Assembly: GCF_029338295.1 (NCBI RefSeq)
Contig: NZ_CP119792.1
Coordinates: 186,001 to 250,000, forward strand
Length of the DNA: 64,000 nucleotides
Direction of reading: 5' to 3'
DNA from: Haladaptatus sp. QDMS2
Lineage (GTDB): Archaea; Halobacteriota; Halobacteria; Halobacteriales; Halococcaceae
The notes under the pieces were generated by a model, which saw only the letters and a list, made by a program, of their open reading frames with translations, had not been told where the DNA came from and did not search any database. Each line of letters opens with the position of its first letter. The first letter of the stretch is position 1. Shown here piece by piece: positions 1 through 64,000 of this stretch. Both the position numbers and the translations under genes were made by a program.

Positions 1-1
1 G

Positions 2-733
2 TGTTCCTGCGGATTTACTGCGGGCGACGGGTCGTACCTCCGGGGTATGCTCTCGCCGGAAGGCGGCCACGTCAACCCCGAAGAAGTCGCCTTCGCCATT
101 CTCGAACCCATTCAGGGCGTCGGTGGCTATCGCTTCCCCAACGAGGCGTTCATGCAAGAAGTGGGCGACGTGTGTGACACCCACGACATCCCACTCGTGG
201 TCGACGAAATCCAGTCCGGCGTTGGCCGCACCGGCGAGATGTGGGCGGCAGACCACTACCCAATCGAACCGGACATCATCTCCGCGGCGAAGGGGCTTCG
301 CGTCGGCGCGACCATCTCTCGCACGGACATCTTCCCAGAGGAAAAGAACCGATTGGGGTCCACGTTCGGCGGCGGCGACCTCCTCGCGTCGATGCAAGGA
401 GCACTGACGCTCGACGCTATCGAGGAACACGACTTGCTCGACAACGCCGTCGCACGCGGGACGCAAGCACAGGAATTCATTCGGGACGCGGCTCCCGAGT
501 ACGTCGAAGACGTGCGCGGCAAGGGGCTCATGCTCGCAGTCGAGTTCGACTCGCCCGCCCGCCGCGATGCCGTCGTCGAAGCCGCCCTCGAATGCGGCCT
601 GTTGACCCTCGGCTGTGGCAAGAAGACCATCCGCCTGCTCCCACCGCTCGACGTGACCGAGCGCGAAATCGAACTGGGAATCGGCATCTTCTGTGACGCA
701 ATCGACGCGGTTTCGAACGCCGTGCCGGCGTAG
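2..733 (+). CDS. Class-III PLP aminotransferase, C-terminal part (5' truncated by window)
   Basis: The frame is open from base 2, before the first ATG at 47, so the gene begins outside the window and only about the last 243 residues are seen. The fold-type I PLP signature is present: VDEIQSGVGRTG, then a lysine in AAKGL that should form the Schiff base. The STFGGGDLLAS segment is typical of GabT/ArgD/EctB-type enzymes, which move an amino group from an omega-amine to a 2-oxoacid in the cytoplasm. It converges on the threonine-dehydratase-like gene, with 15 bp between the stop codons. Because an ectoine-hydrolase gene lies about 4 kb away, it may be the diaminobutyrate transaminase (DoeD role). 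4-Aminobutyrate or acetylornithine aminotransferase are equally possible. Confidence 0.85.
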   Translation, partial: CSCGFTAGDGSYLRGMLSPEGGHVNPEEVAFAILEPIQGVGGYRFPNEAFMQEVGDVCDTHDIPLVVDEIQSGVGRTGEMWAADHYPIEPDIISAAKGLRVGATISRTDIFPEEKNRLGSTFGGGDLLASMQGALTLDAIEEHDLLDNAVARGTQAQEFIRDAAPEYVEDVRGKGLMLAVEFDSPARRDAVVEAALECGLLTLGCGKKTIRLLPPLDVTEREIELGIGIFCDAIDAVSNAVPA

Positions 734-748
734 ACGGCCAGTTCAGCG

Positions 749-2017
749 CTACTTCTGTTCTACATTCGACGACTGAACTCGGACGTTCGTCCCCTCGTTG
801 AGCGCGTCTAACACGCCGGCGAGGTGTACTGGGGAACTCCCCGCGATGCCCACCTCGACGGGCGTTCGATTCGGTGGGTCGGCGGCAGTTCGCTCGACTC
901 GTTCTAATTCGACCAGTTCAGCACCTTCGTCGGCTATCGTTTCTGTGAGCGGCCCGAGACTGGTCGGCCACCCGTCGACCAGGAGTCGAGCAGTGGCGTA
1001 TCTGCCCCTCGCTTCGAGGCCGACGCGCGTCAGTGCTGCGTGGTCGGTGAGATTGACGTTCCCGCCGGAGACCACAGCGACGACCTGTTCGCCCGCGACG
1101 TCCACCGCACCGGAGAGGAGCGCGGCGACGGGTGCTGCACCCGCGGGTTCGACCACTGTCTTCGCCCGTTCTGCGAGCAGTGTCGTCGCCGCTGCGAGGT
1201 CGGTGTCGCTCACCGAGACCACGTCGTCGACTCGCTCGCGGATGACGGCGAACGTTCGGTCGAGGAGCCGGGCGTCGGCGATGCCCTCGGCCACCGTGTC
1301 GATGTCGTCGAGGCGATGGATCTCGTCCGCTTCGAGCGACGGTTTTGCGTGGGCCGCCCCCGCTGGTTGGACGCCGATAACCCGGACTGAGGGGTCGTAC
1401 GCCTCAAGTGCAGTGGCGATGCCGGAGATGAGCCCGCCGCCGCCGATAGAGACGAGGACGGTGTCCACGTTGGGACACTGTTCGGCCAGTTCGAAGCCGA
1501 CCGTTCCCTGGCCGGCGATGATGGCTTCGTCGTCGAACGGGTGGACGAACTCGGCCCCTCGTTCGTCAGTGAGGTCAAGTGCTCGCTCGTAGGAATCTTC
1601 GTAGATGTCGCCCTCGACGATGACCTCCGCGCCGTAGCCACGGGTTGCCTCGATTTTTACGGCGGGGGTGATTTCGGGGACGACGATGGTCGAATCCACG
1701 TCGAGCAGCTGCCCCGCGAGTGCGACTCCTTGAGCGTGATTTCCCGCGCTCGCGGCAACGACGCCGTTGTCCGCGGTTTCCGTGTCCAATTGCGAGAGTT
1801 TGTTGTACGCGCCTCGAATCTTGAACGAGCCGGTTCGCTGCATATTTTCGAGTTTGAGGTGGACGCCTGCCGCGTCGCACTCGGTGGCGAGGGTCGTAGA
1901 AGAATCGAGGGGCGTTCGGTGGACGACCGATTCGAGGCGGTCACGGGCGGTACGGATGTCGGCTGCGGTCACGATTGCGGACGCGTCTTTCACCGAATCA
2001 CGTGAGTCGGAATTCAC
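749..2017 (-). CDS. ilvA: Threonine ammonia-lyase-like PLP enzyme with C-terminal ACT-like domain
   Basis: A protein of 422 aa in the serine/threonine dehydratase family (threonine to 2-oxobutyrate plus ammonia). The PLP lysine is K66 in SFKIRGAY, and the phosphate loop SIGGGGLISG follows near residue 190. Residues from about 340 to the end look like a regulatory ACT domain, as in catabolic or biosynthetic TdcB/IlvA enzymes of about 400 aa. The start is a GTG that overlaps the TGA of the upstream M20 gene by one codon (GTGA), so the two are translationally coupled. Ectoine-utilisation operons of proteobacteria carry a dehydratase of this family (EutB), so an ectoine role is possible. EutB is usually shorter and has no ACT domain, so ordinary threonine dehydratase remains the default. 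Confidence 0.88.
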   Translation of the reverse strand: MNSDSRDSVKDASAIVTAADIRTARDRLESVVHRTPLDSSTTLATECDAAGVHLKLENMQRTGSFKIRGAYNKLSQLDTETADNGVVAASAGNHAQGVALAGQLLDVDSTIVVPEITPAVKIEATRGYGAEVIVEGDIYEDSYERALDLTDERGAEFVHPFDDEAIIAGQGTVGFELAEQCPNVDTVLVSIGGGGLISGIATALEAYDPSVRVIGVQPAGAAHAKPSLEADEIHRLDDIDTVAEGIADARLLDRTFAVIRERVDDVVSVSDTDLAAATTLLAERAKTVVEPAGAAPVAALLSGAVDVAGEQVVAVVSGGNVNLTDHAALTRVGLEARGRYATARLLVDGWPTSLGPLTETIADEGAELVELERVERTAADPPNRTPVEVGIAGSSPVHLAGVLDALNEGTNVRVQSSNVEQK

Positions 2018-3294
2018 GTGCCACCCTCCGCGACTCGGAGAATCGACTCAACCAGCACGTCCACGCCGTGTTCGAGACTTCGCTCGTCTACGTCGAACGT
2101 TGGCGTGTGGTGACTCGTGGGGTGGTCGGTTCCGACGATAAGGTACGTTGCGAGGCCTCCCTCCTCTTGGACACGGTCCATCAGGAACGTCGCGTCTTCG
2201 CTCGCGCCGAAGTCGGCCGAGTCGAGGACGGTATCGATGCCGCTCGTCTCACGGCCAACGTCGGCAACGGCGCCCGCGAGTTCGGGGTCGCTGTCGGCGC
2301 GCGGACTCTTGCTCACGACCTCGACGTCGGCCCGGCAGTCGTGCATCTCGGCCGCGGTTTCGAACGTGCTCTCCATGCGCGAAAAGGCGTACTCCATCAG
2401 GTCGGTCGTCTCCCCCCGAGCTTCGGCGACTGCCGTGACTTCCTCTGCGATGACGTTGCTCGCGGTGCCGCCTTCGACCCGTCCAACGTTGACCCTCGTC
2501 ATTCCGTCTGCGTGGCGAGGAATCGCGTAGGTGTTCTCGATGGCCGTGCCGAGCGCCTGAATCGCGTTCGCTCCCTCGTTCGGAGCCTTCCCCGCGTGCG
2601 CGGAGGTTCCTTCGATGGTCACGTCTACGTGGCACATCGCGAGTGGGCGCTCGATACCAGCGACCAGTTCGCCCGTCGGGTGGTCGAGGCCGATGTGGAC
2701 GGCGAAGAAGTAGTCGATACCGGCCGCGTACTCGCTTTCTGCCATCGGGTAGCCACCGCCGGATACCTCCTCTGCGGGCTGGAAGAAGACGACGAGCGTG
2801 CCCGCAAAATCACTCGTTTTGATGGCCTCGATGGTCGCCAGTCCCCACGTCATGTGGGAGTCGTGGCCGCAGGCGTGCATCGTGTTCTCCGTCTCCGAAC
2901 CAAAACCCTCGCTCTGTGGTCGATGGTCTTTCTCGGCCGATTCCTCGATGTAGAGACCGTCGATGTCCACGCGGAGACCGACAGTCGGCCCCTCGCCGCG
3001 TTCGAGGACGGCGACGACACCGGTATTGCCGCCTTCGAGTTTCGAGAGCACGTCGGGGTCGGCCCCACGTTCACGCGCCCGTTCGAACCACTCCGTGAGC
3101 GTGTCATCGTCCGGAACCGCCATCCGGTCGTTCGGGTCGTAGGCGTCTGGACCGATTGCGAGGTCCGTGACACCGATGTCCCGCAGTTCGGAGACGAGCG
3201 TGGCCGTAGTGGCAAACTCACACCAGGCTGGTTCAGGGTAGCGATGAAAGGCGCGTCGGCGCTCGGTTAGCCGACCGTCGGTACGGGTTCCCAT
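2014..3294 (-). CDS. M20-family amidohydrolase, AbgA-like
   Basis: A protein of 426 aa starting at ATG 3294; the open frame reaches further upstream, but the extra residues are not haloarchaeal in composition. M20D metal-site residues are visible: C142 and H144 in HACGHD, E175-E176 in FQPAEE, and H200. The N-terminal HRYPEPAWCEF and the spacer before the metal site match p-aminobenzoyl-glutamate hydrolase subunit A (AbgA) better than ordinary aminoacylases. It hydrolyses an N-acyl amino acid in the cytoplasm. It heads a two-gene transcript with the dehydratase gene. Beside a DoeA-type gene, an attractive role (inference) is removing acetate from N-acetyl-2,4-diaminobutyrate, in place of the AstE-like DoeB. 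Confidence 0.85.
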   Translation of the reverse strand: MGTRTDGRLTERRRAFHRYPEPAWCEFATTATLVSELRDIGVTDLAIGPDAYDPNDRMAVPDDDTLTEWFERARERGADPDVLSKLEGGNTGVVAVLERGEGPTVGLRVDIDGLYIEESAEKDHRPQSEGFGSETENTMHACGHDSHMTWGLATIEAIKTSDFAGTLVVFFQPAEEVSGGGYPMAESEYAAGIDYFFAVHIGLDHPTGELVAGIERPLAMCHVDVTIEGTSAHAGKAPNEGANAIQALGTAIENTYAIPRHADGMTRVNVGRVEGGTASNVIAEEVTAVAEARGETTDLMEYAFSRMESTFETAAEMHDCRADVEVVSKSPRADSDPELAGAVADVGRETSGIDTVLDSADFGASEDATFLMDRVQEEGGLATYLIVGTDHPTSHHTPTFDVDERSLEHGVDVLVESILRVAEGGT

Positions 3295-3410
3295 GTCCGA
3301 GCCTAACACGGGCGACCCACTTAACAGTACACAATTATCGTTGACAGCGAACACACAAAAGGCATAAGAGGAGGGTTCACAATCGTACTGGTACGCACAC
3401 GACCGTTTCC

Positions 3411-4373
3411 ATGACCACACAGCCAGATATCGTCGTTCTCCGCGAAGGAACGGAAGGACTCTCGATGGAATCGTACGCCGAGAAATTGCGCGAGCGACTG
3501 CCGAACCAGACTGTTGCGCTCGCTCGCACGCCGAAAGAGGAGCGAGAACTCGTCGCCGACGCTCGCATCGTGACGGGCATCACGATCGACGAGGACCTCC
3601 TCTCGAACGCAAATCGGCTCTCGCTGTTCGCCTGCACGTTCGCCGGAACCGACCACGTTCCGATGGACGCGCTCGAGGACCACGGCGTCGCGGTCACGAA
3701 CGCAGGCGGCATCCACGCCCCCGGCATCGCAGAGCAGGCGCTCGGCAACATGCTCGTGTTCACCCGCCGCCTCCACGAGGGGTGGCGACAGAAACAGCGC
3801 GCCGAGTGGCGCCACTTCCAGTCGGGCGAGCTCACCGGGAGTACAGTTACTGTTATCGGCCTCGGGTCCATCGGTCAGACGCTCGTGAAGCGACTCGACG
3901 GCTTCGACGTTACCACCATCGGCGTCCGCTACACCCCCGAAAAGGGCGGCCCCACTGACGAGGTCGTTGGCTTCGAAGAAGACGCTATCCACGACGCACT
4001 GGCGCGAAGTGACTACGTGGTCGTCGCCTGCCCGCTCAACGACCTGACGCAGGGACTCATCGGTGCAGACGAGTTTGCGACGATGCCACCCCACGCCGTC
4101 CTCGTGAACACCGCCCGCGGCCCAATCGTGGACACGGACGCGCTCGTCTCGGCACTGCGCTCGAACAAGATTCGTGGCGCGGCCCTCGACGTGACCGACC
4201 CCGAACCCCTGCCGGCTGACCACCCGCTCTGGACGCTCGAAAACTGTCTCATCACGCCACACACGGGCGGTCACACGCCGAAACACTGGGACCGACTCGC
4301 CGACATCGTCGCCGAAAACGTCGCGCGACTCGAAGCCGGCGAAGAGCTCGAAAATCAGGTACAAGCGCCGTAG
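3411..4373 (+). CDS. D-2-hydroxyacid dehydrogenase (NAD-binding, GhrA-like)
   Basis: A protein of 320 aa. It has the Rossmann motif GLGSIG at 150-155 and the catalytic triad R236 (NTARGPI), E265 (DPEPLP) and H284 (TPHTGGH) of D-isomer 2-hydroxyacid dehydrogenases, which interconvert 2-oxoacids and D-2-hydroxyacids. A TATA-like AAGGCATAAG lies about 45 nt upstream. It sits between two genes on the opposite strand, so it is probably transcribed alone. It is a close paralogue of the gene at 48673-49647, with nearly the same length and shared RYTPEKGGPTDEV and DVTDPEPLP blocks, so both probably act on related substrates. The substrate cannot be read from sequence. Confidence 0.9.
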   Translation: MTTQPDIVVLREGTEGLSMESYAEKLRERLPNQTVALARTPKEERELVADARIVTGITIDEDLLSNANRLSLFACTFAGTDHVPMDALEDHGVAVTNAGGIHAPGIAEQALGNMLVFTRRLHEGWRQKQRAEWRHFQSGELTGSTVTVIGLGSIGQTLVKRLDGFDVTTIGVRYTPEKGGPTDEVVGFEEDAIHDALARSDYVVVACPLNDLTQGLIGADEFATMPPHAVLVNTARGPIVDTDALVSALRSNKIRGAALDVTDPEPLPADHPLWTLENCLITPHTGGHTPKHWDRLADIVAENVARLEAGEELENQVQAP

Positions 4374-4391
4374 AAGCGGGAATCTAAGCGA

Positions 4392-5570
4392 CTACGTGCT
4401 GAACAGCTTTCGTGGGAAGTCCGCCAGTGGTTCTGCGCCGTTCGCAGTCACGCGGAACGTCTCGCTCAGTTCCACGCCGAAGTCGTCGAACCAGAGGCCG
4501 GGAATGGTGTGGAACGTCATGTTTTCTTCCAGAACCGTCTCGTCGCCCGGGCGCAGACTGGCCGTGTGCTCGCCCCAGTCCGGCGGGTAGCCAAGACCCA
4601 TCGAGTAGCCAATGCGATCTTTCTTCTCGATGTCGTACTTCGCAATCGTGTCGCGCCAGGCTTTTTCGACCGACTCGCAGGTGACGCCGGGTTCGACGGC
4701 GTCGAGTGCGGCCTGAATTCCCTCGACGACGATTTCTGCGCGGTCTTGCATCTCTTCGGGTGGCTCTCCCACGTAGGTCGTCCGAGCGAGCGGCGAGTGA
4801 TAGCGGTTGCGACACCCCGAGAGTTCGATGATGACCGGGTCGCCGTTCTCGAACCGGCGGTCGGTCCAGGTCAGGTGTGGCGTGCCGGTGTGGTCGCCGG
4901 AGGGCATGAGCGGGACGATAGACGGATAGTCACCGCCGTAGTCCTCGGTGCCCTCGATGAGCGCGTTGTAGATGGCTTTTGCCGGTTTGTACTCGGGAAC
5001 GCCCTCGTCGATGGCGTCGAGACCTGCCTGCATCGCGTTTTCCGAGATGCGTGCGGCCTCGCGCATGTAATCGAGTTCCGCCTCGGATTTCTTTATGCGA
5101 ACCCAGTTGACGAGGAGCGTCGTGTCTTCGAACTCTGCCTCGGGGATGTTATCCTTGAGACGCGTGTAGGACTTCGCCGTGAAGTAGTAGGCGTCCATTT
5201 CGAGCCCGATGCGGCCGTCGTCTACGCCCAGTTCTTCGAGAACTGCGGCGACGAAATCCATCGGGTGGAGGTCGACTGGCGACTGAACGTGGTCGTCGCT
5301 GTAGGGGAGGATGCTCTCCTCGCTGAGCTGGGTCGTCGCCCGTGCGCCGTTTGCGTCCATGTCGCGGCCCACCCAGACGGGTTCCTCGCGGTGTCGCGTG
5401 ATGATGACCGCCTGATGGACGTAGAAGGACCAGCCGTCGTATCCCGTGAGGTAGTTCATGTTTGCGGGGTCGCTTACGACCAGCGCGTCGAGACCCTCCT
5501 CGGCCATCCGCGATTTCGTCCGTTCGATTCGTCGCTCGTACTCGCTGGGTTCGAAAACAGCCCGTGACAT
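4392..5570 (-). CDS. doeA: Ectoine hydrolase-like M24 family protein (DoeA/EutD type)
   Basis: A protein of 392 aa with the M24 pita-bread fold. Several blocks match what I recall of DoeA/EutD: LTGYDGWSFYVHQ (41-53), GGDYPSIVPLMPSG (212-225), PHLTW (231-235), GYPPDWGE (327-334) and SLRPGD. The metal-binding aspartates of true aminopeptidases are replaced (IELSGCRNRYHSPLART, 248-264), as in creatinase and DoeA, so a metal-independent ring hydrolysis is expected. Known DoeA opens ectoine to N-acetyl-2,4-diaminobutyrate. Two other amino-acid enzymes and an aminotransferase lie within 5 kb. It could instead be a haloarchaeal Xaa-Pro-peptidase-like protein of unknown substrate, but the conserved blocks favour DoeA. 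Confidence 0.78.
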   Translation of the reverse strand: MSRAVFEPSEYERRIERTKSRMAEEGLDALVVSDPANMNYLTGYDGWSFYVHQAVIITRHREEPVWVGRDMDANGARATTQLSEESILPYSDDHVQSPVDLHPMDFVAAVLEELGVDDGRIGLEMDAYYFTAKSYTRLKDNIPEAEFEDTTLLVNWVRIKKSEAELDYMREAARISENAMQAGLDAIDEGVPEYKPAKAIYNALIEGTEDYGGDYPSIVPLMPSGDHTGTPHLTWTDRRFENGDPVIIELSGCRNRYHSPLARTTYVGEPPEEMQDRAEIVVEGIQAALDAVEPGVTCESVEKAWRDTIAKYDIEKKDRIGYSMGLGYPPDWGEHTASLRPGDETVLEENMTFHTIPGLWFDDFGVELSETFRVTANGAEPLADFPRKLFST

Positions 5571-5693
5571 GTGAGTGTATCACACAAAGATTCGGCCAGC
5601 CACTGTAAAAGTTTTTTGTGTACGTTAGAAACAGATAGTGTATATTTCGAGTGGCGGAGCAACTGACTTGCAGACTGGACGACAAGTATCCGC

Positions 5694-6332
5694 ATGGCCG
5701 AGCAAACTCTCGTGACGGCGGCGATAGGGCAGGCGCGCGCACCGCCAGACAAGGTGCGTCTCCAGATTTCGGCGAAAGCCGAAGACCCAGATGTGGGTGA
5801 AGCACGAAGAAAAGTCGCGAGACAGGCGACCCACTTGCGAGAAACACTCGTTGCGAAAGGCGTATCGAAAGACCGCATTCGAACGATTCGGTTCCACGTC
5901 GGAGAGCGACCACCGTATCAGCCACGCGAAGAAGCGACCGACGACCAGCCGTACTGGGCCGAAGAAGTCATCGAGGTCGCTGTCCACGACATAGACCACC
6001 TCGACGACGTGCTCACGAGCGCAGTGGAGGGCGTGGGCGTGGAGGTGAACGACGTGACATTCACCTTCCGAACCGAAACGCAGCGAGAACTGGAACGAAA
6101 AGCACTCGAAGACGCGGTTCGGACTGCGCGGAAGAAGGCTCAAGCGGCAGCAGCAACAGAGCAACTGGTCGTCGAACGCGTCCGGTCTATCGTCACAGAC
6201 GATACATCGCGTCCACAGCCAGTTTCCATGGACCTCCGCACGGCGAGAGGCCAAGAATCTGGGAGCGTCGAGAGCGGCCCAATCGAGATTTACGCCCGCG
6301 TCGAAGTAGAGTACGAGATTGGACCGGCCTGA
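5694..6332 (+). CDS. SIMPL domain protein (DUF541)
   Basis: A protein of 212 aa. The N-terminal VTAAIGQARAPPDKVRLQI and the repeated alpha/beta segments, ending in EIYARVEVEYEI, fit the SIMPL/DUF541 family (BP26 and YggE relatives). Usual family members are exported; here there is no signal peptide or membrane segment, so it appears cytoplasmic. The middle (about residues 110-160) is rich in charged helix and alanine. The family's biochemical role is not settled. It converges with the Nudix gene. Confidence 0.75.
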   Translation: MAEQTLVTAAIGQARAPPDKVRLQISAKAEDPDVGEARRKVARQATHLRETLVAKGVSKDRIRTIRFHVGERPPYQPREEATDDQPYWAEEVIEVAVHDIDHLDDVLTSAVEGVGVEVNDVTFTFRTETQRELERKALEDAVRTARKKAQAAAATEQLVVERVRSIVTDDTSRPQPVSMDLRTARGQESGSVESGPIEIYARVEVEYEIGPA

Positions 6333-6354
6333 GACAGTAGCAAATCTGGCCAAT

Positions 6355-6415
6355 CGACCCAAACTGTCCAAACAAGGAAAACCATCCAAACCTTCCAACC
6401 CATCCCAACAGGTGG
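6355..6415. other. G-depleted, C/A-rich strand-asymmetric strip
   Basis: Between the convergent SIMPL and Nudix genes the plus strand is a run of CCAAA, CCATCC and CCTTCC units almost without G. The minus strand therefore carries at least seven GG or GGG runs in about 60 nt. It lies exactly where both transcripts should end, so it may act in termination. No known element was recognised. Confidence 0.4.
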
Positions 6416-6424
6416 GGAAATCGA

Positions 6425-6850
6425 CTACTCCAAGAGGTCTACGTAGTCGTCGAGTGAGAGCGCAAACTCGTCGGACGACGGCAATTTCACCCACGAAAAC
6501 TCGAACGCACATCCCTGCTCCTCGCCCTCGCCGGTAACGGTATGCGTCCAACTGTCGCGCGGTTCGTGGATCGTCGCGTGGAAGAAGTGACGAATGTACT
6601 TTCGTGGCGGCGAGAACCGGCGGGTCCACACGTCGGTCGCGAGGTGCCGGGTTCCATTGACGGCCCCGAGACCGGTTTCTTCAGCAATCTCGCGCAATAC
6701 CGCACTCTGGGGTTCTTCGCCCGGTTCGATGGTTCCCTTCGGAATCTGGAATCCCTCGTGTCCCGGCCCCTTGAACACGAGCAGCTCACCATCACCCCGC
6801 GTGATGTAGGCACACACTTTCTGGACGTAAGCTGGACGTTGAACACTCAT
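6425..6850 (-). CDS. Nudix hydrolase
   Basis: A protein of 141 aa with a complete Nudix box, G-TIEPG-E-(7)-REIAEETGL, at about residues 38-60, so it should hydrolyse a nucleoside diphosphate linked to another group with Mg2+. The C-terminal half (SWVKLPSSDEF, SLDDYVDLL) closes the fold. It resembles the small diadenosine-polyphosphate or NTP-cleaning types, but the substrate cannot be assigned. It stands alone between a convergent neighbour and an AT-rich upstream spacer of 255 bp. Confidence 0.9.
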   Translation of the reverse strand: MSVQRPAYVQKVCAYITRGDGELLVFKGPGHEGFQIPKGTIEPGEEPQSAVLREIAEETGLGAVNGTRHLATDVWTRRFSPPRKYIRHFFHATIHEPRDSWTHTVTGEGEEQGCAFEFSWVKLPSSDEFALSLDDYVDLLE

Positions 6851-7105
6851 AGTGAATATTCATCCACAGTTTCCCGTAAAAAGGTTCCCTGAAAGGGTCA
6901 CTGAAGGATATTAAGAATACAAATATCTATTTCCACGAGTGTCATCGCGCATCTCAATAGACATCCCGACCGGTAGGGAGACAACCCCTGTGAAAGGAGT
7001 TGCTATTACAACATTATTAAGAGGCAGTCACGAGAGTGTCCCATCATCGACGGCCCGCCGCCGGTCTCCCCCGCGCCGACCGGCCGTGGCGTCTTACATC
7101 CACTC

Positions 7106-7531
7106 ATGGCTCAATCGAACGACGCCCCGACGAACGAATCGACTGAGACCGTCTATAAAGACTACATCCTCGACGTGCAAATTCTCGAACGCCAGGGAAC
7201 CGGTGGCGACACCGAATATTGCTTCGACGCGCCGGGACACAAGGAGATGGTGTTCGCCAAACCGGACCTCGCGACGCTGTACGCCGACATTTACTTCGAC
7301 GTAAACGGCTTCGAGGAGGCAGGAACTGGCGAACGCGGCGTGCCACCAGAGATTATTCAAGCGGGTCGTGACACCCTCGCTGCGTACTTCCTCACCCAAC
7401 CGTACGCAGACGTGAACTGGGTCGCGTCGTTTTACGGGAAGAAGCCCACCAAAATCGAGCGGTACGTCGCCGCCGTCAGAAACCGTGCCGAGGAGATTCG
7501 CGAAGGGGCCGCGAACCTCGGCATGGAGTAA
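7106..7531 (+). CDS. Small haloarchaeal protein of unknown function
   Basis: A protein of 141 aa, very acidic and without signal or membrane segments. Residues 15-60 (YKDYILDVQILERQG, YCFDAPGHKEMVFAKPD) look like a compact beta domain. The second half is helical (PPEIIQAGRDTLAAYFLTQPYADVNW). I do not recognise a family. The coding character is good: no rare stops in frame, strong GC3 and acidic composition. The upstream region 6860-7030 is AT-rich and contains a TTATTAAGAGG TATA-like element about 90 nt before the start. Confidence 0.7.
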   Translation: MAQSNDAPTNESTETVYKDYILDVQILERQGTGGDTEYCFDAPGHKEMVFAKPDLATLYADIYFDVNGFEEAGTGERGVPPEIIQAGRDTLAAYFLTQPYADVNWVASFYGKKPTKIERYVAAVRNRAEEIREGAANLGME

Positions 7532-7592
7532 GCACGAATCTCTCCCGTCACTCGTCAGTGGAAGCGATACTGACCGGCACAGCCGACGACTC

Positions 7593-7633
7593 GATATATA
7601 GTGCTCCGAGAACCCCCATCGATACTATATATC
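7593..7633. promoter_or_regulatory. Perfect 10-bp inverted repeat upstream of phosphatase gene
   Basis: GATATATAGT at 7593-7602 is repeated in inverse orientation as ACTATATATC at 7624-7633, with a 21-bp spacer, ending about 50 nt before the PhoX-type start. Half-sites about three helical turns apart suggest a dimeric or tetrameric regulator. The arms also contain TATA-like sequence, so binding would interfere with or position the basal machinery. Confidence 0.5.
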
Positions 7634-7686
7634 TACATTGATTAAATATAAATTTACATGGGGGCCATGTGAATTGTCTCACTTGC

Positions 7687-9816
7687 ATGGTCGAATTTAC
7701 TCGACGAAAGCTTATGGCGACATCCGTGGCCGCCGCACTCGGTGCGAGCGTCTCGGGTCTCGCAACCGCTGAGCCCTCCGACGACAAAAATACCCCCCAG
7801 GCACCGTTCGTAAAGGGAGAACTCAAACGGTTCTCCTCTACGGCATTCGGTGCGGAAGTGACCGGGCCATTCGTGTTTTCCGACGGGACCCCGCTGTACA
7901 GCCTCCAACACCCGAGTCCAGACAATCCAGCCCCGTACGATACGGCTGGGATTGGCTATTTCAAGGACTTCCAGTTCGAAATGGACGGGAACAACGACGA
8001 CTTCTCCGAAGTCTCGACCCCGCAGACGAACGAAGAACAGGGTCGCGTCCGCTCCGGAAACGGCGACTATACCTTCCTCGCGCAGGCTGGCGACGAAATC
8101 AACGGTGGTGCCGAACTCCTCGGGGTGACCCAGACGCCGGACGGGACGAACATCACCCAGGAGAATTTCGCGGGCACGCAGTACGGTGACCCAGCGACGA
8201 ATCCCGACTGTAACGAGTTCGTCGCAACGAACGACGCGGGCACCGAGGGCTACCTCTTTACGAACTGGGAAAACAGCCCAGGTAACGTCTCTCGCATTCC
8301 GCTCAGTCAGGCAGAAGACGGCTCCTGGGAAGCCGACCTGGACAACGCACTCAATGTCGCGAACACGGACGCGTTCCGCTCGATTGGCGGGACGCGCATC
8401 AACTGTTACGGCGACCTCTCGCCGTGGGACACGATGATTTCCGCAGAGGAGAACTACGCCCACCCACGCGTCAGCCTCACCGCGACGGTTGGCGACATCG
8501 TCGAGCAGGGGACGGGTAAGGGCCTCGTCGGGGCGAACCACTTCTGGAACCGCCCGAATCCGGGAAGTATCCAGGAGGCCGTAGACGGCTACTACGGCGA
8601 CGAGTCGTGGTTCGTGCAGGGTTACTGGGCGCTCTCGGGCGTCGAGTTCCTCGCCTACTATCTCGGCGCAGAAGCGCCAAGCGGTGCGGACGAAGAAGGC
8701 AACCCGACCGAACCAATCGGCGACGTCTACCCGAATCCGTATCGCTACGGCTACTTCGTAGACTTCCGCGAACCAGCGGCGGAGACGCCACAGCCGGTCA
8801 AGTACTACGTCATGGGACGGGCCGCCTGGGAAGCGCCCGACATTCAGACCGACGAGCGGACGGTGTACGGCTGTTCGGACGGCGACAGCAAGGGTATCTA
8901 CAAGTTCGTCGCAGACGAAGCGATTTCGAGCTACGACGACCCGATGGACATCTCCGGGACGCTCTACGCACCGAAGGTGACCAACGAAGAAGCTGCGAAG
9001 AAGAATCCACCGGCGGACGTGAACCTCGAAATCGAGTGGCTGGAACTCGGCTCTGCAACCAACGCCGAGGTAGAGGAGTGGATTGCCGCCTACGACGACG
9101 TCACGCAGGTCGAGTATCTCGAAACCCACGCCGAGACGGACTGGCAAGCGGACCTCGACGCGGCGCTCGAAGAGGCAGACCGCGAAGTCGTCGAAAACGG
9201 TAACCAGAACTATATCACGGACGAGGAGATTATCGAATGGGCCGACCAGTACGAGTCCGAAGGGCCCGCCGGCGTCGACGACGACCTCCGCATGGTTCCG
9301 TTCCTCGAACCCCGTGCCGCCGCGAAGGAAATCGGCGCGACCATCGAGTTCAACAAGGCAGAAGGCGTCGACAGCGTCGAAGGTGCAGGCCCCGGCGACT
9401 ACGTCTACTTCGCCATCTCCGAACTCAACGACGACCTCTCGAACGACGTGGGCGACGTCCAGTTAGAGCGCGTGGACGGCGGCGTCGTCTACCGCGCCAA
9501 ACTCGAAGACGACTATAACGTCTCCACGCTCGAACCGGTCATCGTCGGCCCCGACGGGAGCGACCCGGCTGCCATCGCCGACGACGCGCTCATCAACGTG
9601 GACAACGTCTACGTCATGGACGACGGCCGCGTCCTCTGCTGTGAGGACGCAGATCAGTTCGGTCGCTCGTACAGCAACGACTGCATGTACGTGTACGACC
9701 CGGACGACGGCCCAGGCAAGGGCAACGACGGGAATCCCGGCGAGGGCAATGGAGAGGACAACCCCGGCAACGGTCCGAAAGATGCCCGTGGCTGTGGGAA
9801 CGAAGACGACGAATAA
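7687..9816 (+). CDS. PhoX-type (DUF839) secreted phosphatase with Tat signal
   Basis: A protein of 709 aa from ATG 7687; a GTG six codons upstream is in frame, but the ATG puts the signal at the N-terminus. The Tat motif TRRKLMA (residues 5-11) precedes a hydrophobic alanine-rich stretch to about residue 28. PhoX-family blocks follow: INCYGDLSPWDTMISAEE, YGCSDGDSKGIYKF, and beta-propeller-like repeats rich in Asp that bind Ca and Fe in characterised PhoX. It should release phosphate from esters at the cell surface. The last 35 residues are a Gly/Asn/Asp/Pro tail (GKGNDGNPGEGNGEDNPG), probably a halophilic linker. There are few cysteines except a C-C pair near the end. Confidence 0.85.
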   Translation: MVEFTRRKLMATSVAAALGASVSGLATAEPSDDKNTPQAPFVKGELKRFSSTAFGAEVTGPFVFSDGTPLYSLQHPSPDNPAPYDTAGIGYFKDFQFEMDGNNDDFSEVSTPQTNEEQGRVRSGNGDYTFLAQAGDEINGGAELLGVTQTPDGTNITQENFAGTQYGDPATNPDCNEFVATNDAGTEGYLFTNWENSPGNVSRIPLSQAEDGSWEADLDNALNVANTDAFRSIGGTRINCYGDLSPWDTMISAEENYAHPRVSLTATVGDIVEQGTGKGLVGANHFWNRPNPGSIQEAVDGYYGDESWFVQGYWALSGVEFLAYYLGAEAPSGADEEGNPTEPIGDVYPNPYRYGYFVDFREPAAETPQPVKYYVMGRAAWEAPDIQTDERTVYGCSDGDSKGIYKFVADEAISSYDDPMDISGTLYAPKVTNEEAAKKNPPADVNLEIEWLELGSATNAEVEEWIAAYDDVTQVEYLETHAETDWQADLDAALEEADREVVENGNQNYITDEEIIEWADQYESEGPAGVDDDLRMVPFLEPRAAAKEIGATIEFNKAEGVDSVEGAGPGDYVYFAISELNDDLSNDVGDVQLERVDGGVVYRAKLEDDYNVSTLEPVIVGPDGSDPAAIADDALINVDNVYVMDDGRVLCCEDADQFGRSYSNDCMYVYDPDDGPGKGNDGNPGEGNGEDNPGNGPKDARGCGNEDDE

Positions 9817-10432
9817 ACCGCGGTAATCACGGTCACGGAGCGGCTCAGCGCCACCTATTTTTCGACCATTCACGTCCTCTCAGCGTTCAGAAGGGTCGGT
9901 ACCTTCGGAGTTGAGTTTGGAGAGTTTTGCCATCCAAAATATACCAGCCAGTTCGTATTTCAGATTTGATGCGGCACGGGCCATGCTTGGATGCCGAACG
10001 AGTTGGTTCATAACCGCCCAGACACGTTTGGCCCACAACTGGTTTTGACCGACACAGTCAGAAAATTGTTTGATTTTTATGATTGGCAATGTTTTGAGTG
10101 ATTGTGCATATCCACATCTACGGTAGCAAAAACGATCGTGGTCACGACAAAGGCGAGTCCGAGTGTTATCTTTATTCCGTTCGTTCTTAGGCAATTCTCC
10201 AAGTTATAATTTAGAAATTAAATTAATTAGTCTTTTTTCAAAATATTTGTTCGCAACCGATGACCGATTAGCAAGGAAACGATTGCATGAATGAGGTTGT
10301 CTGAAAATAAATAGTTTATATAACCAGTCTATAATTCAATAATTCAATTGTGGGCCACATCCCGCATCTGATGGGACCATGCGTGGGAGTTCCACCCAAG
10401 AGTTAATACCCGGACTCCGAGTTGTGTAGGCC
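9817..10432. other. AT-rich gene-poor spacer with a weak orphan ORF
   Basis: This stretch of 616 bp is visibly richer in A and T than its surroundings. A 104-codon frame on the minus strand (9880-10194) encodes a basic, Trp/Lys-containing product (AKRVWAVMNQLVRHPSMARAA). That is unlike the acidic proteins of this organism, so it may be a decayed mobile-element gene or not coding at all. No terminal repeats were found. The E1alpha promoter lies at its right edge. Confidence 0.4.
10402..10409 (+). promoter_or_regulatory. TATA-like element for the E1alpha/E1beta operon
   Basis: GTTAATAC is centred about 28 nt before ATG 10433, the spacing expected for a leaderless haloarchaeal transcript. Confidence 0.5.
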
Positions 10433-11569
10433 ATGAAGACGTGGGAAGAGCAGCGACCATCAGAAGATTTCGTTCAGCGATTGACGCCCGAGGGGACCGT
10501 AGTGGGAGACCCACCGATTCGAGATGCGGAACAGCTCCTCGCTTTCTACAGGACGATGGTCCTGACGCGAGCGTTCGAACAGCGTATGTTCAGCATGCAG
10601 CGGCGAGGAGAAATTAGTATCATCTCGCGGTCCTACGGCGAAGAGGCGGTCTCACTCGCAACGAGCGCCGCGCTCGAAGCGGGCGACTGGGTTTTCCCGA
10701 CGTATCGACAGGCTCCGGCATTCGTGTACTGGGGGACGCCGCTCGAACGACTGATTACCGGACTGATGGGTATCGAACCCGAAACCGTCGACGAGCACCT
10801 TCCAATTCCGGAGGGTGAGGAACCCGAGGTGAACTTCACGCCGGGGTACATCCCGCTCGGGGCGAACGTGACCAACGCCGTCGGGTCGGCGATGGCGGAC
10901 ACCTTCTGTGACCGAGACGTCGTCACGATGTCCTACATCGGCGACGGTTCGACCAGTCAAGGGGATTTCCACGACGCGCTCAACTTCGCGGGCGTCTTCG
11001 ACGCGCCCGCGGTCATCATCTGTCAGAACAACCAGTGGGCAATTTCGGTTCCTGCACACCGACAGACGGCCTCCGAGACGTTTGCACAGAAGGCAGACGC
11101 CTACGGGATTCCCCACGAACGAGTCGATGGCAACGACGTGTTCGCCGTCTACGAGAAGACGAAAGAAGCGGTCGACCGCGCGCGAAACGGTGGCGGACCG
11201 ACATTCATCGAGTGTGTCACCTACCGGATGGTTGAACACAACACCGCAGACGAAGAGAGCGTGTACCGCGACGAGCGCGAAGCCGCATACTGGGCGGAGC
11301 GCGACCCACTCGACAGACTGGAGACGTACCTCAGAAACGAGGGGGTCCTCGACGACGAAACCATCGCAAACATCGAGGCGGAAGTGGAGACAGAAATCGA
11401 CGCGGCGGTCGAGAATGCCCGCGAAGTCCCCGACTCCGACCCGATGCGGATGTTCGACAATCACCTCCACGGTGACTCCTGGAACGAGCGCAGACAGCGC
11501 GAAGAGTTACGTGCGGAGTTGAACGGCGAGAATCCGTTCCTCGACCGCGACGATGGAGGGTCGCGATGA
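10433..11569 (+). CDS. 2-oxoacid dehydrogenase E1 component, alpha subunit
   Basis: A protein of 378 aa of the PDH/BCKDH/acetoin-dehydrogenase E1alpha family. The ThDP motif starts at GDGSTSQGDFHDALNF (170-185) and ends at NNQWAIS (199-205). With E1beta it decarboxylates a 2-oxoacid and passes the acyl group to lipoyl-E2. E1beta follows with an ATGA overlap. No E2 or E3 gene is in the window, so either the complex uses a distant E2/E3 or the pair acts alone. Residues 21-40 and the YRQAPAFVYWG segment differ from typical E1alpha YRxHG, so substrate preference may differ. Confidence 0.92.
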   Translation: MKTWEEQRPSEDFVQRLTPEGTVVGDPPIRDAEQLLAFYRTMVLTRAFEQRMFSMQRRGEISIISRSYGEEAVSLATSAALEAGDWVFPTYRQAPAFVYWGTPLERLITGLMGIEPETVDEHLPIPEGEEPEVNFTPGYIPLGANVTNAVGSAMADTFCDRDVVTMSYIGDGSTSQGDFHDALNFAGVFDAPAVIICQNNQWAISVPAHRQTASETFAQKADAYGIPHERVDGNDVFAVYEKTKEAVDRARNGGGPTFIECVTYRMVEHNTADEESVYRDEREAAYWAERDPLDRLETYLRNEGVLDDETIANIEAEVETEIDAAVENAREVPDSDPMRMFDNHLHGDSWNERRQREELRAELNGENPFLDRDDGGSR

Positions 11570-12570
11570 GCACCGAACAGACGGCGGGTGAGTCCACAGA
11601 GGAGTTGAACATCGTCAGGGCGGTGACCCAGACGCTCCGCCAGGAGATGACTCGTGACGACTCCGTGCGGCTGCTCGGATACGACCTCGGTCCCATCGGC
11701 GGCGTGTATCGCGCGACGGAGGGACTTGTAGAAGAATTTGGCGAAGACCGCGTCATCGACACGCCGCTTTCGGAAAACGGCATTCTCGGGACCGCAGTCG
11801 GGATGGCGATGCGTGGCGAGCGCGTCGTCGCAGAAATTCAGTTCATGGGCTTTTTCTACCCCGCCTTCGGCCAGTTCATGTACACCCTGGCGAAGATGTA
11901 CGAACGAACCGGCGGCGGTATCGAGGTTCCCGTGACCATCCGAATGCCCTACGGCGGCGGCATCAAATCCGCGGAGTATCACTCTGAATCGACCGAGACG
12001 TTTCTCGTCCACACGCCGGGCGTCAGGGTCGTCTGTCCAAGCACACCGACGGAGACGAAGGGACTGCTCGCGGCGAGCATTCGCCACCCCGACCCGGTCG
12101 TCTTCCTCGAACCGAAGAAGATCTATCGCGGGGAGCCAGAACCGGTCCCCACGGGCGAGTTCACCCGGCCGCTCGACGAAGCCCGTATCGTCCGGGAAGG
12201 CGAGGATGTGACCGTGCTCACCTACGGCGCGATGGTACGACACGCTGAAACCGCCGCAGACCGCGTCGATGCGGACGTCGAAATCGTCGATCTGCGAACG
12301 CTGTCGCCGCTCGACGTTGAGACGATTCTCGCGTCGGTCAAGAAAACTGGACGGTGTGCGATTCTCCACGAGGCGCGACGGACGCTCGGACTCGGCGCGG
12401 AACTCTCCGCACTCGTAAACGAACACGCCATCGAGTATCTTGAAGCCCCTATCAAGCGAGCGACGGGGTTCGACGTGCACTTCCCGAGCAATCAGATAGA
12501 GGATGCCTACGTGCCGGGACCGGACCGGGCGACGAACGTCATCGAGGCGGTCGCAAACTACGAGTTCTGA
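11566..12570 (+). CDS. 2-oxoacid dehydrogenase E1 component, beta subunit
   Basis: A protein of 334 aa with the transketolase-like pyrimidine-binding domain first (EEFGEDRVIDTPLSENGILGTAVGMAMRG) and a C-terminal transketolase domain (LTYGAMVRHAETAA, VEIVDLRTLSPLD). It overlaps E1alpha by 4 bp, so the subunits are translated together. The FMGFFYPAFGQFMY segment is in the usual position of the FADFxxPAxDQI block of E1beta. The gene downstream is mannonate dehydratase, which suggests that the substrate 2-oxoacid arises from sugar-acid breakdown (inference). Confidence 0.92.
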   Translation: MSTEQTAGESTEELNIVRAVTQTLRQEMTRDDSVRLLGYDLGPIGGVYRATEGLVEEFGEDRVIDTPLSENGILGTAVGMAMRGERVVAEIQFMGFFYPAFGQFMYTLAKMYERTGGGIEVPVTIRMPYGGGIKSAEYHSESTETFLVHTPGVRVVCPSTPTETKGLLAASIRHPDPVVFLEPKKIYRGEPEPVPTGEFTRPLDEARIVREGEDVTVLTYGAMVRHAETAADRVDADVEIVDLRTLSPLDVETILASVKKTGRCAILHEARRTLGLGAELSALVNEHAIEYLEAPIKRATGFDVHFPSNQIEDAYVPGPDRATNVIEAVANYEF

Positions 12571-12603
12571 ACGGAGAGGCTGGCTGAGGGCCGACCGCCC
12601 TCC

Positions 12604-12611
12604 TTCTTTTT
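12604..12611 (+). promoter_or_regulatory. TATA-like / T-rich element between E1beta and uxuA
   Basis: TTCTTTTT lies 34 nt after the E1beta stop and about 25 nt before ATG 12632. It could serve both as terminator of the E1 operon and as promoter of a leaderless uxuA transcript. Confidence 0.45.
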
Positions 12612-12631
12612 GCCGCACTCACAGGTTATTT

Positions 12632-13606
12632 ATGACCGAACCGAGGTTAGAGCGTATGGTGCAACCTGCGCTAATCCTACCGCCGGAGCCGGACGAACGC
12701 TGGCAGCTCGCAAAGCAGATGGACGTCACGAAGGTGGTCATCCACCCGCTCGAAATCGGCGACGACAAAACCCACTGGTCGCACGACGACTTGCGGGGGC
12801 TGAAAAACTGGCTCGAAGATGCGGACCTCGAATTCAGCGTCCTCGAAGGGTCGGTTCCGATTTCAGACCGCGTCCGTCTCGGACAGGAGGGCCGCGACGA
12901 GGACATCGCCGAGTTCAAGGAGTTCCTACGAGATTGCGGTGAACTCGACATCCCGGTTGTATGTTACGATTGGATGGCGGGCGTGCGCTGGGCGCGAACA
13001 GAGGCCCACATCGAATCCCGAGGTGGGTCGTACGTAACGGGCTACGACAACGCGAAGATGCAGACCGACGAACCGACCGACGTCACCCACGACCAACTCT
13101 GGGAGGCGCTCACGTACTTCCTCGAAGAAGTCGTCCCAGTCGCGGAAGAAGCGGGCGTGAAACTCGGTCTGCACCCCGACGACCCACCGCGCGAATCGCT
13201 CCGTGGCACGCCACGAATCATCAACAGCGTCGAGGCGTACGACCGCGTTCTCGACATCTATGACAGCGAGCACAACGGCATCACGTTCTGCCAGGGGAAC
13301 TTCGCGGCGATGGGCGCAGATATTCCGGAGGCGATTCGACACTTCGGCGACCGTATCAACTTCGTTCATTTCCGCGACGTGGAGGGGGACGAAGACCGCT
13401 TCGTCGAAACCTGGCACGACGCAGGGCCGACGGACATGCTCGCGGCGATGCGGGCGTACCACGATATCGGCTTCGACGGGCCGATGCGGCCAGACCACGT
13501 CCCGACGATGGCTGGTGAGGACAACTCGAACCCCGGCTACCACACGCTTGGCCGACTTTTCGCCGTCGGCTACATGAAGGGGCTCATCGAGGCCGCTGAA
13601 GAATAG
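12632..13606 (+). CDS. uxuA: D-mannonate dehydratase (UxuA family)
   Basis: A protein of 324 aa from ATG 12632; ATG 12656 is an alternative. It is a TIM-barrel, xylose-isomerase-like dehydratase that converts D-mannonate to 2-keto-3-deoxygluconate with a divalent metal. Recognised UxuA blocks include VCYDWMAGVRWARTE, VKLGLHPDDPP (metal His), ITFCQGNFA, HFGDRINFVHFRDVEG and GFDGPMRPDHVPTMAGE near the end. It is shorter than E. coli UxuA (about 394 aa), as are many archaeal forms. It implies a glucuronate- or fructuronate-like route through mannonate. AT-rich gene-poor DNA follows. Confidence 0.9.
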   Translation: MTEPRLERMVQPALILPPEPDERWQLAKQMDVTKVVIHPLEIGDDKTHWSHDDLRGLKNWLEDADLEFSVLEGSVPISDRVRLGQEGRDEDIAEFKEFLRDCGELDIPVVCYDWMAGVRWARTEAHIESRGGSYVTGYDNAKMQTDEPTDVTHDQLWEALTYFLEEVVPVAEEAGVKLGLHPDDPPRESLRGTPRIINSVEAYDRVLDIYDSEHNGITFCQGNFAAMGADIPEAIRHFGDRINFVHFRDVEGDEDRFVETWHDAGPTDMLAAMRAYHDIGFDGPMRPDHVPTMAGEDNSNPGYHTLGRLFAVGYMKGLIEAAEE

Positions 13607-14401
13607 GCAGTCGCAACTGTCGAACGCAACAATTCCTAATCGTACCTTCGTTTCGAATCTACACACAGTAGACCGGGACGTACGTCCACTATCACTGAAC
13701 AAAATTCGTTCCCAAATCCTCGCGGTTTCGAAAAGAAAACCGTTAGCAACGCCATTCCAGTTGTCATTTTGTGTGACATGCGAGTTAAATTAGGACAGTC
13801 GATTAACTGATAGAGTACACTATCGGGACACTTGCATTCAGTATCACTGAACATCAGTTCACGTTTGACGGTTCCGTTAGTCCGTTCTGCCCACGGACCC
13901 CTCACCGTTTGAGTATCCTGTTGACACGTCTCGCGTCCCCTGGTTATATCGGAGAATCGTGGAGATAGCGCCACAGTTCTTTACACCCATATTGATGTAA
14001 ATCGGGTGGTGGGCAGTAGCTCCTAATTCCCACCAATTTCAGCTCAATGGCTGGAGGGAAACAGGTAGAATTCCACAGACAGAGCGGTTATGGACCGTCG
14101 CTCGGCACTCGAGACGGCCGTGTCCAGTGATAGCAAACGCGAGGTACTAGCCCACATGGCACATATATGGTCGACTACATGCTGTATGCCCACATTCATA
14201 GAAATATTATGCTTTAATGTAAACTAACTACGAGCCAATACGTAAAATACACTATTTTTCCCGTTCCGACTGTGTGAATCAGTTACTTGGTATTACGACC
14301 CACGAACGGTAACTTTCAATCTCTACTTGAGAGTGCATCGACGCTACGGGCACGAATCACAGGTGACTGCAAGCCATTTGTTTCCCGCTGATTGTACTCG
14401 G
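13607..14401. other. AT-rich gene-poor region, possible mobile-element scar
   Basis: A stretch of 795 bp with lower GC than its flanks and no convincing gene. A minus-strand frame (13636-13974, 112 codons) contains ERTNGTVKREL, vaguely like an integrase core, but the composition is not haloarchaeal. A 45-codon plus-strand frame at 14090-14227 starts plausibly (SDSKREVLAHMA) and then degenerates. TATCACTGAACA recurs directly near 13692 and 13844. With the AT-rich block at 9817-10432 it brackets the E1/uxuA genes. Confidence 0.35.
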
Positions 14402-15418
14402 TCAGGTCGGGTCGTTGACCGCGTTTTCCGGCGGCTCCCCTTCGAGCACTCGGCGCACATCACGGGCGGCCGTTCGTCGCTTCTCGTCGCTCGCTTCGAG
14501 GGAATACCACGCGACGTGCGGGGTGAGCACGACGTTGTCGAGGGTGCGAAGCGGCGACTCGAACGACGGGGCTTCGCCGTCGAATCGGTCGGGCGGCTCT
14601 TCGGGAAACACGTCGAGTGCGGCCCCTCGGATCGTCCCGGATTCGAGCGCGGCCACCAGTGCTTCCTCGTCCACGAGTCCCCCTCTGGCAACGTTCACGA
14701 ACAGCGCAGTGTCTTTCATGCGGTCGAACGCCGCCGCGTCGAAGAGCCCCCGCGTCTCGTCGACGAGGGGTGTGTGCGCGGAGACGATGTCAGCCACTTC
14801 GAGGACAGTTTCGAAAGATTCCTTCGCCACGTCCAGGTTGGCCATTTCGACCGCATCCACATATGGGTCGGTTGCCACCACCTCCATGCCGAACGCCTGC
14901 GCTTTCTCCGCGACGAGGCGCGCAATCTTTCCGAACCCGACGAGGCCGAGCGTTCGCCCGTGAAAGCGGTGTACCGTCGCCGACGTGGTCCGGCGGTTCC
15001 ATCGACCCTCTCGCAGAGTTGTCGCGTAGTCAAGAAGATTGCGTTCGAGTGCCAGCACCAGCAACATCGCGTGCTCTGACACTTCGTGTTCGCAGTAACT
15101 CGGCACGTTCAGGACGTACATCCCGTTACGCGTCGCGGCTTCGACGGCAATCTCGTCCACGCCGATACCACAACGAGCGACGACGCGACAGCCAGTGAGG
15201 CCGTCGATGGCGGCTTCGGTGTAGGATGCGCTGAGCAAGCGGTCGAGAACGGCATCCACACCGGCGAGTTTCTCCGGGATGTCTGCAGAGCGCTGAATAT
15301 CGACGGGGCGGAACGTCACGTCCATGCCGGCGAATACGGTTTCCTCGATGGACGTATCGAAGGTACTGCCGGCTGTCAGGCCGATGGTAAACGAGTCGGG
15401 CATCGTGTATGCTTTCAC
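14402..15418 (-). CDS. CtBP-like D-2-hydroxyacid dehydrogenase
   Basis: A protein of 338 aa (ATG 15403 would remove five residues). The NAD motif is GFGKIA near residue 161, and catalytic residues are R245 (NVARGGL), E274 (FPEEPP) and H301 (TPHVAWYS). The GIGVDEI and NVPSYCEHEVSEHA blocks and the Trp after the catalytic His match the CtBP/phosphoglycerate-dehydrogenase-like branch. It reduces a 2-oxoacid or oxidises a 2-hydroxyacid with NAD(P). It is divergent from the ThDP enzyme with an 88-bp shared upstream region, suggesting co-regulation. It is a paralogue of 35313-36299. Confidence 0.9.
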   Translation of the reverse strand: MKAYTMPDSFTIGLTAGSTFDTSIEETVFAGMDVTFRPVDIQRSADIPEKLAGVDAVLDRLLSASYTEAAIDGLTGCRVVARCGIGVDEIAVEAATRNGMYVLNVPSYCEHEVSEHAMLLVLALERNLLDYATTLREGRWNRRTTSATVHRFHGRTLGLVGFGKIARLVAEKAQAFGMEVVATDPYVDAVEMANLDVAKESFETVLEVADIVSAHTPLVDETRGLFDAAAFDRMKDTALFVNVARGGLVDEEALVAALESGTIRGAALDVFPEEPPDRFDGEAPSFESPLRTLDNVVLTPHVAWYSLEASDEKRRTAARDVRRVLEGEPPENAVNDPT

Positions 15419-15506
15419 AACGAGGCTGTTTAACTATGCCCCGAACCGAAAGCCGCGGGCGTCGCCGAGAGAAAGGACTAACCCCCATCGGATTGCAGTG
15501 GGTGTC

Positions 15507-17183
15507 ATGACCGACACGAACGATACGATGCGAGGCGGCGAATACGTCTACGACGCGCTCGTCGAGGCGGGTATCGACCTGCTGGTCGGACTGCCGGGGA
15601 CCCAGACGCTTCCGCTCGACCGAACGGTGGTCGAACGCGACGAGATGGACTACGTGATGGCCCGCCACGAGACGGCGATTCCACACATCGCCTGGGGCTA
15701 CTACGAGTCGAGCGGTCGGGTGGCGGCGACGCTCACCGTCCCGGGGCCGGGCGACACGAACGCGATGCACGGCCTGAAAAACGCGATGAACGACTGTGTC
15801 CCCATCCTCCACGTCTCCGCGGACGTGAACCCCGAAGACCGGGGCAAGAGTCCCATCCACGAGATCGAGGCTGACACCTTCGACAACGTCGTCAAAGAGA
15901 ACATCAGCGTCGAACGTCCCCTCGACTTGCCCGCGAAGGTGGCCCGAGGCATCGAAATCGCCCTCGAACCGCCGACCGGCCCGGTTCGACTCGGCATTTC
16001 GAGTCGCGTCCTCGACGAGTCGTTCGCCGCGCCCGCCGCGACGGTCAGCCCAGAGCGCACAACCTTCGAGCTAGAAGGAGAGATAGACCACGCGGTGACC
16101 ATGCTCGCAGACGCCGACCGACCGGTCATCTACGTCGGCGGCGGTGCTCGTCGCTCCCCAGGCGGCCGAGCAGTGGTCGCCGACCTCGCCGATGCGCTCT
16201 CCGCGCCCGTGGTCGCCTCGTACAAGGGTAAGGGCGTATTTCCGGAAGACGACCCGCGATTCCTCGGCGTCACGGGGTCGCACCTGCCTGCGGGGGCACG
16301 TCGCGTCCTCGACCGCGCCGACGTGGTGCTCGCCCTCGGCACGAACTTCGACGGCGTGACCACCGCCCACTGGTCGGTGTCGATGGGCGAACAGCTGATT
16401 CACGTCAATCTCGACCCCGACGCCATCGACGCCGCCTACGAGGCCGACGTACCACTCGTCGCGGACGTGGCAAAGGCGGGCGAGACCATCCTCGCCGGGC
16501 TCGGCGAAACCAACGGCTGGGACGGGGCGGCGGTCGCATCCGCGGTTAGAGACGAGTACATGGATTCCCTCGAAGAACGCGGCCTGCTCTCCGAGGAAGC
16601 CCCGCTAGCCACGCCGGCGGTGCTCACCTCGGTTCGGGACATCGTGGCCCGAGACGCGATCGTCACCACCGACGTCGGCGGGTTCCGCCTCTGGTCGAAG
16701 CAGGTGTTCGAGACGTACCATCCCGACCGGTACGTCACCGCCGGGTCGTGGGCGGGGATGGGTGTTGGACTTCCCGCCGCAATCGGCGCAAGCCTCGGAA
16801 ATCCCGACAAGCCAGTCGTCTGTCTCACGGGCGACGGCGGCCTGATGATGTGCATCCACGAACTCCACACCGCGGCTGAGTACGACCTCGACGTGACCGT
16901 CATCGTCTCGAACAACGCGGATTACGGCATCATCAGCAAGTCCCCGAAAATCGAGCAGTACACCGACGGCCACCAGTTCACGTGGCGGTCGCCCGACTTC
17001 GCGACCGTCGCCGAAGGCTTCGGCTGTCGAGGCACTCGCGTCGAGACGCTCGCAGAACTCGAAGCAGCAGTCGACGAGGCCGTGGGTCGGAACGGTCCGG
17101 ACCTCATCGACGTGGGCATTCGAACCGACGAACCCTCTGCGGTGGACGGTGCGGAGTACGACTCGACGGTCGAACTGCCCTGA
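15507..17183 (+). CDS. ThDP-dependent enzyme of the acetolactate synthase / 2-oxoacid decarboxylase family
   Basis: A protein of 558 aa from ATG 15507; a longer in-frame extension overlaps the divergent gene and is unlikely. Its order is an N-terminal pyrimidine domain with catalytic glutamate E55 (RHETAI), a central domain (PVIYVGGGARRS, 206-217), and a C-terminal pyrophosphate domain with GDGG (442-445) and NN (469-470) binding Mg-ThDP. The length fits acetolactate synthase large subunits, benzoylformate decarboxylase or sulfoacetaldehyde-type enzymes. No regulatory small subunit is nearby, which argues against amino-acid biosynthesis. In this context it probably ligates or decarboxylates a 2-oxoacid from sugar-acid breakdown; the substrate is unknown. 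Confidence 0.85.
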   Translation: MTDTNDTMRGGEYVYDALVEAGIDLLVGLPGTQTLPLDRTVVERDEMDYVMARHETAIPHIAWGYYESSGRVAATLTVPGPGDTNAMHGLKNAMNDCVPILHVSADVNPEDRGKSPIHEIEADTFDNVVKENISVERPLDLPAKVARGIEIALEPPTGPVRLGISSRVLDESFAAPAATVSPERTTFELEGEIDHAVTMLADADRPVIYVGGGARRSPGGRAVVADLADALSAPVVASYKGKGVFPEDDPRFLGVTGSHLPAGARRVLDRADVVLALGTNFDGVTTAHWSVSMGEQLIHVNLDPDAIDAAYEADVPLVADVAKAGETILAGLGETNGWDGAAVASAVRDEYMDSLEERGLLSEEAPLATPAVLTSVRDIVARDAIVTTDVGGFRLWSKQVFETYHPDRYVTAGSWAGMGVGLPAAIGASLGNPDKPVVCLTGDGGLMMCIHELHTAAEYDLDVTVIVSNNADYGIISKSPKIEQYTDGHQFTWRSPDFATVAEGFGCRGTRVETLAELEAAVDEAVGRNGPDLIDVGIRTDEPSAVDGAEYDSTVELP

Positions 17184-17216
17184 AAAATAGGTGGGTTCTC
17201 TTTCGATTCGCCGCGC

Positions 17217-18134
17217 TCAGACCGTCGAGACGATGCGGTCGTAGTATTCGCGGGCCCGTTCTTCGTCCTCGGCGGAAAGTTCGACGAGCGGTTCGCGGAC
17301 CGGGCCGCCGTACAGGCCAGCGAGTTCCATGCCGAATTTGACGGCTGGGACGTTGTTCGCGGCGGCGAGCGTGTTGTTCTCGCCGGGTTCCTCACGAAGG
17401 TCCTCGTAGCCGCGAAGCGCGTCACGAATGCGCTTTGCCTCGGTCCAGTCCTCCTCGCGAAGCGCCTCCATGAGCGCGAGCGTCTGCTCGGGGACGAAGT
17501 TCCCGATGCCGGTCGTGTACCCCTCTGCACCCTCGATTGCGAACGCCGGGGCGAACCGCTCTGCGATGCCGTTCGACCAGACGATGTCTCCCTCTACGTC
17601 TTCGACCGCCTGTGAGAACGCCTTGATGTCGTTATCTGCGTACTTGACGGCGACCACGTCCTCGTAGTCCGCGAGGTCGGCGATGAGGTCGTGGGTCAGT
17701 TCCGGCCCGCGCTTGTAGAGCACCACTGGGAGGTCTGACGCCTCGATGATTCGTTCGTAGTAGTTTCGCAGCCCCTCGTGGTGCTGGTAGGTGTGAATCG
17801 GGTGCATCACCATGAGCGCGTCAGCGCCTGCTTCTTCGTACGCCGAAACGAGTTGCAGGGCACTCTTGATACTCCCTCCGAGTCCGGCGACGACGGTGGC
17901 GTCTCCCGCCGCAGAAACGACCGTCTCCACGACGTTCGCGCGTTCGCTCATCGACAGCGAGTAGTACTCGCCGGTGTTCCCACAGGGGATGATGAGTTTT
18001 GCCCCGCGGTCGACGATCCACTCGATGTTGTTCGAGAGTTCACCGTGCAGCACGTCTCCACCGCCCTCGCTGAACGGAACGGGGTTGGTAAAGGCGACGC
18101 CTCTCAAGTCCGCTTTCACGCGTTCGTGACTCAT
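17217..18134 (-). CDS. DHDPS/NAL-family class I aldolase or dehydratase
   Basis: A protein of 305 aa, a TIM barrel of the DapA family. The Schiff-base lysine is K164 (VAVKYADND) and the catalytic tyrosine Y140 (VVLYKRGPE). The GNTGEYYSLS block (52-61) is the usual 2-oxoacid carboxylate site. Members cleave or dehydrate 2-keto-3-deoxy sugar acids, or make dihydrodipicolinate. YNxP is replaced by YKRG and the chain is slightly long, unlike biosynthetic DapA. Neighbouring uronate-type genes make KDG aldolase or 5-keto-4-deoxyglucarate dehydratase more likely (inference). It faces the Udh-like gene with a 96-bp divergent promoter region. Confidence 0.85.
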   Translation of the reverse strand: MSHERVKADLRGVAFTNPVPFSEGGGDVLHGELSNNIEWIVDRGAKLIIPCGNTGEYYSLSMSERANVVETVVSAAGDATVVAGLGGSIKSALQLVSAYEEAGADALMVMHPIHTYQHHEGLRNYYERIIEASDLPVVLYKRGPELTHDLIADLADYEDVVAVKYADNDIKAFSQAVEDVEGDIVWSNGIAERFAPAFAIEGAEGYTTGIGNFVPEQTLALMEALREEDWTEAKRIRDALRGYEDLREEPGENNTLAAANNVPAVKFGMELAGLYGGPVREPLVELSAEDEERAREYYDRIVSTV

Positions 18135-18186
18135 TGGTATCGTTCAACACACGTACGACCACCGACAAAAATCTTTGTGCAACCCT

Positions 18187-18201
18187 CGGCGGGAGTTTTT
18201 T
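18187..18201 (+). promoter_or_regulatory. Promoter motif shared with the next gene (Udh-like)
   Basis: CGGCGGGAGTTTTTT ends about 30 nt before ATG 18231. Almost the same motif recurs 25-39 nt before the GarR-like start (19081-19095), suggesting a shared core promoter and BRE-like context for the two genes. Confidence 0.45.
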
Positions 18202-18230
18202 CCACCACCACTTCGTTCTTCAACTCAGCT

Positions 18231-19055
18231 ATGAACGTCCTGCTCACCGGTGCGTACGGCCGCGTCGGCACGGCCATCATCGACCACCTCGCCGGAGACG
18301 ACGAGTACGACTTCACCTACCTCGACAAAACAGACCACCCCGACCACGAGACGGTGGTCGCGGATATCGCCGATTACGAGGCCACCAAGCCTGCCTTCGA
18401 GGGTGCAGATGCCGTCGTCCATCTCGCCGGCTACCCCTACACCGACGGCGACTGGCGAGACATCTTAGAGAGCAATATTATCGGCCTCTACAACGCGCTC
18501 GAAGCGGCAGCTGAAGCCGAAGTCGAGACGTTCGTCTTCGCCTCCTCGAACCACGCCGTGGGCATGTACGAAATTGAGAACGCGCCCGACATTTACTTCC
18601 CCGAGTTCGACCTCACCGTAGACCACACCGACCCGGTGCGCCCGGACTCCTACTACGGAACGTCGAAATCGTTCGGCGAGGACCTTGGTCGGTATTACGT
18701 CGAGAACGAGGACTACCCAAAATCCTTCTACGGCCTTCGAATCTGTAGCGTTCGCCACGAGGAATACGACCATCCCTACGGCGACGCAGAGCGTGGCGTA
18801 GACGAGGACCGGTGGGAACGCGACAGTGACGAGTACGCACAAGCCGTCGCCCGGATGAAGGCGATGTGGCAGTCCCGCCGAGACCTCGCACATATGGTAG
18901 ACCGCTGTCTCCAGACGGACGGCGTCGCGTTCGACATCTTCTACGGTGTGAGCACGAACGACCGCCGCTGGTTCGACATAGACCACGCCTGCGAGGTCAT
19001 CGACTACGAACCACAGGACAACGGTGACAAGTGGGACGGGCCGCCAGCGCGCTGA
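18231..19055 (+). CDS. NAD-dependent epimerase/dehydratase family, uronate dehydrogenase-like
   Basis: A protein of 274 aa, an extended SDR. Cofactor motif GAYGRVG at 7-13, catalytic S105/S106 (FASSNHAVG) and Y142-x3-K146 (YGTSK). The SSNHAVGxYE block and the C-terminal YGVSTNDRRWFDIDHA resemble uronate dehydrogenase and the haloarchaeal NAD glucose-6-phosphate dehydrogenase Azf. It would oxidise C1 of an aldose or uronate to the lactone in the cytoplasm. It lies between a KDG-type aldolase and a GarR-like reductase, and an SMP-30 lactonase is 5 kb away, so oxidation of glucuronate or galacturonate is the best reading. A longer frame upstream is not supported by the promoter position. Confidence 0.8.
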   Translation: MNVLLTGAYGRVGTAIIDHLAGDDEYDFTYLDKTDHPDHETVVADIADYEATKPAFEGADAVVHLAGYPYTDGDWRDILESNIIGLYNALEAAAEAEVETFVFASSNHAVGMYEIENAPDIYFPEFDLTVDHTDPVRPDSYYGTSKSFGEDLGRYYVENEDYPKSFYGLRICSVRHEEYDHPYGDAERGVDEDRWERDSDEYAQAVARMKAMWQSRRDLAHMVDRCLQTDGVAFDIFYGVSTNDRRWFDIDHACEVIDYEPQDNGDKWDGPPAR

Positions 19056-19080
19056 GCGCGCGGGCCGCACGATTCACCGC

Positions 19081-19095
19081 CGGCGGTAGTTTTTA
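19081..19095 (+). promoter_or_regulatory. Promoter motif shared with the preceding gene (GarR-like)
   Basis: CGGCGGTAGTTTTTA lies 25-39 nt before ATG 19120 and repeats the motif at 18187 with one difference in the conserved core, consistent with a leaderless transcript. Confidence 0.45.
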
Positions 19096-19119
19096 CTTCT
19101 CCACCGAAGGTGTATCCGT

Positions 19120-20019
19120 ATGGCTTCGAAAACAGTCGGATTCGTCGGACTCGGAATTATGGGGCTCCCGATGTCGAAGAACCTGCTCGATGCGGGGTAC
19201 GACGTCGTCGGGAACAATCGCTCACAGGAACCCGTCGCCGAATTGGAGGACTACGGCGGCGAGGGCGCGGCAACCGCAAAGGAGGTCGCAGAACGAACAG
19301 ACGTCGTCATCACCTGCCTCCCCGACCACCACGTCGTAGACGAAGTAATGCGAAAGGACGACGGGATTATGGCGGGCCTGAGCGAAGGCATGACGGTCAT
19401 CGACATGTCCACGATTTCGCCGACGACCACCGAAGAACTCGCCGCCGACCTGAACGAGATGGGCGTGGCCATGCTCGACGCCCCAATCAGCGGCGGCGAA
19501 GAGGGGGCCATCGACGGGACGCTCTCCATCATGGTCGGTGGCGACGAGGATGTCCTCGAAGAACACCGCGACCTGTTCGAAGTGATGGGCGCGACAGTCA
19601 CCCACACCGGCCCGAACGGCGCGGGACAAGTGACGAAGGCCTGCAACCAGATCGTCGTCGCCGGTACGATGCAGGCCGTGAGCGAAGCACTCCTGTTCGC
19701 CCAGAAGGGTGGAGCAGACCTCGAAGCCGTCGTCAACGCCATCAGTGGCGGCGCGGCGGGTTGCTGGGCGCTCGACAACCGCGCGCCGACGATGATTCGC
19801 GGAGATTTCGAACCCGGTTTCTTTGCCTCCTACCAGTACAAAGACCTCCGTATCGCAACGGGAGCAGGCGAGGCGTTCGGTGCGCCGATGCCACTCACGT
19901 CGCTCGTCCACGAGTCATACAAATCGCTCGTCGAGATGGGGCACGGCCGCGACGACAACTCCGGCGTTCTCCAGGTACTGGAGGCGCTCGGCGACGAGAA
20001 AGCCCGTATCGACGACTAA
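19120..20019 (+). CDS. 3-hydroxyisobutyrate / 2-hydroxy-3-oxopropionate dehydrogenase family (GarR-like)
   Basis: A protein of 299 aa of the beta-hydroxyacid dehydrogenase family. NAD(P) motif GLGIMG at 10-15, substrate block DAPISGGEEGA (120-130), and catalytic K173 in TKACNQ. In the D-glucarate pathway GarR reduces tartronate semialdehyde to glycerate; other members act on 3-hydroxyisobutyrate. Following a uronate-dehydrogenase-like gene, the GarR role is favoured. It has its own promoter motif, and its stop overlaps the convergent HicB-like gene by 4 bp. Confidence 0.88.
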   Translation: MASKTVGFVGLGIMGLPMSKNLLDAGYDVVGNNRSQEPVAELEDYGGEGAATAKEVAERTDVVITCLPDHHVVDEVMRKDDGIMAGLSEGMTVIDMSTISPTTTEELAADLNEMGVAMLDAPISGGEEGAIDGTLSIMVGGDEDVLEEHRDLFEVMGATVTHTGPNGAGQVTKACNQIVVAGTMQAVSEALLFAQKGGADLEAVVNAISGGAAGCWALDNRAPTMIRGDFEPGFFASYQYKDLRIATGAGEAFGAPMPLTSLVHESYKSLVEMGHGRDDNSGVLQVLEALGDEKARIDD

Positions 20020-20297
20020 CCGCGACCAAACCGCTCTCGCAATTTTTCCAGTAACCCGCCGCCAGCCTCACGTCGAATCGTCCGCCCGGGGAGTTTTTTG
20101 TACGGAACGCGCCCACCGTCGGCCTCGAACTCGGCCACCGCGGCGGTGAGATTTCCAAACGCCTCCGCCTCCACGCGCCCGATGCCGACGCAGTCGGTTT
20201 CGGGGTCCTCCGCCACCCAGAGCGGCTTTTCGAGGTCGTACAGCGGTGGCTCGTAACAGGTCACGGTCGCCCGCGCTCGAAGGTCTGGCCCAGTCAT
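20016..20297 (-). CDS. Small HicB-like domain protein
   Basis: A protein of 93 aa. Residues 20-58 (KPLWVAEDPETDCVGIG, EAFGNLTAAVAEFEADG) resemble the HicB/DUF1902 half-RNase-H fold: a beta strand ending in VAE-P, then a helix with an EAxxNLxxAV pattern. No HicA toxin gene is adjacent and there is no C-terminal DNA-binding domain, so it is an orphan. The 3' end overlaps the convergent GarR-like gene by 4 bp. Function unknown. Confidence 0.6.
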   Translation of the reverse strand: MTGPDLRARATVTCYEPPLYDLEKPLWVAEDPETDCVGIGRVEAEAFGNLTAAVAEFEADGGRVPYKKLPGRTIRREAGGGLLEKLRERFGRG

Positions 20298-20332
20298 ACG
20301 AATCGTTCGTCAGCCACCGACAAAAACGATCG

Positions 20333-21601
20333 TCAGTCCTCGGCGACGGTGACGCCTGCCGGCGCCGATTCGGGGTGACTCTCCACGAGGAAGTTCCAGA
20401 CGAGGAGCGTCGCGACGACGGCGAGTACGCTTGCCGCGGCGAACGCGAACTCGAAGGTGAACCACGTGGCGAGCGCCCCGACGAGCGGCGGGCCGGCCAT
20501 CCCACCGAAGCCGCGGGCGGTGGAGTGAAGGCCCATCAATTCCGATTCGCGCTCGACCGGAGCCACGTCCCCGATGAAGGCGTAAGTTCCCGTCGTCTCC
20601 GCAGAGTAGGCGGCCGCGAGGATGAGAAACGACCCGCCCATCGCTGCTGCACGCATGGTCACCGACGACGGAAGGGTGGCCGCAGCCACGACCACAGTGT
20701 GGAGTCCCGCGCCGGCCATTCCGTAGACGACGAGTGGTTTTCGCCCCGTGGAGTCCGCGACGTGGCCGAACAGGTACATGAATCCCATCTGTGCCGCCGG
20801 ATTGATGGCGAGTACCACGCCCATGACGAACTGCGAAACGCCGATTTCAGAGAGCAGGTACACTGGAAGCAGACTCGACGTGCCGAGGATGGTCATGTTT
20901 CGCAGGAGGACGGCGGCGTACAGCCACCGCAGGCCGTGTGAGCGCAGGTGGCGTCTGTCCTGTGCGGCGGGAAACAGACGGTGGCGTACTTCGGCGAGCA
21001 GTTCGTCTCCGGAAACGTTCGCCGACTGGGGCGGGCGCGGGTCGGTGATGAACAGCGCGGCGAGGATGGTGATGGCGCTCACCGCGGCGACGATGAGGTA
21101 GAGCGCCCACGGCGCGACGAGGCCGAGCAGGACGCCCGCGAAGAACTGCGCGAGCGTGAATCCGATTGCCGTCGTACTGTTGAAAAAACCAATCGACTGT
21201 CCCCGCGACGACGTGCCGCCGCGCTCGCTCACGATGGCGAGCATCACGGGGAGAAAGCCCGCCGCGAAGACGGCGAACAGGCCGCGGAAGGCGAGTGGCC
21301 CCCAGACGCCGTCGACGACGGCGAGCGGGAGAATGGCGAGCGTCGCGAGCGCCGTCGTGACGACGAGAACGGTTCGTCGGCGTCCCGTGATGTCGGCGAT
21401 GGCACCCGCCACGGGGGCGAACGCCATCAGGCCGAACCAGTAGACGGTAAACACGAGGCTCACGGCGAACGGCGACCCGCCTGCGGCATCGACGTATACC
21501 GCCATCGCGGTTCCCATGAGCGTCGCCCGCCCCTTGTTCGCGCCGGCAGCGACGCCGATGAGCAGCCGCTGAACGCGGTCGGTGGTCGGCTGGTCGCTCA
21601 C
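20333..21601 (-). CDS. MFS transporter
   Basis: A protein of 422 aa from GTG 21601; the longer open frame upstream is basic and hydrophilic, not plausible. About twelve hydrophobic segments, with the MFS loop 2-3 signature GAIADITGRRRT and a second-half repeat GHVADSTGRKPL. It exchanges a small solute across the membrane, probably with protons or sodium. The substrate is unknown; the drug/sugar-acid subclass cannot be told apart. It is divergent from a second MFS gene with a 212-bp shared region. Confidence 0.85.
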   Translation of the reverse strand: MSDQPTTDRVQRLLIGVAAGANKGRATLMGTAMAVYVDAAGGSPFAVSLVFTVYWFGLMAFAPVAGAIADITGRRRTVLVVTTALATLAILPLAVVDGVWGPLAFRGLFAVFAAGFLPVMLAIVSERGGTSSRGQSIGFFNSTTAIGFTLAQFFAGVLLGLVAPWALYLIVAAVSAITILAALFITDPRPPQSANVSGDELLAEVRHRLFPAAQDRRHLRSHGLRWLYAAVLLRNMTILGTSSLLPVYLLSEIGVSQFVMGVVLAINPAAQMGFMYLFGHVADSTGRKPLVVYGMAGAGLHTVVVAAATLPSSVTMRAAAMGGSFLILAAAYSAETTGTYAFIGDVAPVERESELMGLHSTARGFGGMAGPPLVGALATWFTFEFAFAAASVLAVVATLLVWNFLVESHPESAPAGVTVAED

Positions 21602-21782
21602 GCAAACGCACCCCGAACGGGAAACTCGGTCACTCGCCACGGCGGGATTTCTGGCGGCGTGTCGGGTGGCACAGATGACGGCTACATCGGCCCTCGGCAA
21701 TAAATTACGGTTTCCGGCAGTGGCTCGACTCCACAGTCGGGGCCGCGACACAAGTTCCGGCAAATACGTGACACATACACAC

Positions 21783-21791
21783 ACCTATATT
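21783..21791 (+). promoter_or_regulatory. TATA-like element for the second MFS gene
   Basis: CCTATATTT lies about 27 nt before GTG 21814, which supports the GTG as the leaderless start. Confidence 0.45.
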
Positions 21792-21813
21792 TGGGGGCAG
21801 AGGCTAGGCGGGC

Positions 21814-23010
21814 GTGAACTGGCGGTACCAACACACGCTGCTCGCCGCGACGTTCCTCGCCTGTTTCAGTAACAACGCCGCCCGCCTCGTCATCAGTCCC
21901 GTCATTCCCGACATTATCGTGACCTTCGACATCTCGAAGAGCGCCGTCGGTCTCGCGCTCACGGGGATGTGGGCGGTGTACGCCCTGCTGCAGTTCCCGA
22001 GTGGCATCATCGCAGACCGTATCGGCGACTACAAAGTCATCCTCGCCGCGCTCGGACTGACGGGACTCGCGAGCGCATTGCTCGCCTTCTCACCGTCGTT
22101 CACCCTGTTCGCGGTGTTCGCCGTGTTCCTCGGCGCGGGCGCTGGCCTCTACTTCACCGTCGGCACCTCGATGCTGGCAAAGGAGTTTACCGAGACGGGG
22201 AAGGTGCTCGGGGTCCACTCTGCTGCCGGTCCAGCCGCCGGCCTCGTCGCACCCGCAGTGGCCGCTTACATCGGCGTCGCGTACGGCTGGCGACCCTCCA
22301 TCCTCCTCGGCGCGGTGCTCTCTGTCCCAATCCTTGGCGTGTTCCTGTGGCGCGTTCGACCCGCCTCGACCACGCCAGACGCTGCACCACGCACGCGGAC
22401 CGATGGTGGTACGACCAATCTCGACCAGTCGCTGTGGGTACTGGCCCGCGACTTACTGTCGCGCCCCGACGTGGTCTTCATGACGCTGCTCGGCGTCTGC
22501 GTGGCGTACACCTGGCAGTCGTTCGCGTCGTTTTTCCCGACGTTTCTGGTCGAGTATCGCGGCTTCAGTGTCCCGGACGCGAGCCTCGTCTTCGGAGCCA
22601 TCTTTCTGCTCTCGGCGCTCGTCCAGCCGGTGACGGGGCGGCTTTCAGACCGCATCAGACGCGAGACTATACTCGCGGGCATCCTGACCACGACGGTGGC
22701 CGGATTTGGGACGCTCATCCTCACCGAAGGCGTCTGGCCGACCTTCGTCGGGGTCGGCCTGCTCGGCGTGGGCCTGAGTTGGGGCGGCGTGTACCAGTCG
22801 AGCCTGATGGACCTGTTCGCAGACGCCACGCGCGGGACCGCATTCGGCCTCGTTCGGACGGTCTACATGTTCATCGGGTCGCTCGGGAGCGTCGTGACCG
22901 GCGTACTCGCGGACACGGTGGGTTGGTCCGTCGCCTACGGCGTCGTGGCGCTGTTGCTCGCACTCGCCGTGGGAGGCCTCACCGCAAAACGAGTAATCAC
23001 GAACAGGTAG
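21814..23010 (+). CDS. MFS transporter
   Basis: A protein of 398 aa starting at GTG. About twelve transmembrane segments; the loop signature appears as GIIADRIGDYK near residue 66 and again as GRLSDRIRRETI. The N-terminus FSNNAARLVISPVIPDI is common in haloarchaeal MFS permeases of the NNP/OFA-like type. The substrate cannot be assigned; a carboxylate or sugar acid is plausible from context. Confidence 0.85.
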   Translation: MNWRYQHTLLAATFLACFSNNAARLVISPVIPDIIVTFDISKSAVGLALTGMWAVYALLQFPSGIIADRIGDYKVILAALGLTGLASALLAFSPSFTLFAVFAVFLGAGAGLYFTVGTSMLAKEFTETGKVLGVHSAAGPAAGLVAPAVAAYIGVAYGWRPSILLGAVLSVPILGVFLWRVRPASTTPDAAPRTRTDGGTTNLDQSLWVLARDLLSRPDVVFMTLLGVCVAYTWQSFASFFPTFLVEYRGFSVPDASLVFGAIFLLSALVQPVTGRLSDRIRRETILAGILTTTVAGFGTLILTEGVWPTFVGVGLLGVGLSWGGVYQSSLMDLFADATRGTAFGLVRTVYMFIGSLGSVVTGVLADTVGWSVAYGVVALLLALAVGGLTAKRVITNR

Positions 23011-23022
23011 ATTCGAAGGTGG

Positions 23023-23955
23023 TCAGACCACGAGGTTGGTGAACTGTTCTTCACGTTCGAGCCGCGCGAGATTTTCGCGGACGAGTCCCGCAACGCCCTC
23101 GTAGTAGGCGCGGTCCGACCCGGCCCGGTGAGGGGTGAGAATGACGTCGTCTAGGTCCCACAACGGAGACGATTCTGGTAGCGGTTCTTCCTCGAACACG
23201 TCGAGTGCGCCGCCGGCGATGTCCCCCGTTTGCACCGCCTCTACAAACGCCTCCGTATCGACGACCGGGCCGCGGGCGACGTTGAGCAGGTAGCTCTCGT
23301 TGTCCATCGCTGCGAACGCTGCCGCGTCGAAGAGGTGGTGGGTTTCCTCGGTGAGCGGACAGGCAAGCGCGACGAAATCCGCCCCAGAAATCGCCTCGTG
23401 GAGGTCCGTCGTCGGAAAGACGCGCTCCACGTCGGGAACCGATTCGACCGTTCGTTTGACGCCGACGACGTGCATTCCAAGCGCGGCGGCCCGGGTGGCG
23501 ATGCCCTGCCCGAGTGTGCCAAGCCCGACGACGCAGAGAGTACGCCCCGTCGCGGTGAACGGTTCGTCCCACACCGGGTGCTCCCAGACGTGTTCCTGCT
23601 GGTTCGCGGCGTAGACGTGTAACCGGCGTGCCAACATGAGAATGTAGCCGACAGTCGTCTCGCCGACGCTCGCACCATGGATGCCCGTGCTGTTAGTGAG
23701 GGTGATGCCGTGCGCTTCGAGTTCGTCGAAGGGGAAGCGGTCGACGCCGGCCTGAATCGAGTGAATCCAGTCGAGGTCGGCGTCAAGAAACGCGTCGTCG
23801 TACGCGAGCGTCACCAGCGCGTCCACCGTCGAGAGGTCGTCGGCTTCGGTTACCAGCGTAACGTCGGGAGCAACGTCCGCGAGGTCGTCGATGAGCGCCT
23901 CCGGCGCGAACACTTTGGCGACCGATTCGTGGACGCCGATTCGTGCTACGTGCAT
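23023..23955 (-). CDS. D-2-hydroxyacid dehydrogenase
   Basis: A protein of 310 aa from ATG 23955. NAD motif GLGTLG, catalytic arginine in LNVARGPVVD, glutamate in EEEPLPE and histidine in TPHRAG. The block NSTGIHGASVGETTVG before the cofactor domain is typical of haloarchaeal GhrA-like dehydrogenases. It is the last gene of a minus-strand operon: 3-hydroxyacyl-CoA-dehydrogenase-like, SMP-30 lactonase, then this gene, with only 25 bp between genes. Probably reduces a keto sugar acid or oxidises a 2-hydroxyacid. Confidence 0.88.
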   Translation of the reverse strand: MHVARIGVHESVAKVFAPEALIDDLADVAPDVTLVTEADDLSTVDALVTLAYDDAFLDADLDWIHSIQAGVDRFPFDELEAHGITLTNSTGIHGASVGETTVGYILMLARRLHVYAANQQEHVWEHPVWDEPFTATGRTLCVVGLGTLGQGIATRAAALGMHVVGVKRTVESVPDVERVFPTTDLHEAISGADFVALACPLTEETHHLFDAAAFAAMDNESYLLNVARGPVVDTEAFVEAVQTGDIAGGALDVFEEEPLPESSPLWDLDDVILTPHRAGSDRAYYEGVAGLVRENLARLEREEQFTNLVV

Positions 23956-23980
23956 ATCGGTGGTACTTCGAGGGGCTACC

Positions 23981-24862
23981 TCAAGGCTCCGGTGGACCGA
24001 GCAATCCTTGTCGGTCGGTTCGCGCCCGGTACAGGCAGCCCTCGTAGCCGGTGACGTACAGCGACCGCAGGTCGTGGTCGCCGAAACAGCAGTTCGTCGG
24101 CCGATAATCCGGCGATTGGTGGGTTTCGAGAACCCGACCGGACGGCGTGAACACGTACAACAACGGTCCCGGCCCGCTCGCTTCGGCCCCGGCGGTGGCG
24201 ACGATGTTGCCGTCGGCGTCGAAGCACATCCCGTCGATACCGCGGTGTGGATAGAAGTTGTGGAGCACCTCGTACTCGCCCACTGACCCGTCCGCGGCGA
24301 TAGGATAGCGACGCAGTTCCCGAGCCGCACCCTCGCCGTGACGACTCTCTGCGACGTACAGGAACTCGCCGTTGGGTGAGACGAGCAGGCCGTTCGGGTT
24401 GGTCGTGTCCGTCGTCGCCCGCTTCAGTTCCGGGTTCGCTGCGCTGGGGTCGAGGTGGTAGACCGACCGGTGGTCGAGTTCGAGGTGGTGGTCCGTGAGC
24501 CACGGCACGTCGTAGAACGGGTCCGTGAACCAGAGGCGTCCGGACGGGTCGAAGGCGATGTCGTTCGGACTGTTGAGCCGCGCCCCCTCGTACTCGGCTA
24601 CGAGGACGGTGGTTCCGTCGTCTTCGTACCGGACGAGCCTGCGGCCGCCCATCTCACACGCGTAGAGGCCGCCGTCCGGCCCGAGTTTCAGGCCGTTTGC
24701 GTGGTTCGTGCCGGTCCGAACTTCCGTACAGCGACCGCTCGTCACGTCGTAGCGCATGATTCGATGCTCCGGAATGTCGGTGAACAGGACGCCGCTGCCG
24801 TCCCAGACTGGCCCCTCGGTGAACGTGAAAGGCCCGGCGACGCGCTCGAATTCCCAGCTCAT
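23981..24862 (-). CDS. SMP-30/gluconolactonase family lactonase
   Basis: A protein of 293 aa, a six-bladed beta-propeller. Metal-site residues are visible: E16 in FTEGPVW, asparagines in LNSPNDIAFD (about 97-101) and TNPNGLLVSPNG, and aspartate in GIDGMCFDADGN. Such enzymes open aldono- or aldaro-lactones after sugar oxidation, in the cytoplasm. The middle gene of a three-gene operon with dehydrogenases on both sides, consistent with oxidation, lactone opening and further oxidation of one sugar. Confidence 0.9.
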   Translation of the reverse strand: MSWEFERVAGPFTFTEGPVWDGSGVLFTDIPEHRIMRYDVTSGRCTEVRTGTNHANGLKLGPDGGLYACEMGGRRLVRYEDDGTTVLVAEYEGARLNSPNDIAFDPSGRLWFTDPFYDVPWLTDHHLELDHRSVYHLDPSAANPELKRATTDTTNPNGLLVSPNGEFLYVAESRHGEGAARELRRYPIAADGSVGEYEVLHNFYPHRGIDGMCFDADGNIVATAGAEASGPGPLLYVFTPSGRVLETHQSPDYRPTNCCFGDHDLRSLYVTGYEGCLYRARTDRQGLLGPPEP

Positions 24863-24887
24863 AGCTCACTCAACACGGGGCCACTGC

Positions 24888-25847
24888 TTACGTGTTTGCC
24901 CCGGAGTCATCTCGAAATTCCGAAAGGGTTCGTTGGAGGGTGGAGAGGCCCTCGTCGCGCTGTTTCGTCACGCCGGCTGCCGGTTCGTCGTACTCGAAAA
25001 AGCCGCCGCCGTCTTCGATACCGCCCCGGCCGCGTTCGAGGTGGTCGTCGAACAATCGACTCGGTTCGTCCGTGTCAGAGAGGTGCGGGAACAGGTCCCC
25101 GGCGACGGTCTGAAACAGGTCGAGTCCCGCGATGTCCATCGTCTCGAAGGGGCCGATGACCGCAGTTCGCCGGGCGTAGCCGTCGCGGATTGCCATATTG
25201 ATGTCTTCTACGGAGGCAACCCCTTCCTCTGCGAGGTGCATGCACTCGCGGACGACGGCACTCTGGACGCGATTCCAGACGAATCCCGGCACGTCGCGTT
25301 CGACCACGACCGGTTTTCTGGCAACCGATTCGACGAATCCGGTCATCCGCGCCATCGCCTCGTCCGTCGTCTGTTCGCCGCGAATCACCTCGACGGGTTC
25401 CAGCAGGTAGGGCGGATACCACCAGTGGCAGCCGACGATTCGGCCGGCGTCGTCGGGCGCGTCAGCGGCGATGTCCGTGATGGGCAGCCCAGACGTATTC
25501 GAGGCGAGCAGCGTGTCGGCGTCGGTTTCAGCAGCGAGGTCCGCGAACAATTCCTGTTTCACTGCGACGTCCTCGGTGACGGTTTCGAGGACGAGGTCCA
25601 CGTCGGCGACGCCTGCCGCGCGGTCGATGGTGTAGTCGATACGGTCTCGAATTGCCGAGGGGTCTCGGTCGACGAGGCCCTCGGCGGAGAGAAAGGCGGC
25701 GACCTCGGCAACGCGCTCTCGGGCCCGGTCGATGTTCGATTGGCGGTGGTCTACGAGCGTGACGTCCTTCCCGTGGCCGGCGAAGTGGGCCGCGAAGCCG
25801 TGCCCCATGTCTCCCGCCCCGACGATGGCGATGTGTGTCTCCGTCAT
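24888..25847 (-). CDS. 3-hydroxyacyl-CoA dehydrogenase-like (possible L-gulonate-type dehydrogenase)
   Basis: A protein of 319 aa. N-terminal Rossmann domain GAGDMGHGFAAHFAGHG (10-26), then NTSGLPITDIA and CHWWYPPYLLEPVEVIRG, and the C-terminal 3HCDH helical domain (VPGFVWNRVQSAVVREC). It lacks a CoA-hydratase partner and is short, like lambda-crystallin/L-gulonate 3-dehydrogenase and carnitine dehydrogenase. The HWWYPP segment, in place of HFFNP, fits a non-CoA substrate. First gene of the lactonase operon, so a sugar-acid alcohol such as L-gulonate is a fair inference. Confidence 0.82.
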   Translation of the reverse strand: MTETHIAIVGAGDMGHGFAAHFAGHGKDVTLVDHRQSNIDRARERVAEVAAFLSAEGLVDRDPSAIRDRIDYTIDRAAGVADVDLVLETVTEDVAVKQELFADLAAETDADTLLASNTSGLPITDIAADAPDDAGRIVGCHWWYPPYLLEPVEVIRGEQTTDEAMARMTGFVESVARKPVVVERDVPGFVWNRVQSAVVRECMHLAEEGVASVEDINMAIRDGYARRTAVIGPFETMDIAGLDLFQTVAGDLFPHLSDTDEPSRLFDDHLERGRGGIEDGGGFFEYDEPAAGVTKQRDEGLSTLQRTLSEFRDDSGANT

Positions 25848-25926
25848 GGCTCCTCAATGTGAGCGGGCGACCAAAAGTGTGCAGTATGTGAACGCTTAAC
25901 CTTCCGGCCCGCAAGGTGCGGAACGT

Positions 25927-27819
25927 ATGACCAACGCCGTGACAGCAGCCGGGCTCGAACCGCTCTCTGAGAGCCTGTATCGATACCGCGATTCGTGTAA
26001 CGCTTACGCCGTCGTCGATGGGGACGCGGCCCTCATCATCGACCCGGGGTCCGGAGAAATCGGCGAAGTCCTCGCAGACGCGGGCGTCGAAACCGTCGAG
26101 TGGGCACTCCACACCCACCACCACCGCGACCAGTGCTGGGGGACCGACCAACTAGTCGAACGCGGCGCGAAGGTCGCCGTTCCGGAGCACGAACGCTTCC
26201 TGTTCGACGATGTCGAGACGTTCTGGTCGCGAAAGCGCCTCTACGACAACTACAACGACCGGAACACGTTTTTCACGCGGGGGTCGTCGCTCCCCGTCGA
26301 TGAAACCCTCGACGATTACGAGACCTTCGCGTGGCGCGACTACGAGTTCACCGTGATTCCGGCGAAGGGACACACCGGCGGAAGTAGCACGCTCCTCGCG
26401 ACAATCGACGGCCAGCGCGTCGCCTTCTGTGGCGACCTCATGCGAGCAGGAGGCCACCTCCACGACCTGCATTCTATGGAGTACGAGTACAGCGACATGA
26501 AGGGCGTCGTGTTCACGATACAATCGCTGAACGCCCTTGAATCAGCGGTTCCGAACCTCGTCTGTCCGGGCCATGGGGACGTGATACACGACCCCGAAGC
26601 GGACGTGGACAAACTCAGGCGACGGCTCATGCGCCTCGTCGACCTCGGCCCGCACGGCGATTCCGCGGTCGAGACGCTCGGCGTCGGGAGTCGGGCGTAT
26701 CTGCCGGAGATGCGGATGGTGCAGGTATCAGACCACCTGCTCTGGGGCGGTCCGTGGACCTGTTCTAACTTCTACGTCCTCTTGAGCGAGTCGGGGAAGG
26801 CGTTGTTCGTCGATTACGGCCACTCTCTGCGCGAGCACATGATGATCGGCCGCGAGCGAGAAGACATGGAACGGATGCGGTTCGTCGAACACCACCTGGA
26901 CGAACTCCGCGAGGAGTGGGGCGTCACCGACTTCGACGTGGTAATTCCCACCCACATCCACGACGACCACACTGTCGGCATCCCCCACCTCCAGCGTCAC
27001 TACGACGTGGACTGCTGGTCGCTCGACGAGGTGGCGAAAGTCATCGAAGACCCCGCCGCGTGGTCCGCCATGCCCTGCGTCATCCCCGAACCAATCGACG
27101 TGGCCCGGACGTTCACCGACGGCGCGACGTTCACCTGGGAGGAGTACGAATTCACCATCCATCACGCGCCCGGACAGACCGAGTACCACGCCGTCGTCGC
27201 CACCGAGGTGGACGGGCGAACCGTCGCGTTTACCGGTGACAACTACTTCGAGGGCGAGACGGTGGTTCACCCCGACCGCAACGAGCAGAAACCCCACCAG
27301 ACGACAGTGCTTCGCAACAGCTTCCAGTTCTGGATGCACGAGAAGTGCAAGGAGGTGATGCGCGAGGTCCAGCCAGACCGCATCTGTCCGGGCCACGGCG
27401 AGGTACTCGACGCCGACCCGCTCGACATCGAGGAGTACTGCGACTTCATCGACCGCAAGGAGTCGGTGTTTCGCGACCTCGTCCCCGAACCCGAGGCACA
27501 AGCTGTGGACCTGTTCTGGGCGAGGTTGCTTCCGTATCAGCAAGCCGCCGCACCCGGTGATTCTGTAGAGTACACCCTGCTCGTGCGGAACAACTTCGGC
27601 GAACCGACGACGGTCGGCGCACGCCTCCGCGATGCCGACGGCGAGGTGCTAAGCGAACGTCGGTCGATTGCCCTCGAACCTGACGACGAGGGCGAACTCG
27701 CGCTCTCCGGGCAGATTCCGGACGATGCAGATTCAGGCCGCAGGGTCCTCACAGCGGAACTGTTCGTCGAGGGCGAATCGAAAGGTCCGGTGGTCGAAGC
27801 GATAGTCCACGTCGAATAG
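25927..27819 (+). CDS. Tandem double metallo-beta-lactamase-fold protein with C-terminal beta-sandwich
   Basis: A protein of 630 aa with two complete MBL domains. Domain 1 (about 10-235): HTHHHRDQ at 62-69, GHTGGS near 149, FCGD at 167-170, CPGHGD at 213-218. Domain 2 (about 265-500): THIHDDH at 342-348, FTGDNYFEG at 435-443, CPGHGE at 487-492. Residues 520-630 form an Ig-like or beta-sandwich tail. Both sites keep their ligand residues, in the HxHxDH form in domain 2 and an HHHRD variant in domain 1. No signal peptide is seen, so it acts inside the cell. The substrate is unknown; hydrolysis of a lactone, thioester or similar is possible. Confidence 0.8.
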   Translation: MTNAVTAAGLEPLSESLYRYRDSCNAYAVVDGDAALIIDPGSGEIGEVLADAGVETVEWALHTHHHRDQCWGTDQLVERGAKVAVPEHERFLFDDVETFWSRKRLYDNYNDRNTFFTRGSSLPVDETLDDYETFAWRDYEFTVIPAKGHTGGSSTLLATIDGQRVAFCGDLMRAGGHLHDLHSMEYEYSDMKGVVFTIQSLNALESAVPNLVCPGHGDVIHDPEADVDKLRRRLMRLVDLGPHGDSAVETLGVGSRAYLPEMRMVQVSDHLLWGGPWTCSNFYVLLSESGKALFVDYGHSLREHMMIGREREDMERMRFVEHHLDELREEWGVTDFDVVIPTHIHDDHTVGIPHLQRHYDVDCWSLDEVAKVIEDPAAWSAMPCVIPEPIDVARTFTDGATFTWEEYEFTIHHAPGQTEYHAVVATEVDGRTVAFTGDNYFEGETVVHPDRNEQKPHQTTVLRNSFQFWMHEKCKEVMREVQPDRICPGHGEVLDADPLDIEEYCDFIDRKESVFRDLVPEPEAQAVDLFWARLLPYQQAAAPGDSVEYTLLVRNNFGEPTTVGARLRDADGEVLSERRSIALEPDDEGELALSGQIPDDADSGRRVLTAELFVEGESKGPVVEAIVHVE

Positions 27820-27851
27820 CGCGTCGCCCGCTCGGGTGGGTCCTCCCCAGT

Positions 27852-28955
27852 TCACGCCTCGAACGAAGCAGGAATCGCCGCTTCCACACCGGTTCGACGG
27901 GCCACGTCCGCGAGAAGGTCGAGCGTCGCCTGTTCGAAAGGAATGCCCTCGTCGATGCGCTCGCGTCGCAGTTCGTGTTCCAGTTTCCCCGGAAGCACCG
28001 CCCGGTCGCCCTTCGCGATTGGGCCGGTCCCGACCGATTCGCTGTAGTTAGTGTTTTGAATCATGTCGCGGAGTGTCTCGATTCGCGCTCGGTTCGCCGC
28101 ACGGGTCGCAAAGCGGTCGGGGTTCGCCAGCATGAACAGTGCCCCGTTGTTCACGTTCTCCCGCACGTCGTCGCCCGAGACGGTGTAGTCGCCGACGTAC
28201 CCGGCGAACACCTCGGCTATCATCGCCAGGCCGAACCCCTTGTGCCCTGAGGTTAACCCGCCGAGTGGAAGGAGTGCGCCGACGCCGTCCTCGTACGCCT
28301 GGGAGTCGGTGACGAAGTTCCCCTCCTCGTCTGTGACCCAGCCCTCGGGGAGCGGTTTGCCCTCGACGGCCCGCTTCGTGACCTTGCCGTGGGCCACCTG
28401 GCTCGTTGCGATGTCGAGGACGATTGGGTAGGGAGTCGCACCGAAGGTTGGTGCGCCGAAGGCGAGGGGATTCGTCGAGTACTGGCGGTCCGCGCTCCCC
28501 GGCGGCGCGACGAGGTGGTCTGTCCCGCCGGTGTTCACGAACGCGGCGAACAGTAATCCCGCGTCGGCCGCGCGTTCGGCCCACTCGCCGATGCGTCCGA
28601 GGTGTGTGGCGTTGCGAATGCCGACGATAGCGACGTCGTACTCGCGGGCGATGTCGATACCCACGTCCACCGCGCGACGGCCGACGACCTGTCCGTACTG
28701 GAGGTTTCCCTCGACCTGCGCGGTCGTGTCCGAGGGGCGTTCGATTTCGACAGCTGCCTGCGGGTCGATGTCCCCCTCGGCAACCATCTCGCGATAGCGG
28801 GTTCCCATCCTGATGCTGCCGTGTGAGCCGTGGCCGCGAAGGTCCGCTTCGACGAGTGATTCCGCAACCTCTGTGGCCACTGTCTCAGGGGCTCCCTGTG
28901 CCAAAACGAGGGCGCGTACGAACGATTCGAGTTCTCCCGCGTCAATCTGTCGCAT
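27852..28955 (-). CDS. Malate/L-lactate/ureidoglycolate dehydrogenase family (LDH2)
   Basis: A protein of 367 aa of the LDH2/MDH2 oxidoreductase family: GHGSHGSIRM near 41, NATHLGRIGEWAE (His catalytic) near 115, and DIATSQVAHGKV near 197. Family members use NAD(P) to oxidise 2-hydroxyacids such as L-malate, L-sulfolactate, ureidoglycolate or 2,3-diketo-L-gulonate. In this cluster a keto or hydroxy sugar-acid substrate is as likely as malate. It faces the CMD gene with a divergent 111-bp spacer. Confidence 0.88.
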   Translation of the reverse strand: MRQIDAGELESFVRALVLAQGAPETVATEVAESLVEADLRGHGSHGSIRMGTRYREMVAEGDIDPQAAVEIERPSDTTAQVEGNLQYGQVVGRRAVDVGIDIAREYDVAIVGIRNATHLGRIGEWAERAADAGLLFAAFVNTGGTDHLVAPPGSADRQYSTNPLAFGAPTFGATPYPIVLDIATSQVAHGKVTKRAVEGKPLPEGWVTDEEGNFVTDSQAYEDGVGALLPLGGLTSGHKGFGLAMIAEVFAGYVGDYTVSGDDVRENVNNGALFMLANPDRFATRAANRARIETLRDMIQNTNYSESVGTGPIAKGDRAVLPGKLEHELRRERIDEGIPFEQATLDLLADVARRTGVEAAIPASFEA

Positions 28956-29066
28956 GGTTCGTCCGACTTTTCGAGCGTGGATAAATCCTCAGGTGGGCCG
29001 CCACAATCGCCGGTTTTCGGCGAGACACGGGCGAACGTATTTGTCCCCGCTTGGGAATTCTCTGGC

Positions 29067-29675
29067 ATGGCTCGCATCCCCTACGTCACCGACGACGACC
29101 TGCCCGAAGCAGCGCGCGAACTCCTCGGTTCCTACCACTCGATGGAACGCGAATTCGTCCCCCACATCGCAGACCCCTCCCCCGAGTACCTCGCCTCCCG
29201 CCGCGACCGCCGACCGAACGTCTACGGCGCGCTCGGCAACAACCCGGGCGTACTCGCCGTGTTTCGCGAGATGGCGAGCGGGATTCGAGGGAGTTGCGGG
29301 CTAAGCGAGTACCGCCGCGAACTGGTCATCCTCACTGTCGCACGGAGCGTCCGCGCCGACTACGAGTGGCACCAGCACGTCCCCATCGCGCTCGCCGGCG
29401 ACGTGACCGAAGCCGAGATTCGCGCCATCTCCGCGGGGCGGACGGACGCGTTCGCAGACCCTGAAGCTGCGCTCGTCGCTTACGCTGGCCGGGTCGCCGC
29501 CGGTGCTGTCACCGACGCAGACCACACCGCCCTCGCCGAACACTTCGACGCAGAACGCATCGTCGGGACGAATATGCTCGCCGGATTCTATCTCGGTCTC
29601 GCCCGAATGCTCGACGCGCTCGGCGTCGAACCCGAAGAATCGTTCGTCGGGTGGGAACTCGAAAATCTGTCGTAG
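29067..29675 (+). CDS. Carboxymuconolactone decarboxylase / AhpD-like protein
   Basis: A protein of 202 aa from ATG 29067, which sits 26 nt after a CGTATTTG TATA-like box; the longer frame has poor composition. The alpha-helical CMD core is SEYRRELVILTVARSVRADYEWHQH. The CxxC redox pair of AhpD is absent, so this is not a peroxiredoxin reductase and may be a lactone or cofactor-independent decarboxylase-like protein. It is the first of four co-directional genes with an amidase and two enolase-superfamily genes. Confidence 0.78.
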   Translation: MARIPYVTDDDLPEAARELLGSYHSMEREFVPHIADPSPEYLASRRDRRPNVYGALGNNPGVLAVFREMASGIRGSCGLSEYRRELVILTVARSVRADYEWHQHVPIALAGDVTEAEIRAISAGRTDAFADPEAALVAYAGRVAAGAVTDADHTALAEHFDAERIVGTNMLAGFYLGLARMLDALGVEPEESFVGWELENLS

Positions 29676-29736
29676 CGAGACGCTCTCATTATTCATTCCG
29701 GGATACCTTTTTCACGACAGTCAGCCAGTCTCAGGT

Positions 29737-31185
29737 ATGTCCGAGTCACTGTGCTACGAGTCTGCGACACGGCTTGCAGAGCGAATTCGAACCGGCGATC
29801 TCTCACCGGTCACAGTCGTCGAAGCCCACCTGAACCGCATCGCGGACCGTGACGACGCGGTGAACGCCTTCGTGACGGTAACCGAATCCCGGGCACTGGA
29901 AGCCGCCCGTGAGGCAGAACGTGCCGTCGAAGCGGGTGAATCCCTCGGCCCGCTCCACGGAGTTCCAGTGGCGATAAAGGATTTGCAGAACGTCGGCGGC
30001 GTCCGAACCACGTTCGGGTCCCGCCTGTTCGAGGACCACGTCGCGGACGCGGACGACCCATTCGTCTCCCGGCTTCGAGAGGCGGGCGCAATCGTCATCG
30101 GGAAGACCAACACTCCGGAATTCGGCCTCGGGTGTACGACAGACAACCTCGTCGCTGGACCCACTTCGACGCCGTTCGCCCCCGGCCTGAACTCGGGGGG
30201 TTCCTCGGGCGGGGCGGGAGCGGCGCTCGCAGACGGGATGGCCCCACTCGCTCAGGGGTCTGACACGGGCGGGTCGATTCGCACGCCAGCCGCCTTCTGT
30301 GGGGTCTACGGGCTGAAACCCTCGTTCGGCCGAGTTCCCCGAGTGAGTCGGCCCGATGCATTCGAGGCCCATACGCCGTTTTCCCACGTCGGCCCGATGG
30401 CGAGAACGGTCGAAGACGCCGCGCTCATGCTCTCGGTGATGGCCGGCCCGCACCCCGAAGACCCGTTCTCGCTGCCTGACGATGGCGTCGAATACGTCGG
30501 CGCGACCGACCGCACGATCGACGACCTGTCTATCGCCTACAGCCCCGACATGGGCATCTACCCTGTCTCGCCCGAGGTGCGCGACGTCGTCGCCGAGGCG
30601 GTTTCGGTGTTCACCGAAGCGGGCGCGAACGTAGCGCAGGCGGACCCGGATTTCGACTGCGAACAGGCAGACATCCTCTCAGCGTTCTACACCTTTGCAA
30701 ACATTCGCTGGTACTCGCTGTTCGACAACTTAGAACGGGAACACGGACTGGACCCTTATGGCGAAGACCGCGAGAAACTTCGACCAATCACGGTCGAAAC
30801 CATCCTCGAAACCGACCCGGTGACGACCCGCGAGTACAAGCGGGCAGACGCGGTTCGAACGCGAATTTACGACGGTATTCAGGACCTCCTCGCGACGTAC
30901 GACCTGCTCGTGACGCCGACGCTCGCGGTCCCGCCGTTCCCCCACGGCGAGCACCCGGCGGAAATCGACGGCGTGGAGACCGAACCACTTCGGGGCTGGG
31001 TGCTCACCCAGCCGTTCAACATGTCGGGCCATCCCGCCGCCTCGATTCCCGCCGGATTCACCGACGACGGCCTCCCGGTCGGCTTGCAAATCGTCGGTAG
31101 ACGGTTTGCCGACGACGATGTCATCGCCGCGAGTGCCGCGTTCGAACGAGAACGGCCCTGGGAAAACGCCTACCCACCGCGCTGA
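29737..31185 (+). CDS. Amidase signature family hydrolase
   Basis: A protein of 482 aa from ATG 29737. Amidase-signature triad visible: K81 (AIKDLQ), cis-serine S157 (GGSSGG) and nucleophile S180 (DTGGSIRT). It hydrolyses an amide to acid plus ammonia; the substrate is unknown. GatA is unlikely because no GatB or GatC is nearby and tRNA-binding extensions are missing. It begins 62 nt after the CMD gene and precedes two sugar-acid dehydratase genes, so it may release a sugar acid from an amide (inference). Confidence 0.88.
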   Translation: MSESLCYESATRLAERIRTGDLSPVTVVEAHLNRIADRDDAVNAFVTVTESRALEAAREAERAVEAGESLGPLHGVPVAIKDLQNVGGVRTTFGSRLFEDHVADADDPFVSRLREAGAIVIGKTNTPEFGLGCTTDNLVAGPTSTPFAPGLNSGGSSGGAGAALADGMAPLAQGSDTGGSIRTPAAFCGVYGLKPSFGRVPRVSRPDAFEAHTPFSHVGPMARTVEDAALMLSVMAGPHPEDPFSLPDDGVEYVGATDRTIDDLSIAYSPDMGIYPVSPEVRDVVAEAVSVFTEAGANVAQADPDFDCEQADILSAFYTFANIRWYSLFDNLEREHGLDPYGEDREKLRPITVETILETDPVTTREYKRADAVRTRIYDGIQDLLATYDLLVTPTLAVPPFPHGEHPAEIDGVETEPLRGWVLTQPFNMSGHPAASIPAGFTDDGLPVGLQIVGRRFADDDVIAASAAFERERPWENAYPPR

Positions 31186-31232
31186 GACCGGGGCGACCGA
31201 AACGCTTTGTCGCTGCCCGAACCACGTGAGCC

Positions 31233-32324
31233 ATGGAAATCACGGACGTTCGGGTGGACACCCTGCAAGTCCCACTCGCGAACGAACTCGGTGACGCCCG
31301 CGCCTCGGTGAACGAGCGATTCTGGGTGGTCGTCGAACTGGAGACCGACACCGGCTACACTGGAACCGGGTGGCTGGGCACGTGGCGGGTGCCCGACCTG
31401 TTCGAACGCTACACACGCTCGTTCGCGGACTTGCTCGTGGGCCGAGACCCCTTCGCCACCGAATCGCTCCGGGAGGCGATGCGCGAGCGCACGCTCTACT
31501 ACCCAGGTGAGATAGGCTTCTCCGCAAATCCACGGTCGGCCATCGACGTCGCCTGCTGGGACCTCAAAGCGCAAGCGGCAGGCCGCCCGCTCTACGCGCT
31601 GCTCGGGGGCGAGGAGCGTGAGATTCCGGCCTACTGTTCGCGCCTCGACGCGGGGTACGACGAGGAAGAATTGGTGGCCAACCACGCGGAGGCAGTCGAA
31701 GACGGTTTCGACGCGGTGAAGACGAAAGTCGGGGGCAGACCGCTCACAGAGGACGTGGCGCGAGTCAGGGCACTTCGCGAGGAACTCGGCCCCGACGTGG
31801 AGATTCTCGTGGACGCGAATCAGGCGTGGACGCCCGCCGAGGCGATACGAGCGATGGCCGAACTCGAGCGTTTCGACGTCGGGTGGGTGGAGGAACCCGT
31901 CTCCGAATTCGACGTGGCTGGCTACGAGTGCGTTTCCGCCCAGGCCACCGCGCCCATTGCCACAGGAGAGATGTTCTACCGCCTCGACCGGCTGCGGCAA
32001 CTGCTCACGGCAGGGGCCGTCGATGTTGCCCAGCACGACTTGCTTCGCGGGGGTGGCATCACCGGCCAGTGGGACGCCGCCCGCCTCGCTCACGCCCACG
32101 GCGTTCCGTTCGCCCCGCACATCTACTACGAACTGTCCGCCCACCTCGTGAGCGCCGCGCCGACGGGCCGCATTGTCGAATACATCCCCGAATACGACGT
32201 TACGCCGGTTCTCGAAAACGCCCCCGAGGTCGCAGACGGCTGCGTTCACCTGCCGGACGACCCGGGCCACGGCTATCGAATCGACCCCAATGCGCGGGCG
32301 GAGTACCGCGTAACGTTCGATTGA
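31233..32324 (+). CDS. Enolase-superfamily (MR/MLE) enzyme, KxK type
   Basis: A protein of 363 aa. Mandelate-racemase-like active site: K163-T-K165, metal ligands D194 (VDANQ), E220 (WVEEP) and E246 (TGE), and the H296/D269 dyad (APHIYYE, AQHD). An N-terminal capping domain covers residues 1-115. Lys and His on opposite faces support epimerisation or dehydration of an acid sugar, with galactarate, glucarate, gluconate and fuconate dehydratases as candidates. ATG 31233 lies about 26 nt after ACGCTTTG, so leaderless. A second MR/MLE gene follows 52 bp later. Confidence 0.88.
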   Translation: MEITDVRVDTLQVPLANELGDARASVNERFWVVVELETDTGYTGTGWLGTWRVPDLFERYTRSFADLLVGRDPFATESLREAMRERTLYYPGEIGFSANPRSAIDVACWDLKAQAAGRPLYALLGGEEREIPAYCSRLDAGYDEEELVANHAEAVEDGFDAVKTKVGGRPLTEDVARVRALREELGPDVEILVDANQAWTPAEAIRAMAELERFDVGWVEEPVSEFDVAGYECVSAQATAPIATGEMFYRLDRLRQLLTAGAVDVAQHDLLRGGGITGQWDAARLAHAHGVPFAPHIYYELSAHLVSAAPTGRIVEYIPEYDVTPVLENAPEVADGCVHLPDDPGHGYRIDPNARAEYRVTFD

Positions 32325-32376
32325 CGCGGGTCGCCCCGACCCAAACCACCATTACCCCGGGCGACGACGCACACTC

Positions 32377-33549
32377 ATGCCACCGGCTATCACGCGCATC
32401 GAGACCGTCGAGTTCACCTATCCGATAGCAAACGCCACGACGAATCCGCGCGGCTTCGACCTGGCCTACGCGGAGGGCGCGACCCACGACCGGACGACCT
32501 ACGCGCTGCGAATCGAGACGGACGCGGGAATCGCCGGCGAGTACGTCGGCGGCAATCCACCCGCCTTCGCGCAGGTGAACATGGTCGCAGACTACCTCGT
32601 CGGGAAGAATCCGCTCGCCCGCGAGAAACACTGGAGCGAACTCAAGCGAGCGTTGCGTAAGTACGACCGCATGGGAATCGGTCCGCTCGACATCGCGCTG
32701 TGGGATTTCGCGGGGAAGTACCACGACGCGCCGATCCACGAGTTACTGGGCACGTACCGCACCCGGCTTCCGGCCTACGCTTCGACGTACTTCGGGACGG
32801 AGGGCGGTGGTCTCGAATCGCCGACCGAGTACGCGGATTTCGCCGAAGCCTGCCTCGACCGCGGGTTCGGGGCGTTTAAGATTCACCCAGTCGGTGGAAT
32901 CGACGACCGCGACTTCGACCAAGAAATCGAGACGGTTCGAACCGTCGGCGAGCGCGTCGGCGACGAGATGGACCTGATGCTCGACCCGGTTTGTGAATAT
33001 GAGACGTTCGGTGACGCGCTGAAGGTGGGCAAAGCGTGCGACGAAGCAGGCTATTTCTGGTACGAAGACCCCTACCGCGACGGCAGCACCTCACAGCACG
33101 GCCACCGAAAGCTCAGAGAGGCGCTCGATACACCCCTGCTCATCACCGAGATGCTGCGCGGACTCGAATCGCACACCGATTTTGTGGCAAACGAGGCGAC
33201 CGACTTCGTCCGCGCCGACCCCGAGTGGGACGGCGGAATCACCGGCGCGATGAAGATTGCGCGCGTCGCGGAAGGCTTCGGCCTCGACGTGGAGTACCAC
33301 CTCTCCGGCCCGGCCCAGCGCCACTGCATGGCGGCGACCCGGAATTCGAACTTCTACGAACTCGGACTGGTCGGTCCCGAGGCGACGATACCACACGCAG
33401 AGGGCCCGTTCTACGCGGGTGGCTACACCGACAGCATGGACGCGGCGGACGACGGGACGTATACCGTTCCCGAGGGGCCTGGCCTCGGCGTCACCTACGA
33501 CTGGGAATACATCCGGGAGAACGCGCTCGGCGGGCGCGTCTACGAGTGA
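32377..33549 (+). CDS. Enolase-superfamily enzyme, KxH type (paralogue of 44747-45913)
   Basis: A protein of 390 aa. The second-strand motif is K168-I-H170 instead of KxK. Metal ligands D203 (MLDPVCEY), E230 (WYEDP), E258 (TEML); late-barrel residues D281/D285 (RADPEWDGG) and H308 (VEYH), with H316 in RHCMAA. The family ends in GVTYDWEYI and NALGGRVY, shared with the paralogue at 44747, as are the KNPLAREKHWSE and YDRMGIGPLDIALWDFAGKYHDAPIHELLG regions (quoted parts only). It should dehydrate an acid sugar; the substrate cannot be read. A short GGGTCG-CCC-CGACCC hairpin precedes it at 32328-32342. Confidence 0.85.
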   Translation: MPPAITRIETVEFTYPIANATTNPRGFDLAYAEGATHDRTTYALRIETDAGIAGEYVGGNPPAFAQVNMVADYLVGKNPLAREKHWSELKRALRKYDRMGIGPLDIALWDFAGKYHDAPIHELLGTYRTRLPAYASTYFGTEGGGLESPTEYADFAEACLDRGFGAFKIHPVGGIDDRDFDQEIETVRTVGERVGDEMDLMLDPVCEYETFGDALKVGKACDEAGYFWYEDPYRDGSTSQHGHRKLREALDTPLLITEMLRGLESHTDFVANEATDFVRADPEWDGGITGAMKIARVAEGFGLDVEYHLSGPAQRHCMAATRNSNFYELGLVGPEATIPHAEGPFYAGGYTDSMDAADDGTYTVPEGPGLGVTYDWEYIRENALGGRVYE

Positions 33550-33565
33550 AAAACAGGCGACCAGG

Positions 33566-35137
33566 TCAGCCTTCGATGCCGAATTCGTCCGCGCGTTTCG
33601 GCGGGGTGTCCTTGCTCAGGTCGTTTGCCTCGAGTTCAGCGTCGATGCGCACGAGTTGCGCGGCGAGGTCAGTCGCGCCGGTCCAGACGTCGCGTTTCAG
33701 GTCGGCCGGTTCCACGATGGGGTCCGATTCGAGGACGTCCCGTATCTCGCCGTAGATGCAGTCGATGCCGGTCGTCGTCCGCCCCTCGTGGGTGGCCACA
33801 CGGAGCCTGATGACGCTTCGCCAGCCGTCCATGCCGCCGTTGACCGCGAGCGAGCGAGGAATGTCCGCGAGCGCATCGCCAAACGCTTCGATGGCCAACT
33901 GCTCTGCACCGGCAACCGAGCGGGCGTGGTCGCGGACCGCTTTCGACGCGCTCATCTCGACGGCCCCGCCGCCGGCCACGACGGTTCCGGACGACTGAGC
34001 GCGGCCAACGGCTGCGAGCGCGCTCTCGACAGACCGCTCGAAGGCTGCCACCGACCGCTCGTCGGGGGCACGACAGAACAGCGTGAACACCGGGTTCGCG
34101 TCGGCTTCGACGACTATCAGGTCGCGCCCCGCTCGCCGGGTGAGGCCGACGTTCGCGGTGCCGAGCGTTTCTTCGGTCAGTTCGCCGAGGGAGGGGACGA
34201 TGGTCGCACCCGTTACCCGGGCGATTCGCGGGAGGTCTGCGTCGTCGACGCGCTGGACGGCGAGCACGCCCGCGTTCGCCAGATCGCGTTTTACGCTATC
34301 GTTGATGGCCATCCCGGTGACGATGAACTGGCAGCCAGCATCGACGGCGGCCGCCAACTGGTCACGGAAGGCCTCGCGCTCCTGGTCTGCGAACGCCGCC
34401 CGGTCCTCGAAGCCCTCAACAGAGAGCGAGAGACGAGTGTCGGTCCGGCTTCGCTCGCCGCCGTATCGCGGGATGTCTACCGTGTCAGTGAGCACCGCGA
34501 CCCCGGTGTCGTGAAGCGAGCGGGGCATCCCCTCGGCGGCCGGGTCGCGGTCGAGGACGACGCCAGCGACGAGTTCGGTCTCGGCTTCCGCACCGCCGAG
34601 CCGCGAGCTGACCTTCACCATCGATGGGTCGAACTCGCCGCCCTGGGCGACGGCATCGACCACGCGGGCGAGGTAGTTGCCGAGCTGGTGGCGGGTGTTC
34701 GGGTTGCGCGTTCCGGTGAGTGCGGTTCTCGCGACCGCTTCGACGCCGACCGTCGAAAGCGGGCGGGCCTGTTGGTCGAGGTGGTCGCAGGCGACGGTGA
34801 CCGCCTCACGGAACCCGCGTTCGATGACGGTCGGATGGAGCCCCATCTCGGAGAGCCGACTGGCTTCGTCCAGCAGCGCCCCGGTGAGCGCGACGAGCGT
34901 GCTCGCGCCGTCGCCCTCCGTTTTCCTGAAGTCGCTCGCCGCTGTTTTGAGCAGCGAGACGGCCGGATTGTCGATGTCGAGCCGGTCGAGGACGAGCGAC
35001 CCCGAGGACGTGGTCGTCACGGTTCCCTCGGCCCCGATGACCAGTTTGTTCGCGCCGAAGGGCCCGAGTGTCGTGCGAACGATGTCGCAGACGGTTCGGG
35101 CGTCGGCGGTGAGACGGTCGCGCGCGTTGTCAGCCAT
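33566..35137 (-). CDS. Divergent thermosome (group II chaperonin) paralogue
   Basis: A protein of 523 aa with the chaperonin architecture: equatorial parts (TVCDIVRTTLGPFGANKLV, near 15-33; AGGGAVEMSASK, near 370) around intermediate and apical domains. Normal thermosomes have NDGATIL and GDGTTT; here they are SSGSLVL (44-50) and EGDGAST (74-80), so nucleotide-handling residues are altered though the catalytic Asp of GDG remains. The C-terminus lacks the GGM repeats. It is bracketed by sugar-acid genes and has its own start next to a TATA-like element at 35163-35170. A specialised or regulatory chaperonin subunit is possible; whether it still folds proteins is unclear. Confidence 0.85.
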   Translation of the reverse strand: MADNARDRLTADARTVCDIVRTTLGPFGANKLVIGAEGTVTTTSSGSLVLDRLDIDNPAVSLLKTAASDFRKTEGDGASTLVALTGALLDEASRLSEMGLHPTVIERGFREAVTVACDHLDQQARPLSTVGVEAVARTALTGTRNPNTRHQLGNYLARVVDAVAQGGEFDPSMVKVSSRLGGAEAETELVAGVVLDRDPAAEGMPRSLHDTGVAVLTDTVDIPRYGGERSRTDTRLSLSVEGFEDRAAFADQEREAFRDQLAAAVDAGCQFIVTGMAINDSVKRDLANAGVLAVQRVDDADLPRIARVTGATIVPSLGELTEETLGTANVGLTRRAGRDLIVVEADANPVFTLFCRAPDERSVAAFERSVESALAAVGRAQSSGTVVAGGGAVEMSASKAVRDHARSVAGAEQLAIEAFGDALADIPRSLAVNGGMDGWRSVIRLRVATHEGRTTTGIDCIYGEIRDVLESDPIVEPADLKRDVWTGATDLAAQLVRIDAELEANDLSKDTPPKRADEFGIEG

Positions 35138-35312
35138 GCTAGAGGGTGTCGGTCATGGACTCTTATGTTTGTTGTGTCTCAGTCCACCGAGGGCGGGCGT
35201 GTGCCATGGCTAGACTTATCACGACAGTCTGCAAACGGTTCGACCGAACATGGCAGATGCTGAACGCACGAACAGAGAGACGCAGGTTCGAAAAACCGAC
35301 GGGAGGTAACAG

Positions 35313-36299
35313 ATGGGCACGTACACAATCGTCTTCACGGACCACTCGTTCGAGGACCTCTCGGTCGAACGGTCGGTGCTCGGCGACGACGCGGACTTCC
35401 ACGTTCTCTCAGAAGAAGCGGACGTGAACGCCCTCGCCGACCTCGACGAGGCGGATCGAGACCTGCTCGCTAACGCCGACGCCGTCGTCAACCTCGTCGC
35501 CGAGGTGGACGCCGAAATAATCGCCGAACTGTCGCAGTGTCAGGTCATCTCCCGGTACGGTATCGGCGTAGACAACATCGACCTGGCCGCCGCGACAGAG
35601 CGGGGAATCTACGTGACAAACGTCCCCTCCTACTGCGTCGAGGAGGTTTCGACGCACGCTCTCGCGCTCATTCTCGCGCTGGCCAGACGGCTAAAACCCT
35701 ACGACGAATCGCTCGCCTCGGGAGGGTGGAAGGCCGAACGCGCCCCGCCGATCACCCACCGATTCTCCTCCCAGACGGTCGGCGTCGTCGGATACGGGCA
35801 ACTCGGGCGGCGCGTTGGCGAGAAGGCAGCGGCGCTTGGCGCGACCGTTCTGGCCGCGGACCCGTACCTCGAACCCGGCGACCTCGCGGAGGACGACGCG
35901 TCACTGGTCGAATTCGACGAAGTGGTCGCGAAAGCTGACTTCCTTACCGTGCACACGCCGCTCACCCCCGAAACCCGTGGCCTCATCGACGCCGACGTTT
36001 TCTCCCGGATGAAGTCGTCCGCCCACGTCGTGAACGTCGCCCGCGGCGGCATCGTAGACGAGGACGCACTCGAAGCGGCACTCTCGACGGGGCAGATTGC
36101 CGGGGCCGGCCTCGACGTGTTCGAGACCGAACCTCCCGCGACAGGGAACCCGCTCCGAGGGCACCCACAGGTCATCGCCACCCCGCACCAGGCGTGGTAC
36201 TCGGCTGAGGCAGACCGAGAGCGACGCGAAGTGGTCGCGAAAACGGTGCTGACCGCCCTTCGCGGGTCGCGACCCTCGAACGCGGTCAACGACCCCTGA
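35313..36299 (+). CDS. CtBP-like D-2-hydroxyacid dehydrogenase
   Basis: A protein of 328 aa. GYGQLG NAD motif, catalytic R in NVARGGIVD, E in FETEPPA, H in TPHQAWYS. GIGVDNIDLAAATERG and NVPSYCVEEVSTHA show it belongs with the enzyme at 14402-15418 and animal CtBP-like dehydrogenases. It is followed by a DHDPS-type aldolase in the same direction and shares the divergent region with the thermosome paralogue. Likely a sugar-acid or 2-hydroxyacid oxidoreductase. Confidence 0.9.
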   Translation: MGTYTIVFTDHSFEDLSVERSVLGDDADFHVLSEEADVNALADLDEADRDLLANADAVVNLVAEVDAEIIAELSQCQVISRYGIGVDNIDLAAATERGIYVTNVPSYCVEEVSTHALALILALARRLKPYDESLASGGWKAERAPPITHRFSSQTVGVVGYGQLGRRVGEKAAALGATVLAADPYLEPGDLAEDDASLVEFDEVVAKADFLTVHTPLTPETRGLIDADVFSRMKSSAHVVNVARGGIVDEDALEAALSTGQIAGAGLDVFETEPPATGNPLRGHPQVIATPHQAWYSAEADRERREVVAKTVLTALRGSRPSNAVNDP

Positions 36300-36325
36300 A
36301 TCGCCCGTTCGGACCGCCGACCGTA

Positions 36326-36333
36326 CACTTATC
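36326..36333 (+). promoter_or_regulatory. TATA-like element for the aldolase gene
   Basis: CACTTATC centred about 28 nt before ATG 36358; fits a leaderless transcript independent of the dehydrogenase upstream. Confidence 0.4.
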
Positions 36334-36357
36334 ACTCGCGCCCGCACACCAAGTAGC

Positions 36358-37248
36358 ATGCGAATTTATGGCATGATTCCGCCGATGCTCACGCCAACGC
36401 TGGACCGCGACGGCGGCATCGACGTGGCGGCACTCAGTTCGTTCACCGAATTTCTCGTTGCCGGCGGTGTCCACGGACTGTTTCCGTGTGGCTCTATCGG
36501 CGAGTTCTCCAGCCTCACGCGCGACGAGCGCCGAACCGTGGTCAAAACGGTGGTCGAGGCATCGGGGGACACCCCCGTCATTGCCGGGTGCGGCGGGACG
36601 AGTCTCGCCGGCGTCATCGCGAACGTGGACGCCGCCGCGGACGCCGGGGCCGACGCCGCCGTCGTCGTCACTCCCTACTACCTCTCGACGACACAGGAGG
36701 GCCTTGCGGAGTTCTTTACGCTCGTCGCAGACCGCTCGCCGCTCCCCATCGTACTCTACAACATTCCGCAACTCACCGGGCAAGAAATCGCCGTGGAGAC
36801 GGTAACCGAACTCGCGGCTCACGACTCAATTGTCGCAATCAAGGATTCGTCAGGGAACGCAACCTACCACTACGAACTCGTAGAGATGACACCCGACGAG
36901 TTCTCGGTCATTCAGGGAATCACGGCGCTCGCGCTCTCCTCGCTCGACGCCGGTGCAGACGGCGTCATCGGCGGCCCCGCGAACGTGTTTCCGGGGTTGC
37001 TCGCAGAACTGTACGACGCCTACGAACGCGGCGACCGCGACCGAGCAGTTACCCTCATGAACGACGTGGTGAATCCACTCGTAAGTACCTACGCGTCGCT
37101 TCCCACTCCTGTTGCGATAAAGTTCCTCGCCCGGTGGGGTGGTCACGAGGTCGGCCCGCCACTGGTTCCGCTGTCCGGACTCACCCGAAATCAGGAACAG
37201 CGACTGGTCGATGCGTACGAGACGGTCGAATCGCGCGTGAACCGGTAA
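36358..37248 (+). CDS. DHDPS/KDG aldolase-family protein
   Basis: A protein of 296 aa of the DapA/NAL/KdgA superfamily. Schiff-base K162 (VAIKDSSGN), Y134 (IVLYNIPQ), and the carboxylate loop GSIGEFSSLT (45-54). YNIP and KDSSGN are closer to the family consensus than in the other aldolase at 17217. It sits between a 2-hydroxyacid dehydrogenase and a XacD-like dehydratase, so 2-keto-3-deoxy-pentonate or -hexonate aldolase is a reasonable role; dihydrodipicolinate synthase cannot be excluded. Confidence 0.88.
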   Translation: MRIYGMIPPMLTPTLDRDGGIDVAALSSFTEFLVAGGVHGLFPCGSIGEFSSLTRDERRTVVKTVVEASGDTPVIAGCGGTSLAGVIANVDAAADAGADAAVVVTPYYLSTTQEGLAEFFTLVADRSPLPIVLYNIPQLTGQEIAVETVTELAAHDSIVAIKDSSGNATYHYELVEMTPDEFSVIQGITALALSSLDAGADGVIGGPANVFPGLLAELYDAYERGDRDRAVTLMNDVVNPLVSTYASLPTPVAIKFLARWGGHEVGPPLVPLSGLTRNQEQRLVDAYETVESRVNR

Positions 37249-37316
37249 ATTAGTTCGCGCACGTGAGGCATCCTGGCCCGGAGAAAACCCTTTATCGTCG
37301 GTCGCTAACACGTAGC

Positions 37317-37328
37317 ATGACTGCATGA
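37317..37328 (+). promoter_or_regulatory. Three-codon upstream ORF overlapping the next start by ATGA
   Basis: ATG-ACT-GCA-TGA begins about 24 nt after the TATA-like TTTATC at 37291 and its stop overlaps ATG 37325. If transcription starts at this ATG, as is usual in haloarchaea, the dehydratase start would be reached by termination-reinitiation. Confidence 0.35.
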
Positions 37329-38587
37329 TTGACGAACCAGACTATCGTATCCCACCCGGCGGTGGCGTTCCGTGGCGCGACCTGAGCGTTGACGAAGCAC
37401 ACCGTCCGGCCGAACGCGACATCGAGATTACCAACATCGAGACGATGGCCCTCGCGGGCAACTTCACGTGGGGAATCGTCAAGGTAGAGACGAACACCGA
37501 ACACTACGGCATCGGCGAGACGTTCCGTGCAGAGGCCGCCCTCGACATGGCCGAGCGACTCATCGTGGACCTCGAAGGCGAGAATCCCCTCGACATCGAC
37601 CGACTGGTCGAACTGTTGAACCAGCGATACACCGGTTGTGGCCGCATCGGCCAGTCGGCGTTCACCGGAATCGAGACTGCCCTCTGGGACATCAAGGGGA
37701 AGATCCTCGGCGTTCCTGTCTACGAACTGCTCGGCGGAAAGTACCGCGACCGCATCAAAATCTACTGTGACACCCACGGTGGCGAATCCCTCGGCGAGGC
37801 GGCCCACCGCGACCCGAAAGACGTGTACACACCAGAATCTTACGCGCAGGCCGCTCGCGAGGTGGTCGACGACGGATTCGAGGCGCTCAAATTCGACCTC
37901 GACGTGCCAACGCGTCGTGACGTCGATACCGCCGCACGTCGCCTCGACAACGAGGCCATCGACCACAAAGTGTCGCTCGTCGAGGCCGTTCGCGACGAAA
38001 TCGGCTCCGACATCGACCTCGGGATGGACCTCCACTGGAACTTCACGCTGGAGACCGCTCGCCGACTCGGGAGGAAACTCGAACGGTACGACCTGGCGTG
38101 GCTCGAAGACCCCGTTCCCCCGGGGCAAATCGAGAACCACGCGCTGCTCACACAGGAACTCGACGTGCCGATTCTGACGGGGGAGAACGTCGTCACCGCG
38201 GATGGATTCGACGAACTCGCGCGGGCCGGCGCGATGAACATCGCCGCCCCCGACGTTTCGAAGTGTGGTGGCCTCTGGGAACTCCGAAAAATCGCCTTCG
38301 TCTGTGACCTCCACGGCATCCCGATGGCGACACACAACATCGCGAGTCCCGTCGGAACCGTCGCCGGGGCACACTTCAGTGCGGCAATCCCCAACTTCCT
38401 CGCGATGGAGTACCATGCCCGCGACGTGCCGTGGTGGAACGACCTCGTGGTCAGAACCGCCTCACCAAACGACCCGGTTCTCGAAGCCGGATATGTCGAC
38501 CTCCCGGAGGGACCGGGACTCGGCATCGAGATCGATCCGTCCGTGGCGGAGACCTACCTCACCGACGGTTCGGAACTCATCGTCTGA
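37325..38587 (+). CDS. Enolase-superfamily sugar-acid dehydratase, XacD-like (xylonate/arabinonate type)
   Basis: A protein of 420 aa with a 30-residue N-terminal extension. Motifs: K189-F-D191, D235-L-H237-W (GMDLHW), E261 (LEDPVPP), E287 (TGENV) and H337 (ATHNIASPVG). The DxHW, WLEDPVPP and HN-SPIGT-type blocks match haloarchaeal XacD (D-xylonate/L-arabinonate dehydratase), although GGESLGEA and a different lid suggest another substrate. It would make a 2-keto-3-deoxy acid for the adjacent aldolase at 36358. ABC transporter genes follow. Confidence 0.87.
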   Translation: MIDEPDYRIPPGGGVPWRDLSVDEAHRPAERDIEITNIETMALAGNFTWGIVKVETNTEHYGIGETFRAEAALDMAERLIVDLEGENPLDIDRLVELLNQRYTGCGRIGQSAFTGIETALWDIKGKILGVPVYELLGGKYRDRIKIYCDTHGGESLGEAAHRDPKDVYTPESYAQAAREVVDDGFEALKFDLDVPTRRDVDTAARRLDNEAIDHKVSLVEAVRDEIGSDIDLGMDLHWNFTLETARRLGRKLERYDLAWLEDPVPPGQIENHALLTQELDVPILTGENVVTADGFDELARAGAMNIAAPDVSKCGGLWELRKIAFVCDLHGIPMATHNIASPVGTVAGAHFSAAIPNFLAMEYHARDVPWWNDLVVRTASPNDPVLEAGYVDLPEGPGLGIEIDPSVAETYLTDGSELIV

Positions 38588-38743
38588 GGTGCGCGGGCGC
38601 GCTGGAACCGGTCTCGAAAAGGCCCGTATTTCACCACGTCGTCCGGTCTACGCCCACGATTCGTTTATTCCGCAGGCAGTAAGCGGCAATTATCGCTATT
38701 TTGAAAAACACTTATTACATAGTCAGTAAAAGCCATATGCGTT

Positions 38744-40255
38744 ATGTCACAGGGTGACACGGCTGCGGATGGGTCCGACAGGGATAGCTCCCGGCGGGAC
38801 TTCCTCAAAGTAACCGGCGCTGCGGCAGCGACGGGCGCATTGGGAGGACTCGCGGGTTGTACAGGCGGAGGCGGCGGAGGCGATGGTAATGGTGATGGCG
38901 GTGGTTCTGCGAGCCTCACCATCAACTACCTCTGTGCCGAAGCCGCGGAGAACTCACTTACGAAACCACTGTTCAACAAATCGGTCAAACGATTCGGCGA
39001 CCAGAACGACGTCCAAGTGAATTTGCAGGCGGCGTCCTACGGGGACATCAAGTCGAAGATTTCTTCGACCGTCTCCGCGGGTAACCCACCGACGCTGGCC
39101 GAGTTCGGGTCGGCTGGTCTCGAGTTCTTCTTGGACGATAAGGTTCCAGACCACGGACAATGGGTCGACGAATCGGATTCGTATCCCGACAACTGGAGTG
39201 CCGCGTCGAAGTCCGTCGCCGACTTCCGGGGTACGTACTGGTCGGGCGGTCCGCTTCGCCACTCGGTTTCGAACCTGGGCATTCGCCCGAAAGTGTTCAG
39301 CGAACACGGCGGGGTGTCTGACCCCTTCGAAGACCTGAAGACCTGGAGTGGGTTCTACGACGCGCTCAACCAGATTGCAGAGAGCGACGCAGACATCATT
39401 CCGTACGAGGAAACAGGGGTCTACAACGACTTAGAATCCTACTGGGGTCACGCCCGAACGGCGTACACCGGTGGAGACGACCCGTGGATTCGGGGCGACC
39501 CGGAGAACCCGGAGGTGCTCATCGGAAGCGACGGAGAAAACGGCAAGCGCACTGACGGCATGATAAAGAACGTCGTCAAGCTCGCAAACGAGTTCTCGAG
39601 CGAAAAGTCTGCACAGCGTGGCGACGAGGAGATTCCGTCGCTCATGCTCACAGACCGCGTGGCGTCGTTCACGTACATGACTCAGAACTTCACCCGCTGG
39701 CGGTCGGTGAAGGAGGACGCCAAAATCGGCTGGCACGACGGCGACGGCGACGTGATGTTGCTCCCGAACCCGAAACTCGACGCCGACTACGGCTCGAACG
39801 TCGGTATCAGCGAACTCGAAGGGCTCGAGGGCGAACACGGCGGCCACGTCTGGGCACTCGAGCAGGCCCACGGGGTCTTCGACGTCGGCGACCAGAAGAA
39901 GATGGACGCCGGCTGGGACCTGCAGGTGTTCCTGCGCTCCGACGAAGAGCACGTCTTCGAGTGGCTCGGTGAAGCCTACCCGGCGATTCCGGCGGACGCC
40001 CCGATGCAGGAGGCGCTGCTCAACGAGTACACGGACCTTCCACAGAACTTCACGCAAGTGCTCAAGAACCTGGACAACTACGGTACCCAGTACAACAGCA
40101 CTGGCGCAGACTGGGACGTGAAGGGCACCGACCAGATTCGGTGGACGGACATCAACAAGACGATCAGCCAGTCCATCGCGGGGCAAGAGCCACTGGACGG
40201 GCTGCCGGACAAAATCCGCTCGAACGTGGATACGACGCTCTCAGAGCGCAACTGA
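38744..40255 (+). CDS. ABC transporter substrate-binding lipoprotein (CUT1-like)
   Basis: A protein of 503 aa. The twin-arginine motif SRRDFLK (16-22) and lipobox LAGC with C39 show Tat export and lipid anchoring. A Gly/Asp linker (GGGGGGDGNGDGGG) follows, then an extracellular solute-binding protein of the sugar/oligosaccharide type, with many acidic residues. It captures a carbohydrate for the permeases and ATPase downstream. TATA-like TTATTACA is centred near 38715. It is longer than usual (about 430), which may reflect binding of a larger glycoside or oligouronide. Confidence 0.9.
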   Translation: MSQGDTAADGSDRDSSRRDFLKVTGAAAATGALGGLAGCTGGGGGGDGNGDGGGSASLTINYLCAEAAENSLTKPLFNKSVKRFGDQNDVQVNLQAASYGDIKSKISSTVSAGNPPTLAEFGSAGLEFFLDDKVPDHGQWVDESDSYPDNWSAASKSVADFRGTYWSGGPLRHSVSNLGIRPKVFSEHGGVSDPFEDLKTWSGFYDALNQIAESDADIIPYEETGVYNDLESYWGHARTAYTGGDDPWIRGDPENPEVLIGSDGENGKRTDGMIKNVVKLANEFSSEKSAQRGDEEIPSLMLTDRVASFTYMTQNFTRWRSVKEDAKIGWHDGDGDVMLLPNPKLDADYGSNVGISELEGLEGEHGGHVWALEQAHGVFDVGDQKKMDAGWDLQVFLRSDEEHVFEWLGEAYPAIPADAPMQEALLNEYTDLPQNFTQVLKNLDNYGTQYNSTGADWDVKGTDQIRWTDINKTISQSIAGQEPLDGLPDKIRSNVDTTLSERN

Positions 40256-40265
40256 ACCGGTACAC

Positions 40266-40284
40266 AGAACAATTTTCCATTTTT
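40266..40284 (+). terminator. T-rich stretch after the binding-protein gene
   Basis: Two T-tracts (AATTTTCC and ATTTTTCA) lie just after the stop of the binding-protein gene, in a 209-bp spacer that then carries a new TATA box. Archaeal termination at T-tracts would let the binding protein be made in excess over the permeases. Confidence 0.4.
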
Positions 40285-40410
40285 CACGACACAGAGCGAT
40301 TGCGACCAGTCGCGACCGGATGCTGTTTGGCGTCGATTTCATTCGCGGATACTAATCCAGTGACACGACGGGGCCGTCAGGTGTGAACGTCTCTCGGAGA
40401 TGCACCATTT

Positions 40411-40463
40411 TTTTATACTAGCTTCGTATATTCAACTGTATGCCTATTAGAGGTGGGTGTTAA
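40411..40463 (+). promoter_or_regulatory. TATA box and seven-codon upstream ORF before the permease
   Basis: TTTTATACTA at 40411-40420 is about 26 nt before ATG 40440, which opens a seven-codon frame ending at TAA 40463, one base before GTG 40465. The frame contains GAGGTG (40450-40455), a Shine-Dalgarno match 9 nt before that GTG. Both a leaderless mini-ORF and a later led start are therefore encoded. Confidence 0.4.
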
Positions 40464-40464
40464 C

Positions 40465-41412
40465 GTGTCGCAAGAGCAACGCTCCGCCGACCACATTCGG
40501 CAGAAGTATGGACTGGAAGACCGGACCATCGTAGACCGAATGCGTGAGAACTACGCCGGGTACATCTTCATCATTCCGACGTTCGTGATGTTCACGCTGC
40601 TGTTCTACATCCCGATGTTCCGGGGGATCGTGTTGACGTTCACCGACGCGACCCTCGGTGGCACCAGTGCGAACTTCATCGGGCTCGAAAACTACACCTG
40701 GTTGTTGTCGAACGACCTGTTCGTGTTCGCGCTGGGATGGACCATCGTGTTCGTCATCGCGACGACGTCGCTGCAACTGGGTATCGGGCTCATCGTCGCA
40801 CTGCTGTTGAACGAACTCAGACGTGGCGCGAAACAGACGATGAGCGCCGTGTTGATGTCACCGTACTTCTCCGCGCCGCTCGCGGGCGGTGTCATCTGGT
40901 TCTGGTTCCTTGACGGCGACTTCGGTCTCGTGCCACGCATCGTCGCCGACCTCGGAATGAGTCCGCCGGCGTTCCTCGCCTCCGGATTTTGGCCATACGT
41001 CTCGCTCATCGTCGCCCAGGCCTGGCACGACTTCGCGTACGCGGGTATCATTTACTCGGCGGCGCTCACGTCAATTCCGAGCGAGCAGTACGAGGCGGCC
41101 GCCCTCGACGGTGCGGGTCGCCTGCGTCGATTCCGTGACGTGACGCTACCCCACCTGTTGATTCCGACGGTCATCATCCTCGCGCTGCGGACGGCGTGGA
41201 ACATCGCGGAGTTCGCCCAACCGTTCGAACTCACCGCCGGTGGGCCGGGCACGCGGACGATGTTGCTGTCGATTCTGACCTACGAGGTGGCGTTCGTGCA
41301 ACTGAGCTTCGCTCGGGCGTACACCATCGGCGTCGTGATGATTCTGCTGTCAATGTCGGCGGCCATCATCTACGTCACCGCCATCAAAGAAGAGGAGGAG
41401 CTGTACGTCTAA
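40465..41412 (+). CDS. ABC transporter permease (MalF-like)
   Basis: A protein of 315 aa from GTG 40465; an in-frame GTG at 40453 would add four residues, but the Shine-Dalgarno spacing favours 40465. Six hydrophobic segments, the first at about 33-52, and the cytoplasmic EAA loop EQYEAAALDGAG near residue 210, where the ATPase docks. One half of the membrane channel with the gene at 41415; the stop is 2 bp from that start. Confidence 0.9.
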   Translation: MSQEQRSADHIRQKYGLEDRTIVDRMRENYAGYIFIIPTFVMFTLLFYIPMFRGIVLTFTDATLGGTSANFIGLENYTWLLSNDLFVFALGWTIVFVIATTSLQLGIGLIVALLLNELRRGAKQTMSAVLMSPYFSAPLAGGVIWFWFLDGDFGLVPRIVADLGMSPPAFLASGFWPYVSLIVAQAWHDFAYAGIIYSAALTSIPSEQYEAAALDGAGRLRRFRDVTLPHLLIPTVIILALRTAWNIAEFAQPFELTAGGPGTRTMLLSILTYEVAFVQLSFARAYTIGVVMILLSMSAAIIYVTAIKEEEELYV

Positions 41413-41414
41413 CC

Positions 41415-42263
41415 ATGATTAACGAAACCAAACGAGCGAAGACGCTTCTGTGGGTCGCCATCGCCGTACTCGCCATCTGGGCATTGCTGCCGTACCTGTG
41501 GGTGCTGCGGACGTCGGTGCTTACGAACTTCGCCGCTGTCAGTCCAGAAACCCCATACCTGCCGTTTATGGGCGACAATACCCTCACGCTTGATGCCTTT
41601 ACCCGCATCTGGAATCGGGCGGACTTCCCGCTGTTCTTCCGAAACAGCCTCATCGTCGCCGTCGCCGCGACGGTGCTCTCACTGTTCTTCTCGATTCCGG
41701 GTGCCTACGCTTTCGCGCGACTGGACTTCCCGGGCAGACAACTGCTGTTCTACACGGCAGTGTTCACCATCATGTTCCCGTGGATCGTGCTCACGATTCC
41801 GGTGTACGAGATGTTCTTCACCCTCGGCTGGGTGAACACGCTGTACGGCGTCATCATCGCCGTGGCGATTTTCATCCTGCCCCAGAACATCTGGCTGCTT
41901 CAGGGGTTCTTCAGGCAGGGAATCCCACCCAACATCGAGGAGGCGGCACTGCTCGACGGACACACAGAAATCGGTGCGTTCCTGCGCATCGTCCTGCCGC
42001 TTTCGGCACCCGCAATCGGTGCCGCGGCACTGTTCTCGTTCCTCTCCGGATGGAACAACTTCCTGTGGGTGTTCATCCTGACGAGCGACGAGGAGGTCCG
42101 GACGGCGACAGTCGCTATCCACTACATCCTCGGGAGCGACGTGCTCCGCGAATGGAACATGCTGATGGCCGCCGTCGTGGTGCTCGTCGCGCCACCGGTC
42201 ATCTTCTACGGCATCGCAGAGCGCTACGTCGGAGAAGGGCTCGGTGGTGGTCCCGGTGGATAA
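41415..42263 (+). CDS. ABC transporter permease (MalG-like)
   Basis: A protein of 282 aa from ATG 41415. Six membrane segments and EAA loop NIEEAALLDGHTEIGAF (about 172-188). The second permease of the CUT1 system. A 118-bp spacer separates it from the ATPase gene, with CGTATAAG only 10 nt before that start; I see no clear promoter, so the ATPase is probably co-transcribed. Confidence 0.9.
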   Translation: MINETKRAKTLLWVAIAVLAIWALLPYLWVLRTSVLTNFAAVSPETPYLPFMGDNTLTLDAFTRIWNRADFPLFFRNSLIVAVAATVLSLFFSIPGAYAFARLDFPGRQLLFYTAVFTIMFPWIVLTIPVYEMFFTLGWVNTLYGVIIAVAIFILPQNIWLLQGFFRQGIPPNIEEAALLDGHTEIGAFLRIVLPLSAPAIGAAALFSFLSGWNNFLWVFILTSDEEVRTATVAIHYILGSDVLREWNMLMAAVVVLVAPPVIFYGIAERYVGEGLGGGPGG

Positions 42264-42381
42264 TTCGCCAAACGGGCGCACACCAGCCGCGACTGGACAG
42301 AACGCACGGCCACACGGTGAACGCGGGACCGGCGTGGGCCGAATCGAACACAGCTGTGAAACTCCCGTATAAGACACGACC

Positions 42382-43548
42382 ATGGCAAGCTTGCAACTCG
42401 ACAAACTGACGAAGGTGTTCGATGGGTCTTCCGGGCTCATCGTGGCAGTAGAAGAACTCGACCTCGACATCAAAGACGGCGAATTCATCGTCGTCGTCGG
42501 CCCGTCCGGGTGTGGCAAATCGACCACCCTCCGGATGGTCGCCGGCCTCGAAACCGTCTCAGACGGCGAGATTCGAATCAACGACGAGGTCATCAACGAC
42601 AAAGCGCCGAAAAATCGCGACATCGCGATGGTGTTCCAGAGCTACGCGCTCTACCCGCACAAGACGGTCCACGAGAACATGGCCTACGGTCTGCGCCTCT
42701 CGACGGACCTCGCAGACGAGGAAATCGACAAGCGGGTCGAAGAGGCCGCGACGATGATGGGCATCGAAGACCTCCTCCAGAAAAAGCCCGGGTCACTCTC
42801 CGGCGGGCAACAACAGCGCGTCGCGACAGGACGGGCAATCGTCCGCGAACCCGAGGTGTTCCTGTTCGACGAACCGCTGTCGAACCTGGACGCGAAACTC
42901 CGCCAGCACATGCGGACGGAACTCGCCCGCCTGCACTCCGAACTGGGCATCACGACGATGTACGTGACCCACGACCAGGAGGAGGCGATGACGATGGCAG
43001 ACCGCATCGTCGTCTTGAACGACGGCAAACTCCAGCAGATCGGCGCGCCAAAACAGGTCTACTACGAACCGACGAACGCGTTCGTCGCGGACTTCATCGG
43101 GTCGCCGAGCATGAACTTCTTCGACGCGGAATTGCAGGAAAACGGCGACGGTTCTGGCGTCCTCGTCCACGACAGTTTCACCTACGCCGTCTCGCCTGAC
43201 GTCGTCCGTAACATAGACACGAACGGTGGGTCCACCGAGGTCATCCTCGGCGTCAGACCGGAGAACATCGAACCAGCGACCACCGCGCCGGAGGAAAAGA
43301 CCATCACCGGGAAGGTGGACGTGGTCGAAGTCGTTGGGTCTGACAACTTCATCTACCTCGACCTTGGCGGCAAGGAAGTACGGGTGCGAACCGATTCGGA
43401 CATCGAACCGGACGTTGGGTCCACGTTCACCTTCACTCTCGACGAAGACGACATCCACCTGTTCGATGCCCACTCGGAGGTCGCCCTCACCCACGGAACC
43501 AAAGAGGCAAAGGCAATCCCCGAGTCGGCCCTCGAAACCTCTTCCTGA
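42382..43548 (+). CDS. ABC transporter ATPase (MalK/UgpC-like)
   Basis: A protein of 388 aa. Walker A GPSGCGKST near 39-47, signature LSGGQQQR near 137, Walker B VFLFDEP, D-loop LSNLDA, and switch histidine in VTHDQEE, then a C-terminal OB-fold (TOBE) regulatory domain of about 120 residues. It energises the import system and completes the four-gene transporter at 38744-43548. The type fits import of oligosaccharides or glycosides. Confidence 0.93.
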   Translation: MASLQLDKLTKVFDGSSGLIVAVEELDLDIKDGEFIVVVGPSGCGKSTTLRMVAGLETVSDGEIRINDEVINDKAPKNRDIAMVFQSYALYPHKTVHENMAYGLRLSTDLADEEIDKRVEEAATMMGIEDLLQKKPGSLSGGQQQRVATGRAIVREPEVFLFDEPLSNLDAKLRQHMRTELARLHSELGITTMYVTHDQEEAMTMADRIVVLNDGKLQQIGAPKQVYYEPTNAFVADFIGSPSMNFFDAELQENGDGSGVLVHDSFTYAVSPDVVRNIDTNGGSTEVILGVRPENIEPATTAPEEKTITGKVDVVEVVGSDNFIYLDLGGKEVRVRTDSDIEPDVGSTFTFTLDEDDIHLFDAHSEVALTHGTKEAKAIPESALETSS

Positions 43549-43616
43549 GTCGCACAGACGACCGTTTTTCGCCCGATTCGCGCCGATTTTTCGAGTGTTC
43601 GAGGACCCGACCGCTA

Positions 43617-43624
43617 TCTTTTTA
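43617..43624 (+). promoter_or_regulatory. TATA-like element for the tartrate-dehydrogenase-like gene
   Basis: TCTTTTTA centred about 27 nt before GTG 43648 supports that GTG as the start. Confidence 0.4.
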
Positions 43625-43647
43625 GTGCTATTTGCTAACTCATAGCT

Positions 43648-44703
43648 GTGACATTCGAAATTGCACTCATTCCAGGCGACGGTATCGGCACGGAAGTGAC
43701 GGACGCGACGGTTCCGGTGGTCGAAGACCTCGCGCAGCGACATGGCTTCCACGTCGAGACGACGCGGTTCGACTGGGGCAGCAGGCGGTATCTCGACGAG
43801 GGGGCGATGATGCCGGACGACGCCCTCGACACGCTCGCCGACTTCGACGCTATCTTCCTCGGGGCGGTCGGCCATCCGGATATCAAAGACCACGTCAGTC
43901 TCCGTGGCCTCATCCTCCCGATTCGAAAGGCGTTCGACCAGTACGTCTGCGAGCGACCGTCAGTGCTCATGGAGGGCATCGAAAGTCCCCTCGCGGGGTA
44001 CGAGGGCGGTGATATCGACTTCGTCGTCTACCGGGAGAACACGGAGGGCGAGTACGCGGACGTCGGCGGGCGTGAACATCAGGGCCACGACCACGAAATC
44101 GCCATCCAGAGCGGCGTGTTCACCCGGGTTGGCGTCGAGCGCATCGTTCGGGCTGCCTTCGAGGCGGCCACCGAACGCCGGAACAAACTGACGAACGTGA
44201 CCAAGTCCAACGCGCAAGCCTACGGGATGGTGCTCTGGGACGAGGTGGTAGAGGAAGTGGCAGAAGAGTATCCACAGGTCGAAGTAGAGCGCCTGCTCGT
44301 GGACGCGGCGAGCATGGACCTCATTCGGCGACCGGAGGAGTTCGACGTCATCGTCGCCTCGAACCTGTTCGGCGACATCCTCACCGACATCGGTGCCATC
44401 GTCTCGGGAAGCATGGGCCTCGCCCCCTCCGCGAACTACAACCCGGAAAACGAGTATCCGGGAATGTACGAACCCGTCCACGGGAGCGCCCCTGACATCA
44501 TGGGCAAAGGCATCGCCAACCCGCTCGGAGCCATCCTCTCAGCCTCGATGATGCTCGACGACCTCGGTGAATCGGCCGCCGCGGCCGACCTCTGGGACGC
44601 GGTCGAAGCACAACTCGCAGACCCAGACGCGCCACGAACCGCGGATATCGGCGGCGACGCGGGAACGATGGACGTCGTCGAAGACCTTCGCCAGCGGCTC
44701 TAA
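43648..44703 (+). CDS. Isocitrate/isopropylmalate family dehydrogenase, tartrate/D-malate type
   Basis: A protein of 351 aa starting at GTG. Beta-decarboxylating dehydrogenase blocks: LIPGDGIGTEV, VYRENTEGEYADVGGREHQG, VTKSNAQAYGMVLWDEVVE, ASNLFGDILTDIGA and PVHGSAPDI-GKGIANP. The GEYADVGGRxH form and NAQ are typical of tartrate dehydrogenase/D-malate dehydrogenase rather than LeuB or Icd. It oxidises and decarboxylates tartrate or D-malate with NAD and Mn/Mg. Next to the sugar ABC transporter, it suggests that tartrate or a 2,3-dihydroxy acid is a breakdown product. Confidence 0.88.
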   Translation: MTFEIALIPGDGIGTEVTDATVPVVEDLAQRHGFHVETTRFDWGSRRYLDEGAMMPDDALDTLADFDAIFLGAVGHPDIKDHVSLRGLILPIRKAFDQYVCERPSVLMEGIESPLAGYEGGDIDFVVYRENTEGEYADVGGREHQGHDHEIAIQSGVFTRVGVERIVRAAFEAATERRNKLTNVTKSNAQAYGMVLWDEVVEEVAEEYPQVEVERLLVDAASMDLIRRPEEFDVIVASNLFGDILTDIGAIVSGSMGLAPSANYNPENEYPGMYEPVHGSAPDIMGKGIANPLGAILSASMMLDDLGESAAAADLWDAVEAQLADPDAPRTADIGGDAGTMDVVEDLRQRL

Positions 44704-44712
44704 CCCGGCACA

Positions 44713-44718
44713 GTTTTT
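44713..44718 (+). terminator. T6 tract after the tartrate-dehydrogenase-like gene
   Basis: TTTTTT nine bases after the stop; a probable intrinsic archaeal terminator between convergent genes. Confidence 0.45.
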
Positions 44719-44746
44719 TGGAAAATGTGAGGGCGTGGGCGGTGGG

Positions 44747-45913
44747 TCAGTCGTAGACGCGTCCACCGAGGGCGTTCTCCTCGATGTACTCCCAGTCGTA
44801 GGTGACCCCGAGGCCCGGCCCGTCGGGGACCGAGACCATCCCGTCAGAATCGATGGTGTCGAGTTGGTCCGAGTAGCCATCGAGGTAGACCGGCGGCGAG
44901 GTGTTCGAACACTTCGGTCCGACGAGCGCCATCTCGTAGTAGTTGGAGTTACGCGTCGCAGCCATGCAGTGGCGCTGGGCCGGTCCCGGTGCGTGATACT
45001 CCACGTCCAGACCGAAGCCCTCTGCCACTCGGGCCACCTTCATCGCACCCGTAATGCCGGCGTCGTACTCTGGGTCGGCGCGGACGAAGTCCGTCGATTC
45101 GTTCGCGATGAAGTCGGTGTGCGATTCGAGCCCCCGGACGTGTTCGGTCTGGAGGATGGGCGTGTCGAGTTGTTGGCGAAGTTTCCGGTGTGCATGCTGG
45201 GAGATGCCTGCGTCGCGGAATGGATCTTCGTACCAGAAGAAACCCGCCTCGTCGCACGCCTTGCCCACCTTCAGCGCGTCACCGTAGGTTTCGAGTTGGC
45301 AGGCGGGGTCAAGCATCAGGTCCATCTCGTCGCCCACTCGCTCACCAACTTCATGGACGGTGTCGATGACGCCATCCGTGTCTCGCCAGTCGCCGTCCCA
45401 GACGTGAATCTTGTAGCCGGGATAGCCCATGTCGAGACACTCCTCGGCGAAGTCAGCGTAGGCAGACGGCGAGTCGAGACCGCCGTTTCGGTCCCCGCCG
45501 TAGGTAGACGCGTAGGTCGGCAGTTCGGTTCGATACGTGCCCAATAACTCGTGGATCGGCGCGTCGTGGTACTTCCCCGCGAAATCCCACAGCGCGATGT
45601 CGAGCGGACCGATTCCCATGCGGTCGTACTTCCGGAGGGCGCGTTTCATCTCGGACCAGTGTTTCTCGCGGGCGAGCGGGTTCTTCCCGATGAGGTAATC
45701 GGCGACCATGTGAATCTGCGCGAAGGCGGGCGAGTTGCCGCCGACGTACTCGCCAGTGATTCCCTCGTCGGTGTGGATTTGCAGACCGAACAGTTTGCGT
45801 TCGCTGGTCGCCCCTTCCTCGTAGGCGAGGCTGAAGCCGTTTGGCGCGTACCCCACGTCCGAAAGCGGGTAGCTAAACTCGGTAGACTCGATGCGCGTGA
45901 TAGTCGGTGGCAT
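44747..45913 (-). CDS. Enolase-superfamily enzyme, KxH type (paralogue of 32377-33549)
   Basis: A protein of 388 aa from ATG 45913. Same KIH motif (168-170), YEDP, EHVRG and RADPEYDAG blocks and the same GVTYDWEYI...GGRVY ending as 32377-33549; the two align almost without gaps in the first 130 residues. The metal and base residues are kept. They differ in the lid after residue 138 (GGDRNGG here), so substrates may differ by stereochemistry. Last gene of the LarA-like, SDR, cupin, MR/MLE minus-strand group, with gaps of 60-70 bp. Confidence 0.85.
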   Translation of the reverse strand: MPPTITRIESTEFSYPLSDVGYAPNGFSLAYEEGATSERKLFGLQIHTDEGITGEYVGGNSPAFAQIHMVADYLIGKNPLAREKHWSEMKRALRKYDRMGIGPLDIALWDFAGKYHDAPIHELLGTYRTELPTYASTYGGDRNGGLDSPSAYADFAEECLDMGYPGYKIHVWDGDWRDTDGVIDTVHEVGERVGDEMDLMLDPACQLETYGDALKVGKACDEAGFFWYEDPFRDAGISQHAHRKLRQQLDTPILQTEHVRGLESHTDFIANESTDFVRADPEYDAGITGAMKVARVAEGFGLDVEYHAPGPAQRHCMAATRNSNYYEMALVGPKCSNTSPPVYLDGYSDQLDTIDSDGMVSVPDGPGLGVTYDWEYIEENALGGRVYD

Positions 45914-45973
45914 CCCGCACGGACAGACGGGAAGCGCCGACAAATAGCTTCGCGACGCGGCGAGCGTGGCCCC

Positions 45974-46318
45974 CTAGGCGCGGTCGAGCCAGAAGTCGAA
46001 CGAACGACCCGGCGCGAACACGTCGATGCCGACCGCCACCGCATCACCCGTGTTCTCGACGCGGTGGGGTTCACCCGACTCCAGCCAGACCGAGTCGTAC
46101 GGGCCGAGTGTCACCTCGTCGTCCTCGGTGTAGACGGTCAACTCGCCTTCGGTGACGAGACAAACCTGCTCGTTTTCGTGGTCGTGCATGGGCGAGGAGT
46201 GGCCCGGTGGCTTCTCGAACCACTCGAAAGAGAAGGCGGGCGACCCTGCCATCTCGACACGCCGCCAGCCGTCTTCGGGTTCGTACGACTCCGCTTGCTC
46301 GAAAGGAACGTCTTCCAT
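45974..46318 (-). CDS. Cupin-domain protein
   Basis: A protein of 114 aa, one cupin barrel: motif 1 MHDHENEQVCLVTEGE (His-x-His, Glu) and motif 2 DSVWLESGEPHRVEN (His). The metal site is complete. Sugar-acid clusters often contain small cupins of the KdgF type that help linearise uronates, so such a role is plausible, but no reaction can be proven. Starts 63 bp downstream of the SDR gene and precedes an MR/MLE gene. Confidence 0.82.
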   Translation of the reverse strand: MEDVPFEQAESYEPEDGWRRVEMAGSPAFSFEWFEKPPGHSSPMHDHENEQVCLVTEGELTVYTEDDEVTLGPYDSVWLESGEPHRVENTGDAVAVGIDVFAPGRSFDFWLDRA

Positions 46319-46381
46319 AGCCGGTTGGTACACTCTCACACGGAGCAATGAATGTTGGCGTGGCGGCACGAACCGCGAGAA

Positions 46382-47170
46382 TTAGAGGTTCGACCGCCCC
46401 TGACCGCCGTCGATGACGATGGACTGACCGTTGATGTAACCCGCCTTCGGCGAGGAGAGGAAGGCGACGGTGTTGCCGAGTTCCATTGGGTCGCCGATGC
46501 GTCCGAGGGGAACCACAGACCCGCGGGCTTTCAGCCCCTGTTCGTAGCTCTCGTAGTCGCCGCGTTCGACGCCCTGTTCTACGAGATCAGTGATGCGGGA
46601 GGTTTCGTGGGAGCCGGGCAAGACGGCGTTCACTCTAATGTCTGGGGCGAGTTCACGCGATAGCGTCTTCTCTAAGCCGATGACGCTCATGCGCACCGAA
46701 TTCGAGAGCACGAGCGAATCGACGGCTTCTTTCACGCTCTGTGAGGTGATGTTCACGATAGTTCCCCCACCGTCCTCTAGGTGCGGCGTCGCCTCCCGAA
46801 CGAGGCGCACCGCGCTCATCACGAGCAGGTCGTAGGTTCGATACCAGTTCTCGTCGGTCGTTTCGAGGAAGGGGCCGGACGGTGGGCCGCCCGAGGACGT
46901 GACGAGGTGGTCGAGGCCGCCGAACTCCTCGACGGTTCGCTCGACGAGTCGTTCGATGTCCTCGGGGTCGGTCAGGTCGCCCTGTACGCCGACGATCTCA
47001 CCGCTGCCGACCGATTCGAGTTCCGAAACCGCCTCCGCGAGTCGCTCTTCGTCCCGGCCGTTCAGGACGACGTTCGCGCCCTCTCGGGCGAGCGCCGTTG
47101 CGGATGCGTTGCCAAGACCACTGCTCGACGCCGTCACGAGTGCGGCGTTCCCACTGATTTCGAGGTCCAT
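46382..47170 (-). CDS. SDR-family protein lacking the catalytic Tyr/Lys
   Basis: A protein of 262 aa. The NAD motif appears as ASSSGLG (14-20). The catalytic serine is present (NITSQS), but the YxxxK pair reads as S-N-S-V-R in LVLSNSVRMSVIGL, so Tyr and Lys are replaced by Ser and Arg. This matches the non-canonical BKR-like SDR branch. It may bind NAD(P) and use other chemistry, or act without redox. In an operon with the LarA-like and cupin genes. Function unknown. Confidence 0.82.
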   Translation of the reverse strand: MDLEISGNAALVTASSSGLGNASATALAREGANVVLNGRDEERLAEAVSELESVGSGEIVGVQGDLTDPEDIERLVERTVEEFGGLDHLVTSSGGPPSGPFLETTDENWYRTYDLLVMSAVRLVREATPHLEDGGGTIVNITSQSVKEAVDSLVLSNSVRMSVIGLEKTLSRELAPDIRVNAVLPGSHETSRITDLVEQGVERGDYESYEQGLKARGSVVPLGRIGDPMELGNTVAFLSSPKAGYINGQSIVIDGGQGRSNL

Positions 47171-47240
47171 GACAGGGAGTGACGGACGCGCCCGCTAAAA
47201 TTCTTCGTACAGGGGCAACAACCCGGAGAACAGGCTGCGG

Positions 47241-48533
47241 CTACTCGATAGGGTCGAACGTGGGTTCCCCCCGTTCGAAAGAGAGTCTGGACTCTCCCGT
47301 GACGCTGACGTGGGTGACGTCTTCTCGAGCGAGGGCGGACGAGACGCGGAACGCGGAGAGGTGTCCCGTATCCCGAATCCACGCGATACGAACCGTCTCC
47401 GGGTCGTACGGGCCGATGGAGGAGACGGCGGCGGTCAGCGCGTGTCGGTCAGTCGGGAGCGCGACGGGCAAGCGGGCCTTCGAGAGCGATCCACTCGTGA
47501 GTGCGTTCGTGTAAATCTGGTCCAGGTCGAGTTCAGCAATGACGGCCTCGGTGGTGAGGTCGGCGAGGCCGATGCCCTGGCCGTTGCCGTGGGTCGCCTC
47601 GGTCAGGCCGCGGACGAGGATGCGTTTGATGTCCGGGAACTCCGGGTCGTCCGTGTTCAGGACCTCGTAGCGCCCGATGACGTTGGTGTCCATGCCCGCT
47701 CCCGAGATGTCCTTTCCAATCTGGTCGACGACCAGCACGTCCAATTCGTCGTACGGGAGCATCGGCATGTGCTCGTAGGCCCGTTCGAGCAGGTCACCCT
47801 CACGCTCGGGCAAGTCCCCTGCCGGCACGCCCGTGACTTCCGCCGTCTCGTCGTAGAAGTTCTCGACGATGGCGACTCCGCCGAGATGGGTGGTCGCCTC
47901 TCGGACTACCTCGAACGCGCCGCCGATAGCGGGTTCGTACCCCTTTACGAGCGCCTGCTCGTGGATGGCTTTCGCACCCACCTGCTTGCCGAGGCCGATG
48001 GTGGACATCTTACACAGGCCACTCTCGAACGTCCCGTCGAAGTTGGTGTGGGCCTTGATGCGATTGACGACCAGAACGGCGTCGGCTTCGAGAACCGTCT
48101 CTGCGAGGTAGACGTCCCCACCGATGGCCGACTCGCCGACGAGTTGGGTGTCCATCCGTGGGTCAATCGAACAACCAAGAGCGTCCTCCGTCAGGCCGAG
48201 CGTGGCGAGCGTCCTGCGCTGGCCCTCCGCGGTCGCGCCCCCGTGGCTGCCCATCGCGGGGACGACGACGGGGTCGAATCCTCGGTCAGCTAATTCACCG
48301 ACGACGGCCGTGGCAATTTCCACGATGTTGGTGATGCCGCGACTGCCGAGGCCGACAGCGACGGTGGCCCCCGCCGGAAGCGATTCGAGCGGGAGGTCGC
48401 CGACTGCCGCCCTCGCGGCGGCCGCAACGTCGTCGAGTTCCGGTGCAGGTGGGTCGTAGGACATGTCGAAGAAGGTGGGAAACGACACGTCTGGGAGTGC
48501 CGCCTCGACGGTGTCCGGGTCGGGGAAGTCCAT
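47241..48533 (-). CDS. LarA-like (DUF2088) protein, nickel-pincer racemase family
   Basis: A protein of 430 aa from ATG 48533. LarA-family features: GLGSRGITN, PAMGSHGGATAEGQ (the His-bearing loop), VNRIKAHTNFDGTFESGLCKM and GKQVGAKAIHEQ, and a C-terminal DUF2088 domain with DVLVVDQIGKDISGAGMDTN. LarA interconverts D- and L-lactate with a nickel pincer nucleotide and needs LarBCE; I see none of these here, so another 2-hydroxyacid or another cofactor is possible. First gene of the four-gene minus-strand group. It is divergent from the dehydrogenase at 48673. Confidence 0.78.
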   Translation of the reverse strand: MDFPDPDTVEAALPDVSFPTFFDMSYDPPAPELDDVAAAARAAVGDLPLESLPAGATVAVGLGSRGITNIVEIATAVVGELADRGFDPVVVPAMGSHGGATAEGQRRTLATLGLTEDALGCSIDPRMDTQLVGESAIGGDVYLAETVLEADAVLVVNRIKAHTNFDGTFESGLCKMSTIGLGKQVGAKAIHEQALVKGYEPAIGGAFEVVREATTHLGGVAIVENFYDETAEVTGVPAGDLPEREGDLLERAYEHMPMLPYDELDVLVVDQIGKDISGAGMDTNVIGRYEVLNTDDPEFPDIKRILVRGLTEATHGNGQGIGLADLTTEAVIAELDLDQIYTNALTSGSLSKARLPVALPTDRHALTAAVSSIGPYDPETVRIAWIRDTGHLSAFRVSSALAREDVTHVSVTGESRLSFERGEPTFDPIE

Positions 48534-48600
48534 TTGCGTGGGTATTCGGCCGGGGGGCCTAAAGCAGTTCCTCGAACCGGCAAGGTGCGCGTGGGCATCC

Positions 48601-48676
48601 GATATTATAAGGGGGTTGCCCGCACAGAGTGGGGCGTATGCAGCCACATTCGACGCGACGGGGTGGTTCGCGATGA
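48601..48676 (+). promoter_or_regulatory. TATA box and 12-codon upstream ORF coupled to the dehydrogenase
   Basis: GATATTATAAG at 48601-48611 precedes ATG 48638 by about 30 nt. That ATG opens a 12-codon frame (MQPHSTRRGGSR) whose TGA at 48674-48676 overlaps ATG 48673. A leaderless mini-ORF coupled by ATGA to the dehydrogenase is suggested. Confidence 0.4.
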
Positions 48677-49647
48677 GCGACTTGTCCCCAGACGTACTCG
48701 TACTGAGACGCGGCGCACACGGCATGTCATCTGCGGACCTGGCGGCAGAACTGCGCGACCGATTGCCCGACTACGACGTGGTTCGGGCGTCGACGCCCCA
48801 GGAAGAACGTGAAGCCATCGCGACGGCTCCCGTCGCCGTTGGCCACCGCCTCGACCCGTCACTGCTCGACCACGCAGAAAACCTGAAACTGTTCGCCTGT
48901 GCAGCCGCGGGCGTCGGTCACCTCCCCTTAGAGCGCCTCGAAGAGCTGGGCGTGACCGTCACGAACGCCTCGGGCGTCCACGGCCCGAACATTGCAGAAC
49001 AGGTGCTCGGTAACATCCTCGTTTTCGCCCGCAACCTCCACGTCGGGTGGGAGCGCCAGCAACGACGCGAGTGGCGCCACTTTCAGGCAGCGAATCGGGA
49101 ACTCTACAGAAGCACCGTAACCGTGGTCGGACTCGGCTCGATTGGCGAGGCAATCGCCGAGCGACTGGATGCGTTCGGTGTCCACACAATCGGCATCCGG
49201 TACACGCCCGAGAAGGGCGGCCCGACAGACGAGGTGCTCGGTTTCGAGGAAGCCGACCTCCACTCGGCGCTCGCCAGGAGCGATTACGTCGTCATCGCCT
49301 GCCCGCTCACCGAAACGACCCGCGGACTCATCGGTGCGGCGGAGCTCGAAACGATGGAACCCCACGCCGTCCTCGTCAACATTGGTCGCGGCCCAATCGT
49401 CGATACCGACGCGCTGTTGCAGACAGTGAAGGACAACGCCATCAGAGGGGCCGCACTCGACGTGACCGACCCCGAACCGCTGCCCGAAGACCACGAACTC
49501 TGGGGGATGCAGAACGTCCACATCACGCCGCACAATTCGGGACACACCGTCCAGTACTACCCGCGCGTGGCCGACATCGTCGCCGAAAACCTGGCGCTGG
49601 TCGAGGAGACGGGCAATTACGAGAACCTGAACAACCAGGTCAACTGA
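48673..49647 (+). CDS. D-2-hydroxyacid dehydrogenase (paralogue of 3411-4373)
   Basis: A protein of 324 aa from ATG 48673. GLGSIG NAD motif, R in NIGRGPIVD, E in DPEPLPED, H in TPHNSGH. RYTPEKGGPTDEV and AALDVTDPEPLP tie it to the gene at 3411, although the two lie 45 kb apart. The Asn and Ser after the catalytic His differ (TPHTGGH there). Divergent from the LarA-like gene, so the pair may interconvert and oxidise one 2-hydroxyacid. Confidence 0.9.
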   Translation: MSDLSPDVLVLRRGAHGMSSADLAAELRDRLPDYDVVRASTPQEEREAIATAPVAVGHRLDPSLLDHAENLKLFACAAAGVGHLPLERLEELGVTVTNASGVHGPNIAEQVLGNILVFARNLHVGWERQQRREWRHFQAANRELYRSTVTVVGLGSIGEAIAERLDAFGVHTIGIRYTPEKGGPTDEVLGFEEADLHSALARSDYVVIACPLTETTRGLIGAAELETMEPHAVLVNIGRGPIVDTDALLQTVKDNAIRGAALDVTDPEPLPEDHELWGMQNVHITPHNSGHTVQYYPRVADIVAENLALVEETGNYENLNNQVN

Positions 49648-49700
49648 CTGGCGACGGTGCGCGAACCGCCCTCGTGACGGGGACTCCATTCGTCTGCAAC

Positions 49701-49709
49701 ATTTATAAC
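49701..49709 (+). promoter_or_regulatory. TATA-like element for the small unknown gene
   Basis: ATTTATAAC centred about 26 nt before ATG 49731, confirming that start. Confidence 0.45.
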
Positions 49710-49730
49710 GACCCACTCGCAATCTGGCGT

Positions 49731-50018
49731 ATGGCATACGGTCCCGATGCGATCATCGAACTCATCGACGAAGCCGGGTGGACGTACCCGGTGACGGTTC
49801 GTCGCCTCGAAAGCGAGTACTCGCTCGCGAACGTCCAGGTGGATGCGAAGGGCAACTCCATCATGCTGGCAGAACTGTTCTTGGACGCAGACGTGGACCG
49901 GTTCGAGAGCGAAGCAGACCTGCGACGGAAACTCGAACCCATCTTCAAAGCCGAGAGCAAATCGAGAGAAAAGAGCCTCGTCGGACGGTTGAAACAGACT
50001 TTCTTCGGTGGCAACTAG
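49731..50018 (+). CDS. Small protein of unknown function
   Basis: A protein of 95 aa from ATG 49731, marked by its TATA-like box. The N-terminal part (AIIELIDEAGWTYPVTVRRLESEY, split here as two segments, and NVQVDAKGNSIMLAELF) looks like a small alpha/beta domain. The C-terminus is basic (SKSREKSLVGRLKQTF), possibly for contact with membrane or nucleic acid. I do not recognise a family. The next gene starts directly after its stop, so they are co-expressed. Confidence 0.7.
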   Translation: MAYGPDAIIELIDEAGWTYPVTVRRLESEYSLANVQVDAKGNSIMLAELFLDADVDRFESEADLRRKLEPIFKAESKSREKSLVGRLKQTFFGGN

Positions 50019-51062
50019 ATGGTGAACAAGCTTCGCATCCTCTCGCTCGTGTCGGGATTGTTCCTCATCCTGTTGAGCGGGTGGGCTGCGACGCGCTACG
50101 CTGCGGGTCCCACCGCTTTCCTCCCCGGTGTACTCCTCGGCATCGTCATCCTCGTCCTCCCGACGGCGCTCGCCCACGGAAAACTCTGGCAGCGCCGGGG
50201 CCACCGCTACATCAGGAGTCGCCGGTCTACGACCAACGAGATTGGTTCGACGTACGTCTCTACGGCTTCCGACCCGGACCCCGAGGCGGCGCTCGCGGAA
50301 ATCGTGGCGGCCATCCGCGACGGGGATGCGTACGAAGCCGTCAGGCGAGAACCGTTCTCCGAAGGCGACGGCCTGCTCGTCACCCATGCTGGGTTCCACA
50401 ACTCGTTCGTCCGCGTCACGGAGGCGGGAAAACTCGTCGTGACCGGCGCGTCGAAGAAGACGGGCGAGCTCGCCGCCCACATCGGTGACCTGCGCGGACT
50501 CACCCTGCGAAACCAGTCGAACAACCCGTTCCTCCAGCCGATTCCGGTGCGCGGGTCCTCACGGGTGTTCTTGAGTCTCGGTCTCGTCGCCATGCTCGTC
50601 GTCGGCACGAGCGGCGTGTTCGGGGCGGCCTACCCGCTCGCGGCGTACAACACCGCAGAGAAGGGCGTATTCGTCTCCTACGACGCGCGTGAGGATTTCG
50701 ACCCCGGGACGTCTGCCGCCGAAGTCCGGCTCGCGAAGGCCTCGTTCATGGTCGATGCAATCTCCGAGGAGGCGGTCGAAATTTCCTGGGAACGCAATAA
50801 CTCACAGTACGTCCGACAGAACGGCGAACAGGCGCTTGCGATGAGCCAGGACGTGAGAATCATCCTGGGAGAAGTCGAATCTGGGTCGTCCACCCCCAAG
50901 CAACGAGCCGAAGCTGACGCCATCGAGGTGGAACTCCACGAGGCGGAACGACGGGTCGCCGAGGCCCTCACCGCCCGGCTCGCGAACGGGACGGTCCACG
51001 ACCCAGAACGAGTGCGCGCGGTCCGCGACGACCTGCGCGTGGCGGCGAACACCACCGTCTGA
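50019..51062 (+). CDS. Membrane protein of unknown function
   Basis: A protein of 347 aa whose ATG follows the previous TAG without a gap. Three hydrophobic segments: about 7-25 and 31-50 form an N-terminal hairpin, and 186-208 lies mid-protein. Between them is a cytosolic domain (EAALAEIVAAIRDGDAYEAV, SFVRVTEAGKLVVTG). The final 140 residues are acidic, extracellular by topology, with an N-glycosylation-like site near the end. Family not recognised. The pair with 49731 interrupts the sugar-acid genes. Confidence 0.7.
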   Translation: MVNKLRILSLVSGLFLILLSGWAATRYAAGPTAFLPGVLLGIVILVLPTALAHGKLWQRRGHRYIRSRRSTTNEIGSTYVSTASDPDPEAALAEIVAAIRDGDAYEAVRREPFSEGDGLLVTHAGFHNSFVRVTEAGKLVVTGASKKTGELAAHIGDLRGLTLRNQSNNPFLQPIPVRGSSRVFLSLGLVAMLVVGTSGVFGAAYPLAAYNTAEKGVFVSYDAREDFDPGTSAAEVRLAKASFMVDAISEEAVEISWERNNSQYVRQNGEQALAMSQDVRIILGEVESGSSTPKQRAEADAIEVELHEAERRVAEALTARLANGTVHDPERVRAVRDDLRVAANTTV

Positions 51063-51080
51063 ATTGGTCTCACCCAAACT

Positions 51081-51090
51081 GTTTTTATCC
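51081..51090 (+). promoter_or_regulatory. TATA-like element that decides the 51114 start
   Basis: GTTTTTATCC centred near 51085 predicts transcription from about 51112, so ATG 51114 rather than ATG 51099 should be used. Confidence 0.45.
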
Positions 51091-51113
51091 CGTGCCGTAT
51101 GGACACAGGTGGC

Positions 51114-52217
51114 ATGGAAATCACGGAAATCGAGACGTTTGCCGTCTCTATCCCCTTAGAAGAGCCGGTGGCATTCGCCACACGCGTCGTCGAAGAGCGG
51201 GACCACGCAATCGTGTACGTCAGAACCGCAGACGGAACGGAAGGTCTCGGCTACTCCCTCGGCTACGGCGGGGCACAGCTCATCGCAGACGCTGCCTCGG
51301 ACGTCCTCGGCCCGATGATAATGGGCGAAGACCCGCGAGATACGGAACGCCTCTGGCGGGAGATGTTCGATGGGACGGTCCAGATTGGCCGGAAAGGCGT
51401 GATGCTGCGGGCCATTTCGTGTATCGACATCGCCCTCTGGGATATCAAGGCGAAGGCGGCGGGGATGCCGCTGTACAAACTGCTCGGCGGGAGCAAGGAG
51501 AAGATTCCCGCGTACGCGAGCGGCGGGTACTACCGCGAGACGAAGGGACTGGACGGCCTCCGCGAGGAGATGGAAACCTACGTCGACCGCGGGCACGACG
51601 TGGTGAAGATGAAAGTAGGCCGCGAATCGCTGGCCGACGAGGTAGAGCGCGTGCGAACGGTTCGGGAGGCAATCGGCCCTCATCGAACGCTGCTCATGGA
51701 CGCGAACGGCAAGTGGCAGAACAAACAGGAGGCGGTGCGCGCCTGCCGCGCCTTCGCCGAATTCGACCCGTACTTCATCGAGGAACCGGTGATGCCAGAC
51801 AGCATCGACCTGATGAGCGAGGTGAACGACGCGCTCCCGTATCCGGTCGCCGCGGGTGAACTCGAGTTCAATCGCTACGGCTTCGAGCATCTGATGGACT
51901 CGGGAGCGGTCGAAATCGTCCAGCCTGACGTGAGCGTCGTCGGCGGCGTCACAGAGTGGCTTCGCGTCGCCCACGCCGCCGCTGCCCGTGACATTCCAGT
52001 GGCTCCCCACTACAACTGGGACCTCCACGTTCACCTGCTTGGGGCCATCGAAAACGGCCTGTGGGCCGAGTTCTTCTACCGCGACTCGGACGTGAAGGCG
52101 TTCGACGACGTGCTCGTCCACCCGATGGAGGCGAAAAACGGGATGCTCGAAATACCGGACCGCAACGGTCACGGCGTCGAACTCGACCACGAGGCGCTCG
52201 AACGGTTCCGTATCTGA
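51114..52217 (+). CDS. Enolase-superfamily (MR/MLE) enzyme, KxK type
   Basis: A protein of 367 aa from ATG 51114 (an in-frame ATG 51099 adds five residues). K165-M-K167, D196 (MDANGKW), E222-E223 (FIEEP), E249 (AGELE), D272 (QPDVS) and H299 (APHYNWD). A mandelate-racemase-like site with both bases. The Trp-rich YNWDLHVHLL after the His and the VEFFYRDS-like end suggest a distinct substrate from the KxK protein at 31233. Precedes the XacD-like gene at 52279 with an inverted repeat between. Confidence 0.87.
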   Translation: MEITEIETFAVSIPLEEPVAFATRVVEERDHAIVYVRTADGTEGLGYSLGYGGAQLIADAASDVLGPMIMGEDPRDTERLWREMFDGTVQIGRKGVMLRAISCIDIALWDIKAKAAGMPLYKLLGGSKEKIPAYASGGYYRETKGLDGLREEMETYVDRGHDVVKMKVGRESLADEVERVRTVREAIGPHRTLLMDANGKWQNKQEAVRACRAFAEFDPYFIEEPVMPDSIDLMSEVNDALPYPVAAGELEFNRYGFEHLMDSGAVEIVQPDVSVVGGVTEWLRVAHAAAARDIPVAPHYNWDLHVHLLGAIENGLWAEFFYRDSDVKAFDDVLVHPMEAKNGMLEIPDRNGHGVELDHEALERFRI

Positions 52218-52233
52218 CGGCCACAAATGTAGC

Positions 52234-52261
52234 GACGCGAGGGTTTATGCGACCTCGCGTC
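52234..52261. promoter_or_regulatory. Perfect 9-bp inverted repeat enclosing a TATA-like box
   Basis: GACGCGAGG (52234-52242) and CCTCGCGTC (52253-52261) are perfect inverse copies; the 10-base loop holds GTTTATG, centred about 33 nt before ATG 52279. A dimeric regulator bound here would cover the core promoter. It could also form a hairpin after the previous gene (stop 52217). Confidence 0.5.
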
Positions 52262-52278
52262 ACACGTCAACCAGACGC

Positions 52279-53499
52279 ATGCGAGACTTTTCCAACCACG
52301 CGACCAACCGCGGAGCGGGACGCGACGTGAAGATTACGGACATCGAGACGTGCATCGTGAAAGGCAACTTCGAGTGGAACCTCGTGAAGGTACACACCGA
52401 TGCCGGCGTGACCGGCATCGGCGAATCCTACCGCGGCGGTGGGGTCCCCGAGATAATGGAGTACATGAAGCGATTTCTCATCGGGGAGAACCCACTCGAC
52501 GTCGAACGACTGTTCCGACGGATGGTCCAGGAAACCTCGGGACACAGCGGGACGACCGGCAAAGTCGTGACCGCCGCCACCGGCATCGAAATCGCCCTCT
52601 GGGACATCGCCGGAAAGGTCCTCGGCGTGCCAGTCTACCAGTTGCTGGGCGGGAAATACCGTGACGAGGTGCGCATCTACTGTGACTGTCACGCAGGCGA
52701 GGCGTTCGCCCTCGAACACGGCTACCACTCGCCCGCCTCAGACGACGCCTACTCGGTCGAAGCCTACGCTCAAGAGGCTGGTCGCGTCGTCGACATGGGC
52801 TTCTCTGCGCTCAAGTTCGACTTAGACCAGCCGTTCGACAACCACCCCGATCCGTACAACGGACGGGTGAGCAACGCCGCTATCGAGCGCAAACGAGAGA
52901 CCGTCGAAGCCATCCGCGACGAAATCGGCTACGACATCGACCTCGCGTTCGACATCCACTGGGACTACTCGATGGACAGCGCAAAACGTATCTGCCAGAA
53001 GTTAGAGCCATACGACCTGATGTGGCTCGAAGACCCGGTTCCGCCGGAGAACATGGAAGCCCAGCGCGAGATTACGCGCTTCTCTCGGGTGCCGATTGCG
53101 ACGGGTGAAAATCGCTTCCGCGTCCACGAGTTCAAGCATCTGCTCTACGACTTCGGCGTCGACATCATCACGCCCGATCCATCCACCTGTGGCGGCCTCG
53201 CGGAGTCGAAGGCAATCGCCAATCGCGCAGAGGAGAATTACATCGCGTTCTCGCCGCACAACGTCTGTAGTCCCATCGGGACGATGGCGTGCGTCCACCT
53301 CGGCGCGAGCGTGCCGAACTTCGACGTACTCGAATACCACGCTCTCGAAGTGGACTGGTGGGACGACCTGCTCGTCCGTGAGGAACCGCTCATTCAGGAC
53401 GGCTACATCGAGGTGCCAGAGACGCCCGGCCTCGGCATCGAACTCGACGACGAGGTGGCACAGGAACACCTCCTCGACCCCGGCACGATGTACGCCTGA
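52279..53499 (+). CDS. Enolase-superfamily sugar-acid dehydratase, XacD-like
   Basis: A protein of 406 aa. K179-F-D, D225-I-H227-W (FDIHW), E251 (LEDPVPP), E277 (TGENR) and H327 (SPHNVCSPIG). Strong overall match to my memory of haloarchaeal XacD: VKITDIET, VGENPLD-like, LLGGKYRDEVRIYCDCH, EYHALEVDWWDDL. It should dehydrate D-xylonate or L-arabinonate to 2-keto-3-deoxypentonate. The GH51 gene converges on it one base away, so arabinose-derived L-arabinonate is an attractive substrate (inference). Confidence 0.87.
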   Translation: MRDFSNHATNRGAGRDVKITDIETCIVKGNFEWNLVKVHTDAGVTGIGESYRGGGVPEIMEYMKRFLIGENPLDVERLFRRMVQETSGHSGTTGKVVTAATGIEIALWDIAGKVLGVPVYQLLGGKYRDEVRIYCDCHAGEAFALEHGYHSPASDDAYSVEAYAQEAGRVVDMGFSALKFDLDQPFDNHPDPYNGRVSNAAIERKRETVEAIRDEIGYDIDLAFDIHWDYSMDSAKRICQKLEPYDLMWLEDPVPPENMEAQREITRFSRVPIATGENRFRVHEFKHLLYDFGVDIITPDPSTCGGLAESKAIANRAEENYIAFSPHNVCSPIGTMACVHLGASVPNFDVLEYHALEVDWWDDLLVREEPLIQDGYIEVPETPGLGIELDDEVAQEHLLDPGTMYA

Positions 53500-53500
53500 T

Positions 53501-55024
53501 TCAGCCCTCGAATTGAATTCCGACGACCGACGACGCCGGCGCGTCCACGCCGACGCGTCCGTCTGCTTCTATGGTTACGTCGAGCAACTCCGATTCGAAC
53601 GCCGCGGCGTTCGCCGCCGTCGTGTGCGCCGCTGGCGCGTGACCCTCGAAGAGAACCCTCGCCTCGACACCGGTCTGTTCTCCATTCCCGTCCATCGCAA
53701 TCTGGACTGTACGCTCGTCAAGGTCGCGATTGCTGAGGGTGAGGAACACCCCGGACTCGTCGCGGGAGGCGGACGCACTTACCAGTGCCACCTCGGTTGT
53801 CTCGTCGCCGTCGACGACGGAGCGCGACGCGGTCTCCACGTCGGTTCGAAGCGCTTTCGAGCCCATATGAGGACGGTAGAGGTCGAACACTCGGTAGGTC
53901 GGCGTCGCCCACGCCGACTCCTCGTCGGTCTGAACCATACACTGGAGCACGTTTATCGTCTGTGCGATGTTCGCCATCGAGACCACATCCGCCCGATCGT
54001 TGAGCATGTCCAGAACGCCCGCCGCGGTGAGTGCGTCGCGGACCGTCTGTTCCTGTTCGAGACCGTTTGCTGGGGTCGCCTGCGGATGCCAGACTCCCCA
54101 CTCGTCTACAATGATGCCGACCGACTCGTCGGGGACGAACGACGAGAGTACCGCCGCTGCGCGGTCGACGTCGTCAGCAACGGCCTTCGCTCTCGCGAAA
54201 AGTCGGAAGTACTGTTCGTCGGTGAAGTCGGTGTCTTCGCCAGCTTCGTAGTACCGGTGGACGGAGATGTGGTCGAGCAGTTCGTACCCACCGATGTCGG
54301 CGATCGCCCCGCTCTCGCCCAGCGTCTGCATGAACTGTCGGTTCCAGTCTGGGTCGTTGTCGCCGCAGGCGACGAGTTCGAGCGACCGTTCGCCGAGCAC
54401 CCGTTCGAACGCCCGCAGGTAGTTCGCGAACCGACGGTACTCCTGAGCGTAGGTATCCGGGTCGTACCGACCACCACAACCCCAGTTCTCGTTACCGACG
54501 CCCCAGTACCTGACGTCGTGGGGTTCCTCGTGACCATTTTTGACTCGTTTTCGTGCATACTCGGTGTCGCCGTCGTGGTTGCAGTACTCTACCCAATCGA
54601 CTGCCTCGCCAGGAGACCCCGAGCCGACGTTCGCGGCGAGGTAGGGTTCCGCCCCGACGGTGCGACAGACACGGAGGAATTCCTCGGTTCCGAAGGCATT
54701 CGACTCCTCCCAGCTGTCGTCGCGCCCCTGCGCCCACCAGAGACTTCGGCGACGCGGGCGCTCCTCCCGCGGACCGATGCCGTCCTCCCAGTGGTAGTCG
54801 TCTGCGAAACACCCGCCTGGCCAGCGCAATACTGGCGGGTCGAGAGAAGAGAGAAGCGAGAGCGTGTCGGCGCGAACGCCGTCAATCGTCTCTACGTTCT
54901 CATCGTCACCTACCCAGAGGCCGCCGTAGATGCAGCGACCGAGGTGCTCCGCGAAATGACCGTAAATCTCTGGGGCGATGCGGCTGATAGGCGTTGCTGT
55001 CCGCACGCGAATCGTATCTGTCAT
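53501..55024 (-). CDS. Alpha-L-arabinofuranosidase, GH51
   Basis: A protein of 507 aa, the usual GH51 length. Acid/base E179 in VGNENWGCGG and nucleophile E308 in VDEWGVW; RWPGGCFADDYHWEDGIGP (67-85) and the C-terminal beta-sandwich are also typical. It cleaves terminal alpha-L-arabinofuranosyl groups from arabinan, arabinoxylan or pectin fragments. There is no signal peptide, so it works on imported oligosaccharides. Last gene of a minus-strand group with three MR/MLE genes. Confidence 0.93.
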   Translation of the reverse strand: MTDTIRVRTATPISRIAPEIYGHFAEHLGRCIYGGLWVGDDENVETIDGVRADTLSLLSSLDPPVLRWPGGCFADDYHWEDGIGPREERPRRRSLWWAQGRDDSWEESNAFGTEEFLRVCRTVGAEPYLAANVGSGSPGEAVDWVEYCNHDGDTEYARKRVKNGHEEPHDVRYWGVGNENWGCGGRYDPDTYAQEYRRFANYLRAFERVLGERSLELVACGDNDPDWNRQFMQTLGESGAIADIGGYELLDHISVHRYYEAGEDTDFTDEQYFRLFARAKAVADDVDRAAAVLSSFVPDESVGIIVDEWGVWHPQATPANGLEQEQTVRDALTAAGVLDMLNDRADVVSMANIAQTINVLQCMVQTDEESAWATPTYRVFDLYRPHMGSKALRTDVETASRSVVDGDETTEVALVSASASRDESGVFLTLSNRDLDERTVQIAMDGNGEQTGVEARVLFEGHAPAAHTTAANAAAFESELLDVTIEADGRVGVDAPASSVVGIQFEG

Positions 55025-55103
55025 CGGTGTCTAACTCCGTCAGTGAGGTGTGTGGCCACACCGCATCGACGCGTGGGTGGTGACAATATTTTCCTCGTCT
55101 TTG

Positions 55104-56237
55104 CTATTCCGTGCGAAACCGTTCGACTGCGTCCTCGTTCACCGAGACGCCGAGCCCCGGCCCCTGCGGGACGGCGAGCGACCCGCCGGTCGGGTCGAGC
55201 GGCGCGTCGAGGAGTTCGTCGCGCAGCGGGTTCTGGCTCCGGTCGAACTCGAACAGCAACGGTTCTGGCACGTTTTCGTTGTGTGGATAGGACGGCAAAC
55301 TCGCGGCGAACTGAAGGGCGGCGGCCACGCCGACGGCCCCGTTCCAGACGTGCGGGTACACGGCAACGTTCTCGGTGGTGGCCCACTTCGCCAGGAATCG
55401 CGACTCTGAAAAGCCGCCGGCACGCCCGAGGTCTGGCTGGATGATGTCCACACCGTGGTCGGCGATGAGGCGTTTGTAGTCGAACCGGCCGAAGTGCGAT
55501 TCGCCCGTGGCGACGGGCACGTCCACCCGGTCGGTGAGTTTCCGGAGGCCCGTGTAGTCCTCGGGCGGCACCGGCTCCTCTATCCACGTGAGGTCGTAGG
55601 GTTCGAGGGCGTTCGCGGACTGAATGGCTTGTTTGAGCCGATAATTGCCGTTGTAATCGACCATCAGGTGGGCGTCGTCACCGAGGAGTTCTCTGGCCGT
55701 CGCCACCCGCTCGACGTCGTCTTCGACGCTGCGGCCGATTTTGAGTTTCGCAGCCGTGAACCCCTCTTCGACGGCGCGTTCGATTGGTTCCGCCGGGTCC
55801 TCGCCCCACTCGGTAATGTACATCGTCGAGGCGTAGGGTGTCACCGCCTCGGTCTGCTGGCCACCGAGCAATCGGTAGATGGGTTCGCCCGTCGCCTTGC
55901 CGATGAGGTCCCAGAGCGCGATGTCCACCGCGCTCACCGCGCTCTGGAGGATGGGGCCGCCACCCAGATTGTAGGCCTCCTGGTGGGTTCGCTCGGTAAG
56001 GGTTTCGACCTCGTATGGACTCGCGCCTTCGACCATCGGTGCGAGAACTTCTTCGACGGCCGTCGCGGTCGTCTGTGGCGGAGCCAGCGCCTCGCCGTAG
56101 CCCACTTCGCCGGTCGTCGTTTCGACGCGGACGAGCATCGCGCTTCGCGTGTCCATGACGCCGCGGGCGTGACCGAAGGCACGTCCGTCTTCGAGGGGAT
56201 ACGAAAGCGGTATTGCCGCTACTGAATCGACTTGCAT
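55104..56237 (-). CDS. Enolase-superfamily (MR/MLE) enzyme, KxK type
   Basis: A protein of 377 aa. K164-L-K166, D194 (VDYNGNY), E220 (WIEEP), E246 (TGESH), D269 (QPDLGRAGG) and H296 (YPHVWNG). MR-type dyad complete, so epimerase or acid-sugar dehydratase. The YPHVWN block occurs in sugar-acid dehydratases and cycloisomerases such as galactarolactone cycloisomerase. Middle of a run of three MR/MLE genes, 79 bp before GH51. Confidence 0.87.
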   Translation of the reverse strand: MQVDSVAAIPLSYPLEDGRAFGHARGVMDTRSAMLVRVETTTGEVGYGEALAPPQTTATAVEEVLAPMVEGASPYEVETLTERTHQEAYNLGGGPILQSAVSAVDIALWDLIGKATGEPIYRLLGGQQTEAVTPYASTMYITEWGEDPAEPIERAVEEGFTAAKLKIGRSVEDDVERVATARELLGDDAHLMVDYNGNYRLKQAIQSANALEPYDLTWIEEPVPPEDYTGLRKLTDRVDVPVATGESHFGRFDYKRLIADHGVDIIQPDLGRAGGFSESRFLAKWATTENVAVYPHVWNGAVGVAAALQFAASLPSYPHNENVPEPLLFEFDRSQNPLRDELLDAPLDPTGGSLAVPQGPGLGVSVNEDAVERFRTE

Positions 56238-56287
56238 AGTCTGAGTCGCGTGGCGCGTCGCATAAAACCTCGTTCCTCGGTAACAGG

Positions 56288-57502
56288 TTACGCGTCGAGG
56301 AATTCGGTCCAGGGGCCGTCGATGTGTGGGTACTCCTCGACCACGTCGAGGTTGACCGTGACGCCGAGGCCCGGGCCGTCGGGGAGCGAGAAGTGACCGC
56401 CCTCGATTCCGAGGTCCTCCTGAATGATGTCCTCGGCGAGGGGGAACGGGTACATCCCGGCCACGTCGTCGCCGAAGACGGGGTATTCGAGCGGTTCGGC
56501 CATGGGAATCGCGGCGGCGAGGTGGGCGTTCGCCACGAGGCCGAGGTGCGTCCCGAAGTTGTGCGGGAGAAAGGTCACGTCACGGTCTCGGCACGCTTCG
56601 ACGACTTCCCAGCAACCGGTAAAGCCGCGGTGGTGGCGAACGTCTCCCTGCAGGAAGCCAACGGCATCGGTGTCTGCGAGGGCCAGCAACCCCTCGGGAG
56701 ATTCCTCGCTCTCGCCACCCGCGAGGGGAACGTCAACTTGGGCGGCAAGCCTGCGGTAGGCGTCGTAGTCGGCGGGGGGAACGGGTTCTTCGAGCCAATA
56801 CGGGTCGAATGCCTCCATCTCGCGGACGAGCGAGACTAGTTCGTCGAACGAGTAGGACGCATCGCCGAGTTTCCACCAGGTGTGGGCGTCCACCATGATT
56901 TCCACGTCGTCGCCGACTGCCTCCCGGATGAGTTCGATGGTTCGCAGGTCCTCGTCGTATCCGAGACCGGGGCGATACTTATACCCGCGAAAGCCGCGGT
57001 CTGCGATTGCGCGGGCCTGTTTTGCATAGCCCTCCGGTGGCATGTACATCCCGGCGCTCGCATACAAGGGAAGTTCCGTGCGGACGTCGCCGTCCGCGAG
57101 CAGGTCGTAAATCGGCGCACCTTGTCGCTTGCCGAGGATGTCGTGGTACGCGATGTCGACGGCGGAAATCGCCTGCGATTCGAGCATCTCGGGGAGGTCG
57201 AGGTCTTCGATTCGCGCTCGAACGTCGGCGGGGCCGGAGAGCGGGCCCTCGGTCAGCGCGGGGGCGACCATGTCTTCGAGGACGCCCGCGAAGTCGCTGT
57301 GGGAGGCTCCTTCGAAGTATTCACGCATCGCCGAACTCGTCGCGCCACCCGTCGCGACGCCGCGCTCTCCGTCTGCGGTTTCGACGACGACGAGGACCAC
57401 GTCGCGCTTCAGCAGGCGGCGAACCCCACCGGCGTAGTGGCGGTCCTGGGGCGGGTCGATGGGCGAGGAGAGATTGTACGCACTAATCGTATCGAGTTGC
57501 AT
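56288..57502 (-). CDS. Enolase-superfamily enzyme, KxR / DxH type
   Basis: A protein of 404 aa. K175-Y-R177, D205-A-H207 (VDAHTWW), E238 (WLEEP), E264 (GGESEE), D287 (QGDVRH) and H314 (LPHNFGTHLG). The second-strand Lys-x-Arg and the extra His after the first metal ligand differ from the KxK proteins. The first domain has a long GASHSDFAGVLEDM segment. Substrate unknown; an acid sugar is likely. 50 bp before 55104-56237 in the same direction. Confidence 0.85.
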   Translation of the reverse strand: MQLDTISAYNLSSPIDPPQDRHYAGGVRRLLKRDVVLVVVETADGERGVATGGATSSAMREYFEGASHSDFAGVLEDMVAPALTEGPLSGPADVRARIEDLDLPEMLESQAISAVDIAYHDILGKRQGAPIYDLLADGDVRTELPLYASAGMYMPPEGYAKQARAIADRGFRGYKYRPGLGYDEDLRTIELIREAVGDDVEIMVDAHTWWKLGDASYSFDELVSLVREMEAFDPYWLEEPVPPADYDAYRRLAAQVDVPLAGGESEESPEGLLALADTDAVGFLQGDVRHHRGFTGCWEVVEACRDRDVTFLPHNFGTHLGLVANAHLAAAIPMAEPLEYPVFGDDVAGMYPFPLAEDIIQEDLGIEGGHFSLPDGPGLGVTVNLDVVEEYPHIDGPWTEFLDA

Positions 57503-57560
57503 GCGAGAGAGTCACTGACACGTGAGTACAAAGAACTGCCGCTTTCGGTAACTATCCTGC

Positions 57561-58727
57561 TCAGAAGACGTATTCCGGACCTTCTTCGTACTCGAAACGG
57601 TCCATGAGGTCCTCCCGGAGCGTAAAGCCGAGGCCGGGTTCGTCGGGGGCGTAAACGCGCCCGTCGCGGATGTCGAACGACTCCTCGAAGAGGTCGGTCA
57701 TGAGCGGCATGTGGGCCTGCCCGACTTCGAGGATGTGGCAGTTGGGAATCGCCATGGCGAGGTGGATGCTCGCGGCGACGAGGACGCCGCTCCCCCAGGC
57801 GTGGGGGGCGACCCGGAGACCGTGCGCGGAGGCGAGCGCCGCGATGCGCTTGATTTCCGTGATGCCACCCGCCCGCGAAACGTCCGGCTGGGCGATGTCC
57901 GTCGCGCCCTGTGCAAAGAGGCTCTGGAAGTCAAAGCGCGTCCACTCGCGCTCGCCAGTTGCAATGGGGATGGTCGTGGCCCGGCGCACTTCCGCGAGGC
58001 CGGCGTGGTCGTCGGGCGAAATCGGCTCTTCGAACCACGCGAGGTCATAGGGTTCGAGCCGGTCGGCGAGGCGAATAGCGGTCGAAACGTCGAGCGACCC
58101 GTGGGCGTCAATCATCAGCTCCACGTCGTCGCCGATGCCCCGCCGGGCGGCCTCGACCCGGCGGACGGTGTTCTCGATGGAGAAACCGTCCTTTCCGACC
58201 ACGCGCATCTTCACGGCGTCGAACCCCTGGTCTGCGTAGCCGCGCATCTCGGCTTCCGCTTCCTCGCCGGGTGCCCAGCCACCGCTCGCGTAGCCTCGGA
58301 TGGAGTCACGCACCCCGCCGAGCAAGCGGTAGATGGGCTGGTCGAGTGCCTTTCCCTTCAGGTCCCAGAGGGCGATGTCGAGCCCCGAAATCGCTTCGAG
58401 CGTGAGTCCCCGGCGGTCCTCACGTGGTTGAGAGTACCCGCGTTCGAGCGACGGTTTCCATCGCGACCCGTTGTACAGCTTTTCCCACAGGCGTTCTGTG
58501 TAAAGCGGGTCTTCGCCCTTCAGCAGCGGCGCGAGTTCGTGTTCGACGATGGACTGAATCGTCGGCGGATTGCCGAGTGACGCACCGACGCCCCGGTGGC
58601 CGTCGTCCGTCTCCACGAAAACGAGCGTCGTGTCGGTTTTGACCTTCGTCCCGAGGTCGGTTCGGTGACGTTTTTCCTCCGGAATCCGGTTCGACAGCGG
58701 AACCGCTCGTACGTCAGTGATTCGCAT
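57561..58727 (-). CDS. Enolase-superfamily enzyme, KxR / DxH type
   Basis: A protein of 388 aa from ATG 58727. K173-M-R175, D207-A-H209 (IDAHG), E233 (FEEP), E259 (TGER), D282 (QPDVSRAGG) and H309 (APHAWG). The DAHG block and a 20-residue insert (SLERGYSQPREDRRGLTL region) occur in D-galactonate/L-talarate-like dehydratases. It heads the MR/MLE, MR/MLE, MR/MLE, GH51 group. Related to 56288 in its Lys-x-Arg motif but not a close copy. Confidence 0.86.
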   Translation of the reverse strand: MRITDVRAVPLSNRIPEEKRHRTDLGTKVKTDTTLVFVETDDGHRGVGASLGNPPTIQSIVEHELAPLLKGEDPLYTERLWEKLYNGSRWKPSLERGYSQPREDRRGLTLEAISGLDIALWDLKGKALDQPIYRLLGGVRDSIRGYASGGWAPGEEAEAEMRGYADQGFDAVKMRVVGKDGFSIENTVRRVEAARRGIGDDVELMIDAHGSLDVSTAIRLADRLEPYDLAWFEEPISPDDHAGLAEVRRATTIPIATGEREWTRFDFQSLFAQGATDIAQPDVSRAGGITEIKRIAALASAHGLRVAPHAWGSGVLVAASIHLAMAIPNCHILEVGQAHMPLMTDLFEESFDIRDGRVYAPDEPGLGFTLREDLMDRFEYEEGPEYVF

Positions 58728-58820
58728 GGCTGAGACGACGGTGAGCAATGATATAAGGTTCCGGTCGCCCACCCCCCAACCTACCGCAAAGGCTTATGCG
58801 CTGGCCCGTGACGCGATGAC

Positions 58821-59168
58821 ATGGCACTGACCGTACAGCCAGCGGACGTACTGGACGCCTACGAGGCCGACGACGGAATCGAACTGCGGCCACTCGTGAG
58901 CAGCGACGACCTGATGGTCGTCCGCGTGGACATCGCGCCGGGGGCGACCCTCAGAATCCACGACCACCCCCACGAGCAGGCAGGCTACGTCGCGGAGGGC
59001 GCGTTCACGTTCACCGGCGACGAGACCCGCGAAGTTGAGAAGGGCGACGGTTACTACGTCCCGCCGGGGCACAAACACGGCGTCGAAGGCGGCGAGGAAC
59101 CCGCTGTCGCCATCGACGTGTTCACCCCCGCCCGTGACTCCTACCGAGAGTTGTTCGACCATCTCTGA
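58821..59168 (+). CDS. Cupin-domain protein
   Basis: A protein of 115 aa. Cupin motif 1 IHDHPHEQAGYVAEGAF (His, His, Glu) and motif 2 GDGYYVPPGHKHGVEGG (His). A TATA-like GGCTTATG lies about 26 nt upstream. Same length and ending (VAIDVFTPARDS) as the cupin at 45974, so a second copy of the same type; possibly a KdgF-like uronate helper. Divergent from the MR/MLE run and convergent with 59169-60254. Confidence 0.82.
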   Translation: MALTVQPADVLDAYEADDGIELRPLVSSDDLMVVRVDIAPGATLRIHDHPHEQAGYVAEGAFTFTGDETREVEKGDGYYVPPGHKHGVEGGEEPAVAIDVFTPARDSYRELFDHL

Positions 59169-60254
59169 TTATTGGTCGGTGAGCGCGTCCACGCAGACCA
59201 CGCCGAGTTTCGTTCCGTCCGGGGACGTGACCGCCGCGAATAATTCGCGAATATCTGCGTCGGCGCTCGAAGCGTTATCGAGGGACCGCACACGTACCGT
59301 GTAGGCACCCCATCGCAGAATGTCGTCGTCCCCCTCCTGGACCGTCTGATTGCGTTCCTGACCGGCCCGCGAGACAGATTGCCAGCGGTCGATATCGACG
59401 CGGTAGGTTCGGTTCGCGGGCGTCTCGTAGGCGACGACGTGGGTCACGACCGGTGCTTCGCCGCTCGTGTAGTCGTTCGGGTCGTACGATGTGAGATTCA
59501 TCTCGAAATCGCTCGTCCACCCCTCCAGTCCCGTCGCCGACGCGCCGGTCACGACCCGCGGACGCAGTGTCTTCGGATGGGCCGTGGTCGGCGGCGGCGG
59601 ACAGGCCGACGGAATGTCGGAGGCAATCGCGGCGGCCGCCGGTTCGACTGGGGTTGCCGAGATGGACGTTCCCGTTGCCGTCGAGTCTGGCTGGTTGCCA
59701 CCCATTACAGGCACGTTCGAGAGGATTCCCGCCTGGGTCACGAGGGCCGCAACGGCCACGACGACGGCGAACGCGGCGAGTCGGGAACGAGCACGGCGGC
59801 CCGTAAGTGAGGTGCGAACACGCCCGAGGGCTGCCCCCGTCGTTTCGACCCGCTCCCAGTGAGACGGGCCGAGTGGCCCTGCTTCGAGGTGGTCCTCCCA
59901 GAGTTGCTCTCGGTCCGGGCCGGAGAGGCCGTACAGGAAGCGTTCTGCGAGGGCGGATTCAGACACCACCGTCTCGGTCTGATGAGTTCGTGAGAGAAAG
60001 GCAACGGCGAGCGGCGTTCGCGCGACGACGAGGTCTACCTCATCGCTAATGAGGGGCGCGAACGCGGTGGCGAGCGTGCTGCTCACGACGCGAATGACGA
60101 CCCGAGAATCGGATTGCGTCGCCGTGACGAAGACACCGGAAACGGTGGTGTCCCATCCGCGTGCTTCCCAGAGCGCGGCGACGAATTGGACGAATCCGTC
60201 CGCTGAGAGTGCACGAATCGCCCGCGTGAATTGTGTTCTGTCGGTCGATTCCAT
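59169..60254 (-). CDS. Membrane-anchored protein with degenerate restriction-endonuclease-like N-terminus
   Basis: A protein of 361 aa. Residues 15-85 (DGFVQFVAALWEARGWDT, then VVIRVVSS and DEVDLVVART) resemble the Mrr-type endonuclease fold in strand and helix order, but the catalytic D-ExK residues are not apparent. A single membrane segment lies at about 159-176. Residues 180-361 form an exported Thr/Pro/Asp-rich domain with N-glycosylation-like sites (MNLTSYD, PANRTY). No family recognised beyond this; the fold call is tentative. Tail to tail with the cupin gene. Confidence 0.55.
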   Translation of the reverse strand: MESTDRTQFTRAIRALSADGFVQFVAALWEARGWDTTVSGVFVTATQSDSRVVIRVVSSTLATAFAPLISDEVDLVVARTPLAVAFLSRTHQTETVVSESALAERFLYGLSGPDREQLWEDHLEAGPLGPSHWERVETTGAALGRVRTSLTGRRARSRLAAFAVVVAVAALVTQAGILSNVPVMGGNQPDSTATGTSISATPVEPAAAAIASDIPSACPPPPTTAHPKTLRPRVVTGASATGLEGWTSDFEMNLTSYDPNDYTSGEAPVVTHVVAYETPANRTYRVDIDRWQSVSRAGQERNQTVQEGDDDILRWGAYTVRVRSLDNASSADADIRELFAAVTSPDGTKLGVVCVDALTDQ

Positions 60255-60290
60255 GGTACTATTTGCGTCGGTGAGTGAGGGAAGGCCCCC

Positions 60291-62486
60291 TTACGACCGG
60301 TCGGGGGCGATGAGTTCGATTGGGTGGCGCGTGCCGTCGTCGAAAACGGCGTCGAGTTGTTCGAGACACGAGGTCCCACTCGCGACCTTCTCGCGGTCGT
60401 GGTGGCCCGCGAACTCGTCACGGAGATCCGCACCGACGTCCATACTGAGTTCGTAGTATTCGGTTTTGTAACCGAACGACCCGGCCATCCCACAGCACTC
60501 CGCGTCCGAGGTCACGACGTCGAAGTTGCGGTCGTTGAGCACGGCCTCGGTGTAGGCTTCGAGCCCCAGGGTGCGCTGCTGACAGTGGCTATGGTAGGCG
60601 ATTTCGCGCCCGCGCCCGTCCGCGAGTGCTTCTGGGTCCGCGCCGTTTTCGAGCAGTCCGTAGACGTACTCGAACACCTCGTAACTCGCGTCTGAGAGAC
60701 GTTCGTGGGAGCGTTCGGGAAGCAACTTCTCGTACTCGCTTCTGAACATCGCGAGGTCGCTCGGTTCGACGACGACCACGTCGCGCCCGGCGTCGACGTG
60801 TTCTACGAGCGCACCGTACACTTCGCTCGCCCGGGCGTCGGCCGTCGAAATCATCCCCTGCGAGAGGGGTGCACGCCCGCTCTCGGTCACGTCGGGAATG
60901 TGGACGCGAACACCGAGGGCTTCGAGAGTTCGAACCGCCGCTTTCCCGCGCTCGACCTGCACGTAGTTCGTGTAGGGGTCCGCGTAGAGCACGGCTTCGC
61001 GCTCTGCGTCGGCCACCGCTGACCCACCTCGGGCGTCGAACCATTTTCTGAGGGTCGTGCGCTCGAAAGAAGGCAGGTCGCGGCGACTGTCAATGCCCAC
61101 AGTTCGTTCCATTAGGTCGCGGACCGGACCTGCCTGTGCGACCCAGTTCGAGAGCGGGGCTGTCGCGCTCCCGAGTTTGGCGACCGTCTCGAAGTTGCCG
61201 AAGAAGCGTTTCTGCAGGTCGATGCCACCTTCCTCTTCGTCGGGGGTGAGGCCGTCTACGAGCCAGTCGAGTTCCGTGTCCTCGCCGCGATTGACCCGGT
61301 CGCGGACGACCGTGTTAATCCACGGAATGTCGATTTTCACCGGGCAGGCGGTCACACACCGCGAACACCCGGTACAGAGGTCGTTGAACTCGCCCGCGGT
61401 CTCCGTCCCGTAGATGCCCGCTTCCCAGCCGGTGGCGATGCCGCCGGTGTAGGTCTCGCCGCCAAAGGCGTGGCCGCCGACGTGCTGGAAGTTCGCGCAG
61501 GTGTTCGCACAGGCCCCACACCGGATGCAGTAGAGCGTCTCGCGCAACTGGTCGTCTTCGCGCATGTCGAGGCGGCCGTTGTCCACCAGCACGAGGTGGA
61601 AGTTGCGGTCACCCTCGGCTTCAGAGAGTGGGGCGTCGGAATCGAAATTGAGTGCCGGCGAATCGACCGGCGGCGAGAACATCGAGATGTACTGCGGGAA
61701 GTCCTGTCCCGTCGCCGCGCGAGCGATGAGTTCTGTGAAGGGAGTGAGTTGTTCGACGGAAGGGAGCAGTTTTTCGACGCCCGCCACGGCGACGTGGGTG
61801 TCGGGCGTGACCGCACACTTGCGAGCGTTCCCCTCGTTCGTGACGATGACGATGCTCCCGCTCTCCGCGAGAACGAAGTTCGCGCCGGTCATGCCCACGT
61901 CGGCCTCGACGATTTTGTCGAGCAGGTAGTCCCGGGCGAAGTTCGTCAGTTCCTCCGCGGTTTCGAGCGGTTCGTCGAGGTCGAAGTGGCCGTTGAACAG
62001 CTCCGCGATTTCCGCCGTCGATTTGTGGAGCGACGGACCGACGAGATGGGAGGGAGCCTCACCAGCCACCTGAATCACGAACTCGCCGAGGTCCGTCTCG
62101 AACACTTCGAACCCGGCCGCTTCGAGGTGGTCGTTGAGTTCGAGTTCTTCCGTGGTCATCGACTTGCTCTTTACGAGAGACTCTGCGTCTTTCTCGTCCA
62201 TGACCGACTCGATGTAGCGGTTCGCGTCTTCGTCGTCGTCTGCGAGGTAGACCGTCCCGCCGTTCGCCTCCACGCTCTCTCTGACCTGGTCGAGGAGGTC
62301 CGGCAGGTTTGCGATGGCGTCTTCCTTGATTGCGCGGGCTTCGGTACGAGCCGCCTCGTAGCTGTCGAAGCGCTCGATGGCGTCGTACCGCTCGCGGTTC
62401 ATGTGAACCGTGTTTTCGTGGATGGTGTCGCGTTCGGTTTCGAGCAGGTGGCGGATGTGTTCCGCCTTGCGTCGTGCGTCGCTCAT
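60291..62486 (-). CDS. LutB/LutA fusion: LUD-ferredoxin-CCG lactate-oxidation protein
   Basis: A protein of 731 aa. LUD domain first (about 50-300), then two 4Fe-4S sites with C320, C323, C326, C330 and C371, C374, C377, C381, then a C-terminal CCG cysteine domain (HCQQ near 634-637 and ECCGMAGSFG near 663-672). LutB and LutA are usually separate proteins; here they are joined in one chain. With LutC it oxidises L-lactate to pyruvate. It starts with ATG overlapping the TGA of LutC (62483-62486). Confidence 0.9.
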   Translation of the reverse strand: MSDARRKAEHIRHLLETERDTIHENTVHMNRERYDAIERFDSYEAARTEARAIKEDAIANLPDLLDQVRESVEANGGTVYLADDDEDANRYIESVMDEKDAESLVKSKSMTTEELELNDHLEAAGFEVFETDLGEFVIQVAGEAPSHLVGPSLHKSTAEIAELFNGHFDLDEPLETAEELTNFARDYLLDKIVEADVGMTGANFVLAESGSIVIVTNEGNARKCAVTPDTHVAVAGVEKLLPSVEQLTPFTELIARAATGQDFPQYISMFSPPVDSPALNFDSDAPLSEAEGDRNFHLVLVDNGRLDMREDDQLRETLYCIRCGACANTCANFQHVGGHAFGGETYTGGIATGWEAGIYGTETAGEFNDLCTGCSRCVTACPVKIDIPWINTVVRDRVNRGEDTELDWLVDGLTPDEEEGGIDLQKRFFGNFETVAKLGSATAPLSNWVAQAGPVRDLMERTVGIDSRRDLPSFERTTLRKWFDARGGSAVADAEREAVLYADPYTNYVQVERGKAAVRTLEALGVRVHIPDVTESGRAPLSQGMISTADARASEVYGALVEHVDAGRDVVVVEPSDLAMFRSEYEKLLPERSHERLSDASYEVFEYVYGLLENGADPEALADGRGREIAYHSHCQQRTLGLEAYTEAVLNDRNFDVVTSDAECCGMAGSFGYKTEYYELSMDVGADLRDEFAGHHDREKVASGTSCLEQLDAVFDDGTRHPIELIAPDRS

Positions 62487-62992
62487 TTGTCACTCACGAC
62501 GATGACGTGGATGTTCTTTGGCCCGTGGACGCCGTAGACGAGCGCGCCCATGTCGCCGGTCGCACTCGGCCCCGTGGCGAGGACGAGGCTGTCGTCGCCC
62601 GCGTCGAACTCGTCAGCGAGTTGGTCGACGAGCGTCGGCACGTCTTCAAGCAGTTGGCTCTGCTTGACGACAGCGACGTGATTCTCCGGGTAGAGGCTCA
62701 CCGCCTCAGAGCCCTTTTCGTCTGAAGGAACCGCGAGGGTGCCGTATGCGGCCACGGCGTGGCGAACGCCCGTGACGCCGGTCTCGGCAGCAAGCAGTTC
62801 GTCAGGCGTCGGGTCCACCGTAACCGGTGCGTCACCGTAGGAGAGGTCCGGGTCTTCGAAATCGATGCCGACAGCCGGTTCGACGACTGCGTCAGCCACC
62901 GCATCGGCGAATTCGTCACTGGTCGTCTGCGTGAGGGTTGTGCCCTGCGCCCGCAACGACGTCTCGAACGAAGCGGTCGGTTCTGTAGCCAT
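62483..62992 (-). CDS. lutC: LutC-like LUD-domain protein
   Basis: A protein of 169 aa from ATG 62992; an ATG three codons upstream at 63001 is possible. The LUD fold ends with GPSATGDMGALVYGVHGP, the conserved LutC block. It joins the LutAB fusion protein in the lactate dehydrogenase complex. Its stop overlaps the downstream start, giving coupled synthesis. LutC is shorter than usual (about 200-240 aa) and has no clear N-terminal extension. Confidence 0.88.
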   Translation of the reverse strand: MATEPTASFETSLRAQGTTLTQTTSDEFADAVADAVVEPAVGIDFEDPDLSYGDAPVTVDPTPDELLAAETGVTGVRHAVAAYGTLAVPSDEKGSEAVSLYPENHVAVVKQSQLLEDVPTLVDQLADEFDAGDDSLVLATGPSATGDMGALVYGVHGPKNIHVIVVSDK

Positions 62993-63067
62993 ACATGTCA
63001 CACTCGACCGGAGTGGGTTAATGTTTGCTTGTCATGGCCACGCATACGCGGCAACGCTTTCCCCCTC

Positions 63068-63817
63068 TCACTCGAACAGCGCCCGCAGGTCGGTGATAGT
63101 CTCGTCTGGGGCTGGTCCGTTCGCGGTCTCCCTCGCGTGTGCGGTCACGAGGATACCATCGATGCCGGCCGCACGTGCGCCCGCGATGTCTGCATCGGGC
63201 GAGTCGCCGACCATCGCAATCTGCCCAGAGAGCCCCGAGAGTGCCTGTTCGAACAATGTCGCGTGTGGTTTACCGACCACCACGGGATCCCTCCCGACGG
63301 TCGCTCGAATCGCCGCGACGAGCGCGCCGGTCCCCGGTTCGAGGCCGCGAGGCGTCGGGTAGCTTCCGTCTTCGTTCGCGGCAACGAATCGCGCGTCGTG
63401 GTCGAGAATCTGTCTCGCTGCTTGCGCGATGTCGTCGTAGGTGACGGTGCGGTCGAGGCCGACGACGACGGCGTCTGCGGGTGCATCCGTGACGGCGATT
63501 CCCACCCGCCGAATTTCCGTTTTGAATCCCTCCGGGGCGAGAACGTAGGCTGACTCAACGCCTTCAGCCTGCAGATACTGCGCCGTCGCCGAGGCGGCGG
63601 TGAACACCTCGTCTGTAGACGCCTCAACGCCCAAGTCGCGGAGTCGCGCTGCGATTTCCTCGCGAGTCGACCGGGAGTTGTTGGTGACGAACCTGACTGG
63701 CGTGTCACATTCACGGAGGCGAGCGATGGACTCGACTGCTCCGCGGACGGGTTCGTCACCGACGTACACCACGCCATCGAGGTCGAAGCAAAACGCGTCG
63801 TACCGGGTTGCGAGCAT
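63068..63817 (-). CDS. HAD-superfamily hydrolase, subclass IIA (NagD-like)
   Basis: A protein of 249 aa from ATG 63817. Motif I FDLDGVVYVGD, motif II VTNNSRST, motif III lysine in VGKPH, and motif IV VGDSPDADIAGARAAG. The IIA cap lies between motifs II and III. It removes phosphate from a small metabolite such as a nucleotide, sugar or p-nitrophenyl-type substrate in vitro. A solo gene, not obviously part of the sugar-acid set. Confidence 0.9.
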   Translation of the reverse strand: MLATRYDAFCFDLDGVVYVGDEPVRGAVESIARLRECDTPVRFVTNNSRSTREEIAARLRDLGVEASTDEVFTAASATAQYLQAEGVESAYVLAPEGFKTEIRRVGIAVTDAPADAVVVGLDRTVTYDDIAQAARQILDHDARFVAANEDGSYPTPRGLEPGTGALVAAIRATVGRDPVVVGKPHATLFEQALSGLSGQIAMVGDSPDADIAGARAAGIDGILVTAHARETANGPAPDETITDLRALFE

Positions 63818-63925
63818 TGCCTGAGCTTCGCCGTCCCCGCACTTGAGTCTCACGTCGGATGAGTGGGGTGACGGGTGCTTGAGAATCGACCAGTCTGTGC
63901 CGTGGGAACTTTCCGCTGTCCAAGG

Positions 63926-63933
63926 CTATAAGG
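63926..63933 (+). promoter_or_regulatory. TATA-like element for the last gene
   Basis: CTATAAGG centred about 28 nt before ATG 63957. Confidence 0.45.
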
Positions 63934-63956
63934 CGATTTGCCGGGTGTGTCCACGT

Positions 63957-64000
63957 ATGACAGACGGGGTCAGCACCATCACCGAGACGTACAGCATCCA
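63957..64000 (+). CDS. Start of an unidentified gene (cut by window end)
   Basis: ATG 63957 opens a frame, MTDGVSTITETYSI, that runs off the window. It is preceded by a TATA-like box at the leaderless distance. Fourteen residues are too few to assign a product. Confidence 0.4.
   Translation, partial: MTDGVSTITETYSI

Follow-up and report, generated by a model that had tools for sequence, protein, structure and literature searches.

Nine enolase-superfamily genes on a Haladaptatus plasmid as part of a probable acid-sugar supercluster built around a co-inherited chaperonin nucleus

Nine genes of the mandelate racemase/muconate lactonizing enzyme (MR/MLE) group on a Haladaptatus plasmid are probably part of an acid-sugar supercluster of ~90–100 kb, built around a co-inherited nucleus of chaperonin and hypothetical genes. 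The window, that is, the whole 64-kb stretch analysed, belongs to a plasmid of ~0.6 Mb that is 99.9–100% identical to that of Haladaptatus sp. YSMS36/DYSN1 (near-identical record NZ_CP119783.1, whose RefSeq annotation was compared). The island runs from window coordinate ~15,500 to ~106,000, past both the 27-kb enolase cluster and the window, and holds 14 MR/MLE genes within 70 kb. Reciprocal-best orthologues of 12 of these 14 lie on a plasmid of Halomarina sp. BND7, as part of 39 island proteins matched in that strain in long syntenic blocks. The island is a plasmid segment shared between strains and genera, a point missed by an earlier sequence-only reading of this DNA. GC content was uninformative as a mark of foreign origin (63.6% in the island vs 62–65% in chromosomal stretches).

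All nine reading frames are open and their starts agree with RefSeq, where they are labelled "mandelate racemase/muconate lactonizing enzyme family" or "enolase C-terminal domain-like" (NZ_CP119783.1), bearing out the earlier claim of nine such genes in ~27 kb. Pfam MR_MLE_C matches the whole barrel of each protein above cut-off (144–259 bits). Every one of them retains the catalytic Lys, three acidic residues as metal ligands, the Asp-His dyad and the Glu of the last strand, neither frameshifts nor lost catalytic residues were found, and all nine carry the strand-2 KxX motif and strand-8 Glu that mark the MR subgroup of the enolase superfamily. The four strand-2 motif types described previously were also recovered: KxK with DxN in E1 (31233..32324, plus strand), E5 (51114..52217, plus) and E7 (55104..56237, minus); KxH in E2 (32377..33549, plus) and E4 (44747..45913, minus); KxD with DxHW in E3 (37325..38587, plus) and E6 (52279..53499, plus); KxR with DxH in E8 (56288..57502, minus) and E9 (57561..58727, minus). 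The proteins form seven families, a count that holds at identity thresholds of 40–50%, and because identity between families is at most 37%, recent tandem duplication is ruled out as their origin. The related pairs are E2/E4 (74% identity) and E3/E6 (48%). Orthologues of seven occur in Halomarina with conserved gene order, at 71% (E1), 74% (E2), 81% (E3), 80% (E4), 89% (E6), 78% (E8) and 82% (E9) identity; E5 has no Halomarina orthologue, and its counterparts in two further haloarchaeal loci are 84% and 79% identical.

With nine genes in 27.5 kb and seven families among them, this is the densest cluster found in the survey, and the unusual density and diversity noticed earlier were confirmed. 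The next densest, with seven genes in Halomarina sp. BND7 and six in a MAG, both lie in islands homologous to that of Haladaptatus; among the matches listed from MR-rich comparison genomes, the maximum per 27.5 kb was six (homologous island) and otherwise five. The genome contains 27 distinct MR/MLE matches (E<=1e-20) in 3.88 Mb, corresponding to a chance expectation of ~0.2 per 27.5 kb vs nine seen. This abundance ranks third of 195 haloarchaeal genomes and is high, yet not unique, two others having 31 and 30. Several haloarchaea carry clusters of three to five MR/MLE genes per 27.5 kb, and the supposed norm of one or two dehydratases per haloarchaeal locus is therefore too low.

Substrates could not be assigned by the usual routes. 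None of the nine proteins reached an NCBIfam equivalog cut-off for the sugar-acid dehydratases tested (galactonate, gluconate/galactonate, arabinonate, mannonate, rhamnonate, talarate/galactarate and glucarate), and assignment by equivalog was dropped. The best score was that of E5 for arabinonate (251 of 650 needed), and E6 came closest to its own cut-off (galactonate, 236 of 311). Similarity to PDB entries was likewise abandoned, since identity to the solved enzymes compared is at most 39% and cannot transfer a substrate: the best solved relatives are 5xd7 (3,6-anhydro-L-galactonate cycloisomerase, ~30% identical) for E1, 1rvk/4hcd for E2, 2qq6, without stated function, for both E3 and E6, and 3bjs and 3ozm for E9. 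Several of the nine probably have unassigned substrates, as had been suggested, and some MR/MLE proteins could be racemases or epimerases. The presence of seven families speaks against one or two isofunctional groups. The proposal that many acid-sugar stereoisomers are used is supported as regards diversity (seven families, no equivalog); as two pairs are related, the number of substrates may be smaller than nine.

The neighbouring genes support, from their predicted functions, a sugar-acid catabolic supercluster, and the lyases, transporter, glycosidase and dehydrogenases named by the sequence-only reading are all present. A CUT1 ABC importer with binding protein, two permeases and a UgpC-type ATPase (38744..43548, plus; RefSeq) is followed by a tartrate dehydrogenase-like gene (43648..44703, plus) that passes TIGR02089 marginally (471.4 bits vs cut-off 470.4). 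E3 is adjoined by a DHDPS-family lyase (36358..37248, plus; dapA model 193 of 206 bits, Halomarina orthologue 66%). Dehydrogenases include a 2-hydroxyacid dehydrogenase of the C-terminal binding protein type (35313..36299, plus; PF02826/PF00389), an SDR of the sugar/polyol dehydrogenase type (46382..47170, minus; PF13561, Halomarina orthologue 76%) and a D-2-hydroxyacid dehydrogenase (48673..49647, plus; RefSeq, NCBIfam below cut-off). A LarA/DUF362-like protein (47241..48533, minus; PF09861 23.4 bits vs cut-off 23.3) is possibly a hydroxyacid epimerase. Nearer the island's start lie a TPP-dependent acetolactate synthase/carboligase-type gene (15507..17183, plus; all acetolactate synthase models below cut-off) and a GarR-type tartronate semialdehyde reductase-like gene (19120..20019, plus; PRK11559 317 of 397 bits, TIGR01505 316 of 341). 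A GH51 alpha-L-arabinofuranosidase (53501..55024, minus; PF06964, PF22848) completes the set. The island also has GarL-like, GarR-like, KdgD-like, APH-kinase and eno genes. Most of its auxiliary enzymes fall below equivalog cut-offs; 2,5-dioxovalerate dehydrogenase passes (820 over 750). A KARI-like gene was considered, on our assumption, as an apionate oxidoisomerase, and a literature search on this point found nothing.

From this gene content we infer substrates and a direction of flux. Sugars and sugar acids would be imported by CUT1 ABC importers and oxidised by SDR-type dehydrogenases. The seven enolase families, each presumably suited to a different sugar-acid configuration, would then remove the proton adjacent to the carboxylate, with loss of water or opening of a lactone, to yield 2-keto-3-deoxy acids. 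DHDPS- and HpcH-family lyases, 2-oxoglutarate semialdehyde dehydrogenase and probably a glycerate branch through tartronate semialdehyde reductase, the APH-type kinase and the plasmid enolase would lead to 2-oxoglutarate, pyruvate and PEP.

For E7 a more specific role can be suggested. Its best PDB match is 4ggb (37% identity; 34% to 5olc), which we take to be the Agrobacterium galactarolactone cycloisomerase, but the tree places E7 apart from 4ggb. Orthologues at 57–60% identity are found in H. turkmenica and Halopiger loci with an oxidoreductase, a DHDPS-type gene and pectin genes, and E8 orthologues are co-located with those of E7 in Haloferax, Natrialba and Haloterrigena. In Haladaptatus, the presumed partners lie ~36 kb from E7: a candidate uronate dehydrogenase of the extended SDR type (18231..19055, plus; 213 of 400 bits with the Azf model, reciprocal-best counterpart at 67% in the H. 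turkmenica locus) and a DHDPS-family gene resembling 5-dehydro-4-deoxyglucarate dehydratase (17217..18134, minus; PRK03620 161 of 278 bits, reciprocal-best counterparts at 57% in the loci of H. turkmenica and Halopiger). The oxidative galacturonate/glucuronate pathway of Agrobacterium comprises Udh, Gli, Gci, KdgD and KGSADH, and the context of E7 in H. turkmenica, Halopiger and Haladaptatus matches it (PMC6353982); no Gli was identified. E7 would fit an oxidative uronate pathway as a candidate galactaro/glucarolactone cycloisomerase, and together with the two partner genes it may form a plausible module for free uronates within the island.

By the comparisons made here, the nucleus of TCP1a, TCP1b, hypA and hypB with the transporter, and not the enolases, is the most conserved part of the island, which had been overlooked, and the enolases appear as variable cargo around it. 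TCP1a (33566..35137, minus; PF00118 355 bits) is a divergent group II chaperonin predicted to be ATPase-dead: in its clade the Asp of the NDG motif is replaced by Ser in 14 of 14 sequences and the catalytic Asp is absent in 13 of 14. In TCP1b the first (NDG) Asp is kept in 8 of 8 and the second in 6 of 8 (Asn in two), with an altered flanking motif. hypA (50019..51062, plus) encodes a 347-residue membrane protein with three predicted transmembrane helices, and hypB (49731..50018, plus) a protein of 95 residues. Neither has a relevant Pfam match or a Foldseek match in the PDB at E<=0.001; one hypA orthologue shows a sub-cut-off Rce1-like Pfam match (14.2 of 22.4 bits). TCP1a and hypA, the pair tested at genome level, are found in one identical set of 16 of 382 genomes (P ~1e-28, ignoring phylogeny), and all four nucleus genes in the same 5 of 72,556 plasmids. 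The nucleus usually adjoins a CUT1 sugar importer. The nucleus has the look of a new helper system, and from linkage and residue loss we propose that the four proteins would be dedicated to folding or assembling the importer or the island enzymes. An undescribed archaeal system may even be considered, tentatively, in which ATPase-dead and ATPase-competent divergent chaperonin subunits would complex with hypA and hypB, be needed for assembly or function of the sugar-acid importer and catabolic enzymes, and spread on plasmids with exchangeable enolase cargo. With the search terms tried, no paper was found that deals with haloarchaeal chaperonins that are plasmid-borne or ATPase-dead.

The nucleus might instead have nothing to do with sugar metabolism and hitchhike on the same plasmids, acting for instance in protection from stress or as an inter-microbial system. 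The lack of a recognisable family for hypA and hypB, the lost ATPase residues of TCP1a and the occurrence of the nucleus also at loci whose 20 kb of analysed sequence hold no MR/MLE gene would agree with this; however, in 11 of 15 loci, across several families, the hypA/TCP1a cluster includes a CUT1 importer of this type, often with a tartrate dehydrogenase-like gene, and we regard hitchhiking as conceivable but doubtful. This alternative bears on the nucleus alone and is compatible with the supercluster explanation of the enolases. The enolases themselves could be the product of a plasmid that gathers metabolic genes by transfer and recombination, many of the nine being redundant or unused. 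Plasmid location, patchy distribution, extra paralogues such as E2/E4 and the mere two MR/MLE genes in each of two congeners (E<=1e-20) are in line with such accumulation, whereas intact reading frames and catalytic residues, the close Halomarina orthologues of seven genes in conserved order and an intact pathway context make it unlikely.

It is less likely still that the whole set of nine is devoted to a single polysaccharide (a uronan of pectin or algal type), with every enzyme handling its own step or monomer of the polymer. E7 and E8 orthologues adjoin pectin genes in Haloterrigena and Halopiger, GH51 lies within the island, and E1, E5 and E7 show distant similarity to anhydrogalactonate or galactarolactone cycloisomerases. 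However, neither PL1 pectate lyase nor GH28 polygalacturonase, the two families searched, is present in the genome, and pectin as the polymer was rejected on that ground; the only GH88-type locus sits on another replicon. No growth on pectin was seen in haloarchaea whose pectinase gene sets are far richer (PMC9726719). Growth on pectin itself, suggested by the earlier reading, is therefore not supported. The supercluster remains our preferred explanation. The island provides a ready set of sugar-acid enzymes that fall outside every curated isofunctional group and whose conserved context narrows the substrates, and the nucleus, if the proposed role is true, would place chaperonins, one subunit lacking ATPase residues, in an accessory metabolic system rather than in housekeeping.

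Several known systems resemble parts of the island. Like the Agrobacterium oxidative uronate pathway, it has a candidate Udh, E7 with 4ggb as nearest PDB entry, a KdgD-like DHDPS gene and 2,5-dioxovalerate dehydrogenase; in contrast, E7 identity to 4ggb is low, the Haladaptatus genes are spread over ~80 kb and the module is a predicted one. The xylose, arabinose and galactose loci of Haloferax volcanii (non-phosphorylative pentose and DeLey-Doudoroff pathways) likewise have CUT1 uptake, IclR regulators and enolase-type sugar-acid dehydratases that lead to 2-oxoglutarate semialdehyde or 2-keto-3-deoxy acids, whereas the Haladaptatus island has 14 MR/MLE genes, nine of them below every NCBIfam equivalog cut-off, and the galactonate dehydratase gene dgoD of Haladaptatus lies in a separate locus (C2:496560, 667 over 311 bits). 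Haloarchaeal thermosomes share with TCP1a and TCP1b the PF00118 domain over nearly full length; the latter are only ~30% identical to chromosomal thermosomes, themselves 48–60% identical to each other, and form two separate clades of their own, TCP1a without ATPase residues. The Halomarina sp. BND7 island (NZ_CP100455.1, 25–120 kb) is homologous, with its 12 MR/MLE orthologues, both chaperonins, hypA/hypB, eno, APH kinase, ilvC and transporters. It differs in lacking E5 and E7 orthologues, in its rearranged blocks and in having its own dgoD, mannonate dehydratase and alpha-ketoacid dehydrogenase genes.

The nine MR/MLE (enolase-superfamily) genes predicted by the sequence-only reading, E1 to E9 (starting at 31233, 32377, 37325, 44747, 51114, 52279, 55104, 56288 and 57561), all have open reading frames at those positions, and the RefSeq annotation of the plasmids of Haladaptatus sp. 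YSMS36 and DYSN1 concurs with its gene calls, including the start at 51114 and the genes at 44747-45913 and 57561-58727. The four active-site motif classes that this reading named reappear when every MR/MLE protein of the genome is aligned with those of related islands and eight solved structures, and the catalytic set (Lys, three metal acids, Asp-His dyad and last Glu) is kept in all nine. Single linkage at 40-50% identity separates them into seven groups, in accord with a tree whose deep forks are weakly supported, and only 32377/44747 (74%) and 37325/52279 (48%) form close pairs. None of the nine reached an NCBIfam equivalog cut-off. The best PDB relatives are 5xd7 for E1, 1rvk/4hcd for E2, 2qq6 for E3 and E6, 5olc for E5 and E8, 4ggb for E7 and 3bjs/3ozm for E9; identity to the eight aligned references, which exclude 1rvk and 2qq6, is at most 39%. 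We take 4ggb (PDB file name 'putative uncharacterized protein') to be the Agrobacterium galactarolactone cycloisomerase and 5olc ('galactonate dehydratase') to be an anhydrogalactonate cycloisomerase. The proposed use of many acid-sugar stereoisomers is plausible but unproven, and the duplicate pairs lower the number of likely substrates.

The 3.88-Mb genome holds 32 PF13378 matches and 27 MR/MLE matches at E<=1e-20 (after dropping a copy that an apparent contig overlap had duplicated), against two in each of two congeners (three each at E<=0.001). Across 195 haloarchaeal genomes surveyed, which sample part of GTDB and were first scored for at most 14 candidates each, the richest gave on rescoring 31 (a fragmented MAG), 30 (a 7.3 Mb genome), 25, 21, 20, 20, 19 and fewer. 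The genome-wide count is near the top and not unique. Locally, nine genes in 27.5 kb exceed any other cluster checked. Halomarina sp. BND7 follows with seven; among the hand-entered matches listed from MR-rich genomes, a MAG contig carrying a homologous island has six, and other clusters have at most five. The MR/MLE profile also weakly matched three enolase-like genes encoding some 400-420 aa (C1:801022, C2:95015 and C2:256248, the last annotated eno).

Over the region compared, the window (C2:186001-250000) matches circular plasmids from YSMS36 (NZ_CP119783.1) and DYSN1 at 99.9-100% identity. Contig C3 (330,897 bases; GC 54%, below the rest of the genome) shows MR/MLE, chaperonin and GH88 matches that recur at a spacing of about 304,945 bases. 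It therefore probably represents a circular plasmid of some 305 kb whose 26-kb overlap was left untrimmed.

Although Halomarina has no orthologue of E7, reciprocal-best ones (57-60%) occur in Haloterrigena turkmenica, Haladaptatus pallidirubidus and Halopiger. All three lie near an NAD(P)-dependent oxidoreductase gene and a DHDPS-type gene, whose reciprocal-best homologues here are at 18231 (candidate uronate dehydrogenase) and 17217 (KdgD-like). In Haloterrigena and Halopiger, genes for pectinesterase, rhamnogalacturonan acetylesterase or pectate lyase are also nearby, and several loci of Haloferax, Natrialba and Haloterrigena carry E8-type genes close to E7 orthologues. From its genes, the E7 set fits the oxidative galacturonate pathway (PMC6353982). 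Growth on pectin itself, suggested earlier as a source, is not supported, since searches of the genome found no PL1 or GH28 gene; pectin growth failed in haloarchaea possessing such pectinase genes (PMC9726719).

Amid the enolases lies hypA (50019-51062), an unannotated gene present in 16 of 382 haloarchaeal genomes (11 genera, four families). A separate strict search for TCP1a, a divergent chaperonin (33566-35137), returned the same 16; independent placement would give identical sets with a chance of about 1e-28, a figure overstated because the genomes are related. Both genes share a contig, at most about 22 kb apart, in 15 of them, the sixteenth being a fragmented MAG. Searches covered haloarchaeal genomes and a plasmid collection; among its 72,556 plasmids, TCP1a-clade, TCP1b-clade (second chaperonin), hypA and hypB (49731-50018) genes occur in the same five records, a count partly dependent on the genome count through shared species. 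Every one of the 15 hypA loci fetched from other genomes also has hypB; 11 have the importer ATPase and permeases, 10 have TCP1a inside the fetched 20 kb, and seven have a tartrate dehydrogenase-like gene. Since MR/MLE genes are present near some hypA loci and missing from the fetched 20 kb of others, they are cargo around this nucleus.

TCP1a and TCP1b form two clades (about 52-53% identity within each, 28% between; 30% to the three chromosomal thermosomes). In TCP1a the NDG Asp is Ser in 14/14 and the second catalytic Asp is missing in 13/14; TCP1b keeps the first in 8/8 and the second in 6/8, roles that we assign from thermosome knowledge. After removal of duplicate rows, TCP-1 chaperonin genes number about eight in the genome: three are chromosomal, and five lie on the other two contigs (at 33566-35137 in the window, C2:252531, C2:325189 and C3:19394-22649). 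ATPase motifs are likewise altered at C2:325189 and C3:19394. hypA is predicted to cross the membrane with three helices and to contain an alpha/beta domain followed by a helical domain at its C-terminus (mean pLDDT 87), and hypB to adopt a small mixed fold (86); Pfam and PDB fold searches gave neither a family nor a significant match. The chaperonin-hypA-hypB set most deserves laboratory work.

According to RefSeq annotation of a near-identical plasmid, the cluster extends about 40-45 kb past the window, with five further MR/MLE genes, a second CUT1 importer, a second chaperonin, an enolase paralogue accompanied by an APH-type kinase, ilvC-like, ilvD-like and UxaA genes, PdxA together with a four-carbon acid sugar kinase, LUD proteins, and an aldehyde ferredoxin oxidoreductase. 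Of the catabolic enzymes, 2,5-dioxovalerate dehydrogenase scores above the cut-off of its equivalog model (820 vs 750), whereas the GarL-like aldolase, the GarR-like reductase and the KdgD-like DHDPS proteins fall short of theirs. In the stretch beyond the window (L129, own coordinates), the phosphopyruvate hydratase paralogue (465 vs 300 bits) adjoins the APH-family kinase at 35204-37497, a pair kept in Halomarina; it might be explained by conversion of aldarate to PEP via tartronate semialdehyde and glycerate. Ketol-acid reductoisomerase (33717-34745; Halomarina island copy 77%) and dihydroxy-acid dehydratase (1124-2848) paralogues also lie in the island. Two LarA/DUF362-like proteins (window 47241-48533 and L129:20481-21824) are possible candidates for nickel-pincer-type hydroxyacid epimerases, which would broaden the range of stereoisomers used.

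Halomarina sp. BND7, which NCBI assigns to another family, has a plasmid on which at least 39 island proteins, among them 12 of the 14 MR/MLE enzymes, have reciprocal-best orthologues (47-89% identity), with synteny in long stretches such as E6-hypA-hypB-D2HDH-DUF362-SDR-cupin-E4-importer-E3-DHDPS-CtBP-TCP1a. The cluster of enolase-superfamily genes is thus real as well as dense and diverse, a large and new version of a known kind of locus, the sugar-acid catabolic island.
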